The notes under the pieces are model-generated. The model was not told the origin of the DNA. It did no database searches and saw only the letters and a program-made list of their open reading frames with translations. Positions 1 through 41,080 of a stretch of 41,080 bases of DNA are shown piece by piece. The stretch is taken from IMG/VR virus record IMGVR_UViG_3300018405_000007, positions 1-41,080 of that record; one strand, written 5' to 3'. Origin of the DNA: a virus. The stretch's first letter is position 1. Each line of letters starts with the position of its first letter. Position numbers and translations under genes: made by a program.

Positions 1-123
1 CGCCGGCGCCGGCGCCCGAGTCGATGAACGTCGCGTCGGGCTCCCACTGGTCGATCTTGCGGGCGACGTGCCCGGCCAGCGTCATGTTGTCGACGCCGCG
101 GAACACCAGCGGGTCCATCGCGA
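1..123. repeat. Terminal direct repeat, left copy (identical to 40958-41080)
   Basis: The first 123 bases are identical to the last 123. The repeat lies inside the terminase large subunit gene, and joining the copies gives one uninterrupted reading frame. The simplest reading is a circular contig with an unremoved assembly overlap, giving a unit length of 40957 bases. A true packaged terminal repeat in the middle of terL would be unusual. Confidence 0.95.
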
Positions 124-937
124 TCAGGCCCTGGCGCGGGTAGACCACGCTGCGGTCGTCGCCGAAGCGGGCCGGGTCGACGCCCAGGATGCGCGGCGCA
201 TAGTCGTTCGAGCCCGGCGTGTGCTGGCGCCGGGCGGCAGTCTCGACGTCGGTCAGACTCAGGAGCTGGTCGTCGCCGGCGGCAGCGAAGTCGCACAGGT
301 ACTCGCGGGCCCAGGCCGTCGCGCTCATGGACGTGCGCAGCCGCTCGACCTCGGCCGGGTCCAGCGCGTCGGTGTCGTAGACCGTGTACCTGGCGCGTGC
401 CCAGCCCTCGCGGTTCTCGGCCGCGAAGAACAGGGAGCTGAACAGGTTGATGCCCTTGGGCGTGCCGATGAACCAGGCCCAGCCCTTCCGGTCGGACAGG
501 GCCGGCTGGATGATCTCGTCCCAGACCTCGGGCTTCATCTGGGCAACCTCGTCCATCACGGCGCCGTCCAAGCGCACGCCGCGCATGGCGTCGGGGTTGT
601 CCGCGCCAAAGATTCGGATGATTGCGCCGTTGTGCCTGAAGGTGACGGCCAGCTCGGACTCGTTGATCTCGACCGCGCCGTGCGGGATGAGCGGGGCGAC
701 CATCTGCTTGAGCCGGGCCCAGGCGATGATCTTGGCCTGCTTGAGGAAGGGGGCGACGTAGAAGTACAGCGGTAGCTCGTGCTCGCACTTGACCGCGGCG
801 TCGAGCAGTTTCTTCAGCGCGATCTCGGTCTTGCCGGCGCGCCGGTGCAGCGCCAGCACGATGAACCGGGCCCGCAGTCGGGCGCACTCGCGCTGCCACT
901 GGCGCATGGGGAGCCCGAACCGGATCGCCTGGCTCAC
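1..937 (-). CDS. terL: Terminase large subunit, N-terminal 312 codons (continues at the other end of the window)
   Basis: This is the packaging motor that translocates and cuts phage DNA at the portal. The GTG start at 937 overlaps the TGA stop of the small subunit (GTGA), as expected for translational coupling. Visible motifs are a Walker A loop HRRAGKT (residues 31-37), a Walker B VMDE ending in D129-E130, a coupling-type segment FIGTPKG near 157-163, and the nuclease start GVDPARFGDD with D254. D306 (TFIDSGAG) fits the second metal ligand. The frame runs off the left end and continues without break at 40957, giving 440 residues in all, near the usual size for this family. A later ATG (residue 11) is possible but would lose the coupling. 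It is read leftward, first in the packaging and head module. Confidence 0.95.
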   Translation of the reverse strand, partial: MSQAIRFGLPMRQWQRECARLRARFIVLALHRRAGKTEIALKKLLDAAVKCEHELPLYFYVAPFLKQAKIIAWARLKQMVAPLIPHGAVEINESELAVTFRHNGAIIRIFGADNPDAMRGVRLDGAVMDEVAQMKPEVWDEIIQPALSDRKGWAWFIGTPKGINLFSSLFFAAENREGWARARYTVYDTDALDPAEVERLRTSMSATAWAREYLCDFAAAGDDQLLSLTDVETAARRQHTPGSNDYAPRILGVDPARFGDDRSVVYPRQGLIAMDPLVFRGVDNMTLAGHVARKIDQWEPDATFIDSGAGAG

Positions 938-1329
938 TGCCCGCCCACCAGGTCGTCGAACTCGCTCACGATCTTGAGCTGGCCACGGACGTCGGCGTTG
1001 ACGTTCGCGTTGACCTGCGCCAGCCGGGCGTGCATGTAGGGGGCGGCGTCCTTGGCCAGGGTCGAAGCCTGGCCGATGGCCTCGCGGGCCGCGCGCCGCA
1101 TCTTCGCCGGCAGGTCCGCATCGCACTCGCCGATGAGCGCCGCGGCCTCGGCCTGGGCGGCCTCGGCGTGCAGCGCATCGGCGTGCTCGACGTGCTCGCG
1201 CATCGCGCGCAGCATCACCTCCAAGGGCGTGATGCCCTCGACCTGAGCTCGTGCTGCGATCTCCTGGCTGCGCTTATTGGCCTCGCCAGGCTTGCGCCCT
1301 GATCCGGGCCGTGCGCCACCTCGTGCCAC
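934..1329 (-). CDS. terS: Terminase small subunit
   Basis: The 131-residue protein begins MARGGARPGSGRKPGEANKR, the basic, glycine-rich N-terminus (GRPxGSGRKPG type) common to phage small terminases that recognise DNA. The rest is helical and Ala/Glu-rich, as in oligomerising TerS. The GTG start at 1329 is chosen because AAGGA lies about 7 bases upstream and no ATG fits. The stop overlaps the GTG of terL. A phage-type promoter (GGTACGCGTACC, 15 bases, TAGCCT) lies about 34 bases upstream, so terS is probably the first gene of a late transcript. TerS sequences diverge quickly, so the call rests mainly on position plus the N-terminal motif. Confidence 0.88.
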   Translation of the reverse strand: MARGGARPGSGRKPGEANKRSQEIAARAQVEGITPLEVMLRAMREHVEHADALHAEAAQAEAAALIGECDADLPAKMRRAAREAIGQASTLAKDAAPYMHARLAQVNANVNADVRGQLKIVSEFDDLVGGQ

Positions 1330-1362
1330 CTTTGAATCCTTTGAACAAAATCAATCGTCCAA

Positions 1363-1395
1363 AGGCTAAGGGGCTCACAACCAGGTACGCGTACC
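1363..1395 (-). promoter_or_regulatory. Candidate late promoter upstream of terS
   Basis: Reading leftward, the perfect palindrome GGTACGCGTACC (1395-1384) is followed by exactly 15 bases and then TAGCCT (1368-1363). Four other leftward units have the same 12-mer, spacing and hexamer arrangement. The predicted start would be near 1356, before the terS GTG at 1329. Confidence 0.65.
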
Positions 1396-1397
1396 GA

Positions 1398-1628
1398 TCA
1401 GCCGGCCACCGTGCGCCAGCTCACTGCGAACTGACCACGCCGGCGCATCTTCACGATGTCGGCGATGGTCGACTTGCCGACGCCGAACTTGTCGGCGAGC
1501 TTCTTGTAGCTCATGCCCTGCTCGTGAAGCTGACGGATCAGCTCGACCTCGTGATCGGTCAGCCGGGCGTGCTGGTGATCTTCACCGACGCGCAGGCCGC
1601 GCTCATTGACCCCTACCAGTTTCTTCAT
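1398..1628 (-). CDS. Small helix-turn-helix protein, candidate late regulator
   Basis: The 76-residue protein has a clear homeodomain/resolvase-like HTH at residues 24-62 (LTDHEVELIRQL, then YKKLADKFGVGKSTIADIV), of the type in HTH_38 and transposase-like DNA-binding domains. The tail is short and no catalytic domain follows. The start at 1628 is preferred because AAAGG lies about 9 bases upstream; a longer frame to 1655 has no better signal. It lies between the primase-helicase and terS, directly upstream of a late-type promoter. Regulation of late promoters or a packaging role is inferred from position; the family alone says only DNA binding. Confidence 0.75.
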   Translation of the reverse strand: MKKLVGVNERGLRVGEDHQHARLTDHEVELIRQLHEQGMSYKKLADKFGVGKSTIADIVKMRRRGQFAVSWRTVAG

Positions 1629-1823
1629 CCATAGCCGCCTTTCTCCAACGTGCATTTTTTTGCAGTGTTCCCCTGTTCCTCTGTTGACCCGTTTTCGCCT
1701 AACCTTTCCCCAGCCCTCTTTTTAGTCGTTTCTACCCTCCCCCTATAGAGAAGGAAGGGAACAAGGAGAACAAGGGGAAAAGGCCAGCAGCGGCGCGGGT
1801 TTAGCACGTACCCCATGCGTTCC
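1629..1823. other. Intergenic region with a purine/pyrimidine-biased tract
   Basis: This 195-base gap separates the primase-helicase from the small HTH gene and is clearly lower in GC than its surroundings. On the + strand 1744-1784 is almost all purine and contains GAACAAGG twice, with GGGAACAA recurring near 1851 in the adjacent gene. The opposite strand is C/T-rich. No good promoter or terminator could be assigned. A replication or regulatory role is possible but unsupported. Confidence 0.4.
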
Positions 1824-4031
1824 CTATCTCGCCGCATCGGGCCAGTGGAAGGGAACAACAGGCCGATAGCCCCAGATCACGCGCTCGCCATCGCGCACTT
1901 TTTTGCGCTCATAGCCCAGCGCGCGAAGCGCCGAGCCTGCGCGCAATTCTTCGCGCCGTGCGACGTGCTTGGGGTCGAGCCCCAGCGCACCCTTGAGCAC
2001 ATCGCCAACGCGCAAGAATTTGCGGGTTCGAGGCGCGTCGCCAGTCAGCGGGTCGGCTTCGTCGAGCCAGTGGTCGATGGCCTCCTCCCACGAATCGCGG
2101 ATCGTGTGCTCCTCGTGAACGTCGCCGGCGAGGCCCTCGGCGTCCTGGTAGTCGATGCCGATCAGGTCGTACATGGCCCTACCCTCGGCCCAGAGCTGCA
2201 GCCGGTCCCGGCGGATCGCGTCGACGTCGGCCTGGTGGACCCGCACCGGCAACCAGCGCCGGTTCCCGGTGTCGTCGGCCAGGAACTCGTCCTTGTTAGT
2301 CGTGCCCACGAACACGATGCGCCGGGGAAAGTTCACCGCGAACTCGCGGTACTTGGGCACCCAGGACTCGTGCGTCCTGGTGATGAACGCCTTGATCGTT
2401 TCGAGCTCGCGCGTGTGCAGGCCGCGCAGCTCGCCGATCTCGCCGATGAGGCGCCCGCGCATGCGCCTGGCCAGGTCGTCCTCCTTCTCGTGGAAGGACA
2501 CCTCGGTGAAGAAGTCGGTGGCCGGACACATGGCCGCGACGCCGGTGGACTTGCCCACGCCCTGCCCGCCCACCAGGATCGGCACCATGTCGGCCTTGAC
2601 GCCCGGCGTGACGACGCGCCCAGCGAGCGCGGTCCAGAGGTATTTCGACACCGCCCTGGTGTAGGGCGTGTCCTCGGCGCCGAAGTACCGGGCCAGGAAC
2701 TGCTCGACGCGCGGCACGCCGTCCCAGGTCTGCTGATCGAGCCAGGTCTGGGCCGAGTCGAACGGATGGTCGTCGGCCACCAGCAGCACCGAGTCGCGGA
2801 TCAGCTCGCGCCCGACCGGCTTGAACCCGCGACGTTCGAGCTGGATGCGCAGGCGCGAGTAGTCCGAGTCGGTGAACGCGGCCCACTGGTCGTCGGCCTC
2901 GCGCGCCCACATGATCTCGTCGCGGAACTGGTCGTACCTGATCTGCATGCCGCAGAAGTCAGGCCGCAGCAGCGCGAGCTGCAGGTTCTTCATCGTCGCC
3001 TCGATCCGCCCGGACCGATCACGCGAGAAGGCCGGCAGCGGCAGCGGCTCGGACGCCGGCGCCACGACCACCGCGAAGTCCTCGGCCAGGTAGCCGATGG
3101 CGTGCTGGAACTCGGAGTCGCCGCGGCCCGTGCAGTGCGCGTGCAGGCACTTGAAATGCCCCTGCTCGTATCCGTTCGTGCCGGCCGGGAAGTACACCGT
3201 CGAGCCGTCGCCGGCCGTGCCGCCCGAGTGCTCGTGCTCCCAGGGGCAGCGCACGTTCAGCGCGCCGTCGCGGTCCTGGCCCAGCACCAGGCCCTTGTTC
3301 TTCAGGAAGTCGGCCACGTCGTCGGCCATCGCGATGCGCTCGCCCTTCTTGCGCACGCTCACCTGACCCTGCTCGACCGGCTCGGTCGCGAACCGCTCGG
3401 CGAGCGCCGACCAGAGCGCCTCGAACTCGGCCAGGTCGAGCTCGGGGAACTCGGCGGGCAGGCCGCCCAACCACTCGTACCGGGCGCCCGAGGGGTGCGT
3501 GCCGATAGCCACGAACTGCTGGCCGGTGGCCAGAAACTCGACGACGCCGCCCTCGACGGTCATGCGCCGCTTGGGCAGCTCGCCCGGCAGCGCGAAGGCC
3601 AGCAGCACCTTGCCCGAGTTCACGCGCATGCGTGCCGGCAGTTGCTGGCCCAGGTGCGCGGCCACGAACAGGGTGATCTCCTCGGCGAGCTCGGTGTCGG
3701 GAACGTCGATGTCGAGCGCGCGGATCGTGCGGGTCTGCAGGCAGATACCGTAGTCACCCTGGCGCGCCCAGCGCGCGAGGTCCGCGTCGCTCGCTTGGTG
3801 CGCAGTCCAGCCGGCGATGCCGACGACGCGGCCGGCGCCGTTGTAGCGGCTCGGGGTCTTGCCGATGTCCTTGAGCTTGGAGTCGGGGTCGAGTTCGGCC
3901 AGGGGGTTCGACACGACCGGCAGCAGGTCGGCCCCCAGGCCCAGCACCAGGTCGAAGTGAGTCCAGTCGTCGGGACTGGCACCGTATGAGGCAGGAAGGC
4001 TGGCCATGTCTTTGTCTTTCTTCTGGGTCAT
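1824..4031 (-). CDS. Bifunctional primase-polymerase / VirE-type helicase
   Basis: The predicted 735-residue replication protein primes DNA synthesis and unwinds DNA. Residues ~15-220 resemble the bifunctional primase/polymerase fold (LGADLLPVV start, GICLQTRTIRALDIDVPD with the acidic metal-binding segment, then a GGVVEF strand). A zinc-binding segment follows: C262-P-W-E-H-E-H and C295-L-H-A-H-C300. The C-terminal half matches VirE/VapE-type P-loop proteins: Walker A GGQGVGKST at 488-496 and an acidic LIGEIGEL segment near 533, then FVGTTNKDEFLADDTGNRRW. The start at 4031 avoids overlap with the small gene ending at 4046; a second ATG at 4007 is also possible. It is read leftward after the Cro-like gene, so replication is split between both arms. 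Confidence 0.85.
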   Translation of the reverse strand: MTQKKDKDMASLPASYGASPDDWTHFDLVLGLGADLLPVVSNPLAELDPDSKLKDIGKTPSRYNGAGRVVGIAGWTAHQASDADLARWARQGDYGICLQTRTIRALDIDVPDTELAEEITLFVAAHLGQQLPARMRVNSGKVLLAFALPGELPKRRMTVEGGVVEFLATGQQFVAIGTHPSGARYEWLGGLPAEFPELDLAEFEALWSALAERFATEPVEQGQVSVRKKGERIAMADDVADFLKNKGLVLGQDRDGALNVRCPWEHEHSGGTAGDGSTVYFPAGTNGYEQGHFKCLHAHCTGRGDSEFQHAIGYLAEDFAVVVAPASEPLPLPAFSRDRSGRIEATMKNLQLALLRPDFCGMQIRYDQFRDEIMWAREADDQWAAFTDSDYSRLRIQLERRGFKPVGRELIRDSVLLVADDHPFDSAQTWLDQQTWDGVPRVEQFLARYFGAEDTPYTRAVSKYLWTALAGRVVTPGVKADMVPILVGGQGVGKSTGVAAMCPATDFFTEVSFHEKEDDLARRMRGRLIGEIGELRGLHTRELETIKAFITRTHESWVPKYREFAVNFPRRIVFVGTTNKDEFLADDTGNRRWLPVRVHQADVDAIRRDRLQLWAEGRAMYDLIGIDYQDAEGLAGDVHEEHTIRDSWEEAIDHWLDEADPLTGDAPRTRKFLRVGDVLKGALGLDPKHVARREELRAGSALRALGYERKKVRDGERVIWGYRPVVPFHWPDAAR

Positions 4032-4045
4032 GCGGAGCTCGGCCG

Positions 4046-4213
4046 TCAGAACGGCGCGGGCTCGAAGTCGTCGAGCGCGGCGCGCCGCTGCTCGGTGCGC
4101 TTGCGCGCGAGCTGCCGCACCTGCTCGGGCGTCAGCCTGGTGAACGGCCAGCTCGGCCACTGGCCGGCCGCGATCTCCTCGGCGGTCTGCAGCTCGATCT
4201 CGTCGGCCGTCAT
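4046..4213 (-). CDS. Small hypothetical protein between Cro-like gene and primase
   Basis: A 55-residue frame starts with ATG at 4213, overlapping the TGA of the upstream Cro-like gene (ATGA), and ends 14 bases before the primase-helicase start. The protein is acidic at the N-terminus (MTADEIELQTAEEIAAG), then Trp-rich (QWPSWPF), then basic and helical (TPEQVRQLARKRTEQRRAA). Stop-start coupling and tight packing support a real gene. I do not recognise a family; no membrane segment or zinc motif is visible. Confidence 0.65.
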   Translation of the reverse strand: MTADEIELQTAEEIAAGQWPSWPFTRLTPEQVRQLARKRTEQRRAALDDFEPAPF

Positions 4214-4446
4214 TGGGCCGACTCGGGCAGGTCCACGAGGTCGGCCAGGCGCGGCGAGATCAGGCGAGCGCGCGGGATGCCGAACTGCGCCTCGATCTCC
4301 AGGGCTCGGCGCACCGGGACCCAGCCGCGGCGCAGCCAGATCGACACCGCCTGCTGCGATACGCCCAGGCGCTCGGCGAGCGCGACCTGGTTGCCGGCTT
4401 GTTTCAGGGCGTCGGCAATGCCCGAGGGATGGTTGAGCTGGTTCAT
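4210..4446 (-). CDS. Cro/YdaS-like DNA-binding protein
   Basis: The protein is 78 residues long from the ATG at 4446. It carries a compact HTH: IADALKQAGNQVALAERLGV then SQQAVSIWLRRGWVPVRRAL, the pattern of YdaS/Cro proteins in lambdoid-type switches, including the characteristic W-x-R-R-G-x-V-P segment. It is divergent from the repressor at 4583 and is the first gene of the leftward transcript, exactly where Cro is expected. No Shine-Dalgarno is evident before 4446. An in-frame TTG at 4479 would add 11 residues and give an almost leaderless transcript. Role as the lytic-switch antagonist is inferred from family and position. Confidence 0.82.
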   Translation of the reverse strand: MNQLNHPSGIADALKQAGNQVALAERLGVSQQAVSIWLRRGWVPVRRALEIEAQFGIPRARLISPRLADLVDLPESAQ

Positions 4447-4479
4447 GGTGGAGGTGGGCTTTCTTGTAGTGATCGGCAA

Positions 4480-4509
4480 ATTTTACAATCGCCTAGTTGG
4501 ATTGTACAA
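4480..4509 (-). promoter_or_regulatory. Leftward switch promoter (PL/PR-like) for the Cro-like gene
   Basis: Reading leftward, TTGTAC (4509-4504) and TAAAAT (4485-4480) are separated by 18 bases, close to a sigma-70 promoter. The Cro-like gene lies downstream, and the inverted-repeat operator at 4485-4505 lies almost entirely within it, so repression by a switch protein is likely. Confidence 0.55.
4485..4505. promoter_or_regulatory. Operator-like inverted repeat in the switch region
   Basis: ACAATC (4485-4490) and GATTGT (4500-4505) are perfect inverted 6-base arms around 9 bases. An overlapping palindrome TTGTACAA sits at 4502-4509. GATTGT/ACAATC words recur at the second operator (5521-5541), which suggests that one regulator binds both control regions. 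Confidence 0.6.
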
Positions 4510-4523
4510 CAGGTCGATAGTGA

Positions 4524-4554
4524 TTGACGGGCCGCTCGGGGGTCGGGTTACAAT
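4524..4554 (+). promoter_or_regulatory. Probable repressor maintenance promoter (PRM-like)
   Basis: TTGACG (4524-4529) and TACAAT (4549-4554) lie 19 bases apart, upstream of the repressor ATG at 4583. The spacing is longer than optimal, consistent with a weak or activated promoter. A transcript would start near 4561. Confidence 0.45.
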
Positions 4555-4582
4555 GGCCAGATACAACCACTAGGTGGTAGTC

Positions 4583-5422
4583 ATGGCCACGACGTTCGGG
4601 GAAACGCTGCGCATGGATCGCGAGCGTTTGAAGATGTCCCAGGAGCAGCTCGCGAAGCTGCTGGACGTGTCGCAGCAGGCCGTCGCGAATTGGGAAGCGG
4701 GCACCGCCCACCCTCGGCGCGAGCGCCGCGCCCGCCTGCTGCAGATACTCGGACCGCAGTCCGAGCTCGCGAAGAACCCGCCACGCTTCGAGTTCATCGC
4801 AGCCGAGGATCAGCCGGTGAGCCCGCCAAGCTCGACACTACGGGGCCAACGACTTGAAGCGATAGAAATGGCGACGAACCCGGATTTCCGCCGGCAGTCG
4901 GAAGAAGCGGCGAAGCGGTTCGAGGAGAGCCGACGCAAGGTCGAGTCCACGCTGGCCCGCATCAAGATGCAGCAGGACGAGTTCTACGGGCGGCTGCCCG
5001 AGGAGCTGCGCCCCTACTTCGACGGGCGCATCACCGTCGGCGCCCAGACCCGGCAGCTCGACTACCTATCCCCGCGCTGGGGGATCGAGGTCAAGAACGC
5101 GCCCAACAACAGGTTCATGTCCTGGAGCTCGGCCGCGCCCGCCCTGGTCAAGCTCGCCGTCGTGCGCGGCATCGCCGACCAGCACCTGCGCCCGCCGCGC
5201 GAGTACGCGCTGATCTTCGTGAACGACGGCCTATCGCTGCGCGCCGACGGCTCGATGCAGAAGCTCATGTTCGACGCCGGCGTGCTCGGGATCAGCGTCT
5301 ACCAGGTCGAGTCCCACGCGCAGGCCGCCGACCTGGTGCGCCAGCTCGAACTCGAAGGCGAGGATGTCGCCGACGAGACAGACGAGGCCGTCGATTCCGA
5401 CCCCGAGAACCCGGCCGACTGA
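4583..5422 (+). CDS. CI-like repressor with an HTH and a nuclease-like C-terminal domain
   Basis: The protein has 279 residues. An XRE-type HTH lies at residues 5-57 (FGETLRMDRERLKMSQEQLA, LDVSQQAVANWEAG), the hallmark of phage repressors. A charged helical linker (~85-140) follows. The C-terminal part (~140-250) has no S24/LexA Ser-Lys peptidase. Instead it shows RQLDYLSP then WGIEVKN, with D160, E169 and K171 in the spacing of a PD-(D/E)XK core, followed by a helix and strands (EYALIFVND, ISVYQV). The ATG at 4583 follows AGGTGG. It sits divergent from the Cro-like gene between two operator regions, so lysogenic repressor is the likely role. The nuclease resemblance is an inference from motif order. 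Confidence 0.75.
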   Translation: MATTFGETLRMDRERLKMSQEQLAKLLDVSQQAVANWEAGTAHPRRERRARLLQILGPQSELAKNPPRFEFIAAEDQPVSPPSSTLRGQRLEAIEMATNPDFRRQSEEAAKRFEESRRKVESTLARIKMQQDEFYGRLPEELRPYFDGRITVGAQTRQLDYLSPRWGIEVKNAPNNRFMSWSSAAPALVKLAVVRGIADQHLRPPREYALIFVNDGLSLRADGSMQKLMFDAGVLGISVYQVESHAQAADLVRQLELEGEDVADETDEAVDSDPENPAD

Positions 5423-5443
5423 CCCCACCCCCCTCTGAAAACC

Positions 5444-5471
5444 AGCGCCCGCGAGCCGGGCGCTTCTTTTT
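5444..5471 (+). terminator. Rho-independent terminator after the repressor gene
   Basis: AGCGCCCG (5444-5451) pairs perfectly with CGGGCGCT (5457-5464) around a 5-base loop, followed at once by TCTTTTT. It should end the repressor transcript before the early promoter at 5507. Confidence 0.85.
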
Positions 5472-5506
5472 GTCCGAGCCCACAACAAAAAAGTCGTGGC
5501 GACCTG

Positions 5507-5534
5507 TTGCACAACCTCGGGATTGTGGTACGAT
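5507..5534 (+). promoter_or_regulatory. Early rightward promoter
   Basis: TTGCAC (5507-5512) and TACGAT (5529-5534) are separated by 16 bases. The -10 element is enclosed by a perfect operator (5521-5541). The promoter opens the long rightward early operon starting at 5590. Confidence 0.6.
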
Positions 5535-5541
5535 CACAATC
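5521..5541. promoter_or_regulatory. Operator overlapping the early promoter
   Basis: GATTGTG (5521-5527) and CACAATC (5535-5541) are perfect 7-base inverted arms around GTACGAT, which contains the -10 hexamer. Binding here would block RNA polymerase. GTTGCACAAC at 5506-5515 gives a further symmetrical element just upstream. Confidence 0.65.
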
Positions 5542-5542
5542 A

Positions 5543-5560
5543 ACAAGTCGTCGAACTTGT
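5543..5560. promoter_or_regulatory. Second inverted repeat downstream of the early promoter
   Basis: ACAAGT (5543-5548) and ACTTGT (5555-5560) are perfect inverted arms around CGTCGA. It lies immediately downstream of the predicted start point and may be another operator or an RNA hairpin in the leader. Confidence 0.4.
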
Positions 5561-5589
5561 GACCACAACCACCGAAAGGACCTCCTGCT

Positions 5590-5688
5590 ATGACCTCCGA
5601 AACCCTCCTCGATGCGGCCCTCGCGGTCGTGATCGGCCTGGCGCTCACCGCGCTGACCCTCGCCTGGTTCGACGTGCTGGTGCCCTGA
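5590..5688 (+). CDS. Small single-pass membrane protein, first gene of early operon
   Basis: A 32-residue peptide starts at 5590 with AAAGGA about 10 bases upstream and ends by overlapping the next ATG (ATGA at 5688). Residues 9-28 (AALAVVIGLALTALTLAWFD) form one strongly hydrophobic helix. Good ribosome binding site and stop-start coupling support expression. Its function is unknown; tiny early membrane peptides of this kind are common in phage early operons. Confidence 0.6.
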   Translation: MTSETLLDAALAVVIGLALTALTLAWFDVLVP

Positions 5689-6023
5689 TGGACCACACCG
5701 CCCTGTCCCGCCTGACCGACCGCGAGCTCCTGCTGCACGCGGACAACCACCGCGACCCGCTCACCTCGACCGACGTCGAGATCGAGCTGGCCAACCGCTT
5801 CGCGAACCTGGTCGAGCTCACCGAGATCGACGACGCGATCACCGAGCACGGCCTGGAGCGCGGCGACCTGCGCCCCCTGCTGGAGCTCCTGAACGACTTC
5901 AACGCGACCGACCTGAAGGCCCTGCGCCAGAAGCTCGAACGCGCCGACAAGTTCTACGACATCGCCAACGACGCCGGCGACGTGATCGCCCGGCTCAACA
6001 CCCTCGTCACCGAAACCCTCTGA
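5688..6023 (+). CDS. Early hypothetical protein
   Basis: The 111-residue acidic protein begins MDHTALSRLTDRELLLHADN and is predicted to be mostly helical (ELANRFANLVELTEIDDAIT, LRQKLERADKFYDIANDAGD). It is coupled to the preceding membrane peptide by an ATGA overlap. A 10-base gap holding GAAAGG separates it from the next gene. No catalytic or metal-binding motif is visible. I do not recognise a family; the operon position suggests an early host-takeover or replication accessory role. Confidence 0.75.
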   Translation: MDHTALSRLTDRELLLHADNHRDPLTSTDVEIELANRFANLVELTEIDDAITEHGLERGDLRPLLELLNDFNATDLKALRQKLERADKFYDIANDAGDVIARLNTLVTETL

Positions 6024-6033
6024 AAGGAAAACC

Positions 6034-6465
6034 ATGTTCCCCATCACCGTCACCGTCCACGACGCCGCCCAGCTCAACGCCATCATGGCCGCCCTGGGCA
6101 CCACCGGCCTGCAGCCCGCAGCCACCGCGCCCGTCGCCACCCCGGCGCCCAAGGCCGAGCGCGTCGCCAAGCCCAAGGCCGAGCCCAAGCCCGAGGCCGC
6201 CGAGGGAAACGCTGCTGCGGCCAGTTCCGAACCGGCGACCACCGCTGCACCCGCTGCCTCCTCGACCGCCTCCGAGCAGCCGGCCGCTGACGCCCCGGCC
6301 ATCACCATCGCCGACGTGAACGCCGCGATCATCGGCCTGGCCAAGGCCAAGGGCCGCGACGCCGCGGTCGCCGTGCTCAAGGAGTTCGGCGTCGCCAAGG
6401 CCCCCGAGCTCAAGCCCGAGCAGTACCCCGCCGTCGTCGCCGCCGCGAAGAAAGCGATGGCCTGA
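6034..6465 (+). CDS. Early protein with Ala/Pro linker and conserved C-terminal helical domain
   Basis: The protein has 143 residues. The N-terminal ~28 residues (MFPITVTVHDAAQLNAIMAA) form a short strand-helix. A low-complexity Ala/Pro/Lys/Glu linker covers ~30-90. The C-terminal ~50 residues (ITIADVNAAIIGLAKAKGRD, AVAVLKEFGVAKAPELKPEQ) form a compact helical domain of a type I have seen in phage early proteins of unknown role. The start has GAAAGG about 7 bases upstream. It is followed after 1 base by the next gene. The linker suggests a tethering or adaptor protein, which is an inference only. Confidence 0.78.
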   Translation: MFPITVTVHDAAQLNAIMAALGTTGLQPAATAPVATPAPKAERVAKPKAEPKPEAAEGNAAAASSEPATTAAPAASSTASEQPAADAPAITIADVNAAIIGLAKAKGRDAAVAVLKEFGVAKAPELKPEQYPAVVAAAKKAMA

Positions 6466-6466
6466 C

Positions 6467-6667
6467 ATGAACGGCAAGAAAGCCAAGGCCATGCGCCGCC
6501 TGGCCGAGCACATCACCTCGCGCAAGGGCCTGCCGGCCCGGCACGCGCACCAGGTCGACCTGGGCCTGGGCAACGTGCGCGTCGTCAACGCCGCGGACAC
6601 CACCCGCGGCCAGTACCGCGCGCTGAAGGCCGTCGTGCGCGCCGCCTACCGGAGGGCTGCAGCATGA
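6467..6667 (+). CDS. Small basic hypothetical protein
   Basis: The 66-residue basic protein ([20 protein letters not shown], ending [18 protein letters not shown]) overlaps the downstream nuclease gene by 4 bases (ATGA). Its charge suggests nucleic-acid contact. No named family is recognised. Tight coupling to the RecB-like nuclease points to the DNA replication or recombination module. Confidence 0.7.
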
Positions 6668-7884
6668 CCGCGCACGCCCGCCTCTCACCCTCTGGCGCCC
6701 ACCGCTGGATGCGCTGCGCCGGCAGCATCTACCTGGAGTCGCAGCACCCCGACCGCTCCAGCAAGTTCGCCGACGAGGGCACCGCCGCGCACGAGCTCGC
6801 CGCCTGGGCGCTCGAATCCGGCAGCGACGCCGCCGCCTACATCGGCCGGATCATCGACGTCGACGGCAACGAGTTCGTCGTCGACGAGGACATGGCCGCC
6901 AACGTCCAGGTCTACCTCGACAACGTGCGCGAGTACGCCATCGACGGGCAGCTCCTGGTCGAGCAGCGCGTCGAGTTCTCCGAGTACGTCGACGTCGAGG
7001 AATCGTTCGGCACGTCCGACGCGGTGATCCTCAAGGGCGCCGAGCTCCACGTCCACGACCTGAAGTACGGCAAGGGCGTGAAGGTCGACGCCGAGCACAA
7101 CGAGCAGCTCATGCTCTACGCGCTCGGCGCGATCAACGAGTTCGGCATGCTCGGCGACTTCGAGCGCGTCGTGATGGTGATCCACCAGCCGCGCCTGGGC
7201 CACGTCAGCGAGTGGAGCTGCACGGTCGAGGAGCTGCAGGACTTCGCGTTCCGCGCCCGCGCCGCTGCCGCGAAGGTCATCGAGATCGTCGACACCCAGA
7301 TCGTCGGCGTCGAGGACCTGGCGCCCGGCGAGAAGCAGTGCCGGTTCTGCAAGGCGAAAGCCACCTGCCCGGCGCTCGCGCGCCAGGTCGAGCAGACCGT
7401 CGGCGCCGACTTCGAGGACCTCGAAGTCACCAAGACCCGCGTCACCCTGTTCAAGGAGGACGCGCAGTTCATCAAGCCGACCGTGATCGCCGACTACCTG
7501 GCCGCGGTCGACCTGATCGAGTCCTGGTGCAAGGCCGTGCGCGCCGAGGCCGAGCGCCGCCTGCTCGACGGCGACGAGGTGCCCGGCTTCAAGCTGGTCG
7601 AGGGCCGCCGCGGCGCCCGCAAGTGGACCAACGAGGCCGACGTCGAGGCCGCGCTGAAGTCGATGCGCCTCAAGCACGACCAGATGTACGACTACAGCCT
7701 GATCTCGCCGACCGCGGCCGAGAAGCTCGCCAAGGCCGACGTGCTCGGCGAGCGCCAGTGGGCCCGCCTGCAGTCGCTCATCACCCAGGCCAAGGGCTCG
7801 CCCAGCGTCGCCCCGGCATCCGACAAACGTCCCGCCCTGCAGATCACGCCGGTCGAGGACGACTTCGCAGACATCGCGGGGTGA
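6664..7884 (+). CDS. DUF2800-type RecB/Cas4-like nuclease with probable Fe-S cluster
   Basis: The protein has 406 residues. It begins with [15 protein letters not shown], typical of DUF2800 and AddB/Cas4-like exonucleases. The PD-(D/E)XK core is visible: [15 protein letters not shown]119 (FGTSDAVIL), the D132-L-K134 signature (VHDLKYGKG) and a QxxxY helix (EQLMLYALG). C18 together with C226, C229 and C234 ([10 protein letters not shown]) matches the four-cysteine iron-sulphur arrangement of this nuclease group. It probably processes DNA ends in recombination or replication, next to the ssDNA-binding protein gene. Exonuclease polarity cannot be told from sequence. Confidence 0.85.
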
Positions 7885-7888
7885 CGCC

Positions 7889-8050
7889 ATGCAGCAAGGC
7901 CGCCTCCCCGAGATCGCCGTCGAGCTCCTGAAGCAGGCGGCCCAGACCCCCATCACGCGAACCGATCCGCTGGCGCGTGTGAAGGCAATCGAGAAAGCCA
8001 CCCAGCGGATCAAGACCCTGTTCCCCAACCTGTTCAAGAAAGACCACTGA
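7889..8050 (+). CDS. Small early hypothetical protein
   Basis: A 53-residue frame runs from the ATG at 7889 to TGA at 8050, filling the gap between the nuclease and ssDNA-binding protein genes. The peptide is helical and basic (MQQGRLPEIAVELLKQAAQT, ending TLFPNLFKKDH). Its frame spans the whole interval with no other use for the space, which supports it. I do not recognise a family. Confidence 0.6.
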   Translation: MQQGRLPEIAVELLKQAAQTPITRTDPLARVKAIEKATQRIKTLFPNLFKKDH

Positions 8051-8051
8051 A

Positions 8052-8600
8052 ATGAAGATCAAGCTCAACAACGTCCGCCTCGCCTTCCCCGCCCTGTTCG
8101 AGGCCAAGACCGTCAACGGCGAGGGCGAGCCCGCGTTCTCCGCGTCGTTCCTGATGCCCCCCGACCACCCGGCCGCCAAGGAGCTGCGCGCCGCGTTCGA
8201 GGCCATCGGGAAAGACAAGTGGGGCGCCAAGTGGCCCACGGTCAAGAAGGAGATCGAGGCCAAGGACCGCTACTGCCTGCACGACGGCGACACCAAGGCC
8301 GACTACTCGGGCTTCGAGGGCAACCTGTTCGTGTCCTCGCGCAACAAGTCGCGCCCCCTGGTGATCGACCGCGACAAGTCCCCGCTGACCAGCGCCGACG
8401 GCCGCCCGTATGCCGGCTGCTACGTCAACGCGTCCATCGAGCTCTGGGCCCAGGACAACAACTACGGCAAGCGGATCAACGCAAGCCTGCGCGGCGTGCA
8501 GTTCTTCAAGGACGGCGACGCGTTCGCCGGTGGCGGCGCCGCGAGCGACGACGAGTTCGACTCGGTGGACGACGAGGCCACCGCCGACGACCTCGTGTGA
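8052..8600 (+). CDS. ssDNA-binding protein (DUF2815 / Enc34-like)
   Basis: The 182-residue protein starts MKIKLNNVRLAFPALFEAKT, the signature opening of the DUF2815/Enc34 family of phage single-strand DNA-binding proteins with an OB fold. FSASFLMPPDHP and the aromatic-rich GYVN-like stretch (AGCYVNASIELWAQDN) fit that fold. The tail (DDEFDSVDDEATADDL) is strongly acidic, as in other SSBs, where it recruits replication partners. It follows the RecB-like nuclease and precedes the polymerase, so it should protect and organise ssDNA during phage replication. Confidence 0.85.
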   Translation: MKIKLNNVRLAFPALFEAKTVNGEGEPAFSASFLMPPDHPAAKELRAAFEAIGKDKWGAKWPTVKKEIEAKDRYCLHDGDTKADYSGFEGNLFVSSRNKSRPLVIDRDKSPLTSADGRPYAGCYVNASIELWAQDNNYGKRINASLRGVQFFKDGDAFAGGGAASDDEFDSVDDEATADDLV

Positions 8601-8850
8601 TGGTCGGCAGCACCCTGGGCCCCGCGCCCAGGGCGCTTTCGCAAGGGCGTGAACTCAGCTCACACCCTTTCGTAAGCGGGAGCCTTCCATCCTCCTCGCC
8701 GGGCTGACCACCTGGCACCCAGGCCGAGATCGCCGCCATCGACGTGCCCGCAACGCTTTCATCGCGTCGAGCAGCAGCGCAATCCGGGGGAAGGCTGGCA
8801 AGCATGTTCCCGGAAATCTCGGCAACGGTCACGAACACAGAAAGAACGAC
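8601..8850 (+). other. Non-coding leader with three hairpins between SSB and polymerase genes
   Basis: No convincing gene lies in these 250 bases. The first hairpin is CCCTGGGC/GCCCAGGG (8613-8620 with 8626-8633), a perfect 8-base stem. The second pairs AAGGGCGTGA (8643-8652) with TCACACCCTT (8660-8669), one mismatch, and can be extended by outer GCTT/AAGC. A third pairs CCGGG...GGAA with TTCCCGG near 8786-8816. None has a U-run. It may be an attenuator, an RNA processing site or a small RNA. A 35-codon frame from 8600 looks non-coding. Confidence 0.45.
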
Positions 8851-9039
8851 ATGAAGATTCAAGCCCTGACGATCACCCTATCCGAGCTGCGCGATGCGCT
8901 CCAGGACTACGCCGCCAAGCACGGCATCGAGCAGCCCGAGGTTGTCTACGTCGAGAGCTACAACAAGGTCGTGATGCAGGTCGGCATGGGGCCCGGCGAG
9001 AACATCACCGGCGCCGAGTTTAATCACCGAGCCGACTGA
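8851..9039 (+). CDS. Small early hypothetical protein
   Basis: The 62-residue acidic protein (MKIQALTITLSELRDALQDY, then VVYVESYNKVVMQVGMGPGE) has a strand-helix-strand layout. A weak AGAAAGAA site lies upstream. It ends 9 bases before the polymerase ATG. It is the first gene after the structured leader. No family is recognised. Confidence 0.65.
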   Translation: MKIQALTITLSELRDALQDYAAKHGIEQPEVVYVESYNKVVMQVGMGPGENITGAEFNHRAD

Positions 9040-9048
9040 GGGTCGAGC

Positions 9049-10854
9049 ATGAGCAAGCAGACCCTCATCCTCGACCTGGAGATTTATCGCGACTACTTCC
9101 TCGCGATGTTCCGCAACGTCGACACCGGCAACGTGCGCGCCTTCGAGCTCTACGACGGCCAGGCGTTCGACGTGGCCACCGTGCGCGCGATCTTGAAGAA
9201 GTACCGCCTGGTCACGTTCAACGGCCTGAACTTCGACCTGCCGCTGCTGATGCTGGCGCTGCGCGGCGCCGACAACGCGCTCATCAAGAAGGGCAGCGAC
9301 TCGATCATCCTGAACAACCTGCGCGGCTGGCAGTTCGAGCAGCAGTTCAACGTCGAGGTGCCCAAGACCCTCGACCACATCGACCTGATCGAGGTCGCCC
9401 CCGGCACTGCGAGCCTGAAGATTTACGGCGGTCGGCTGCACTCGCCCAAGCTGCAGGACCTGCCCATCGAGCCCGACGCGTCGATCTCGCCCGCCGACCG
9501 CGAGGCCCTGCGCACCTACTGCGCGAACGACCTGGCCACGACCGCGGACCTCTACCGCAAGCTCATGCCGCAGATCGAGCTGCGCGAGCAGATGTCGGCG
9601 CAGTACGGCATCGACCTGCGCTCGAAGTCCGACGCCCAGATCGCCGAGGCCGTGATCGGCCGCCAGGTCGGCCAGGCCGTCGGCCGCGAGATCAAGCGCC
9701 CCGAGGTGCCCGGCGGCACCGTGTTCAAGTACCGGCCGCCCGCGTTCATCCAGTTCTCGACTCAGGTCCTGCGCGACACCCTGGCCATGATCCGCGGCGC
9801 CGAGTTCTTGGTGCCCGACAGCGGCAAGGTGATGATGCCCAAGGAGCTCGCCGACGCGAAGATCGAGATCGGCGCCGGGGTCTACCGCATGGGCATCGGC
9901 GGCCTGCACTCCAGCGAGCAGTCGACCGCGCACCTGGCCGACGACGATCACGTCCTGGTCGACCGCGACGTCGCGAGCTACTACCCCGCGATCATCCTGC
10001 GCACCGGCCTGGCGCCGAAGCACATGGGCAAGGCTTTCACCGACGCCTACCAGGACATCGTGAAGCGCCGCCTGGACGCCAAGCGCGCCGGCGACCGCGT
10101 GACGGCCGACGCGCTCAAGATCACGATCAACGGGTCGTTCGGCAAGTTCGGCAGCAAGTGGTCGAAGCTCTACTCGCCCGACCTGCTGATCCAGACCACC
10201 GTCACCGGCCAGCTCTGCCTGCTGATGCTGATCGAGGCGCTGGAGTCCGAAGGCATCCCGGTCGTGTCGGCCAACACCGACGGCATCGTGATCCGCTGCC
10301 CGGTCGCGCGCGCCGCGATGATGGAGTTCATCGTCTGGGAGTGGGAAACCGCGACCGGGTTCGAGACTGAGGCCACCTACTACCGGGCCCTGTACTCGCG
10401 CGACGTCAACAACTACATCGCGATCAAGCCCGACGGCTCGTTCAAGTTGAAGGGCGCCTACGCGCCGGCCGGCCTGCAGAAGAACCCGACGAACGAGATC
10501 GCCACCGGCGCCGTCGTGAAGTACCTGGTCGACGGCACGCCGGTCGAGGCCACGATCCGCGCCTGCCGCGACATTCGCAAGTTCGTGACGATCCGCCAGG
10601 TCAAGGGCGGCGCGCTCGACCAGGCCGGCAACTACCTGGGCAAGGCCGTGCGCTGGTACTACGCGACCGGCGTCACCGGCCCGCTCACCTACAAGATCAA
10701 CGGCTACACCGTCGCGCGCAGCGAGGGTGCCCGCCCGCTGATGGAGCTGCCCGAGCAGTTCCCCGACGACGTGGACTTCGACTGGTACGTCGCCGAAGCC
10801 CGCTCGATCCTCGACGACATCGGTGCCGCAGAGCACGAGTCGCTGATCGCATAA
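9049..10854 (+). CDS. Family B-type DNA polymerase with 3'-5' exonuclease
   Basis: The compact 601-residue replicative polymerase has a proofreading domain with Exo I DLE (D9, E11), Exo II FNGLNFD (N58-D63) and Exo III YCAND (Y157, D161). The polymerase domain has motif A VDRDVASYYPAI (D307, SYYP), motif B KITINGSFGKFG (K357, N361) and motif C SANTDGIVI (D411). Motif C reads N-T-D-G in place of the usual D-T-D-S, so only one carboxylate is kept there. It is shorter than cellular family B enzymes and lacks an obvious protein-primed TPR insertion, although I cannot exclude small ones. It acts with the ssDNA-binding protein and helicases encoded nearby. Confidence 0.88.
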   Translation: MSKQTLILDLEIYRDYFLAMFRNVDTGNVRAFELYDGQAFDVATVRAILKKYRLVTFNGLNFDLPLLMLALRGADNALIKKGSDSIILNNLRGWQFEQQFNVEVPKTLDHIDLIEVAPGTASLKIYGGRLHSPKLQDLPIEPDASISPADREALRTYCANDLATTADLYRKLMPQIELREQMSAQYGIDLRSKSDAQIAEAVIGRQVGQAVGREIKRPEVPGGTVFKYRPPAFIQFSTQVLRDTLAMIRGAEFLVPDSGKVMMPKELADAKIEIGAGVYRMGIGGLHSSEQSTAHLADDDHVLVDRDVASYYPAIILRTGLAPKHMGKAFTDAYQDIVKRRLDAKRAGDRVTADALKITINGSFGKFGSKWSKLYSPDLLIQTTVTGQLCLLMLIEALESEGIPVVSANTDGIVIRCPVARAAMMEFIVWEWETATGFETEATYYRALYSRDVNNYIAIKPDGSFKLKGAYAPAGLQKNPTNEIATGAVVKYLVDGTPVEATIRACRDIRKFVTIRQVKGGALDQAGNYLGKAVRWYYATGVTGPLTYKINGYTVARSEGARPLMELPEQFPDDVDFDWYVAEARSILDDIGAAEHESLIA

Positions 10855-10867
10855 CAAGGAGAACCCA

Positions 10868-11059
10868 ATGAACCACCACCTCGACAACAACACCCGACGC
10901 TACCCGCGCACGCTCGCCGAAGCGTTCCCGAACTCGCCCGACTACGCATGCGCCATCGAGGGCCCGCGCCGCTTGAGCACCGCGCGCCTGGCGTCCGGGG
11001 TCCTCTGGGCCCTGCTGCTCGCGCTGCTGCTCGGCGCGGCCTGGGGGGCCACGCAATGA
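10868..11059 (+). CDS. Small C-terminally anchored membrane protein
   Basis: The 63-residue protein has a polar N-terminus (NTRRYPRTLAEAFPNSPDYA) and one hydrophobic helix near residues 42-60 (ASGVLWALLLALLLGAAWGA). AAGGAG lies 8 bases upstream of the ATG. It overlaps the next small membrane gene by ATGA. Function unknown. Confidence 0.7.
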   Translation: MNHHLDNNTRRYPRTLAEAFPNSPDYACAIEGPRRLSTARLASGVLWALLLALLLGAAWGATQ

Positions 11060-11178
11060 AGGCCACGATCAACGCGCTGACGCTGGCCGGCCTCTGGGTC
11101 ACGACCGTGATCCTGCTCGGCGCCCTGGGCCGCATCACCTGGTTCCTGCTGCAGGTCGGCTGGGGGCTGCTGCCATGA
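11056..11178 (+). CDS. Tiny membrane protein
   Basis: A 40-residue frame starts at 11056 within the ATGA of the preceding stop and itself overlaps the next gene by ATGA. Residues 7-36 are hydrophobic (LTLAGLWVTTVILLGALGRI, TWFLLQVGW), enough for one or two helices. Back-to-back coupling supports translation. Its role is unknown. Confidence 0.6.
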   Translation: MKATINALTLAGLWVTTVILLGALGRITWFLLQVGWGLLP

Positions 11179-11453
11179 ATTGCTGCGACTACGACTGCAA
11201 CCAGGGGCGCGACTGCCCCGCCCGCGCCTCGGTCTGCAAGCACTGCCACGGCCTCGGCTACGACGCGAGCGGCCAGCACTGCACCTGCCTGCAACCCACG
11301 AAGGTCGCGCGCATCGGCCGCAAGGACTACGCCCGCGAGCCGCTGCCGCCGTCGCCCTCGCGCGCGTACCTGCGCCACCTGGCCAAGTGGATGCTGATCG
11401 TCGTGGCCATGCTGATGACCGCGGCCCTGGTGTCGGGAGTCGCCCATGCGTGA
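11175..11453 (+). CDS. Cysteine-rich zinc-finger-like protein with a C-terminal membrane helix
   Basis: The 92-residue protein has a Cys-rich N-terminus: CCDYDC, then CPARASVCKHCHGLGY and CTC, similar to a DnaJ-type CxxCxGxG zinc knuckle. Its hydrophobic C-terminal helix (~72-92, KWMLIVVAMLMTAALVSGVA) is likely an inner-membrane anchor. It overlaps the VRR-NUC gene by 8 bases. The combination suggests a membrane-tethered adaptor; function is not known. Confidence 0.72.
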   Translation: MNCCDYDCNQGRDCPARASVCKHCHGLGYDASGQHCTCLQPTKVARIGRKDYAREPLPPSPSRAYLRHLAKWMLIVVAMLMTAALVSGVAHA

Positions 11454-11751
11454 GCGCGACATCGAGAACTACCTGGTGCAGCGCGTCGGCGCGATGGGCG
11501 GCGAGGTCAGGAAAGTGAAGTGGGTCAACCGGCGCGGCGCGCCCGACCGGCTGCTGATGCTGCCGGCCCGCTCGGTCGAAACCGGCGGCGGTCGCTACAA
11601 CGCCCCGCCCGCGACGGTCTGGGTCGAGCTCAAGGCGCCCGGCAAGGTGCCCGAGGACTACCAGCTCCGCGAGCACGCGCGCATGCGCAAGATGGGCCAG
11701 ATCGTCGTCGTGATCGACTCGCTCGAAGGCGTCGAGGAGCTGCTGGGATGA
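11446..11751 (+). CDS. VRR-NUC domain nuclease
   Basis: The 101-residue stand-alone VRR-NUC protein begins MRERDIENYLVQRV, typical of the family, followed by GGEVRKVKWVNRRGAPDRLL (the P-D of the PD-(D/E)XK core) and VWVELKAPG (E-x-K). The closing helix and strand (LREHARMRKMGQIVVVIDS) complete the fold. Phage VRR-NUC proteins are thought to cleave branched DNA. It lies between small membrane genes and an HTH gene in the early operon. Confidence 0.88.
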   Translation: MRERDIENYLVQRVGAMGGEVRKVKWVNRRGAPDRLLMLPARSVETGGGRYNAPPATVWVELKAPGKVPEDYQLREHARMRKMGQIVVVIDSLEGVEELLG

Positions 11752-11900
11752 GCAAGCTCTTGTCGACGAAGTACATCGAGGTTCGCTGGGAGCCACGCTG
11801 GCCGGCCATCGCGCTCGGGTTCTACTGCTCGCGTCCGACCGGGCGCACGTTCTTGATCCTGTTCGCGCCGCTGGTGATCGAGATCGGGAGGCGCAAATGA
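11748..11900 (+). CDS. Small hypothetical protein with a hydrophobic C-terminus
   Basis: A 50-residue frame is linked by ATGA overlaps to both the VRR-NUC gene upstream and the HTH gene downstream. It is basic with a Trp-rich centre (VRWEPRWPAIALGFYCSRPT) and a hydrophobic stretch (FLILFAPLVIEIG). The double coupling is the main evidence. No family is recognised. Confidence 0.6.
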   Translation: MSKLLSTKYIEVRWEPRWPAIALGFYCSRPTGRTFLILFAPLVIEIGRRK

Positions 11901-12286
11901 GCCGAGCCGCCCCCACCCGCGACGCGATCCTGGAGCTGCTGCGCCACTACCAGGACGGACTGACCAAGGACGAGATCGCCGCCGAGCTCGGCAAGCACCC
12001 GGCCGCCATCGAGGCGTCGATCTGGCACGACCGCCACAAGCACGGTACCGAGAACATTCGCATCGCCAAGTACCAGCCGGTGCGAGGCCGCGGTGGCCGC
12101 GCCCAGGCGGTCTACGTGCTGGGCCCAGGGCCCGACGCCGAGCGCCCCGACTTGTCGGGCATCGAGCAGCACCGGGCCCGCAATGCCCGCTACCGCGAGC
12201 GCCACCGCGCCCGGATCAATGCCCGCCTTCGAGTCCTGCGCGGCAACCCGCAGCCGACCAACCCGTTCAAGCAGTTGATGAAATGA
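11897..12286 (+). CDS. Winged-helix-like early DNA-binding protein
   Basis: The 129-residue protein has an HTH near residues 7-45 (ILELLRHYQDGLTKDEIAAE, LGKHPAAIEASIWHDRH), resembling MarR/winged-helix repeats, then a basic Gly/Arg stretch (VRGRGGRAQAVYVLG). The C-terminus is Arg-rich (HRARNARYRERHRARINARL). Such proteins occur in phage early operons as regulators or DNA-packing accessories; a specific target cannot be named. It is coupled by 4-base overlaps to its neighbours. Confidence 0.7.
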   Translation: MSRAAPTRDAILELLRHYQDGLTKDEIAAELGKHPAAIEASIWHDRHKHGTENIRIAKYQPVRGRGGRAQAVYVLGPGPDAERPDLSGIEQHRARNARYRERHRARINARLRVLRGNPQPTNPFKQLMK

Positions 12287-12747
12287 GAAAGCGCAGCAAG
12301 TACAAACCGCGCGCCGTGCTGGCCAACCCGGTCGCCTGGGTCCTCGAAGGCATGACGCCGGTCGCCCAGCACGACAGCTACCTGATCGACCTGAAGATCA
12401 AGAACCACGGCGCGATGGCCGCGCTCACCCAGGGCCGCGCCACGCGCATCGAGATCGACGCGCTGATCGCCATGTCCAACGTGATCGAGGCGCTCTACAC
12501 CCTGGGGTTCGGCACCGAGTACGAGGACGTCATCGTCGCCGGCCAGGCCGCGCTGATCGAGGTCGGCCGCCGCGGTCTGACCACCGGCAAGTTCATCCTG
12601 CGCGCGCCCGAAATGACGGCGCTCAACGAGCTCATGGAGCTGCACGACGCACAGATGGACGTCATCACGATCCGCGACATGGACCGCGCCCTGGCGGTCG
12701 TGAACAAGCGCGTGAAGGCCGGCAAGGTCCAAAGGATCACCGCATGA
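12283..12747 (+). CDS. Early hypothetical protein upstream of the helicase
   Basis: The 154-residue, mostly helical protein (KYKPRAVLANPVAWVLEGMT, ATRIEIDALIAMSNVIEALY) has no visible motif for metal or nucleotide binding. It overlaps the helicase gene by 4 bases. I believe similar proteins occur in BPP-1-like phages without assigned function; that is memory of the layout, not a search. A helicase accessory role is possible from coupling only. Confidence 0.72.
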   Translation: MRKRSKYKPRAVLANPVAWVLEGMTPVAQHDSYLIDLKIKNHGAMAALTQGRATRIEIDALIAMSNVIEALYTLGFGTEYEDVIVAGQAALIEVGRRGLTTGKFILRAPEMTALNELMELHDAQMDVITIRDMDRALAVVNKRVKAGKVQRITA

Positions 12748-14138
12748 GCGCGCGCCAGGACTTCACCCCGCGCGAGTACCAGGGCGCGATCATCGAGCAC
12801 GCCCTGGACATCCAGCGCGCCGGTATCTGGGCCGGCATGGGCATGGGCAAGACCGTGAGCACGCTGACGGCGCTGGACGTGCTGGAGATCGTCGAGCCCG
12901 GCCCGGCGCTGGTCGTCGCCCCGCTGCGCGTCGCGAGCTCGACCTGGCCCGACGAGGCGCGCAAGTGGAACCACCTGCGCAACATCGAGGTGTCCGCGGT
13001 CGTGGGCACGCCCGACGAGCGACGCGCCGCACTGCGCCGGCCGGCGTCGGTCTACACCACGAACTACGAGCAGCTCCCCTGGCTGGTCGAGCACTACGGC
13101 GACAAGTGGCCGTTCAAGAAGATCGTCGCCGACGAGTCGACCAAGCTCAAAGGGTTCCGCCTGCGCCAGGGCACCCAGCGCGCGCAGGCCCTGGGCCGCG
13201 TCGCGCACAAGCACGCGAGCCGGTTCATCGAGCTCACCGGCACGCCGAGCCCGAACGGCCTGCAGGACCTCTGGGGGCAAGCCTGGTTCCTCGACGCCGG
13301 CGTGCGCCTGGGCCGGTCGTACCAGGCGTTCATCGACCGCTGGTTCCGCGCCGAGCGCGTCGGCAACGACCCGCATGCCGTGAAGCTCGAACCCCTGCCC
13401 TTCGCCCGCGAGCAGATCGAGGACAAGCTGCGCGACATCTGCATCAGCCTGGACGCCCGCGACTACTTCGACATCGACGAGCCCATCGTGAACGTGATCC
13501 GCGTCGAGCTGCCGGCCAAGGCCCGCCAGCTCTATCGGGACATGGAGCGCGAAATGTTCATGGAGATCGACGGCTCCGAGGTCGAGGCGTTCAACGCCGC
13601 CAGCAAGACGATCAAGTGCCTGCAGCTCGCCAACGGCGCGGTCTACACCGACGACTCATGCAGCACCTGGTCCGAGGTCCACGACGTGAAGCTGCAGGCG
13701 CTGGAGGAGATCGTCGAGGAGGCGGCCGGCATGCCGGTCCTCGTGGCCTACCACTTCAAGTCGGACCTGGCCCGACTGCTCAAGGCTTTCCCGAGGGGAC
13801 GCGTACTCGACGCCGATCCGCAGACCATCAGGGACTGGAACGCCGGGAAGATTCCCGTCCTGTTCGCCCACCCGGCCAGCGCCGGGCACGGCCTGAACCT
13901 GCAGGACGGCGGGAACATCCTCGCCTTCTTCGGTCACTGGTGGAACCTGGAGGAATACCAGCAGATCGTCGAACGGATCGGCCCGACGCGCCAGGCCCAG
14001 GCCGGGCACAACCGCCCGGTGTTCATCCACCACATCGTCGCAGCCGGGACAGTCGACGAGCTCGTGATGGCGCGCCGGGATTCCAAGCGCGCCGTGCAGG
14101 ACCTGCTGCTCGAAGCCATGAAAGCCAGAACGAAATGA
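12744..14138 (+). CDS. SNF2-like superfamily 2 helicase/translocase
   Basis: The 464-residue protein has SF2 motifs in order: FTPREYQGAII (Q-like), Walker A GMGMGKT (31-37), VVAPLRV (Ia), a DEAH-box variant A-D130-E131-S-T, and LTGTPSPNG (III). The second RecA domain has VLVAYHFKSDLARL (IV), HPASAGHGLNLQ (V) and QIVERIGPTRQAQ (VI, R-x2-R). This is the short phage SNF2 type used in replication or recombination-dependent remodelling. It is the largest enzyme late in the early operon and is coupled to small genes on both sides. Confidence 0.9.
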   Translation: MSARQDFTPREYQGAIIEHALDIQRAGIWAGMGMGKTVSTLTALDVLEIVEPGPALVVAPLRVASSTWPDEARKWNHLRNIEVSAVVGTPDERRAALRRPASVYTTNYEQLPWLVEHYGDKWPFKKIVADESTKLKGFRLRQGTQRAQALGRVAHKHASRFIELTGTPSPNGLQDLWGQAWFLDAGVRLGRSYQAFIDRWFRAERVGNDPHAVKLEPLPFAREQIEDKLRDICISLDARDYFDIDEPIVNVIRVELPAKARQLYRDMEREMFMEIDGSEVEAFNAASKTIKCLQLANGAVYTDDSCSTWSEVHDVKLQALEEIVEEAAGMPVLVAYHFKSDLARLLKAFPRGRVLDADPQTIRDWNAGKIPVLFAHPASAGHGLNLQDGGNILAFFGHWWNLEEYQQIVERIGPTRQAQAGHNRPVFIHHIVAAGTVDELVMARRDSKRAVQDLLLEAMKARTK

Positions 14139-14323
14139 CCGAAGAACCGAAGTCCCCCATCGAGCTCGCAGCCGAGCGGATCACCGACCACAACATCAGG
14201 CTGCGCACGTTTCTGCTGCGGCTGCTCGATCCCGAGGACCTCGGGCACGCGGTCACGAACGAGGTGCGCGCGCTGGCGCGCGACCTGGTGAAGATGCCAC
14301 GCGAAGGAGGTGCCCATGACTGA
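14135..14323 (+). CDS. Small helical hypothetical protein
   Basis: A 62-residue frame starts in the ATGA of the helicase stop and runs into the next gene, whose own Shine-Dalgarno lies inside it. The protein is charged and helical (SPIELAAERITDHNIRLRTF, LRLLDPEDLGHAVTNEVRAL). Coupling supports it; no family is recognised. Confidence 0.62.
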   Translation: MTEEPKSPIELAAERITDHNIRLRTFLLRLLDPEDLGHAVTNEVRALARDLVKMPREGGAHD

Positions 14324-14498
14324 CGACGCCGACCGCGCCGACCAGGAGATCGAGCGCCACCTGGCCGAGGCCATGCGCCGGGCCGCGAAGGACATCCCGC
14401 CCGGCAAGCCCGGCGAGTGCGACTTCTGCGGCGAATGGTCCGGGCGCCTGGTGAACGGCGCCTGCGCCCACTGCCGGGATCGCCGCGGCCTGGACTGA
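14316..14498 (+). CDS. DksA/TraR-like zinc-finger protein
   Basis: The 60-residue protein has C35-D-F-C38 and C50-A-H-C53 in the spacing of the C-terminal zinc finger of DksA/TraR proteins, preceded by a helical region (ADQEIERHLAEAMRRAAKDI). A perfect AAGGAGG lies 5 bases before the ATG at 14316, stronger than most sites in this operon. DksA/TraR proteins bind the RNA polymerase secondary channel. Here the coiled coil is much reduced, so polymerase binding is only a possibility. Confidence 0.75.
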   Translation: MTDDADRADQEIERHLAEAMRRAAKDIPPGKPGECDFCGEWSGRLVNGACAHCRDRRGLD

Positions 14499-14501
14499 CC
14501 C

Positions 14502-14777
14502 ATGACCGACACCATCGACTCCAACGAGTGCGCGAACCTCCTGCGCTGCACGCCCGAGCAGGTCGAGGAGCTCGCCCGCGCCGGCGAGATTCCCGGCCTG
14601 AAGATCGGCCGGTCTTGGTTGTTCGTGCGTGCCGACCTGCTGGATTACCTGGCGCAAAAGGCGCGCGAGGAGGCGGCCGAGCGCCGCTCCAAGCGCCAGG
14701 TGCGGGAGGTGATGCCGACGCCCCTCAAGCAGCGGCGCCAGGTGCCCCCGCCCCTGCCGGTGCCTTGGAAGGCGTAG
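14502..14777 (+). CDS. xis: Excisionase-like (MerR-fold) DNA-binding protein
   Basis: The protein has 91 residues. Residues 7-50 (ECANLLRCTPEQVEELARAG, then EIPGLKIGRSWLFVRADLLD) match the excisionase/HTH_17 fold, with the expected IP..KIG..W.F...DL pattern. A basic, proline-rich tail (RSKRQVREVMPTPLKQRRQV) follows. The last 53 bases overlap the 3' end of the convergent integrase gene. Position beside int at the end of the early operon supports Xis, giving excision when lytic genes are on. Confidence 0.8.
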   Translation: MTDTIDSNECANLLRCTPEQVEELARAGEIPGLKIGRSWLFVRADLLDYLAQKAREEAAERRSKRQVREVMPTPLKQRRQVPPPLPVPWKA

Positions 14778-15951
14778 CCCACATCCGGGCCGCGAAGTCC
14801 GAGCCGCGGAAGCTCGCGTACCGCTGGGCCATCGTCGAGTTGTTCGACCAGCCCATGATGCGGTTGACCTCCTCCAGGCGGAACATCCAGTTGCCGGTGG
14901 CGTCGCGCATTTCCAGCCAGCGACAGGTCGCCTCGTGGCGCAGGTCGTGCTCGTGCAGGTCCTCGCAGCCGGCGTACTCGAACGCGTGCAGGAACCTGAA
15001 CGACAGGCGCTGCGACACCTTCTTCATGGACAGCTCGGGCTCCTCCTCCATGAACGGGAACAGGTACGCGCCGGGTAGCATGGACGGCCTGGTGGCCAAG
15101 TACTTCACCAGCGCGTCGTAGACCGCCGGCGAGATCGGCACGTCGCGGAACGCGACCTTGCCCCGCCACTGCTTCGAGCACTGCACGCGCATGACCTTGC
15201 GCTCCAGGTCAACCTGGCCCCGCTTGAGCATGTACGCCTCACGCAGGCGCAGGCCCGAGTTCACGATCACCAGGAACAACGTCAGCATCGCCCGGCCACC
15301 GCCGTGCAGGGGCAGCGCCCGCTGCCGGTCCTCGCGCTGCACACCCGACAGGGCCGCGACGATCCGCTCCTCCTCGCCAGGGTGCAGGCGCCGGTCGCGC
15401 TCGACGTCGTGCTTCGCGTCCTTGCCGGCGGCCTGCGCCAGCTTGGTGTCGAGCTCGGTGTAGGTGCTATATCCCCGCGGCAGCAGCTTGGTCGGGTTCG
15501 CCAGCTTCACCTTCGGGTTCTTGCGCAGGTACTCGTCGATGGCCCGGCCGAGCGCCTGGACCCGGTGACGGATCGAGTTCGGCGCCAGGTTGTTCTTCAC
15601 CTTCAGGCGCTGCACGTATCCCGACAGCCACTCGTAGCTGGCGTCGGCCAGCTTGACCTCGCCGACCTCGGACATCAGCGAGCCCAGCGGCGACTGCTGC
15701 GAGGGCGCGGCCAGGCCACTCGACGCCCAGGCCCGGATCACGGCGCCCAGGCTGACGCTCGGCTGCTCGGCCGGCTGGAGCAGCTCGGCCGGCGGCGCCA
15801 TGTTGGCCATCTTCATCAAGCGCCACTGCTCGGCATAGGCGTTCGCCTCGGCCTCGGTGTCGAACTGGAAGTACTTGCGGCCCCCAGGGAGCGACGGATG
15901 CCGCAGCCCGATCTCCCACCTGCCCGACGGTTTCTGCCTTGCGCGTGCCAT
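14725..15951 (-). CDS. int: Tyrosine-recombinase integrase
   Basis: The 408-residue integrase has an N-terminal arm-type segment (MARARQKPSGRWEIGLRHPS, GGRKYFQFDTEAEANAYAEQ), a core-binding region (~105-160) and a catalytic domain. Catalytic residues appear as R235 (SGLRLREAY), probably K260 or K265, H335-D-L-R338, W368 in place of the third His, and nucleophile Y378 (QRYASFR). It should recombine phage attP with a host attB. The weak GAGG before the ATG at 15951 implies low expression. The gene ends inside the convergent excisionase gene, so transcription of one opposes the other. Confidence 0.92.
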   Translation of the reverse strand: MARARQKPSGRWEIGLRHPSLPGGRKYFQFDTEAEANAYAEQWRLMKMANMAPPAELLQPAEQPSVSLGAVIRAWASSGLAAPSQQSPLGSLMSEVGEVKLADASYEWLSGYVQRLKVKNNLAPNSIRHRVQALGRAIDEYLRKNPKVKLANPTKLLPRGYSTYTELDTKLAQAAGKDAKHDVERDRRLHPGEEERIVAALSGVQREDRQRALPLHGGGRAMLTLFLVIVNSGLRLREAYMLKRGQVDLERKVMRVQCSKQWRGKVAFRDVPISPAVYDALVKYLATRPSMLPGAYLFPFMEEEPELSMKKVSQRLSFRFLHAFEYAGCEDLHEHDLRHEATCRWLEMRDATGNWMFRLEEVNRIMGWSNNSTMAQRYASFRGSDFAARMWATPSKAPAGAGAPGAAA

Positions 15952-16232
15952 GTCTGCCTCGAACTCGATCAGACGGCTACTCTACCTGAACCGCGGATTC
16001 TCAGCCGCCATTTTGTGGCGGCTGGAGGTCAATTTCAGGCCATCCGAGCAGGTCGTCAAGCGCGCAAGCTATTGATTTTTCTAGACCGTTCAAAGCGCCC
16101 CGACGGCTACAAGATCGAACTAATACAAAGATAATCAGACACTTAGCGCGCCGGCCGCCACTGCAGCCTCCACCCGTTCGGGGGCTGGGCTATTGGTTGC
16201 GTGCGCGCTACGCTTGCGGGCAGGAGTGACCC
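15952..16232. other. Non-coding region behind integrase, candidate attP
   Basis: This 281-base region between divergent int and an exported-protein gene holds no gene. It includes an AT-richer patch at 16070-16140 (TATTGATTTTTCTAGACC, then AACTAATACAAAGATAATCA) unlike the GC-rich surroundings. Position directly upstream of int makes it the best attP candidate. I found no recognisable tRNA end, so the core cannot be fixed. Confidence 0.35.
16002..16024. other. Perfect hairpin in the int leader region
   Basis: CAGCCGCCA and TGGCGGCTG form perfect 9-base arms around TTTTG. There is no following U-run on either strand. It may limit int expression, insulate opposing transcripts or be an integrase arm site. 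Confidence 0.5.
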
Positions 16233-16586
16233 ATGAAACGCACCCTGCTCGCCGCCGTCCTGGTCGCCATGATCTTGCCCGCCGCCCATGCGCAGCGGGC
16301 TTTCACTTCAGGAGGAGCGAGCGCCGTGACGTGCGGGGCTTACCTGAAGGCGCGCGAGGACCGGCAGGACATGACCTACATCGCGAGCTGGGTCTGGGGG
16401 TATATCTCGGGCTACAACCAGTGGAGCACCTATCCTCAGATCAACGACTTTCCATCTGAGGGCACGGTCGTCGCGTACTTCGACAAGCACTGCCGCGAGA
16501 ACCCGCTGGAAACGCTCATGCAGGCCACCGTCCAGCTCGTCGCCGATCTCGGCGGGTTTCGCCCGCCGCCGCGGAACAAACGCTAG
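16233..16586 (+). CDS. Exported hypothetical protein (moron candidate)
   Basis: The 117-residue protein has a clear Sec signal peptide (MKRTLLAAVLVAMILPAAHA, cleavage after residue 20). The mature part has two cysteines (C34, C87) likely to form a disulphide, and an aromatic W-x-W-G-Y-I-S-G-Y core, giving a resemblance to small periplasmic Rap1a/HdeA-like proteins. It reads against the flanking integrase and lysis genes; its TAG stop shares CTAG with the stop of the lysozyme gene. The isolated orientation and export suggest a lysogeny-expressed accessory gene, for example envelope protection or exclusion of other phages. No promoter is clear. Confidence 0.75.
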   Translation: MKRTLLAAVLVAMILPAAHAQRAFTSGGASAVTCGAYLKAREDRQDMTYIASWVWGYISGYNQWSTYPQINDFPSEGTVVAYFDKHCRENPLETLMQATVQLVADLGGFRPPPRNKR

Positions 16587-17044
16587 ACCAGCAGCTCGCA
16601 CTCGGCGCGGCGCCTGGCCACCAGGCCGGGCAGCACGCGACCGCCGCCGCGGACCCACTTCATCAGCTCGGTCTGGGCGCCCTGCCAGTCGCCGGCGTTG
16701 ATCCGCCGGCGCAGGGTCGAGGTCTGCAGCCGGCCGACGCCCAGGTTGTAGGCGAAGTCGACGATGGCGTTGAGCTTGCGCCAGTCGTCGGCCATGAGCG
16801 CCAGGGGCAGCAGGCCGGGGCACTGGCGGATCACGCCGGGGGCGTAGGTATGCAGGAGCTCTGCGACCAACATCGCGCGCGCCTGGGGCTCGGTGACGGG
16901 CGCGTCGGCCATCGTCACCTTGCGCCCGCCGGGGTAGTAGGTCGACCCGTACCCGATGGTCGGCACGCCGGCCGGGCAGATATAGGGCTTGGACCGGAAC
17001 CCCTCGAAGCGCCGGCACAGCTCGGTGGCCAGCTCCAGGTTCAT
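16583..17044 (-). CDS. Endolysin, GH24 lysozyme
   Basis: The 153-residue endolysin of T4/P22 lysozyme type cleaves the peptidoglycan glycan chain. The active-site segment is E14-GFRSKPYI-C23-PAGVP-T29-IGYG. E14 and T29 match T4 E11 and T26, while the T4 D20 position is Cys; D20C is known to keep activity in T4 lysozyme. There is no signal peptide, so release depends on a holin. The ATG at 17044 overlaps the upstream gene stop (ATGA). The frame can be extended upstream, but those codons belong to the overlapping gene. Confidence 0.9.
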   Translation of the reverse strand: MNLELATELCRRFEGFRSKPYICPAGVPTIGYGSTYYPGGRKVTMADAPVTEPQARAMLVAELLHTYAPGVIRQCPGLLPLALMADDWRKLNAIVDFAYNLGVGRLQTSTLRRRINAGDWQGAQTELMKWVRGGGRVLPGLVARRRAECELLV

Positions 17045-17538
17045 GCCAGGCCGCGCTTGGCCAGGGTGCGGTCCATGATCCAGTAGTTCACGACCCCGCA
17101 CAGCAGCGCCATGTCGTCGGGCGTCCACATCTTGCCGACGAGCTCGACACCCACGACGCCCTGCTGGCGCAGCAGAAAGAACATCGCGATCTTGACGATG
17201 CCGTAGGCCAGCAGTAGGTAGTAAGTCATCACCGGGCGAACGCTCGCCGACAGGGCTGCGACGAACCCGCCGGCGACCTTGGCCATTTCGGTCTGCTGGT
17301 CGATGGCCGACTTGAACGCGGCCATCACGCCGGTATCGACCGCCAGGTCGCGCTCGGCGCCGATCTCGGCCATCTTCTGCAGGCCGCGCACCTTCTCCAG
17401 CTCGCACTGGCGCTCGAACATCGCGAGCTCGTGTGCGCGCTCGTTTTTGCGGTCGAGCCACTTCAGGACCTCGGGCGCCAGGCGGAAGGCGCCACCGATC
17501 AGCGACCCGAGAACACCTCCGCCGAGCAGGTCCAGCAT
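17041..17538 (-). CDS. Membrane protein, probable 3TM-type holin
   Basis: The 165-residue protein has an N-terminal Gly-rich hydrophobic segment (LLGGGVLGSLIGGAFRLAPE), a charged helical middle (KNERAHELAMFERQCELEKV), and hydrophobic helices near 95-123 (SVRPVMTYYLLLAYGIVKIA) and 140-152. The SxRPxxTY segment resembles the GTA-type 3TM holin family. Coupling by ATGA to the endolysin gene supports a lysis role, probably pore formation in the inner membrane. A connector role is less likely. Confidence 0.7.
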   Translation of the reverse strand: MLDLLGGGVLGSLIGGAFRLAPEVLKWLDRKNERAHELAMFERQCELEKVRGLQKMAEIGAERDLAVDTGVMAAFKSAIDQQTEMAKVAGGFVAALSASVRPVMTYYLLLAYGIVKIAMFFLLRQQGVVGVELVGKMWTPDDMALLCGVVNYWIMDRTLAKRGLA

Positions 17539-17540
17539 AG

Positions 17541-17741
17541 TTAGCCTTTCGGCAGGGCGTTATGCCCAGCGAGCCACATGGCCATACCCACGACCGCGAC
17601 GCCGGTGAGCCACGCGAGTTTCTTGAGGACGGACTTGCCGACCTCGGTGTAGACCTTCTCCAGCGCGACCTCGGCGGCCCGCTCCGCGATTGCTTCGATC
17701 TGGGCTTCGGTCAATTCGATTTCCTTGTTGGGCATGTGCAT
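17541..17741 (-). CDS. Small membrane protein of the lysis cassette (holin or antiholin candidate)
   Basis: The protein has 66 residues: an acidic helical N-terminus (IELTEAQIEAIAERAAEVAL) and one hydrophobic helix (~43-60, LAWLTGVAVVGMAMWLAGHN). Two ATGs, 17741 and 17735, lie 3 and 9 bases after AAAGG, a dual-start arrangement reminiscent of holin/antiholin pairs, though not proof. It is followed within 3 bases by the 3TM holin candidate. Confidence 0.65.
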   Translation of the reverse strand: MHMPNKEIELTEAQIEAIAERAAEVALEKVYTEVGKSVLKKLAWLTGVAVVGMAMWLAGHNALPKG

Positions 17742-17758
17742 GGGCCTTTCTCGCAGGC

Positions 17759-18091
17759 TTACGTGTCGAGATTCAATCGGGTCAAGAACGCGCGCACCGT
17801 ATTGGACGCGCCGCTGCTCTGGGTCGCCTGAATGTTCAGGCCGCTCGCCGACAGGGCGATCAGGTTCGAGTTGTTCAACGTCGTGATGACGACCGACGAG
17901 CCCTGGGTCATCACCAGCGCGACCTCGTGATAGTTCGGCACGTCGTTTGCGTAAATGCCGGCGGTCAGGATGTATGTCGCAAACGGCACGCTGGGCAGCG
18001 TGAAGATCGTCGTCGCGACGCCGGTCGCTGCGGCGACGTCAGCCCGCTGCGATTGAAATTCAAGTCCTGCAAGTTCTCGTGCGCGTCCCAA
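17759..18091 (-). CDS. Putative virion or fibre-associated protein, start possibly frameshifted
   Basis: The 110-residue frame is rich in Thr, Ala and Val beta-strand patterns (FTLPSVPFATYILTAGIYAN, SSVVITTLNNSNLIALSASG), like small tail or head-fibre proteins. The frame itself begins at a TTG (18091). An excellent AAAGGA is placed 7 bases before an ATG at 18095 in a different frame that ends after 11 codons. Removing one base in GGGA would fuse that start to this frame. Either TTG is used or there is a sequencing error or natural frameshift. It lies between fibre and lysis genes. Confidence 0.55.
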   Translation of the reverse strand: MGRARELAGLEFQSQRADVAAATGVATTIFTLPSVPFATYILTAGIYANDVPNYHEVALVMTQGSSVVITTLNNSNLIALSASGLNIQATQSSGASNTVRAFLTRLNLDT

Positions 18092-18126
18092 ACATCGGCC
18101 CGTCCTTTCTAGCTCTGTGCTGCTGG

Positions 18127-18151
18127 TTGATTACTGCGGTATCGCAGTCAA
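18127..18151. other. Hairpin between fibre-associated genes
   Basis: ACTGCG (18133-18138) and CGCAGT (18143-18148) form a perfect stem around GTAT, extended by flanking TTGA/TCAA with a two-base bulge. It sits in the 115-base gap downstream of the small fibre-associated gene. It lacks a U-run, so it may be an RNA processing or stability element. Confidence 0.4.
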
Positions 18152-18206
18152 TAGCCGCGCTGTAGTGGCAAGCCATTTTGTTCTGCGGTCGGTTGCTCAT
18201 TCACGT

Positions 18207-18545
18207 TCAGGCCGCCCGTTTCAGCCACGGAAGTGGTGGCGTTGTTGGCTGCGCAGACTGCTGCCTTTGCAGCCCCTCTGTTGCTTGCGACTCGACCTGC
18301 GTCACAGCACTCGCCCCCATATCATTGAATACCCACTGAAGCACTTGCTCCTCGGTTAAGTCTTGATACGGGGTAAAGCTGTCAGCCGGTAAACGAAAGC
18401 TTGAGGAGCCGCCGACCGGCATGGATGCACCATCCTGCGACGCAACGCATTGCCATGACGCCGAGACAACAACATCGGAATGCGGTCCAAGTTGAGTCAG
18501 GTAGGTCAGGTTGACGATCTTCCAAGAGATAGTGCTCATGTGCAT
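18207..18545 (-). CDS. Small tail-fibre-associated protein
   Basis: The 112-residue protein (110 from the second ATG at 18539) begins with beta-strand patterns (STISWKIVNLTYLTQLGPHS, DVVVSASWQCVASQ). A LTEEQVLQWVFNDMGA segment follows, and the tail is Gln/Pro-rich. Proteins with W-K-I-x-x-L and ...VxxA/TxW... openings commonly follow phage tail-fibre genes and often have no assigned role. It starts 5 bases after the fibre stop and shares its lower GC, so it was probably exchanged with the fibre tip. It may be a fibre assembly factor or a small fibre subunit. Confidence 0.65.
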   Translation of the reverse strand: MHMSTISWKIVNLTYLTQLGPHSDVVVSASWQCVASQDGASMPVGGSSSFRLPADSFTPYQDLTEEQVLQWVFNDMGASAVTQVESQATEGLQRQQSAQPTTPPLPWLKRAA

Positions 18546-18550
18546 TCCGA

Positions 18551-20860
18551 TCAGTAAGACGCAATCACGCTGTTTTCTGTAACGCCGGCGGTTCCGTTGA
18601 TGAACTGCATGGCTCCGTTGACCGCAAGGGATGTAATTCTTTCACCGACGACATTCAGTTTGATGCTTGGATCACCCCCGGCAAACTTAATTGCTGCGTA
18701 TCGAACGCCAGAGAAGGTAATGTCAACAAGGCTCACCGTAACCGATGACTTCGAGATTCCAGTCAATGTTCCAGACAGCGACGTACTGTTGAACTCTTTT
18801 CTGAAGAACACATTGCACATGTTCCAAGTAGTCCACGAGGAGGCATTGATATCGCCGACCAAATTGAACGCGTCTGCTACAGCCAAACTTGCAATCAGCA
18901 AATACCTTGTCCCGGTGTAGTTTGTAGCAACCTGCCCAACGATGTATGTCCAGTCGACGATGCCGCCAGATGTCGCACTGGGCGCGCCGAACCAGTTGGT
19001 TCCGTTGTGCGCTAGTCTTATGTTCCCATCCCCATCCGACAGCACGATGTTGTTGTTCGCTGCGCGGATGTCGAGGCCACCTTGGTTTCCGGTGTAGCCG
19101 CCGATAATGGTGTTCTTTTGCCCACTCGTCAGGGCTGAGCCTGCGCTCGGGCCAACAACAGTGTTTCCGGCAACGTTGCCCGCACCTCGCCCCACGCGCA
19201 CGCCGTTGATCGTGGCGTCGATGTCGCTGCGAGCAAAGCGCGCATCGGCCTGCACCTGGGTATACGTATTCGCCACCTCGAACGTGCGGAACGCGTCGAT
19301 GATGATCTCGTCGCCGGCGGTCGCAGCCACCAGCAGCACGATGCTCGTGCCAGTCGTCGCAGTGAAGTCGTCACCAGGCCGGATGCGCACGCCATTCACC
19401 GACACGAACACGTTGCCGACCGTGTAGCTCAAGGTCACGCCGTTCGCGTCGGCACCCGAGAACGTCGTCTGCCCGGCGGTGGCCACGTACTCGAACGTCA
19501 CCAGGCTGGCCTGCTGCGCGGCCGATGCCTCAATCCACTGCGCTCCGTCATAGACCTTCATGCCAATCGGCGCGGTCGTGCGGTAGTACAGCGCGCCGGT
19601 GACAAGCGGGTTGCCGTCGTTGTCGACGGTCGGGTTCGCAGTCTTGGGCCCCAGGTAGCGGTCGTCGAACGAGTCGAGGGCAGCAGCCGCGGACGCGGCC
19701 GATGCCGCGGCGCTCGATGCGGAGCTCGCTGCGGCGGTGGCCGAGTTCGACGCGTTGGTCGCCTGGGTCGTGGCGGTCGTGGCCGAGTTCGCGGCGTTCG
19801 TCGCGCTGGTAGCCGCGGCGCTGGCTGAGTTCGAGGCGTTCGTTGCTTGGGTCGTGGCGGTCGTGGCGCTGCCGGCGGCGGCAGTCGCCGAGTTCGCGGC
19901 GTTGGTCGCGCTGGTCGCTGCCTGGCCGGCCGACGTGCTCGCAGCACTTGCGGAGCTCGCGGCGCTGGTGGCCGAGTTGCTGGCGCTGGTGGCCGAGTTC
20001 GATGCGTTGGTGGCCGACGTGCCGGCGTTCGATGCGCTCGACGCGGCGGCGGTCTGCGAGCCAGCAGCAGCGGCGGCAGCGGTCGTCGCCTCGCCAGCCT
20101 TAGTCGTGGCGATGCCGGCCTGGGTCGTGGCCGTGCCGGCCGAGGTGGCGGCGTTGGTGGCGCTGGTGGCTGCGGCGGTCGCCGAGTTCGAGGCGTTCGT
20201 CGCCTGGGTCGCTGCGGTCGTGGCGCTCCCCGCGGCGGCGGTGGCCGAGCCGGCTGCGGCGCTGGCCGAGGTGGCGGCGTTCGTCGCGCTGGTCGACGCG
20301 GCGCTGGCCTGAGTCGAGGCGGTCGTGGCGCTGCCGGCGGCGCTGCTGGCCGATCCTGCTGCAGCGGCCTGGGAGCTCGCCGCATCGGATGCGCTGGCCG
20401 CGGCCTGGTCGCGCGCATCGAACAGTTGCGCAGTGAGCTCGTCGCCGGTGACGCTAGACGTGATCGGCACCTTCACCGACCGCGAATTGTCGAGGGTGTT
20501 CTGCTGAGCCAGGATCGTCAGGCGATCCAGCGCGTCGTTAATGACCTTGGGGTAGAACCCGCCGTTGTTGGTGATGTCCACCGGCTGCAGGTTCGGCACC
20601 GCGCTCGACAGCACGAGCTTGAAGTTGGTGGCCAGGGCGCTCGTCAACGTAACCGAGCCGCCGGGGTTTGTGTTCTGGTTCGCGTTCAGGCTGACGTTGT
20701 AGTCGGTGCCCAGCGCCAGGACGGTTTCGGCGCCGGTGAGATTGGCGCGCGTGACCACCAGGTCGCTCGCAGCGAACACCTTAAACGTGAACGGGAAGGC
20801 GGTCGTCGAGCCGTTGCCAATGAACGGCCCGGCCTTGCGGGTTTGACTGGAAATCGTCAT
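18551..20860 (-). CDS. Tail fibre
   Basis: The 769-residue protein binds the host. Residues 1-~145 match the T7-type fibre N-terminus that docks on the tail ([29 protein letters not shown]). A long Ala/Ser/Thr/Asn repeat shaft (~145-395) follows. Next comes a second T7-fibre-like beta domain (~450-530, [32 protein letters not shown]). Then a short glycine-rich repeat ([21 protein letters not shown]) leads to a distinct tip (~600-769) encoded by clearly lower-GC DNA. AGGGG lies 8 bases before the ATG. A phage-type promoter lies just upstream. No S74 autoprotease or variable-repeat retroelement signature was seen. Confidence 0.85.
19675..20425. repeat. Low-complexity repeat encoding the fibre shaft
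   Basis: This stretch repeats short GC-rich words (such as GGCGCTGGTGGCCGAGTT, with many variants) that encode Ala-Ser-Ala-Thr-Asn-type heptads. Repeat number could change by recombination or slippage, altering shaft length. Assembly errors are also more likely here. Confidence 0.75.
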
Positions 20861-20887
20861 CGGTAGGGCCCCTAATGCGCTGGCGGA

Positions 20888-20920
20888 ATGATCTGCGCAA
20901 GGGGCTCCGGTACGCGCACC
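20888..20920 (-). promoter_or_regulatory. Candidate late promoter upstream of the tail fibre
   Basis: Leftward, GGTGCGCGTACC (20920-20909) is followed by exactly 15 bases and GATCAT (20893-20888), the least conserved -10 of the set. The fibre ATG is at 20860, leaving a normal leader with AGGGG. Confidence 0.6.
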
Positions 20921-20930
20921 TGGCCCGCCC

Positions 20931-20936
20931 TATACT
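20931..20936 (+). promoter_or_regulatory. -10 element for the HEPN-like gene
   Basis: TATACT matches the sigma-70 -10 consensus closely and lies 29 bases before the ATG at 20966. No good -35 is present. The 12-mer of the opposing fibre promoter ends 10 bases upstream, so the two promoters are close and could interfere. Confidence 0.45.
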
Positions 20937-20965
20937 GGCCGGCCCGCACCCCACGAGGCGAACCC

Positions 20966-21454
20966 ATGAGCTCGGGTTATCGGACCAGCGTCAAGGATTG
21001 GGACGCCCACATGGACGAGTGGGCGCTGCCGGTTGGCAGGTTCATGGTGTCGTTCACGAACCTGGAGTTCTGGACGAACCTCTGCATCCAGGTGTTCGGG
21101 TCGTTCGAGCTGCGGGGCGCATGCCTGGAGCTGGCCCTGGAGCAGCGGGTGAAGATCGCCGAGGCCCTGGCGCTCAAGCACGCGAGCACCGAGGACCAGC
21201 GCCAGCGGGTCACAGCCTTGTTCGTCGAGGTCCGCCGCCTGACTGGCCAGCGCAACCTGGTCGCGCATAACCCGCCGATGGCGCACGTCTACATGAGCGA
21301 CAAGGGCGACGTGCGCGTCGAGAAGGAGCTGCGCAGCCTGCGCAAGCACGACCGGCACGTCACGAAGCGCGAGCTCGCCGCTCTGCACAAGGCCGCCATC
21401 GCCGCCGGCGACACGATGCACGAGCTGCTGAAGCAACTCAGCCCGCGCGCGTAG
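20966..21454 (+). CDS. HEPN-like protein, lone gene reading against the late operon
   Basis: The 162-residue, largely helical protein has TNLEFWTNLCIQVFGSF, a long charged helix (EQRVKIAEALALKHASTEDQ), and near residues 94-103 the motif GQRNLVAHNP. R96-N97-x3-H101 fits the Rx4-6H ribonuclease signature of HEPN domains, including the polar residue after Arg. The start at 20966 follows a weak GAGG; upstream in-frame ATGs lie before the -10. It is convergent with the giant ejection protein gene (3 bases between stops). HEPN proteins act as RNases in toxin-antitoxin and anti-phage systems, so prophage-encoded defence is a reasonable guess. No antitoxin gene is visible. Confidence 0.65.
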   Translation: MSSGYRTSVKDWDAHMDEWALPVGRFMVSFTNLEFWTNLCIQVFGSFELRGACLELALEQRVKIAEALALKHASTEDQRQRVTALFVEVRRLTGQRNLVAHNPPMAHVYMSDKGDVRVEKELRSLRKHDRHVTKRELAALHKAAIAAGDTMHELLKQLSPRA

Positions 21455-21457
21455 CCG

Positions 21458-24400
21458 TCACTTCTCGACGCCGAACAGCAGGGCCGCCGGGTTGTCGGTC
21501 TGCCCTTCACTGATCGCGATCACGCCGTCGATGGTCCGGTTGATCTGCCCGCTCGGCAGGTGCAGCACGACACCGCCGACGTTCACGACCGACCTGGCCA
21601 GCGCCCGATCCAGCTCGCCCTGGCCGATCTGCTTGCCTAGCTTGTCGAGCTCCTGGAAGAAGCGCAGGCCGGCCGGGCCGCCGTAGGCCATGTCGAACTG
21701 CTTGGTGCCGGTGGCGTACTGCACGGCGCCGGTGATCTCGCGCAGGCCCACGAACAGACCCATCAGGTAGCTGATCTGCTCGCCGATCAGCTTCTTGGCC
21801 AGCTCGTCCTCGTCGTCACCCCCGCCCGGCTGCAACGCGTCCTTGATGAGCGCAGCCAGCACCGCCGGCACCGAGTACAGCAGCAGGAAGTCGCCGGCCA
21901 GGTGCATGACCTCCAGCGGGCTGCGGTAGTTGGTGGCCTTGGCTCGCTCGACGCCCAGGTTGTACGAGGCGCTGAAGTACCCGTAGAACACGGTGAACAG
22001 CTTCTGCATCGGGCCGCCGCGCTGGATCAGCGCCAGGTCCTTCACCTGGCCGCCCGACTGCGCATCGAGCACCGCCTGGTCGGCGAGCTTGATCGCGCGG
22101 TCCTCGGCGACGTCCTCGGCCATGTCCACCGGCGCCTCGGCCAGTGCCTTCTGGTAGGCGCCCCACCAGGTCGGCATGTCGGCCACGAGCTGCAGCGACT
22201 GCATGGGCGCGAACATCAGCGCATCCAGTTTCGCGCGCGCCGGGCCTTTGCCCTGCACGACCGACTGAATTTCGTTGAGCTCGCGCTGCATTGTGCGGTG
22301 GCGGTTGCGCATGAACTCCGACTTCTCATGCACCTGGCGCACCAGGCCGACGGGCGACTTGGCCCACTCGGCCGTGCCCATCGCGATCCACTTCGCGCCC
22401 ACGCGCACGATGCTCTGGGTCAGGCCCAGCGGCTGCAGCATGGCGTTCATCAGGTTGAAGCCCAGGCCGGCGACCGCAGCGCCGGTGCGCAGCGGGGTCA
22501 GCACTCGGGCCAGGGCGTCGTGGTTCGGCGCGTCGCCGGCGGCGATGTCGCGGATCGCGGTCTTGAACTGCTGCACGACGTCGGCACCGTAGGTCGAGCG
22601 GATCGCCTTGTCGACCTGCTCGTTCTTGATTATGCGGTTCGCGTCGATCACCCACTCGTGCCAGGCGAGGTCGTGGATCACGTCGTTGACGCCACGGAAC
22701 AGCGCGTCCCAGGTCAGCACCAGGGGGCGGCCCGTCACCTGCTCGGCGCGGGTCTTGGTGAACGAGCGCCGGGTCGTGGCGGCCACGAACGCGCCCTTCA
22801 TCTGCTGGCGCGCCGCCTCGGCGTCGGCCTGCTGCTCTGCCCTGCCCGACTCGCGCGAGTCGTAGACGATGGGGAAGTACCCGCCGCGCAGGCTCAAGGT
22901 TTCGCCGTCCTTGGTTTCCACGGTCAGCGGCAGGGGCTCGACCCAGGCCGGCTCCTTGCCCATGACGCGGCGCTCCTTGGCGGCGATCTGCGGGCGGTAG
23001 GACTCGAAGAAGTCCCAGACCTGCTGCACGAACTGCCAGTCGGCGGCGCTCAGGTTCTGCAGCACCGGCACGACTTGCTCGAAGGTCCAGCCCCGACCGT
23101 CCAGCAGTCGCTGCTGGTTGCCGGCGTTGCCCATGTTCAGCGCCAGCACGAGCTGCTCGCCGCGGTTCAGGGACTCGGCGATGCTCGGGAAGAACTGCCC
23201 CTTGCCGCCCATGCGGCCCTCGGCCAGGACCGGCTTGAGCAGCTCGGTAAGGCGCCGGGTCGCGTCGGCGCGCATCGTGGCCTCCTGGCCGCCGGCGGCG
23301 TTCATCGACTGGATCAGGTAGGTCCACATCGGACCCGCGTCCTGGAACCCGTCGAGCTCGCGCGCCAGGCTCGCGGTCTTGCGGTGGCTGGCCAGGAACC
23401 CCTTGAACAGGTTCACGGCGCGGTTCATCGCGGTGTCGCGCGTGCGGTTGTTCGCCCGCTTGTCGCCGGCGTGCTCCTCGATGGACATCGTGATCTCGCG
23501 CACGACGTCGGCGAACCGGCGGTTGTCGGCTGCAGTCAGCAGCTTCTCCTTCAGCCGGCCCAGGTGTTCGATCTGCTTGACCGAATCCACCAGGCCGCGG
23601 AACTCCTCGACGGTCAGGTCCTTGTACGACTGGCGGAAGGCTTCGGCCGCGATCTTCTCGGGCAGCTCGACGTCGATGCCGAGCTCCTCCTGCTCGCCGA
23701 TCCACTTGGCCAGGGCCTTGCGCTTCTCGATGGCCTTGAGCGACACGCCGGCGCGCAGGTCGAACCGCTCCAGGATCGCGTCGATCTGGTCCAGGTAGTC
23801 GACGTCGATGGCCTTGCGGGTGCCCTCGCCCTCGAACTTCTTCAGATACCGCAGGCCCTTCTCGACCTCGATCAGCGCGTCGTGCGCGGCGCGCGTCGCG
23901 TAGGTATTCACGAGCTGGTTGCGCTTCTCGGCTGCGGCCTGGGCGGTGTCGCCGGCCTTCATGGCCTTCTCGCTGGCCTTGGATGCGCGCACCTCGGCGG
24001 CGGCGTACTGGCTGGGCTTGACGTTCCTCACCAGCAGCCGGTCGACGATCTGCCGGGCGTATTCACGCGCGGCCTGGGCCAGCACCTTCGGCTTGCCGGT
24101 GGCCTTCTGCAGCGCATTGAGCTCGGTGGCCACGAACCGGGCGCGGGTGTCGTTGTGGATCGCCTGGTCGGCGGCGCGCTCGATGGCCTCGGGGGTGGCC
24201 AGCTCGCCGTACCGCTCCAGCATCTTCTGGTCGGTCAGGCCCTCGATGGCGACCTTCGGCGCCTCGGCGATGGCCAGCGTGCGCACGAGCTCGTCGCCCG
24301 ACGTGAACCCGAACGACTCGGCCACCAGGTCGGGGTGAATCCCGTCCTTGGCCGTCATCTTCAGGTTTTCCATGATCTGCACGATCTCCTCGGGCAGCGC

Positions 24401-27400
24401 CATGTCCTTGAGCGCGAACAGGTCCAGGCGGCCGGCGCCCATGTACTCGATGTCGGCGTCCTCGCCGGGGCGGCGCTCGCCCTGGGCTTCGGTGTAGTCC
24501 TTCGCGTAGGCGTACTGCGGGTCGCCCCGGTACTCGGCGTCGAACTTGTCCTCCAGGTCGCGACCGTCGAACTTGCCGTTCTCGTCCTTGGGCAAGTAGC
24601 CGTACTCGGCGAGCTGCTCGCCCATCGCGTCCAGGCTCAGGCCGTCCTCGCGGCGCAGCAGGTACTTGCCGAAGATCGGCATCGGGCTGCGCTCTTTCGG
24701 GTCCCAGCCCCACTGCGACTCGACGGCCTTGCGGTCCAGGCCGCCCATCTTGGCGATGGCCACGAACAGCGAGTCGACGGTCGGGTCCACCGGGCCGGGG
24801 CGCGACTTGCGCTCGGGCTCGGGGGCCATCATGGCCTTGTCGTTGGCGTCGAGCTTGCCGGTCAGGAACTGCCACGCGCGGTACACCGGCTGCGACATGA
24901 TCTCGCGCCGGGCCTCGATCTGCATTTCGGCGCGGCGTGCCGCGGCCTCGCGCTGCAGCCTCTTGACCTCCCGGCCGCGGGCGTTGCGCATGTAGGCCAT
25001 GTCGCGCAGCGTGCGGGCCTGCAGGTCCTCGATTGCGTCCTGGGTCGCCTGGGTGCCGAGCTCCTGGTAGGCGGCGAACTCCTCGGTCGTCATGCCGGCC
25101 TGCTGCGGCTCGGTGAACAGCGGCAGCATCGAGCGGCCCTTCTCGGCCAGCTCGATCTGCTCGGTCGTGGCGAGCATGCGGTCCATCACGCCGCGCACCT
25201 CGTCGGTGAGCTCGACGCGCAGGGCCTTCAGATCCTTGTAGACGCGTAGCAGCCAGGCGCGGAACCGCTGGAACATGCCCTGCAGCTCGATGCTCGGGGC
25301 CTTGCCCTCGAACAGGTACGCCTCGAACCCGCGGGCAAACTGCTCGTGATACGAGCGTTTCTGCTCCATCGGCAGGTTGAACCACTCGTCGATGGTCTGC
25401 ACACCGAACCAGTCGAGCAGCGCCTGGGTGTCCTTGAGGATGGCCTGCTCGCCGGGGGTGGCCGACTCGGCGCCGAACATTGCGTTCTCGCCGGCGAGGC
25501 GGCTGGCCAGGTCGAACTGCACCTCCAGGAAGAAGTGCCCGGACTCGTGCAGGAACGTCGACAGGTCGGCACCCTTGAGCAGCGTAATGATGCTGGGCAC
25601 CTGGGTGATGTCTTGGCCGAACGCGATCTGCCCGCGATTGCCGGTGCCCTGGAAAAAGAGGTTGTCGAACTCGCCGATCTTTGCGGCGCGGTCGGCCTCG
25701 TCGCCCTTGGCATAGGTCTTGATGTCGGTGACGCCGGCGTCCTTCAGCAGCTCGATCACCGCTGGGTCCGTGCCCTCGGGCACGACCGCGCCCTTGAACT
25801 CGGACAGGCTGACCTCGCGCAGAATCTTCGCCTCGAAGTACGCGGTCGGCAGCGTGCGCAGCTTGTCCAGGAAGTTGCCGACCTGCTGGGCGACCTCGGG
25901 CGTGAGCTCGTAGCCGTAGTCCTTGGCGGCGCGCACGACACCCTTCTTCGCGGCGTCCTCCATGATTGCGACGCCGGTGTCGAGCGACAGGTCCGGGTTG
26001 ATCGCCGACACGACCTGCAGGAACTCGGCGTCGATCTCCTTCTTGACCGCCTCGAACTGCTCGGCCGAGATCAGTCGGTCCTTGCTGGCGCGAATCTGCG
26101 CGACCGACTTGAACTGCGGGGTGTACTGCGCGCGTAGCGAGCCCACGCCGTAGTTGAAGTTCTCGCCGCCCCGGAGCTCCTTCTTGAGGAGCTTCACGAC
26201 GTTCTCCAGGGTGTGCGGGATGTACTTTCGGTTCCCCGAGTAGGTGAACCCCTGGAAGATGCGCTCGCTCTTGGTGATGCTCTGGATCAGCTCGGCCACG
26301 TACTCCTGGAACGCGTTGCCCAGGTCGGCGTCGGCCACCTGGGCCTCCATTGCCTTCTGGGTGGCGTAGCGTTCGACCTCGGGCTGCTGGCGCAGCTTCG
26401 CGGCGTTGGCGATCTCGATGGCCGTGTCGCGCACCATGTTGCGCTGGGCGTCCTCGTCGGTCTTGAGCTTCTGAACGAACGCCGCGCGCTTGCCCTCCAT
26501 CGACTCATAGGCGTCGATCAGCTCGGCCAGTGCTGCCCGCTGGAACGCCGGGTCCTCGCGCAGCGCCCACGAGTCGGCGACGTCCAGGAACGGACCCAGG
26601 CCGAACTCGCGCAGGCGCGCCTCGCGCTCGGGTGTCATGCCGGGGCGGTCGACCAGCGTCGGCTCGATGCCGTTGTCGCGCAGGAACTGGCCCATCACGG
26701 CCAGGTTGCGCTCCAGCTCGCGCTGGGCGTCGCGCTGCAGCTCGGACGTGCCCGGCAGGCTGATGCCCATGCGGTCGGCCATCGGGCGAAACTTTTTGTC
26801 GAGCGCGGCCTGGGCCTTGCGGTCGATGTCGCGCTCGATGCTCGGGTAGCGCGGCGAGTAGATGTCGGCGCCGAACACCTTGGTCGAGGCGTACCCCTTG
26901 GGGTCGGCCATCTTCTCGTCGCCCACCAGCGTGATCTCGCCGAAGTTGGTGAGCGGCGTGTCCTTCTTGGTGATGGCCAGCGACGGCACCGCAAGGCCAC
27001 CCATGCGCTGCGCGAACCGCAGGTTGTCGGCCGTCAGGTTGTGCGTCACCACCAGGTCGCGCTCGGGCTGCTCGGTCTGGTCGAACGTCGCGGCGGCGCC
27101 GGCCACGCCCTCGGCCTGCACGCGCAGCGGGTAGCGTTTGACCAACTCCTGCGGCGTCGTGCCGACCTTCGCGGCGGTGACGGCGTAGAAGTTGGCGAGC
27201 AGGTTCGCGTAGGAATCGTTCACCTCCGGGGTGAAGCGATTGGCGGCGTCGAGCTGCGACTTGAACTCGCCGCGCACCTGGTCGATCTGGGTCTTGAACT
27301 GCACGTCCTGGTCGCGCTCGGCCAGCGCCCGGTCGACCTGCTGGCGCAGCTCCTCGACCTGGGTCTGCATGTAGACCTGGGCCTCGGCGCGGCTCATGCC

Positions 27401-28993
27401 CAGCGGGTCGGTCTTGACGTGATCGAGCAGCGCCTGGGCGTACTGAGTCGGCGCGATCTGGGCGGCAAACTCCTCGATGGGGATGCGCAGGTCGCCGCCG
27501 GTAGCGAGCGCCTCGGGCAGTTGCGTGCGCACGCCCTCGGGCAGTTGCTGCTCGGTGATGCCGGCCTCCTGGGCCATCTGCGCGAACACCTGGGCGTTCA
27601 CGTAGACGTCCTGCACCGGGCCGTCCTGGGCCGCCTGGCGCACGAACTCCTGGAACGTGCCGGCGTCGCGCTGGGCGAGCTTGGACTGCTTGACCAGCTC
27701 GGTCAGTTGCGTGAGGGCCTGGGCGTCGCGCTCGGCCATTTCGGCCTGGGCGCCCTTGATGCGCATCTGCAGCGCACCCTCCACGATGGTCTGGATCGTG
27801 GCGCTCGATGCTGCGGCCTGGCCGCCCTCCTCCACGCCACGCGGATCGGCGAGCGAGCCGACCATCGCCTCGATGCCCTTGACCACGCTGATCTGGCCAC
27901 CGACGCCGACGACGGTCGCGATCAAGGTCTGGGCGGCAGCGTTCGGGCGCTCGGCCAGGTACTCGCGGAAGGGCTTGTCGGGGTTCAGGACCGCCCACTC
28001 GTTCAGGTCTTGCAGGACGGTGGCGAGCTGCTCGCCGGGGATTTCGGTCGCGAGCTGATTAGCCACGACGCGGTACAGGGGCGCGCCGACCTTCAGGTCG
28101 CCGATGAGCTTGGCCACCGGCAGCTTCTCGGTCGCGTACTCGACCGCGGCCTGCGAGACACCGAACGACAGCGCCTGCAGCGGCGCGACGTTCTTGTCGC
28201 GGGCCTCGCCGTAGGACTGGCCGAACACCGGCGTGACCATCTGGGTCATGTACGCCTGCTGGCCGCCAGGGCCGCCGAACAGCAGCAGCGGCAGGCTCGC
28301 CAGGTTTGTCGACAGCGACTGCACGCCCGAGATCACGCCGGCGCCGACCACGCCCTCGGCCTTGGGGGTGTTGGCCTTGGCCTGCGCCTCGATGCTGCGG
28401 CGGTACTGCGCCAGGCCCTCGGCGGTGGCGCGCAGCGGATTGGCCGGCAGCACGCGCCCGACCAGGGGATCGGCGAGCGGCGCGGCCAGCTCGAACGGCG
28501 CCTGCACGGCGCCCACGACGCCGGCGCTCGCGCGCTGCAGGCCCGACACGCCGGCCTGGCCGACCATGCCCAGGTCAGACATCAGGCCGCCACGCGGGGC
28601 GCCCGGTGCGCTGACCATGTAGCGCACGGCCGACTCGATGGTGCCCAGCACGCCCACGTCGTCGTGCGACACGGCGGCGTTGTTCGGATCGGCGACCCAC
28701 TGTGCGACGGTCGGCGAGTTCTGCAGGATGCGGTCGAAGTCCGACAGGAACACGTTGCGCTCGACCTCGGGGAGGTTGCGCTGCACGACGTCGGCCGGGA
28801 TGCCGGCCTGGCGGCCCAGGCGCTGCGCGCGGGCGGCCATGTCGGGGTTCTGCAGGAGCGCGTTGTACAGGCTGGTCTTGGCCTGGGTGCGCTGCGAGTC
28901 GACGACCTGGCGGGCCGCGGCGTCAATTGGATCGGTGGACAGTTGGCCGGCCACCTTGGCCGCGGCGGCGTCGAAGTCGTCGGGTGTTCTCAT
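21458..28993 (-). CDS. Giant internal virion (DNA ejection) protein, polyvalent type
   Basis: With 2511 residues it is the largest gene in the window, in the position of T7 gp16. Early residues (~115-330) hold hydrophobic and Gly-rich segments. H1149-E-S-G-H1153 (TFLHESGHFFLEV) fits a zincin HExxH metalloprotease site. Much of the rest is charged helix and coiled coil. The C-terminal part (DFLLLYSVPAVLAALIKDAL, then DEDELAKKLIGEQISYLMGL) resembles large polyvalent protein-associated domains. It probably enters the host with DNA and forms or processes the channel. It is far longer than T7 gp16 (about 1300). The start overlaps the upstream stop (ATGA). No SLT-type lysozyme motif was identified. 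Confidence 0.82.
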   Translation of the reverse strand: MRTPDDFDAAAAKVAGQLSTDPIDAAARQVVDSQRTQAKTSLYNALLQNPDMAARAQRLGRQAGIPADVVQRNLPEVERNVFLSDFDRILQNSPTVAQWVADPNNAAVSHDDVGVLGTIESAVRYMVSAPGAPRGGLMSDLGMVGQAGVSGLQRASAGVVGAVQAPFELAAPLADPLVGRVLPANPLRATAEGLAQYRRSIEAQAKANTPKAEGVVGAGVISGVQSLSTNLASLPLLLFGGPGGQQAYMTQMVTPVFGQSYGEARDKNVAPLQALSFGVSQAAVEYATEKLPVAKLIGDLKVGAPLYRVVANQLATEIPGEQLATVLQDLNEWAVLNPDKPFREYLAERPNAAAQTLIATVVGVGGQISVVKGIEAMVGSLADPRGVEEGGQAAASSATIQTIVEGALQMRIKGAQAEMAERDAQALTQLTELVKQSKLAQRDAGTFQEFVRQAAQDGPVQDVYVNAQVFAQMAQEAGITEQQLPEGVRTQLPEALATGGDLRIPIEEFAAQIAPTQYAQALLDHVKTDPLGMSRAEAQVYMQTQVEELRQQVDRALAERDQDVQFKTQIDQVRGEFKSQLDAANRFTPEVNDSYANLLANFYAVTAAKVGTTPQELVKRYPLRVQAEGVAGAAATFDQTEQPERDLVVTHNLTADNLRFAQRMGGLAVPSLAITKKDTPLTNFGEITLVGDEKMADPKGYASTKVFGADIYSPRYPSIERDIDRKAQAALDKKFRPMADRMGISLPGTSELQRDAQRELERNLAVMGQFLRDNGIEPTLVDRPGMTPEREARLREFGLGPFLDVADSWALREDPAFQRAALAELIDAYESMEGKRAAFVQKLKTDEDAQRNMVRDTAIEIANAAKLRQQPEVERYATQKAMEAQVADADLGNAFQEYVAELIQSITKSERIFQGFTYSGNRKYIPHTLENVVKLLKKELRGGENFNYGVGSLRAQYTPQFKSVAQIRASKDRLISAEQFEAVKKEIDAEFLQVVSAINPDLSLDTGVAIMEDAAKKGVVRAAKDYGYELTPEVAQQVGNFLDKLRTLPTAYFEAKILREVSLSEFKGAVVPEGTDPAVIELLKDAGVTDIKTYAKGDEADRAAKIGEFDNLFFQGTGNRGQIAFGQDITQVPSIITLLKGADLSTFLHESGHFFLEVQFDLASRLAGENAMFGAESATPGEQAILKDTQALLDWFGVQTIDEWFNLPMEQKRSYHEQFARGFEAYLFEGKAPSIELQGMFQRFRAWLLRVYKDLKALRVELTDEVRGVMDRMLATTEQIELAEKGRSMLPLFTEPQQAGMTTEEFAAYQELGTQATQDAIEDLQARTLRDMAYMRNARGREVKRLQREAAARRAEMQIEARREIMSQPVYRAWQFLTGKLDANDKAMMAPEPERKSRPGPVDPTVDSLFVAIAKMGGLDRKAVESQWGWDPKERSPMPIFGKYLLRREDGLSLDAMGEQLAEYGYLPKDENGKFDGRDLEDKFDAEYRGDPQYAYAKDYTEAQGERRPGEDADIEYMGAGRLDLFALKDMALPEEIVQIMENLKMTAKDGIHPDLVAESFGFTSGDELVRTLAIAEAPKVAIEGLTDQKMLERYGELATPEAIERAADQAIHNDTRARFVATELNALQKATGKPKVLAQAAREYARQIVDRLLVRNVKPSQYAAAEVRASKASEKAMKAGDTAQAAAEKRNQLVNTYATRAAHDALIEVEKGLRYLKKFEGEGTRKAIDVDYLDQIDAILERFDLRAGVSLKAIEKRKALAKWIGEQEELGIDVELPEKIAAEAFRQSYKDLTVEEFRGLVDSVKQIEHLGRLKEKLLTAADNRRFADVVREITMSIEEHAGDKRANNRTRDTAMNRAVNLFKGFLASHRKTASLARELDGFQDAGPMWTYLIQSMNAAGGQEATMRADATRRLTELLKPVLAEGRMGGKGQFFPSIAESLNRGEQLVLALNMGNAGNQQRLLDGRGWTFEQVVPVLQNLSAADWQFVQQVWDFFESYRPQIAAKERRVMGKEPAWVEPLPLTVETKDGETLSLRGGYFPIVYDSRESGRAEQQADAEAARQQMKGAFVAATTRRSFTKTRAEQVTGRPLVLTWDALFRGVNDVIHDLAWHEWVIDANRIIKNEQVDKAIRSTYGADVVQQFKTAIRDIAAGDAPNHDALARVLTPLRTGAAVAGLGFNLMNAMLQPLGLTQSIVRVGAKWIAMGTAEWAKSPVGLVRQVHEKSEFMRNRHRTMQRELNEIQSVVQGKGPARAKLDALMFAPMQSLQLVADMPTWWGAYQKALAEAPVDMAEDVAEDRAIKLADQAVLDAQSGGQVKDLALIQRGGPMQKLFTVFYGYFSASYNLGVERAKATNYRSPLEVMHLAGDFLLLYSVPAVLAALIKDALQPGGGDDEDELAKKLIGEQISYLMGLFVGLREITGAVQYATGTKQFDMAYGGPAGLRFFQELDKLGKQIGQGELDRALARSVVNVGGVVLHLPSGQINRTIDGVIAISEGQTDNPAALLFGVEK

Positions 28994-30669
28994 TGCATGC
29001 CGTAAGTTGCGCGCAGCACGGCGTCGACCTGCTGCGGTGTCGGGTTCTTGACGCCCTGGCGCTGCAGGGCTGCGGTGGCGTTGCGCTTCTGCGCGTCGTT
29101 GAATACCGGCGTGAAGGGCTTACCCTCGGCCTGCGCCTTGAAGGCGCGCGTGCTGGAGTTCCAGAGCGTGCCGGGCGTCGTGCCCTCCAGCACCAGGCGG
29201 TCGAGCACGCGCTGGCGCTCCTCCTGAGTCGGCATGCGACCGAGCCGGGTCTGCTCGGCGAGCAGCGCACGGTCGGCGACCTGGTGGAAAACGCCGACGT
29301 CGGCGCCCTTGAGCTCCAGCGCCTTCACGATGGCGTCCTTCTGCTGGGTGACGGTGGCCATCTGCTCGGACTCGCCGGGTTTGTTGGCCTTGCCCTGCAG
29401 GTCGACGAAGTGCTTGAAGTCCGTCGGCGAGAGCTTGTCGGCGTACTTGCGCAGGTCCTCGCCCTTGAAGTTCGGGTCGGTGGCCGAGGCCAGGGTCAGC
29501 GCGTAGTAGATGTTCGGGTCGGTCTTGATGGTCTGACCCTCGGCCGCGGCGCGTGCGGTGTTCTTGAGCGCCGCCCAATGCTGGGGGTCCATTGCCGCCT
29601 GCACGGACGCGGGAATCTTGGCGAGCGAGCCGGTGCGGTTGTAGATGTCCCAGGCGGTGTCCTGGGCCTGCGACTTCACGCGGTTGTCGATGGCCTGCTT
29701 CTCGGCGTCCAGGGTCTTGAGGCGCGTGACGATGCCGTCCTCGTCCTTGCCCGAGAACTTGGTGCGGGCCTCGGCGAGCGCGGCCTTGATGTCGCCGTTG
29801 TGTCGGGTCCAGAGGTCGCCCGCAGCTTCTTGCGTGCGCTTCTCGAAGTCGCCGACGTCGACGGCCTTGGTGAGCTGCAGCCGGGCCTGCGGCGAGAGCT
29901 CGGCGGTGTTGTCCTTCAGGTACTGGCGCGCGTAATCGACGTTGCCGGCGTCGACCGCGGCCGAGATCACGGCGGCGTGACCGGGCGACAGGGCCTCGGT
30001 CAGCGCGGCCTCGGCGGCCTTGCCCGACAGGCCGTACCGGCTGGTCTTGTTGACCACCGCGGCGCGCACGGCGTCACTCGCCTGGCGGATCGCGGCCGGG
30101 TCGCCCCAGGCCAGCGCCATCTGCTCCTGGCCGGTGCGGATGGTCCCGTCGTCGACCGAATCCTGGTAGGTGTTGAACTCGCGGGCGATATGCTGGTTCA
30201 GGCTCGCCTGGAACTGCTGGCCGATCTGATCGACCTGCTGCTTGAACCGCAGGCGCTGCTGATCGTTGCCCAGGCCCTTCGCGATGGCGTCGACGCGCGC
30301 CTGGAACTTCTCGCCGTACTCCTGGTCGAGCGACTTGTCGCCGGGGCGCTTCAGGGCGTTCTCGCCCTTGAGGTTCACAAAGCCCTCGTTCGGGTTGAAC
30401 GTGAGCTCCAGGCGGGCCTTGGCGGCCTGGCTGACCGCATCGTTGACGCGGGTCTGGTTCGCCTGCTCGAACTCGTCGAGCACGATCTTGTTGATGCCGG
30501 CGCCGGCCTGGGCCATGCCCTGGCCGAACTGCTGGAGCTGGCGGCCGGGGGCGGTGGCCATGCCCTCGGTGAACGGGGCGTCGAATCGAGCGCCGACGGG
30601 GCGCACCTGCACGTTGGGCAGATTGGTCGGGTCGACCTGGAAGTTGTCGTAGGTTGGAACGCGCGGCAT
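28990..30669 (-). CDS. Internal virion protein B-like (ejection protein)
   Basis: The 559-residue, helical, Gln/Ala/Lys-rich protein begins MPRVPTYDNFQVDPTNLPNV, similar to openings of T7 gp15-like proteins in BPP-1-type phages. QQFGQGMAQAGAGINKIVLD and long coiled segments follow, with no membrane helix. GAAAGG lies 5 bases before the ATG. It is placed between the gp14-like gene and the giant gp16-like gene and coupled to the latter, which supports the three-protein ejection set. Confidence 0.82.
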   Translation of the reverse strand: MPRVPTYDNFQVDPTNLPNVQVRPVGARFDAPFTEGMATAPGRQLQQFGQGMAQAGAGINKIVLDEFEQANQTRVNDAVSQAAKARLELTFNPNEGFVNLKGENALKRPGDKSLDQEYGEKFQARVDAIAKGLGNDQQRLRFKQQVDQIGQQFQASLNQHIAREFNTYQDSVDDGTIRTGQEQMALAWGDPAAIRQASDAVRAAVVNKTSRYGLSGKAAEAALTEALSPGHAAVISAAVDAGNVDYARQYLKDNTAELSPQARLQLTKAVDVGDFEKRTQEAAGDLWTRHNGDIKAALAEARTKFSGKDEDGIVTRLKTLDAEKQAIDNRVKSQAQDTAWDIYNRTGSLAKIPASVQAAMDPQHWAALKNTARAAAEGQTIKTDPNIYYALTLASATDPNFKGEDLRKYADKLSPTDFKHFVDLQGKANKPGESEQMATVTQQKDAIVKALELKGADVGVFHQVADRALLAEQTRLGRMPTQEERQRVLDRLVLEGTTPGTLWNSSTRAFKAQAEGKPFTPVFNDAQKRNATAALQRQGVKNPTPQQVDAVLRATYGMQ

Positions 30670-30681
30670 GTCAGCCTTTCA

Positions 30682-31284
30682 TCAGGACCACCAGCCCGCG
30701 CCCTGGCCGGTCTTGTAGACGTTGGGGGCGACCGAGCCGGCGGTGCCGAGCAGCGAGCCGACGCCTGCGGCCAGCGGCGAGATACCGGAGGCGCTGGCTG
30801 CAGCGAACGCGCTGCCGGCCGAGTAGTTCACGCCCTGGGCGCGGGCGCTCATGGCCGCGGCCTTCTGGTTCACGCGCTGCACCTGGTAGCCGAAGGCGGC
30901 ACGCGCGGCGTTCGCGCGGATTTCGCCGGCGTCGACCTCGGTCATGTAGTCGGTCGTGGCGAGCACGCGCGCAGCCGAACCCACGCCCAGGTCGACGCCG
31001 TTGGCAGCGAGACTGGTGCGCTGGCGGCCCTTGAGCTGGGCAGCACCGAGCCGCAGCTTCTGCTGCTCGCGCTGGCCCATCGCAATCGCTTGGTCGGCCT
31101 GGGTGTCGCTGATCGAGGCATTGAGCTCCAGCAGCGACGCGTCGCTTTCGGCCATCGCGGCGTTGAGCTTGCCCATCGCCGCCTGGTACTGGAGCTGGGT
31201 TTTCTGGCCCGACGCAGCGGCGGACGCGCCCAGGGCCGAAGTGGCCATGCCCGCGCCCATCATCACTACGGAAGAAACAGCCAT
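30682..31284 (-). CDS. Internal virion protein A-like (gp14 type)
   Basis: The 200-residue Ala/Gly/Ser-rich protein opens with a hydrophobic glycine-rich helix (AVSSVVMMGAGMATSALGAS). It then has a coiled region (MAESDASLLELNASISDTQA), RTSLAANGVDLGVGSAARVL, and a Gly/Ala-rich end (GISPLAAGVGSLLGTAGSVA). This is the usual pattern of T7 gp14-like proteins that form an outer-membrane part of the ejection channel. AAAGGGG precedes the ATG. A phage-type promoter lies immediately upstream. Confidence 0.82.
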   Translation of the reverse strand: MAVSSVVMMGAGMATSALGASAAASGQKTQLQYQAAMGKLNAAMAESDASLLELNASISDTQADQAIAMGQREQQKLRLGAAQLKGRQRTSLAANGVDLGVGSAARVLATTDYMTEVDAGEIRANAARAAFGYQVQRVNQKAAAMSARAQGVNYSAGSAFAAASASGISPLAAGVGSLLGTAGSVAPNVYKTGQGAGWWS

Positions 31285-31308
31285 TGATGCCCCTTTTGCT
31301 TGGCGTCG

Positions 31309-31341
31309 AAGATAGGCGAGCCGGTGCGGACTACGCGCACC
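31309..31341 (-). promoter_or_regulatory. Candidate late promoter upstream of ejection genes
   Basis: Leftward, GGTGCGCGTAGT (31341-31330), exactly 15 bases, then TATCTT (31314-31309). The predicted start near 31302 gives an 18-base leader with AAAGGGG before the gene at 31284. On the + strand GGTGCG (31323-31328) and CGCACC (31336-31341) also form an inverted repeat. Confidence 0.65.
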
Positions 31342-31353
31342 AGCTCGCAGGCG

Positions 31354-33405
31354 TCACGACCCGATGGCGACTTCGAGGGTCAGCGACACGACGGTGAGCG
31401 GTAGCGGGTCGGACTGGCGCACGTAGACCGAGCCCGAGTCAGCCCAGGTCGGCGTGACCATCACCTGAATCTCCTCGGACTTGAGCGCCGGCGGCGTGCC
31501 GTATGGCTCGGTCGTGCGCTGCTTGGCCTCGACCAGCTCGCCGGGCGTCGGGCCCACGAAGATGCCGCTGGAGCGGAACACGCGCAGCCATACCTGGTTG
31601 ACGTTCTTCACGCGGCCCTGGCCGAACGCCTCGGCCTCGAAAGACAGCGGTAGGGTCTGCATGTCCGCCGTGATCGGCAGGCCGACGTGGACCTTGGACG
31701 CCTCGACGTCGAGCGAGATCGCGCCGCCGGTGACGACGCGCTGCGGGTGGACGGCGCCGTCGGCCAAGATCGAAACGGTCTTGCCCTCCAGGTGCCCCAG
31801 GCCCGATAGGGTCGAGACTGGCGTGCCCGAGTAGGTCAGGCCCGAGTCGACGAAAAACGCGTCGGCCTGGTTCACGAACTGGCGGCTGGCCAGGCGCTCG
31901 ACGTACCGCTTGGTGGCGCCGCCGATGGTGCGCTTGACCACGACGTACAGCACGTCCTCGTTGCCCTCGGACACGACGCAGCAGGACTCGAAGGTGCCGT
32001 CGGTGTCGTGCTGGTGCCAGGCGCCAACGTTGTGCTCGGGCACGTAGGTGATACCGAGCAGCTTGCCCGACGTCGACACCATCCAGATGATCTGCTGGGG
32101 CGCCTTGGCGAACGCCATGTCGGTGATTTCGAGGTTGTCGAACAGGTGCGGGGCGCGCACCGACAGGTCCCCGGTCATGTATCCGCCGGCCTGGGCCGAG
32201 TAGCCGAGCTCGCGCACATGGCCACCGCGGGCGGCGGCGAAGATCAGGTTGTTGTTCACGATCACCGGCTGCACGTTGTTGGCGCCGATGTAGCTCTGGG
32301 GCTTGACCGAGAACGACGTCGGGGTGATCGCGTCGGTGTTGATCGAGGTCACGCGCCACTCGGCCGAGCTGGTGAGCAGCACGAGCTCCTGCAGCGGCAC
32401 GATATGGCGGATCGTGTTCGCCTCGCGCGCGGACACGCGGAACTGGATCGAGTCGTCGTCGCGGGTCGGGATCGAGTAGTTCAGGTTCGACTCGGTGCCC
32501 GAGCGCGTCATCCAGAGGGTCTGCGGGGCGTTGAGCGTGCCGCCGAACGCGCGGCGCTGCTCGAAGTACGACACCGCGGCCGGGTAGTTGCCGGCGCCCA
32601 GGAACGGGTCGTTGATCTCCGGGGGCGTCACCGACACGTCGGGCGTGATGTTGTCGTCCTTGAAGCTCGTGCCCTGGGTCTGCCCGATGTAGCCGTACAG
32701 GCCGTTCGACAGCTTGTAGACGTAGTACCGGGTCGCGCCGCTGGCGGCGGTCCAGGTGATCGTGTTGAACGCGCCGTCGTCGAACAGATTGTTCGAGCAG
32801 GTGGCGATGGCCGAGTAGGTGGACTCGTCCAGGCCGTTCGGGCCGACCGAGCTCACGACGTAGGTATGCGTCGTCGGCGTGCCGGGCGTCGAGCCTGGCG
32901 TCGCGGTGGCCGACACGCTGGTCGGCGGCGAGAGCTTGGAGGCGAAGGTGATCGTCGAGAGGGTCCAGTTGAGCGCGCCGAGGCGGCGCAGCTCGCGGGG
33001 GATGTAGTTCGGGTGGACCAGCGTCAGCACGTCGGCCGACTGCACGAAGTGGATGTCGAACAGGTCCGCCTCGGCGTAGGGCGTCGCCACCTCGTAGGGG
33101 CTCGCGCCGTTCATCAGGGTGGCACCGTTCGTGTGGAACCGGACGTACTCGTGGCCGAACTCCAGGACCATCGTCTGGGTCGTCGAGTACGAGAACGGGA
33201 TCAGCCGGGTCTTGCGCGAGCTGGTCTTGACCTCGCGCACGAAGCCGAAGCCGGGGCGGTTCGACACCGGGCCGTGCGGCAGCGGGATGAAGTTCAGGCA
33301 CTTGGCGAGGCCCGTCTGGAACTTGGCGTCGTCGATGCGCCCGTAGAACTCGGGCGTGACCTCGCCGCCGGCGAAGGATCGGGAGAAGGTGCGCACGTTG
33401 GCCAT
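31354..33405 (-). CDS. Tail nozzle / tubular protein B-like (gp12 type, stabilisation protein)
   Basis: The 683-residue protein starts MANVRTFSRSFAGGEVTPEF, then FQTGLAKCLNFIPLPHGPVS and RPGFGFVREVK, a start typical of podoviral nozzle or tail stabilisation proteins. Fibronectin-like strands (SPPTSVSATATPGSTPGTPT) are inserted near 180-210. Later, EANTIRHIVPLQELVLLTSS and AEWRVTS match the conserved core of this family. GAAGGGG lies before the ATG. It forms the end of the tail through which DNA leaves. Confidence 0.87.
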   Translation of the reverse strand: MANVRTFSRSFAGGEVTPEFYGRIDDAKFQTGLAKCLNFIPLPHGPVSNRPGFGFVREVKTSSRKTRLIPFSYSTTQTMVLEFGHEYVRFHTNGATLMNGASPYEVATPYAEADLFDIHFVQSADVLTLVHPNYIPRELRRLGALNWTLSTITFASKLSPPTSVSATATPGSTPGTPTTHTYVVSSVGPNGLDESTYSAIATCSNNLFDDGAFNTITWTAASGATRYYVYKLSNGLYGYIGQTQGTSFKDDNITPDVSVTPPEINDPFLGAGNYPAAVSYFEQRRAFGGTLNAPQTLWMTRSGTESNLNYSIPTRDDDSIQFRVSAREANTIRHIVPLQELVLLTSSAEWRVTSINTDAITPTSFSVKPQSYIGANNVQPVIVNNNLIFAAARGGHVRELGYSAQAGGYMTGDLSVRAPHLFDNLEITDMAFAKAPQQIIWMVSTSGKLLGITYVPEHNVGAWHQHDTDGTFESCCVVSEGNEDVLYVVVKRTIGGATKRYVERLASRQFVNQADAFFVDSGLTYSGTPVSTLSGLGHLEGKTVSILADGAVHPQRVVTGGAISLDVEASKVHVGLPITADMQTLPLSFEAEAFGQGRVKNVNQVWLRVFRSSGIFVGPTPGELVEAKQRTTEPYGTPPALKSEEIQVMVTPTWADSGSVYVRQSDPLPLTVVSLTLEVAIGS

Positions 33406-33415
33406 GTCGTCCCCT

Positions 33416-34057
33416 TCAGCGACCGGCGATCCAGCCGACCGAGTGCGTCGGGTTCACGCGGCGCTGGGCGGTGTCGGAGTTGCGGGCCTGGATCAACCAG
33501 GTCGCGGCCATCGCCTCGCAGCGTTTGCCCTCGGCGCGGCCGGCGTCGCCCTTGATGACGGGGCCGGCCAGCAGCGACGCCAGGTGCCAGGTCAGCGTCG
33601 TGACGAACAGGGGCGTGAACTTGGTCGTGTCGCTCACGTAGGCGACGTACCGGATCAGCGCGCTCTCCTGGTTCGTCAAGACGATCTCGCGGCCCTCCTC
33701 GTCGGTTTCGCACACGAAGGGCTGCGGGGTGTACTGCGCCATGCCGGGGTTCGGCATGCTCATGCTGAAGTCGTCGGTGGCCTCTGGGTCGAGCACGGCC
33801 AGCACGCGCAGGCAGTCGGCCGGCTGCACGTAGGCGTATTTCCACTGCGGCCAGGGGCTCGTGATCTGCGCCGGCTGGCTGCGCCGGGTGGCGAAGTTCC
33901 AGTCGTGCAGCTCCAGGATCGCGTCGCGCGCGAGCGGGTAGAAGCGCGCGCAGTGCTCGGCCTGGGCGCTACCCTCGGGCGGATCGAGCGACGCGACGGT
34001 GGCGTTGTCGCCCAGGTGCCCCAGGGCCAGGTTGCAAATATCGACTTCGGACGCCAT
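33416..34057 (-). CDS. Head-tail adaptor / tail tubular protein A-like (gp11 type)
   Basis: The 213-residue protein begins MASEVDICNLALGHLGDNAT, the classic opening of T7 gp11-like adaptors (CNLAL..LG). It continues LARDAILELHDWNFATRR and VLTNQESALIRYVAYVSDTT, also conserved. The ATG at 34057 has AAGGGG 6 bases upstream; a TTG 15 bases earlier is not favoured. It attaches the nozzle to the portal. An intrinsic terminator ends only 18 bases upstream of the start. Confidence 0.88.
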   Translation of the reverse strand: MASEVDICNLALGHLGDNATVASLDPPEGSAQAEHCARFYPLARDAILELHDWNFATRRSQPAQITSPWPQWKYAYVQPADCLRVLAVLDPEATDDFSMSMPNPGMAQYTPQPFVCETDEEGREIVLTNQESALIRYVAYVSDTTKFTPLFVTTLTWHLASLLAGPVIKGDAGRAEGKRCEAMAATWLIQARNSDTAQRRVNPTHSVGWIAGR

Positions 34058-34074
34058 CGCGCACCCCTTCAATC

Positions 34075-34113
34075 AAAAAGAAGGGGGGCCGACGTTTTCA
34101 CGCGCAGCCCCCC
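34075..34113 (-). terminator. Intrinsic terminator after the head genes
   Basis: Leftward, GGGGGGC (34113-34107) pairs with GCCCCCC (34089-34083), followed by TTCTTTTT. It follows the 67-residue gene (stop at 34150) and lies directly before the tail adaptor gene, so head genes may be made in excess over tail genes. The loop contains TGCGCGT, a core match to the late-promoter 12-mer. Confidence 0.8.
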
Positions 34114-34149
34114 GAATGGCCTTCCTGCTAAGAAAGACGGATCGGACCC

Positions 34150-34353
34150 TTACACCAGGTCGGCACCGGCGTCGCCGGCGTCGGAGGCGGCAGGCGCCGC
34201 GCCCTTACCCTTGCCCTTCGCCTTGGCCTCGGGCTTGTCGCCCTCGACCAGCTCCAGGTTCGTGCCGGCCTTGCCGTCGTACTCGACGACATCGCCCGCC
34301 TCGACGATGGTGTTGTTGATGAAGGACTTGGTGAGGACGCGGTACTTCGCCAT
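34150..34353 (-). CDS. Small head-module protein with Lys/Ala-rich tail
   Basis: The 67-residue protein has an N-terminal SH3-like beta segment (KYRVLTKSFINNTIVEAGDV, VEYDGKAGTNLELVE) and a low-complexity tail (AKAKGKGKGAAPAASDAGDA). Such short proteins after the capsid genes are common in this phage type. It may decorate or complete the head. AGGAG lies before the ATG. Confidence 0.72.
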   Translation of the reverse strand: MAKYRVLTKSFINNTIVEAGDVVEYDGKAGTNLELVEGDKPEAKAKGKGKGAAPAASDAGDAGADLV

Positions 34354-34365
34354 GCCGATCTCCTA

Positions 34366-34794
34366 TCAGGCGACGGTGAAGCCCGAGGCGTAAGCCTTGG
34401 AGTCCTGCACGCCATGCACGACGTCGGCGGTCACGGTGCCGGCGGTGTTCGTGCCGACGACCACGTAGCGGGCGCCGAAGTAGCGCAGGCCGTTGCTGCC
34501 GATCTGCGGGTTCACGCGCACGGCGACACGCTTGCCGGCGGTCAGGCCAGCGGTGGCGATGGCGCCAGAGCTGCCCAGCACGGTCGGCGAGCTCAGGTCG
34601 GCGGACGCGCTGCCGATCACCTGCATTTCGGTGGACGTGCCGCCGGCGAAGGCGGTGCCCACGGTGAAGTGCATGAACAGGTTCTCACCGGCGCCGATGT
34701 CGCGGGCCACGCCCAGGTCGACGGTATCGGTGGACACGGCGGTCGTGGTGACGGCCTGGGCGTTGGAAACGCGGAGGAGTTGGTCGGTAATCAT
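34366..34794 (-). CDS. Bbp16-like capsid cement (decoration) protein
   Basis: The 142-residue beta-rich protein starts MITDQLLRVSNAQAVTTTAV, then VDLGVARDIGAGENLFMHFT, and ends DSKAYASGFTVA. This agrees with the Bbp16-type cement proteins that sit on the capsid surface of BPP-1-like phages. AAGGAAC lies upstream of the ATG at 34794. A longer frame upstream overlaps the capsid gene and is rejected. It follows the capsid gene after a hairpin. Confidence 0.82.
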   Translation of the reverse strand: MITDQLLRVSNAQAVTTTAVSTDTVDLGVARDIGAGENLFMHFTVGTAFAGGTSTEMQVIGSASADLSSPTVLGSSGAIATAGLTAGKRVAVRVNPQIGSNGLRYFGARYVVVGTNTAGTVTADVVHGVQDSKAYASGFTVA

Positions 34795-34833
34795 TTCGGG
34801 GTTCCTTTCAGAAGTTCGGTTCGCATGCGAGCA

Positions 34834-34849
34834 AGGGGCCGAAGCCCCT
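34834..34849 (-). other. TTCG-loop hairpin between capsid and cement genes
   Basis: Leftward AGGGGC-TTCG-GCCCCT is a perfect stem with a highly stable UUCG loop. It lacks a U-run, so it probably stabilises the 3' end of capsid mRNA or only partly terminates. Confidence 0.6.
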
Positions 34850-34859
34850 CGCGTCAGCC

Positions 34860-35864
34860 TCAGACCACGCGGGCCTCGGTGTTGAGCAGGGCATCGACCT
34901 TGCGCAGGGGCACGCCCTCGAAGGACAGCCAGTTGGCGGCGGTGCCGAACTGGTTCAGACCCTTCTCGACAGCCAGCACGTTCTGGCTCTTGTTCAGGGC
35001 CTGGATGCGCAGCATCGAGTACACGGTGCGGTTCATGTAGAACACCGGCTTGCCGAAGTTCAGGTTCGGAATCTTGTCGAGCGCGCGGCTCATCAGCTTG
35101 ATGAGGTCGGCGGCGCTGGACTCGCCCACCAGGTTCGACACGTCGATGTTCGCGATGCGAACCACGTAGCGCCAGTCCTTCACGACCAGGCCGTTCTTCC
35201 ACTGGTACTGAGTGGCCAGGGCCTGCAGGCGGGTGCCGTCGGCGTTGTAGACGGTCTGCTCGCCCAGGTCGTTGTGGATCAGGCCGGCCTTGGAACCCTT
35301 GGGGAACGTGCCGAACACGGTGTTGTCACCCCAGACCACCAGGTAGATCGAGGTGTTGTCGCTGCCAGTGCCACCGGCGTCGATGATGTTGGCGGCGTTG
35401 CCGGCACCGGAGATCGTGCCGTAGCGAGTGGCCAGGCCCAGGTACTGCTTGGGGTCGGTGGCCGGGTTGCCGTAGAACATCGTGGACGCCTGGGTCTGGT
35501 TCATGGCCTCCAGGAACGCCTGATCTTCGGACAGGCGGAACTGCGCCGTGTTGCCGTTGAGCTCGGCCAGGTCCTTGTCCACTTCGCTGCGGGCTTCGAG
35601 GATGCCGCAGGACTCGTCGACCTGAGCGGTCGTCGACTTGGAGTTCGGGATGCCCTGGTTTAGAGCGCGCCAGTAGACCTGCGGCAGGCCGGTGCGGATC
35701 ACGACACGGTGGCCGGTGGGCAGGTTGCCCTCGACGAACAGTGCGTCCTCCAGGATTTCGTTGGTCTGCGAGAGCAGCTCGGCCACGACGGGCACGCGGC
35801 CCTCGGGATCGGTGCGCTTGGCCCAATCGGCCAGGGTGAGCGCGGTGTTTGCGAGAGTTGCCAT
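34860..35864 (-). CDS. Major capsid protein
   Basis: The 334-residue protein resembles BPP-1-type (HK97-fold) capsid proteins: MATLANTALTLADWAKRTDP, VVAELLSQTNEILEDALFVE, GNLPTGHRVVIRTGLPQVYW. It continues AFLEAMNQTQASTMFYGNPA and ends KVDALLNTEARVV. AAGGAG lies upstream. There is no N-terminal delta domain; a separate scaffold gene precedes it. Its codon choice is strongly biased to C/G-ending codons, as expected for a highly expressed gene. Confidence 0.92.
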   Translation of the reverse strand: MATLANTALTLADWAKRTDPEGRVPVVAELLSQTNEILEDALFVEGNLPTGHRVVIRTGLPQVYWRALNQGIPNSKSTTAQVDESCGILEARSEVDKDLAELNGNTAQFRLSEDQAFLEAMNQTQASTMFYGNPATDPKQYLGLATRYGTISGAGNAANIIDAGGTGSDNTSIYLVVWGDNTVFGTFPKGSKAGLIHNDLGEQTVYNADGTRLQALATQYQWKNGLVVKDWRYVVRIANIDVSNLVGESSAADLIKLMSRALDKIPNLNFGKPVFYMNRTVYSMLRIQALNKSQNVLAVEKGLNQFGTAANWLSFEGVPLRKVDALLNTEARVV

Positions 35865-35877
35865 TTAAGAGCTCCTT

Positions 35878-36567
35878 TTAGCGTTGCTGATTCGGGTAGA
35901 GGGCGTTGGCTGCATCCTTCGCCCCCTTTGGACTGCCGCCCGTTGCCGGTACGAACTTGTCCTCACTGATTGCCTTGCCCGCCCTGAAAAACGCCCGAAT
36001 GAGCTCGGGGTGATTTCCCAGACCGGACTCGTTCAGCAGCGCGCGCAGCTCGGGCGATCCGAACGTGTCGAGGGCCTTCTTCGCGACCGCCAGGTTCTCG
36101 GCGAGCTTCTCGCCCCCGAACTCCTTGTCGGTCTGCGCGGCCTCGACCCATTGGGCTTTCGCCTGGGTCAGGACCTCGGCATGACGGCCGGCGATCACCG
36201 GGCCCATCTTGTCGAGCACCTTCTGCGCAGCGTCCTGGGTCAGGTTCAGGTCCTTGGCGACTTCGGAGAACGCGCCGAGCCCCTTGTCATCCAGTTGGAT
36301 GCCGTCGGGCAGCTTGAACTCGTACTTCTCGGGCGCGCCCTGGGGGGCGTCGGCCTGAGTGCCTTGGGTCTGGTCGCCCGGTTTCGGCTCGGTGCCGGTC
36401 GTTGCGGTCTGACCTGGTGCGGCTTGCTGCTGGGTCTGCGCGCTCGCTGCGGCTGCGGCGTCCCCTGCAGCCTGAGCTGCGGGCGCTGCGGTCGCGGTCT
36501 GCGCGCCTTGCGATGCGTTGCCTTCAGTGGTCGTTGCGGCGTCCGTCATCAGCGATTCGGTTGTCAT
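35878..36567 (-). CDS. Scaffolding / head morphogenesis protein
   Basis: The 229-residue protein has a low-complexity Ala/Gln/Thr N-terminal half (~1-75) and a helical C-terminal half: EYKFKLPDG-like KYEFKLPDGIQLDDKGLGAF, SEVAKDLNLTQDAAQKVLDK, then GNHPELIRAFFRAGKAI and a basic end NALYPNQQR. This is the usual design of podoviral scaffolds. It overlaps the Bbp19-like gene by 44 bases, and a second ATG at 36549 is possible. It lies just before the capsid gene. Confidence 0.85.
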   Translation of the reverse strand: MTTESLMTDAATTTEGNASQGAQTATAAPAAQAAGDAAAAASAQTQQQAAPGQTATTGTEPKPGDQTQGTQADAPQGAPEKYEFKLPDGIQLDDKGLGAFSEVAKDLNLTQDAAQKVLDKMGPVIAGRHAEVLTQAKAQWVEAAQTDKEFGGEKLAENLAVAKKALDTFGSPELRALLNESGLGNHPELIRAFFRAGKAISEDKFVPATGGSPKGAKDAANALYPNQQR

Positions 36568-36871
36568 GTATCTGCTCTTTCATCATCACCGGGTACAGCT
36601 CAGGGCATAGCGAGTGAATCTGCGCCAGGATGCGAAGGCCCTCGTTTCTGTTCCCCTCCGCGAAAGCCATGTGCATCGCGTTGGTGTTGAACGAGAGCCG
36701 AAACACGCCGGCTCGATCCAGAAGGCGCCACACGATGCGACGCCCCCGCTTGCTGCCCATGAGCCACTTGAAATCGTCGGCCTCGGTTGCCTGGGTGATC
36801 CGCTCGCGATGCTTGGCATCCTCGGCGGCTCGCTCCTGACCCCGGAGGTCGAGGGGATCGAATGAACTCAT
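36524..36871 (-). CDS. Bbp19-like head protein
   Basis: The 115-residue protein contains DDFKWLMGSKRGRRIVWRLL, DRAGVFRLSFNTNAMHMAFA and EGLRILAQIHSLCPELY, the signature of Bbp19-family proteins of BPP-1-like phages. The family's exact role is not known to me; position between the staple-like and scaffold genes points to head assembly. A phage-type promoter's -10 ends only 6 bases before the ATG and no Shine-Dalgarno is present, so the transcript may be leaderless. Confidence 0.85.
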   Translation of the reverse strand: MSSFDPLDLRGQERAAEDAKHRERITQATEADDFKWLMGSKRGRRIVWRLLDRAGVFRLSFNTNAMHMAFAEGNRNEGLRILAQIHSLCPELYPVMMKEQIHDNRIADDGRRNDH

Positions 36872-36877
36872 GGCGCG

Positions 36878-36910
36878 AATCTATTGCCCGGTGAATCAGG
36901 TACGCGCACC
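36878..36910 (-). promoter_or_regulatory. Candidate late promoter upstream of the Bbp19-like gene
   Basis: Leftward, GGTGCGCGTACC (36910-36899), exactly 15 bases, then TAGATT (36883-36878). The start point would fall at or next to the A of the ATG at 36871. It would boost scaffold and capsid expression. Confidence 0.65.
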
Positions 36911-36912
36911 AC

Positions 36913-37233
36913 TTAGGCGTTGTTGCCGTAGAGCGCGCTGGCCGCGGCGATCGTGCCCGACGCCTGGCCGATCTCCAGGTCGGTGATTTGCAGCTCGACG
37001 CGCATGTCGGCGCCCTCGCCTTGTGTCTCGTATGAGCTCACCGACTTCACGGTCGCGCGGGCCATCACGTTCATCGCGGCGCCGACCGTCGGCAGGCTCG
37101 TGATGCCGAGCTTCTCCAGCTCGTCCTTGCCCAGGCTGATGCACAACCCGTAGGGGTAGCGGGGCTCGTCGGCCTCTATCTCGCCGGGGGTTTCCTCGCG
37201 CTCGGGGGCGCGCTTCATGTTGACCATTGCCAT
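36913..37233 (-). CDS. Capsid staple-like protein
   Basis: The 106-residue protein contains RYPYGLCISLGKDELEKLGI, SLPTVGAAMNVMARATVKSV and MRVELQITDLEIG, the pattern I associate with proteins annotated as capsid staple in this phage type. The fold should be a small beta barrel. AAAGGA lies 7 bases before the ATG. It sits between portal and Bbp19-like genes, consistent with a head accessory role. The name is from memory of the family, so moderate certainty. Confidence 0.7.
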   Translation of the reverse strand: MAMVNMKRAPEREETPGEIEADEPRYPYGLCISLGKDELEKLGITSLPTVGAAMNVMARATVKSVSSYETQGEGADMRVELQITDLEIGQASGTIAAASALYGNNA

Positions 37234-37244
37234 GTCGTTGTCCT

Positions 37245-38915
37245 TTACTGGTAGCCGCTGAACATGCTCATCGCGTTAGTGAGCCCCTCGGGTCCGCCAC
37301 CGCCGGCGGCGGCTGCATCCTTCGCGGTCGCCGCGGCCTGGGCGACCTGCGCCTGCTGCTGGGCAGCGGCTGCGGCCTGGGCGCGTGCGTTGCGGATCAT
37401 CGCGACCTGCTCGTTCGGCACGATCAGCTCGGGGTCGATGCCGAGCATGTCCGAGTAGGCGTCGGCCCACTTGTCCGAGTCGAACTTGTCGAGCACGTCG
37501 GGCTTGATGGCCGCGACCGCGCCCAGGTTGCCGACGAATCGGTCGACGCCGTTGGTGGCCACCGCGCGCTGGGCCTGGGCCAGCATCGACACGTACTGCA
37601 CGTTCAGGTCGACGCCCTGGAGCTCCTCGGGCGGGGGCGGCACCAGGCCGGCCTCGATCATCCGGGCGAAGGTGCGCTCGATCAGCGGGTCCAGCAGCTC
37701 GTTGTGCAAGCGTTCGAGCACCGGGCCCAGCATCAGCAGCTTCTCCTCGTGGCGCTCGGCGACCTCGGTGGCCGTCATGTTGTTGCGCGGGGCGCTGGCC
37801 AGCATCAGGAACAGGTCGGTGTAGAACGTCTGGTTGATCCGACCGCGCACGTCCTGGATGTCGGCGAGCAGATGGTTTAGGTCCAGGCGGACCTCGAACA
37901 TGGTCTTGACCCCGGCCGACGGGCCGGCCATGTCGACGTAGGTCGTGCCGCCGGGCAGCGTGTCGATCATGTGGTTTTTCATCGAGCTCGGCGCCTGCAG
38001 CGGGGGCTTGGTCATGTAGTCGATGCCCTGGGCCTTGCGCAGTTGCTCGTGCTGCAGTTGCTTGATGTCGCCCAGCGCCTCCATGCCGGGGCTCGATCCA
38101 TAGATGTCGCCGCCGATCACGGACCAGCGCGGCACCAGGGCCGGGAACTGCTTGAAGCCGGACTCGCGCAGGAACTTGGTCGAGTCCTGGCCGACCTCGA
38201 AGTAGCAGGACATGAAGGGCATGTTCTTCGCGTCGCGCAGGCGCGTGTCGCGGTCGATGCGCGGCTCGATGGCGTGAATGATCGGCACCCAGGTGTCGAG
38301 GCTCCCGCGGTCGTGCAGGTTCTTGACCGTCGGGCTCACGTTCTCGATGCCGAACTCGCCGACCAGCTCGGCTACGGTTTTCTCGAACTCGCGGTACAGC
38401 GTCACGATCTCGCCGCGGTAGTTCTGCGCGATGGCGTACTCGCCGGTCGTGAGCACATGGTGGCGGATCACGTCGTCGAAGTCGTCCATCACGACGGACG
38501 CGCCGGTGCCGAACGCGCCGATCTCCTCGTACATGGAGTGCAGCGCGCGGTAGGTGTTGGATCGCTGGAAGATGTCGAGCATCCCGCGCTGCACCTGGGA
38601 GAGCCAGAGCTTGACCGGCGCGTAGTCCATCAGGTCAGGGTCAGCCGTGGCCAGGCGGAACCAGGGACGTGCGGGGCTCGTGGCCCCGCCCATCAGCCCA
38701 GCCCCCAGCACGCGCAGGGCGCGGGTGCCGGTGGAGTCGTAGATGTTGTTGTGGCGGCGCTCGCCCTTGTTGCGGTCGGTCACGAAGAACCGGCCCGAAC
38801 GCGGCAGCAGGTAGTCGCTGATTTCCTTCCAGTGCGACCAGTAGGTCGACCGTTCGGTCTTGAGGCTCCCCCATCGGGAGTAGAGCCGGTCGCGCGGTGT
38901 CTTGATGAGGGCCAT
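37245..38915 (-). CDS. Portal protein (T7-like)
   Basis: The 556-residue portal of podoviral type has YSRWGSLKTERSTYWSHWKE, ISDYLLPRSGRFFVTDRNKG, RRHNNIYDSTGTRALRVLGA and GLMGGATSPARPWFRLA, all conserved near the start. FYTDLFLMLASAPRNNMTAT then EVAERHEEKL is the conserved C-terminal core. A Gln/Ala-rich tail ends the protein. The dodecameric portal is the packaging vertex for terminase and the site for the adaptor. Confidence 0.93.
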   Translation of the reverse strand: MALIKTPRDRLYSRWGSLKTERSTYWSHWKEISDYLLPRSGRFFVTDRNKGERRHNNIYDSTGTRALRVLGAGLMGGATSPARPWFRLATADPDLMDYAPVKLWLSQVQRGMLDIFQRSNTYRALHSMYEEIGAFGTGASVVMDDFDDVIRHHVLTTGEYAIAQNYRGEIVTLYREFEKTVAELVGEFGIENVSPTVKNLHDRGSLDTWVPIIHAIEPRIDRDTRLRDAKNMPFMSCYFEVGQDSTKFLRESGFKQFPALVPRWSVIGGDIYGSSPGMEALGDIKQLQHEQLRKAQGIDYMTKPPLQAPSSMKNHMIDTLPGGTTYVDMAGPSAGVKTMFEVRLDLNHLLADIQDVRGRINQTFYTDLFLMLASAPRNNMTATEVAERHEEKLLMLGPVLERLHNELLDPLIERTFARMIEAGLVPPPPEELQGVDLNVQYVSMLAQAQRAVATNGVDRFVGNLGAVAAIKPDVLDKFDSDKWADAYSDMLGIDPELIVPNEQVAMIRNARAQAAAAAQQQAQVAQAAATAKDAAAAGGGGPEGLTNAMSMFSGYQ

Positions 38916-38918
38916 GCG

Positions 38919-39515
38919 TTAGCCCCCCAGCAGAGTCGTGCGGCCGAGCGGCAGCGATGCGGCCGACACGCCCTGCATGCCGGTGAGCAGCGTGCTCGCC
39001 TGGCCGGTCATGCCCTGGCGCTCGTTCTTGGCAATGAACTCCTCGGTGGCCGGCTTCTTCTGGTTCGCCCGGTTGCGGGCCTCCTCGGCGAGCTGGGCTT
39101 GAGCTGCAGCCTGCTCGCGCTGCTGCGCGACCTGCTGCTCGTACTGAGTGCGGGTCTGCTCGGACTGCTGCGCGAACTGTTGCTGCTGCTGGGTGAGCAG
39201 CGTGTCGAACTGAGTCTGCTGGGCCAGGGCGGACTGCGCGGCGCGCTCGCGCTCGGTCTGCAGCGCAGTCTCGAACTGAGTCTGCTGCTGGGTGAGCAGC
39301 GACTGATTGCTCTGCGCCATCAGCTCCATCTGCTTGCGCGATTCTTCGAGCTGGGCCCGGAGCGCCGCGGTCTGGTCCTCGATGGCGCGCGCCTCGCGGT
39401 CGGCGGCACTCTGCGCTGCAGCGGCGGCCGCGTTGTTGGCGTCCTTGGCGTCGTCCATCTTGTCGGCGACGTAGGCCGTCCCTGCGACGGCGGCGACGGT
39501 TGCGGTGATGGCCAT
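38919..39515 (-). CDS. Gln-rich coiled-coil virion protein
   Basis: The 198-residue protein begins with a short Ala-rich hydrophobic segment (AITATVAAVAGTAYVADKMD) and then a long Gln/Ala/Glu coiled coil (~30-160; QTQFETALQTERERAAQSAL, QFDTLLTQQQQQFAQQ). The C-terminus is Gly/Leu-rich (GMTGQASTLLTGMQGV). AAGGAG lies before the ATG at 39515. It lies between the 2OG-GNAT gene and the portal gene. Composition resembles ejection or connector-associated proteins, but I cannot name the family. Confidence 0.72.
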   Translation of the reverse strand: MAITATVAAVAGTAYVADKMDDAKDANNAAAAAAQSAADREARAIEDQTAALRAQLEESRKQMELMAQSNQSLLTQQQTQFETALQTERERAAQSALAQQTQFDTLLTQQQQQFAQQSEQTRTQYEQQVAQQREQAAAQAQLAEEARNRANQKKPATEEFIAKNERQGMTGQASTLLTGMQGVSAASLPLGRTTLLGG

Positions 39516-39517
39516 CG

Positions 39518-40558
39518 TCAAATCTCCTTGCTGAAAATGATGTCCTGCACGCCGTAGCCCATGCGCGGCATGATCTTGGCGAGCGCGGTGTTTTCCTTGG
39601 CGTGCCAGAGCATCAGCCTGGCGCCGCGCTCCTTGGCCATGCGCTCGGTTTCCCGGATCAGGCGCAGCCCGACGGTCGACGGGCGCAGGTCCTCGCGCAG
39701 GAACAGCACGTCGTTGTTGGCGACCACCAGGTCGGCGTAGTGAATGTGCGGCCCGATGAAGTTGACCGAGTAGCCAACGATCTCGCCGTCGGGGTCCAGG
39801 GCCCAGAGGCACAGCAGGCCGTTGTTCTCGTCGAGGAACGCGTAGCGGTCCCGGTCGGGCTTGAGCACCATGACCTGCTTGTTCTTCGCTACCTCGTCCC
39901 AATGCGCGACGAGCAGCTCGTGCATGTCGTCGATCCGGTCGCCCAGGGGCGCCTCGACGATGCGCACGCCGGCGGCAGGGTTCCTGGCCACCGAGCTCAG
40001 GGGGCGGACCTCGAAGCCCGGCACCTGGGCGTCGAAAATGACGTGGATGCGGGGCGCGGCCGAGTCGTTGCGGACCGAGTGCTCGCCCCGATGGTTGAAC
40101 CACCAGAGCTCACCCGGCTGCATGTGGACAGTCTCGCCGTCGCAGGTGAACGAGTTGCCGGTGGCCGAGCTCAGTACCAGGTGGAACCGGCTGAAGGTCT
40201 TGGCGTACTGACCCTGGTCCTCGTGGGCGTCGATCACGCCGCCGGACTTGAGCTTGACGATCATCACGCGGCCCAGGACCGTCGAGCCCAGGATGCGCAG
40301 CACTGGCGCCAGCAGCGGGTAGGCCACCTCGGCGAGCTCGTGCATCGAGAGGTAGTCGACCGAGCGCAGGTCGTTGAACACCGACTCCAGCGTGATCTCG
40401 CGGGGACCGCGCAGCCAGATCGCCTCGGTGTCGTGATGCGGCGAACCGGGCGCCTCCTGACGGACCGTGATCTCGCCCCAAAGTTCGGGACGAGCGGCAA
40501 GAGCGTCGAGCATGGGCCCGACGTCCAGGTCCGTCAGTAGGCGTTGAAAGTTGTGCAT
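39518..40558 (-). CDS. Fusion of 2-oxoglutarate/Fe(II) oxygenase (Asp/Asn beta-hydroxylase-like) and GNAT acetyltransferase
   Basis: The protein has 346 residues. Residues ~55-180 match the aspartyl/asparaginyl beta-hydroxylase fold: H112-E-D114 iron ligands (VIDAHEDQGQY), SRFHLVL, distal H160 (RGEHSVRN) and R170 (PRIHVIFD) for 2-oxoglutarate. Residues ~198-346 form a GNAT domain (LWALDPDGEIVGYSVNFIGP, FLREDLRPSTVGLRLIRETE, ERGARLMLWHAKENTALAKI, GYG). Both sets of key residues are present. Targets are unknown; it may modify virion or host proteins. The start at 40558 lies 13 bases after the terL stop without a clear Shine-Dalgarno; a GTG at 40624 would add 22 residues but lies at the promoter element. 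Confidence 0.85.
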   Translation of the reverse strand: MHNFQRLLTDLDVGPMLDALAARPELWGEITVRQEAPGSPHHDTEAIWLRGPREITLESVFNDLRSVDYLSMHELAEVAYPLLAPVLRILGSTVLGRVMIVKLKSGGVIDAHEDQGQYAKTFSRFHLVLSSATGNSFTCDGETVHMQPGELWWFNHRGEHSVRNDSAAPRIHVIFDAQVPGFEVRPLSSVARNPAAGVRIVEAPLGDRIDDMHELLVAHWDEVAKNKQVMVLKPDRDRYAFLDENNGLLCLWALDPDGEIVGYSVNFIGPHIHYADLVVANNDVLFLREDLRPSTVGLRLIRETERMAKERGARLMLWHAKENTALAKIMPRMGYGVQDIIFSKEI

Positions 40559-40571
40559 CGAGCGGCGCGGG

Positions 40572-41080
40572 TCATCGCAGTAATTCGAGCGGATCGTATT
40601 CACCGCGGTTTGCAGTACGCGCACCGAACTGCTGCATCAGGCTGCGCTTGGCCACCGGATGCGCGAAGGTCAGCGCCAGGGCGTCGGCCAGGTCGGGCGA
40701 GCCGGCGTCGGGGAGGCGCTTCTTGATGTCGTCCTTGCTTTCGAGCTGGATGCGGTTCGCCGCGTCGTACTTGTAGGTCGGCGTCGCGAGCTCCAGCTTC
40801 AGGCTGGTGTCGTTCGGGATCGCGCCGCCGGCCTTGATCCACTCGGCCAGGTCGAACCACATTTCGGCGCGCTTGTTGACGTAGCGCGGGTCGTTCGGCT
40901 TGCCCCCGAAGTTCACCTCGGTGACGTCGTAGCCGAGCTGGCGCAGCCGGTCGATCACGCCGGCGCCGGCGCCCGAGTCGATGAACGTCGCGTCGGGCTC
41001 CCACTGGTCGATCTTGCGGGCGACGTGCCCGGCCAGCGTCATGTTGTCGACGCCGCGGAACACCAGCGGGTCCATCGCGA
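40572..41080 (-). CDS. terL: Terminase large subunit, C-terminal part (joins 1-937)
   Basis: This frame ends at 40572 and encodes the last 128 residues unique to this end plus the copy of the repeated 123 bases. It carries the rest of the RNase H-like nuclease domain: DVTEVNFGGKPNDPRYVNKR, RAEMWFDLAEWI, and the third acidic site in GSPDLADALALTFA. These finish the TerL metal-binding triad. The stop is followed after 13 bases by the 2OG-GNAT gene, and a phage-type promoter lies inside this end of terL. Confidence 0.95.
   Translation of the reverse strand, partial: AMDPLVFRGVDNMTLAGHVARKIDQWEPDATFIDSGAGAGVIDRLRQLGYDVTEVNFGGKPNDPRYVNKRAEMWFDLAEWIKAGGAIPNDTSLKLELATPTYKYDAANRIQLESKDDIKKRLPDAGSPDLADALALTFAHPVAKRSLMQQFGARTANRGEYDPLELLR
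40593..40625 (-). promoter_or_regulatory. Candidate late promoter inside the 3' end of terL
   Basis: Leftward, GGTGCGCGTACT (40625-40614), exactly 15 bases, then TACGAT (40598-40593). It would serve the 2OG-GNAT gene (ATG 40558) and the portal module. The element lies within coding sequence, so its conservation is constrained by two functions. Confidence 0.6.
40958..41080. repeat. Terminal direct repeat, right copy (identical to 1-123)
   Basis: Exact copy of bases 1-123, offset 40957. See the left copy for interpretation: most likely a circular molecule with overlapping contig ends. Confidence 0.95.

Follow-up and report, generated by a model that had tools for sequence, protein, structure and literature searches.

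At the middle promoters of phage T4, MotA is described as acting as a monomer, together with AsiA, on a box that lies 12 ± 1 bases from the -10 element and is centred at -30 (PMC2988021). In the account of phage Mu given in PMC4390567, the Mor site replaces the -35 element of Pm, which is transcribed by the sigma-70 polymerase, and Mor is presented as a dimer bound to a pair of inverted repeats with their centre at -43.5. The late genes of phage P1 are reported to require a phage-encoded activator, Lpa (PMC8198154). Our results point to a comparable arrangement in relatives of the phage BPP-1, with the small helix-turn-helix (HTH) protein Bbp27 as its probable reader.

The DNA analysed here, referred to as the window, is the whole 41,080-nucleotide stretch of an IMG/VR virus record (IMGVR_UViG_3300018405_000007). 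Homologues of BPP-1 proteins are encoded by 24 of its ORFs, with the late genes in the same order, and its portal protein is 66% identical to that of BPP-1; on the strength of this portal and the synteny of its late genes, the window is classed as a BPP-1-like podophage (Rauchvirus and kin). Megablast to BPP-1 gave a coverage of 3% and 7% of two query halves at 75–77% identity, which falls short of the genome identity required within a genus, so that by this measure the two phages are kin belonging to different genera.

The original prediction had described five leftward sites, each a near-palindromic 12-mer followed by exactly 15 bases and a hexamer, and all five are present at the coordinates claimed, on the minus strand and before minus-strand genes. 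The first (1363–1395; GGTACGCGTACC-N15-TAGCCT) lies 33 bases before the GTG of the ORF taken as terS, the terminase small subunit gene (934–1329), which was named only by synteny with BPP-1 bbp26 and had no Pfam match. The second (20888–20920; GGTGCGCGTACC-N15-GATCAT) precedes by 27 bases the ATG of a tail fibre gene (18551–20860) whose product shares 49% identity with Bbp9 across its first 146 residues, and the third (31309–31341; GGTGCGCGTAGT-N15-TATCTT) lies 24 bases before the ATG of the gene for a gp14-like internal virion protein, the Bbp12 homologue (30682–31284; 24.8 bits against Pfam T7_gp14, below the 27-bit cut-off). Only 6 bases separate the fourth (36878–36910; GGTGCGCGTACC-N15-TAGATT) from the ATG of the bbp19-like gene (36524–36871), which was assigned by Pfam Phage_Bbp19 and a BPP-1 protein match. 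The fifth (40593–40625; GGTGCGCGTACT-N15-TACGAT) sits within the 3' end of terL, 34 bases before the ATG of a gene at the Bbp24 position (39518–40558) that encodes a 2OG/Asp-Arg hydroxylase fused to a GNAT acetyltransferase (Pfam Asp_Arg_Hydrox and Acetyltransf_1). The hexamer was said to be TANNNT, and it is so at four sites but not before the tail fibre gene, where it reads GATCAT (20893–20888). The palindrome claimed at 1384–1395 is indeed perfect, and it is the sole one among the five 12-mers.

Beyond these five sites, GGTRCGCGTASY matches only the plus-strand copy of the palindrome when both strands of the window are searched, and no equally good matches were found inside its genes. The same pattern occurred on average 0.05 times in 100 dinucleotide-preserving shuffles, with a maximum of 1 and never 6, and the 12-mer with N15 and (T/G)ANNNT, found five times in the window, was absent from 300 first-order simulations. 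These comparisons, together with an offset-specific count of TANNNT in relatives, reject a chance origin, and the existence of a late-promoter-like site family in the window is confirmed.

Conservation among relatives is clear: the 12-mer, 15 bases and TANNNT recur before the same kinds of gene, with 12-mer letters that are lineage-specific. Neither of two outcomes that the original prediction had named as refuting it, equally good matches within genes and a lack of conservation, was observed. When sites were picked by the 12-mer alone, TANNNT stood at N15 in 49 of 80 and at each of 20 other offsets in 0–3, a test that omits the bbp19 seed sites, those having been selected with TANNNT at N15, and that is not wholly free of choice, the seeds of G012 and G014 having been chosen by eye with a view to N15, and some more (e.g. 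L015, L019 and L021) set by hand. A broader count (76 at N15, 2–10 at other lengths) takes in the preselected bbp19 seeds. Eight called sites were excluded before the 114-site counts and the covariation analysis, seven because they looked like chance matches (window 27007, G002 31702, DC33 34026, ctEw122 16316, G009 33432, L049 8974 and G012 13469) and one as a repeat of another site (JessA 75); the hexamer letters of the 114 sites are partly a product of site selection, from which the 80-site test is free. BPP-1 has four sites, GGTGCCCGTGCC, three of them with TANNNT, and in Limnohabitans phage DC33 the hexamer is TANNNT at each of the three main sites. Caulobacter phage Jess A keeps the 12-mer with poorly fitting hexamers (TAAAAA, GATACA, TAAATA and GATCAT), and G013 keeps it with TANNNT in one of four.

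Individual positions are conserved as well. A site between bbp27 and a terS-sized ORF is also found in G001, G002, G023, L009, G008, G009, G010, G011 and L076, and in BPP-1 and Jess A with AAAACT and TAAAAA, respectively, instead of TANNNT. The 27-base gap before a long ORF at the tail-fibre position recurs in BPP-1, DC33, zth2-2, ctQRb9, ctEw122, G001, G005, G006, G008, G009 and G026, and a gap of 26–29 bases in G002, G012, G020 and G024, the tail-fibre identity being deduced in most relatives from ORF size and order. The hexamer ends 5–9 bases before the start codon at 57 of the 114 sites. With those left out, the purine share at the 57 others is 0.74 at the seventh base past the hexamer and 0.67 at the eighth, compared with 0.37 at the sixth and 0.40 at the tenth, and reaches 0.65 again at the twelfth.

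The stop codon of the bbp27 homologue (1398–1655, minus strand) lies two bases from the palindromic 12-mer, and the original prediction overlooked this probable activator encoded inside the window. The ORF has 85 codons counted from the first ATG, Met10 (1628) being a likelier start, and its product is 60.5% identical to BPP-1 Bbp27 over 76 residues. Pfam matches, with HTH_38 and HTH_7 above cut-off, are confined to the HTH stretch (residues 27–72) and thus include no serine recombinase catalytic domain; short homologues stop immediately past the HTH, the shortest relatives having about 60 residues. RefSeq annotates the BPP-1 copy as an endonuclease. The score against Pfam GcrA is 16.1 bits, below the 26.9-bit cut-off for that family, and no MotA model was among the matches listed for Bbp27 (its Pfam matches, and 25 of 52 in a second listing). 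The predicted fold is of modest confidence (mean pLDDT 62), and Foldseek returned no PDB match for it at E ≤ 0.001. The claim that no RNA polymerase or sigma factor gene is recognizable was borne out at Pfam cut-offs in the 28 window ORFs scanned, some of them antisense frames.

Sites and protein occur together. A called site was present in 52 of 57 loci with Bbp27 (five had none) and in 0 of 18 loci without it, as scored with a site profile derived from phages of this same group. Among 49 BPP-1 proteins, Bbp27 alone was present in 17/17 site-bearing and 0/5 siteless genomes, where siteless means that the family search found no site family; groups of two or three look-alikes (≤3 mismatches) in eps15, Carin1, PfDIW6 and Vib1021 were read as chance. 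Kinship confounds this co-occurrence because the siteless loci are mostly distant in portal, with one close exception (L283/G007, 63%).

Covariation is more specific. Of all protein columns compared with the 12 bases, residue 71 gives the highest score, with base 6 (z = 15.6), and residue 65 the next highest, with base 4 (z = 10.3), with two genomes (G004 and G017) read one base over. Arg71 agrees with G at base 6 in 35/35 pairs and in 48 of 54 further pairs, with six exceptions; some of these rows are close kin, and one (L281) comes from a training contig whose domain was mis-extracted; leaving that row out gives 47/53. From two gathered sets of relatives, 585 and 352 loci in size, 80 loci each were kept. 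Gln, Lys or Tyr at residue 65 agrees with A at base 4 in 35/35 pairs, by a grouping set post hoc, and this rule holds in 49 of the 54 further pairs and breaks in 5 (Q65 with A in 6/6, A65 with G in 19/23, one K65 with G and one S65 with A). On well-supported branches of the portal tree, four independent Arg71/G6 pairs all go in the same direction (sign test, p = 0.125). Within one clade, four genomes show an apparent swap: terL pairs G010 with L076 (92%) and L075 with G011 (94%), whereas Bbp27 pairs G010 with L075 and G011 with L076 (79 and 81%, versus 61–75%), and the 12-mer type groups them as Bbp27 does, against terL and portal. Whole Bbp27 distance correlates with motif distance given portal alone (r = 0.38, p = 0.0002; 33 rows, one of them, G020, mis-extracted). 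Given six other genes, the correlation is not significant (Mantel r = 0.14, p = 0.10, 23 genomes), and bbp14 stands above Bbp27 (r = 0.22, p = 0.02); because significance is lost in this way, the whole-protein tests are not decisive. Since protein and promoter letters change together across relatives, Bbp27 is probably the reader of the late promoters.

The palindrome had been taken to suggest a dimeric activator, a suggestion that comparison across lineages does not support. Among 28 distinct lineage 12-mers, from which the two genomes read one base over were omitted, dyad matches average 2.68 of 6 versus 1.64 for random column pairings, and 261 of 5000 random pairings do at least as well. 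Bases 4 and 6 track the protein and vary while their dyad mates are nearly fixed (base 7 is C in 28/28 and base 9 is T in 27/28). We therefore rejected a symmetric dimer on a palindrome; variation at bases 4 and 6 without their mates points to asymmetric reading, probably by a monomer.

Our results support, with a probability of roughly 0.8, a model in which the five sites serve as late promoters for the host sigma-70 polymerase acting together with a Bbp27-family activator that replaces the -35 element. The model builds on features read directly from the sequences, namely the sites, their spacing and conservation, co-occurrence, and the covariation of base 4 with residue 65 and of base 6 with residue 71. 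Activator-dependent phage promoters have a -10-like element set at a constant distance from a box peculiar to the phage, and the conserved layout and spacing uphold the original interpretation as far as it proposes a family of bipartite, phage-specific late promoters whose -35 place is taken by an activator-type box, but not its dimer argument. TANNNT would be the -10 element read by host sigma-70 RNA polymerase; if so, the 12-mer would span about -39 to -28, in place of the -35 element. Bbp27 would bind it asymmetrically, probably as a monomer, and hold the polymerase there, the fixed 15-base spacer suggesting a rigid contact. Directly upstream of bbp27 lies a Prim-Pol/VapE-like primase gene (1824–4160, minus strand; 28% identity to Bbp29 over 225 residues). 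Since bbp27 follows the primase in the leftward block and directly precedes the first late promoter, it would be made early and then turn on packaging, head, internal-virion and tail genes.

Operators commonly overlie the -35 region, and a small HTH protein such as Bbp27 could instead be a repressor that sits on the 12-mers and keeps the late promoters shut until needed. This is unlikely, however, since the 114 sites have neither a sigma-70 -35 hexamer nor extended -10 letters (information in the spacer columns is between 0 and 0.34 bits), and promoters lacking both would be weak unless helped. The column letters of these sites show no TTGACA-like hexamer 16–18 bases before the -10, and a sigma-70 promoter scan of window positions 1–39999 returned one site in 1–20000 and none in 20000–39999 and marked none of the four late sites located there. 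Two boxes at fixed spacing also resemble sigma recognition, with the 12-mer as a -35 element read by an alternative phage or host sigma factor, and Bbp27 has a weak region 4 score (18.1 bits against a Pfam cut-off of 24.1; 18.2 bits against an NCBIfam cut-off of 42.9). We consider this still less probable: a sigma-70 factor would have regions 2 and 4, whereas the 85-residue Bbp27 shows the sub-threshold region 4 match alone and is too small to include region 2 too, no scanned window ORF has a sigma model above cut-off, and a host sigma would leave the covariation between the 12-mer and Bbp27 residues unexplained.

Two readings place the sites outside transcription initiation. Bbp27 and its sites could serve packaging or genome handling, as bbp27 adjoins terS and one site falls within the 3' end of terL. 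The window sites, however, each precede a different ORF, by 6 to 34 bases, and are followed by a -10-like box at fixed spacing, and purines are in excess at the expected start, which makes such a role very improbable. That sites lie near start codons might instead reflect a motif that works at the RNA level, such as in translating the gene that follows, a reading to which we give almost no credence: the covariation partner is an HTH protein, and if the hexamer is a -10 element, a hexamer ending 5–9 bases before the start codon would put the 12-mer outside the mRNA.

Under the activator model, several late mRNAs look leaderless, namely those from sites 5–9 bases from a start codon; with its hexamer 6 bases from the ATG, bbp19 mRNA is probably among them. 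A broader reading, which we offer tentatively and would not yet back at even odds, is that Bbp27 acts as a minimal, monomeric substitute for sigma region 4, an HTH on its own that occupies the -35 place and guides host polymerase with no further phage factor. Its specificity would be rewritable, residue 65 setting base 4 and residue 71 base 6, and protein and all late promoters would have been rewritten together several times, the outcome being a natural collection of late promoters, each distinct from the others, from which leaderless mRNAs start as well.

No earlier account of these promoters, or of Bbp27 as their reader, and no paper naming BPP-1 together with bbp27 was found in the literature searched (subscription journals lay outside its scope). 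The matches listed for the string "bbp27" included none on phage, and the word "promoter" is absent from the part of PMC11053796 retrieved. Our work puts forward a probable late activator of BPP-1-like phages. It offers a sequence-only example of a regulator and scattered promoters changing together, with two residue–base pairs that are directly testable. Should the start sites hold, translation from leaderless mRNAs applies to several conserved phage late genes, with bbp19 foremost.

The comparison with known systems extends from fold to promoter layout. Caulobacter GcrA, a sigma-70 co-activator, resembles the Bbp27 model in the fold of its DNA-binding domain (5yiu, Z = 6.5; 7ye1, Z = 6.2), although the Pfam score is below cut-off and nothing follows the HTH in short Bbp27 homologues. 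The DNA-binding domain of Hin recombinase is another of the similar folds (1ijw, rmsd 0.8 and 38% identity across 37 columns, Z = 6.3; Foldseek E = 0.44, rank 20), but Bbp27 is without the catalytic domain. P1 Lpa, as described, is alike in the requirement for a phage-encoded activator of late genes, and is likened by that alone. As described for Mu Pm, Mor likewise has its site in the -35 place, but as a dimer at -43.5, whereas the box here is predicted to be centred at about -33.5 and read asymmetrically. The MotA box, as reported, differs from the window 12-mer in sequence and in spacing (12 ± 1 bases in T4 versus 15 here), yet T4 middle promoters have the layout predicted here, a host sigma-70 -10 element with a phage box at a fixed distance in the -35 place.

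The five leftward sites lie at 1395-1363, 20920-20888, 31341-31309, 36910-36878 and 40625-40593, exactly as originally predicted, with a gap of 15 bases between 12-mer and hexamer in all five. Each is upstream of a leftward ORF, the gaps to the ORF being, in ascending order, 6, 24, 27, 33 and 34 bases. The proposed hexamer, TANNNT, holds for four sites and fails at 20920-20888, which reads GATCAT. Stray copies of the 12-mer pattern were not found in the window: its six matches (the palindromic one scores on both strands) all fall at the five sites, versus a chance mean of 0.05 over 100 shuffles of the window. The large terminase (terL) frame is open across the joined record ends for 593 codons with no stop, which makes it probable that the record (41080 bases) is a near-complete genome in circularly permuted form. 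Proteins of the Bordetella phage BPP-1 are matched by 24 window ORFs, with 66% identity in the portal. The window also encodes a match to the Pfam HdeA/HdeB family (16233-16586; E = 8.4e-06), which seems unusual in a phage, and a Bbp10-like protein of 2511 residues with PBECR5 nuclease-like and LPD22 domains (21458-28993).

Relatives were collected by portal search, which gave 2 loci from genome contigs and 80 of 88 retained from viral contigs; four further scans gave at least 208 loci (L158-L365), partly repeats of contigs already found. Genes in these relatives were named mostly from gene order and size. Conservation is seen ahead of bbp19 homologues, where many relatives carry a 12-mer, 15 bases and TANNNT, although this layout is absent there in L053, L081-L083 and others. 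The 12-mers differ by lineage, that of BPP-1 being GGTGCCCGTGCC. When the 12-mer particular to a record was used to scan it, the same family of sites appeared at the terS (small terminase), bbp24, bbp19, bbp12 and bbp9 positions, the full set of five not being present in every record. In a spacing test meant to be less biased, the only criterion for choosing a site was its 12-mer, with one mismatch or none to that record's own seed (n = 80); bbp19 seed sites were left out and no hexamer condition was imposed. An exact TANNNT followed the 15-base spacer at 49 of the 80 sites, versus 0-3 at each of the other 20 offsets (-8 to +12). Two of the three fixed letters were present at 18 sites and fewer at 13, the latter comprising the opposite strands of two palindromes (window 1384 and G023 16010), five matches in a BPP-1 repeat (33240-33552) and six other single matches. 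By letter, T1 occurred in 55 sites, A2 in 66 and T6 in 69. The hexamer fit was poor in phage Jess A and in the relative G013 (TANNNT at one of four sites); BPP-1 had three of four.

Among 114 distinct sites, the hexamer lies 5-9 bases from the start codon in 57 (exactly 6 in 28) and at other distances in 57. A Shine-Dalgarno-like string precedes the start codon in 2/57 of the 5-9-base class versus 36/57 of the other. In the latter 57 sites, bases 7 and 8 after the hexamer are purines at shares of 0.74 and 0.67; the share is lower at bases 6 (0.37) and 10 (0.40) and rises once more at base 12 (0.65). A transcript start 7 bases past the -10 element would place +1 on the A of many ATG codons in the 5-9-base class, from which we infer that the late mRNAs of many of these sites would be leaderless. 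In BPP-1, the cassette of mtd, avd, template repeat and reverse transcriptase (1756-6185) points the same way as the site at 6185 and lies downstream of it, and thus may be transcribed from it. The 12-mer of the first late promoter falls within the 3' end of bbp27 in three relatives (G001, 26569; G002, 4576; L009, 755). In Jess A, one and the same site (75 and 43011) recurs near both record ends, as does a terL gene, as if the record held a terminal repeat.

The candidate reader of the 12-mer is Bbp27. The window ORF at 1398-1655 shares 60.5% identity with BPP-1 Bbp27, and Pfam HTH_38 and HTH_7 both exceed the cut-off in it. RefSeq labels BPP-1 Bbp27 (26337-26573) an endonuclease; its PHROGs matches are weak, the best (E = 0.00026) being an endonuclease family that covers the HTH-like stretch. 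Bbp27 is present in at least 13 phage-collection records, all those above 56% portal identity among the best 60 of 179, and was not found in epsilon15, Vibrio 1.021, Cobetia Carin1 or Pseudomonas UFJF_PfDIW6. The last has a Q-like antitermination gene annotated at 39318-39680, which might be an alternative route of late control. Limnohabitans phage DC33 has a taxonomy line reading Inoviridae, yet its portal and Bbp27 are of the BPP-1-like podophage type. The relative G003 has, on its minus strand, one more ORF whose domain resembles Bbp27 (E = 5e-12).

Of 49 BPP-1 proteins, only Bbp27 is in 17/17 site-bearing and 0/5 siteless genomes. Among 75 loci with sufficient flanking sequence, scored with a site profile derived from this same phage group, a late-strand site was called in 52/57 loci with Bbp27 (two or more in 38) versus 0/18 without it; on the opposite strand, one was called in 3/57 and 2/18. 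This contrast is confounded by kinship, because the Bbp27-free loci are mostly distant in portal, L283 (63%) being the close exception. In a clade of four records, different genes pair the records differently. By terL, G010 pairs with L076 (92%) and L075 with G011 (94%; remaining pairs 66-68%), and the portal (91% and 91% versus 87-89%) and bbp19 (85% and 81% versus 73-78%) lean the same way. Bbp27 pairs oppositely, G010 with L075 (79%) and G011 with L076 (81%; remaining pairs 61-75%), and the 12-mer sides with Bbp27 at every called site, being GGTGTACGT in G010 and L075 and GGTGCGCGT in G011 and L076. The terS- and bbp24-position genes of these four showed no clear pairing either way.

Covariation was scanned between Bbp27 columns (no more than one-quarter gaps) and all 12 bases, in 35 dereplicated pairings of the protein with the 12-mer of its lineage. 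The top-ranked combination was residue 71 with base 6 (z = 15.6), followed by residue 65 with base 4 (z = 10.3). Arg71 accompanies G6 in 35/35 pairs (14 Arg with G, 21 non-Arg without), a pattern spotted by eye before the scan was run; by site, G6 occurs in 44/44 in Arg71 records versus 0/58 in the rest. The rows are related: on the portal tree, which has several long branches, each label needs six changes, and well-supported branches give four independent pairs that all point one way (p = 0.125). When the 12-mer was called with bases 4 and 6 masked in 54 additional pairs, the rule held in 48 (Arg: 14 G, 2 A; non-Arg: 4 G, 34 other). When whole-protein distances were tested against those of six other genes, Bbp27 gave no significant result (r = 0.14, p = 0.10); bbp14 gave p = 0.02.

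The original prediction took the palindrome to suggest a dimeric activator, and the covariation speaks against this. A symmetric Bbp27 dimer should change both halves of the 12-mer, but bases 4 and 6 track residues 65 and 71, their dyad mates 9 and 7 being nearly or wholly fixed. The predicted Bbp27 structure (mean pLDDT 62) has helices at 34-45, 50-57 and 61-68, and its near folds, among them sigma region 4 and the DNA-binding domains of IstA, Tc3, GcrA and Hin (all Z ≤7), are likenesses that show no function.

Known phage promoters offer two comparisons of layout. T4 middle promoters, as PMC2988021 describes them, combine a sigma-70 -10 element with a MotA box that replaces the -35, MotA being a monomer. 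The sites described here would work alike, with a phage box at the -35 place and a -10 element. At the Mu promoter Pm, according to PMC4390567, Mor acts as a dimer centred at -43.5. We set Bbp27 beside MotA and Mor by promoter layout, not as a member of either family.

Follow-up and report, generated by a model that had tools for sequence, protein, structure and literature searches.

A gene fusing an AspH-like 2-oxoglutarate oxygenase to a GNAT acetyltransferase in the portal-proximal region of a BPP-1-like podovirus

The window analysed here, meaning the whole stretch of 41,080 bases, is the record of a BPP-1-like podovirus. The large terminase gene (terL) spans both ends of the record, which fits a circular genome, and the presence of an integrase together with a repressor-like HTH protein makes it likely that the podovirus is temperate. 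Following terL, the minus strand carries in order the gene for a fused oxygenase-acetyltransferase, a gene for a coiled-coil protein of 198 aa and the portal gene (Table 1). The fused gene is an intact single open reading frame with an ATG start; a gap of 13 nt separates it from the preceding terL, and one of 2 nt from the coiled-coil gene that follows. An earlier note on this DNA had described it as lying between terL and portal; the position is right and the gene adjoins terL, although the portal gene lies one small gene further on. No solved structure was found for the small coiled-coil protein.

Table 1. Features of the terL-portal region of the window; residue numbers refer to the 346-aa fused protein.
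Feature	Position	Strand	Basis or remark
Fused AspH-like 2OG-Fe(II) oxygenase and GNAT acetyltransferase gene	39518..40558	-	346 aa; Pfam, AlphaFold2 and Foldseek
Oxygenase domain, residues 1-180	40019..40558	-	Pfam Asp_Arg_Hydrox core at residues 93-178
Fe ligand H112	40223..40225	-	kept in 107/107 homologues
Fe ligand D114	40217..40219	-	kept in 106/107 homologues
Fe ligand H160	40079..40081	-	kept in 107/107 homologues
2OG-binding R170	40049..40051	-	kept in 107/107 homologues
Interdomain linker, residues 181-198	39965..40018	-	model confidence lowest here
GNAT domain, residues 199-346	39521..39964	-	acetyl-CoA motif A at R292-G297
terL, C-terminal part	40572..41078	-	PHROG terminase large subunit
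terL, N-terminal part	2..907	-	PHROG and Pfam terminase
Small coiled-coil protein, 198 aa	38919..39515	-	ends LLTG...TLLGG; relative of BPP-1 Bbp22; between GNAT and portal
Portal / head-to-tail connector	37245..38915	-	69% identical to BPP-1 Bbp21, 48% to epsilon15

The domain composition of the fused protein was examined using Pfam, AlphaFold2 and Foldseek. The Pfam family Asp_Arg_Hydrox (PF05118) matched the oxygenase core with an E-value of 1.1e-12 and 48.6 bits against a cut-off of 22.6, and Acetyltransf_1 matched residues 233-335 with an E-value of 1.8e-4 and 22.2 bits against a cut-off of 20.7. The structure was predicted from a 48-row alignment and gave a mean pLDDT of 90.8 and a pTM of 0.60, the latter indicating that each domain is well modelled while the placement of one domain relative to the other is uncertain. 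Comparison of the model with the PDB using Foldseek gave L-proline cis-4-hydroxylase (4p7w, E 1.5e-11) and human AspH (5apa, E 1e-8) for the oxygenase half, consistent with the double-stranded beta-helix fold of the model, and GNATs including AAC(3) (1bo4, E 5e-8) for the second half. The earlier note had read both domains into one protein and had proposed structure prediction, with comparison to the AspH and GNAT folds, as a check; the Pfam scores above cut-off, the Foldseek matches to AspH and GNAT structures and the presence of both folds in the 346-aa model bear this reading out. Judged by sequence and model, the identity of the protein as a two-domain enzyme is close to certain.

The predicted metal and cosubstrate ligands of the oxygenase form a HxD...H triad followed by the 2OG-binding arginine, at exactly the residues H112, D114, H160 and R170 that had been numbered beforehand. 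The note had named loss of these ligands across homologues as evidence against its reading, and no such loss was seen among 107 distinct oxygenases, where each ligand is kept in 106 or 107 sequences. R124 and H126 are each present in 106 of the 107. Among solved oxygenases, L-proline cis-4-hydroxylase is the nearest in sequence, the match being limited to a core of approximately 80 residues. The window oxygenase shares with 4p7w and 5apa the PF05118 double-stranded beta-helix core, the Fe-binding histidines and the 2OG arginine, but both solved enzymes lack a GNAT domain and their substrate-binding regions beyond the core could not be aligned to the window protein. A further difference is the Asp metal ligand of the window oxygenase, which AspH is not known to have. 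By family membership the oxygenase is a predicted hydroxylase of the PF05118 Asp/Asn/proline kind, and not an AlkB or TET/JBP enzyme.

At the putative acetyl-CoA motif A of the second domain (R/Q-x-x-G-x-G/A), R292 is found in 123/123 GNATs and G297 in 121/123; the middle Gly position is occupied by Thr in the window GNAT and by Arg in most relatives. The profile of phrog_1249 matched the window GNAT with an E-value of 1.2e-12, and alignment with BPP-1 Bbp24 using hhalign gave a probability of 98.2% (E 3.1e-14). A more remote relationship was obtained with the Rac family of phage LUZ19 (phrog_3986; hhalign 95.6%, E 1.3e-8), for which the PHROG profile search of the window protein gave no direct match at E<=0.1. 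As judged from these profile alignments, the window GNAT is a homologue of Bbp24 and a remote homologue of Rac.

These family assignments bear on the possibility that GNAT and oxygenase act together on DNA bases in the manner of Mom, since DNA-modifying GNATs of the Mom type have been described in phages (PMC7824862). The oxygenase belongs to PF05118 and not to AlkB or TET/JBP, the GNAT belongs with phrog_1249 and Bbp24, and the window showed no further genes recognisable as base-modifying, which together leave DNA modification very improbable.

Other candidate relatives of the GNAT were examined. T7 gp13 (PF11090) has been proposed as the counterpart of GNATs that adjoin internal virion proteins (PMC6775973), and in Pseudomonas phage PfAn1 the oxygenase/GNAT pair has such a position; T7 gp13 was considered for these reasons and rejected, as hhalign gave only 0.5% with the window GNAT and 0.8% with the Rac family. 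T7 gp7 was likewise not accepted as a direct homologue, the single-sequence hhalign comparison not being significant. The Achromobacter phage protein Axy23_032 (L071, 2396-2857) matches phrog_3986 (1.3e-27), the T7 gp7 family phrog_2746 (3e-8) and phrog_1249 (2e-6), an indirect link which hints that T7 gp7 might be a diverged GNAT. Bbp23 of BPP-1 and the neighbour in ctQRb9 were considered as second GNATs, and both match short tail fibre families instead.

The order GNAT, small coiled or virion protein, portal is kept in BPP-1-like, phiKMV-like and T7-like Pseudomonas phages. In BPP-1, whose portal relates it to the window phage, Bbp24 likewise lies after terL and upstream of the portal gene, the order being terL, Bbp24, Bbp23, Bbp22 (of the LLTG type) and portal; however Bbp24 is a GNAT alone, and there is no oxygenase gene between terL and portal. 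The same slot is occupied in LUZ19 by Rac (gp28), followed by the virion protein gp29 and the portal, again with no oxygenase. In Variovorax phage VPv81 an RNA polymerase-like ORF is followed by ORFs of 77 aa, a GNAT, 115 aa and a portal-like protein, assigned by reading and gene order, and in the T7-like phage KNP the GNAT adjoins a gp7.3-type protein and the portal. BPP-1 Bbp24, Rac and possibly T7 gp7 are in this way tied to a common portal-proximal GNAT lineage. Both GNAT and oxygenase are absent from the portal regions of Caulobacter phage Jess A and epsilon15, indicating that the enzymes are not required for assembly.

Linkage between the two enzymes was measured by scanning IMG/VR. The fused protein as query recovered fused contigs at >=70% identity together with many neighbouring gene pairs. 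When the GNAT profile was used, almost every locus had the portal downstream of the GNAT and about two thirds had the oxygenase, many GNAT loci lacking it. Searching only with the oxygenase profile and then scoring the neighbours avoids the bias towards pairs and gave 80 contigs: 60 with oxygenase then GNAT, 1 with GNAT then oxygenase, 14 fused, 3 without GNAT and 2 that end too early. The GNAT is therefore adjacent or fused in 75 of the 78 informative contigs, a count that includes closely related contigs. On this gene-neighbourhood evidence the oxygenase is an accessory partner of the portal-linked GNAT.

In the phage collection, oxygenase and GNAT of Limnohabitans phage DC33 and of PfAn1 are two overlapping or abutting genes. 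The DC33 genes, ORF8 and ORF7, overlap at the same locus as the fused gene but encode two proteins instead of one; the part of PMC12195039 available annotates ORF8 as an Asp/Asn beta-hydroxylase and draws no link between ORF8 and ORF7. The GenBank taxonomy of the DC33 record (PQ492659.1) is Inoviridae, yet its genes are of the tailed-phage type. In three contigs (L048, L049 and L051) an inversion of terL takes the oxygenase along with it, the GNAT stays with the portal, and both enzyme genes are kept. The terL of L010, L081, L087 and others is only approximately 30% identical to that of the window, against a much closer relationship of the neighbouring portal and enzyme genes, which suggests an exchange of terL. 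One oxygenase relative (L169, 4995-5549) lies amid replication genes for a DNA polymerase and a nuclease, with no GNAT nearby; this location and the absence of both enzymes from Jess A and epsilon15 argue against an indispensable virion role.

The history of the fusion was followed on trees built from 42 representative pairs by quick search, with moderate branch support. The fused or split state changes at least five times on each of the concatenated, GNAT and oxygenase trees, and the fused groups comprise the clade of the window, that of L087, and L115, L161 and L121. Part of these changes could be fissions rather than fusions. The fusion in L121 (ORF 4992..6029) is intact and GNAT-first, and for this reason cannot be derived by splitting an oxygenase-first protein; its AlphaFold2 model, predicted from the single sequence, has a pLDDT of 40.7, too low to be of use for its fold. 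A second, separate GNAT gene (4541-4987) lies immediately upstream of this reverse fusion. The best explanation of the sequence comparisons is that the fused gene would have arisen when two ordinarily adjacent genes, one for the portal-linked GNAT and one for a PF05118 oxygenase, became joined.

Because the genes overlap or abut in most relatives, an assembly or sequencing artefact might have joined them in the window. The fused form with a homologous linker was found in independent contigs (L007-L010, L149 and others), and other fusions carry different linkers. Comparison of the fused window gene with L007-L009 gave dN/dS values of 0.26-0.36, with both halves constrained. The fused contigs of at least 70% identity, this purifying selection and the retention of the ligands in homologues indicate that the fused gene is not due to chance, and the probability of an artefact is negligible. 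No described case of a phage oxygenase-GNAT fusion was found in the libraries and literature searched, nor was a named one present among the best 50 matches in BFVD. What is new here is the comparative picture of oxygenase-GNAT linkage, recurrent fusion and a conserved portal-proximal slot.

The view that the two activities belong together had been put forward from the window alone, and it is much strengthened by the recurrent fusion, the reverse-order case and the adjacency in 75/78 contigs. For these reasons a shared pathway for oxygenase and GNAT is favoured and, as far as gene arrangement can tell, is highly probable. Through the recurrent fusion in both orders, 'acetyltransferase' and 'Asp/Asn hydroxylase', hitherto unlinked annotations, become one testable pathway. 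The oxygenase half would depend on Fe(II), O2 and 2OG for the hydroxylation of a residue or side chain and the GNAT half would transfer acetyl from acetyl-CoA to an amine, both most likely on one protein or complex. It is possible that a single substrate is first hydroxylated and then acetylated, as the earlier note had suggested.

The halves might instead be joined for co-expression only and act on small molecules or on separate substrates, for example a proline-like amino acid that is hydroxylated and then N-acetylated. Small amines are commonly acetylated by GNATs, and the nearest solved oxygenase by sequence works on free proline. However, that match spans only the short core, the window proteins searched included no others recognisable as belonging to a small-molecule pathway, and the recurrence of the fusion, in one case with the order reversed, speaks for a common pathway over co-expression alone. 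This alternative is considered quite improbable.

Taken as a whole, the arrangement is best explained by an accessory enzyme with two functions, encoded by a BPP-1-like podovirus, whose halves would act in one pathway, most likely on a portal or ejection-region protein; this explanation is given roughly an even chance. By its gene position the enzyme would be expressed late, together with the packaging and portal proteins, and the pair is probably protein-modifying. The likeliest target would be a portal or ejection-region protein encoded in the same operon, and by position the first candidate is the small coiled protein next to the fused gene; this choice of target is tentative and falls somewhat short of even. 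A more specific version, in which one polypeptide both hydroxylates and acetylates the same target in the portal or ejection apparatus, or in a host partner of that apparatus, so that two marks tune genome ejection or host takeover, is distinctly unlikely.

The main rival to a portal or ejection target, by analogy with Rac, is a host target. Here the GNAT would modify host proteins, for example parts of the transcription or protease machinery, or a factor in defence, and the oxygenase would assist or modulate it. Few examples of phage protein acetylation are documented, and one besides Rac is discussed in PMC7552054. Rac is the only experimentally studied relative of the window GNAT and acts on the host: its expression in Pseudomonas aeruginosa increases general protein acetylation and leads to cleavage of the RNA polymerase alpha subunit (PMC7552054). 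The remote homology to Rac, the shared slot upstream of the portal, and the patchy presence and turnover of the oxygenase, which resemble those of accessory host-interaction genes, agree with such a role. Against it, phage LKA1 has a GNAT in the corresponding place and leaves alpha intact (PMC7552054), so that the function of Rac is not conserved even among relatives. Rac phages also carry their own RNA polymerase, whereas in the window no single-subunit RNA polymerase was recognisable among the large ORFs, so that a Rac-style shut-off of the host polymerase would hurt the late transcription of the window phage itself. The locus beside the portal and small virion-type proteins is moreover conserved across very different podoviruses. 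A host target is rated as rather unlikely.

Two further observations concern the neighbouring virion-type genes. In BPP-1-like phages the portal is preceded by small proteins that end in LLTG...TLLGG, as with Bbp22, which weakly matches phrog_831, a family that includes epsilon15 gp3; two such proteins occur in tandem in L004. The window also encodes, on the minus strand at 21458-28993, a protein of 2,511 aa in which LPD22 and PBECR5 nuclease-like domains were found; it resembles a polyvalent protein of the injected kind and would stand at the gp16-like end of the ejection module.
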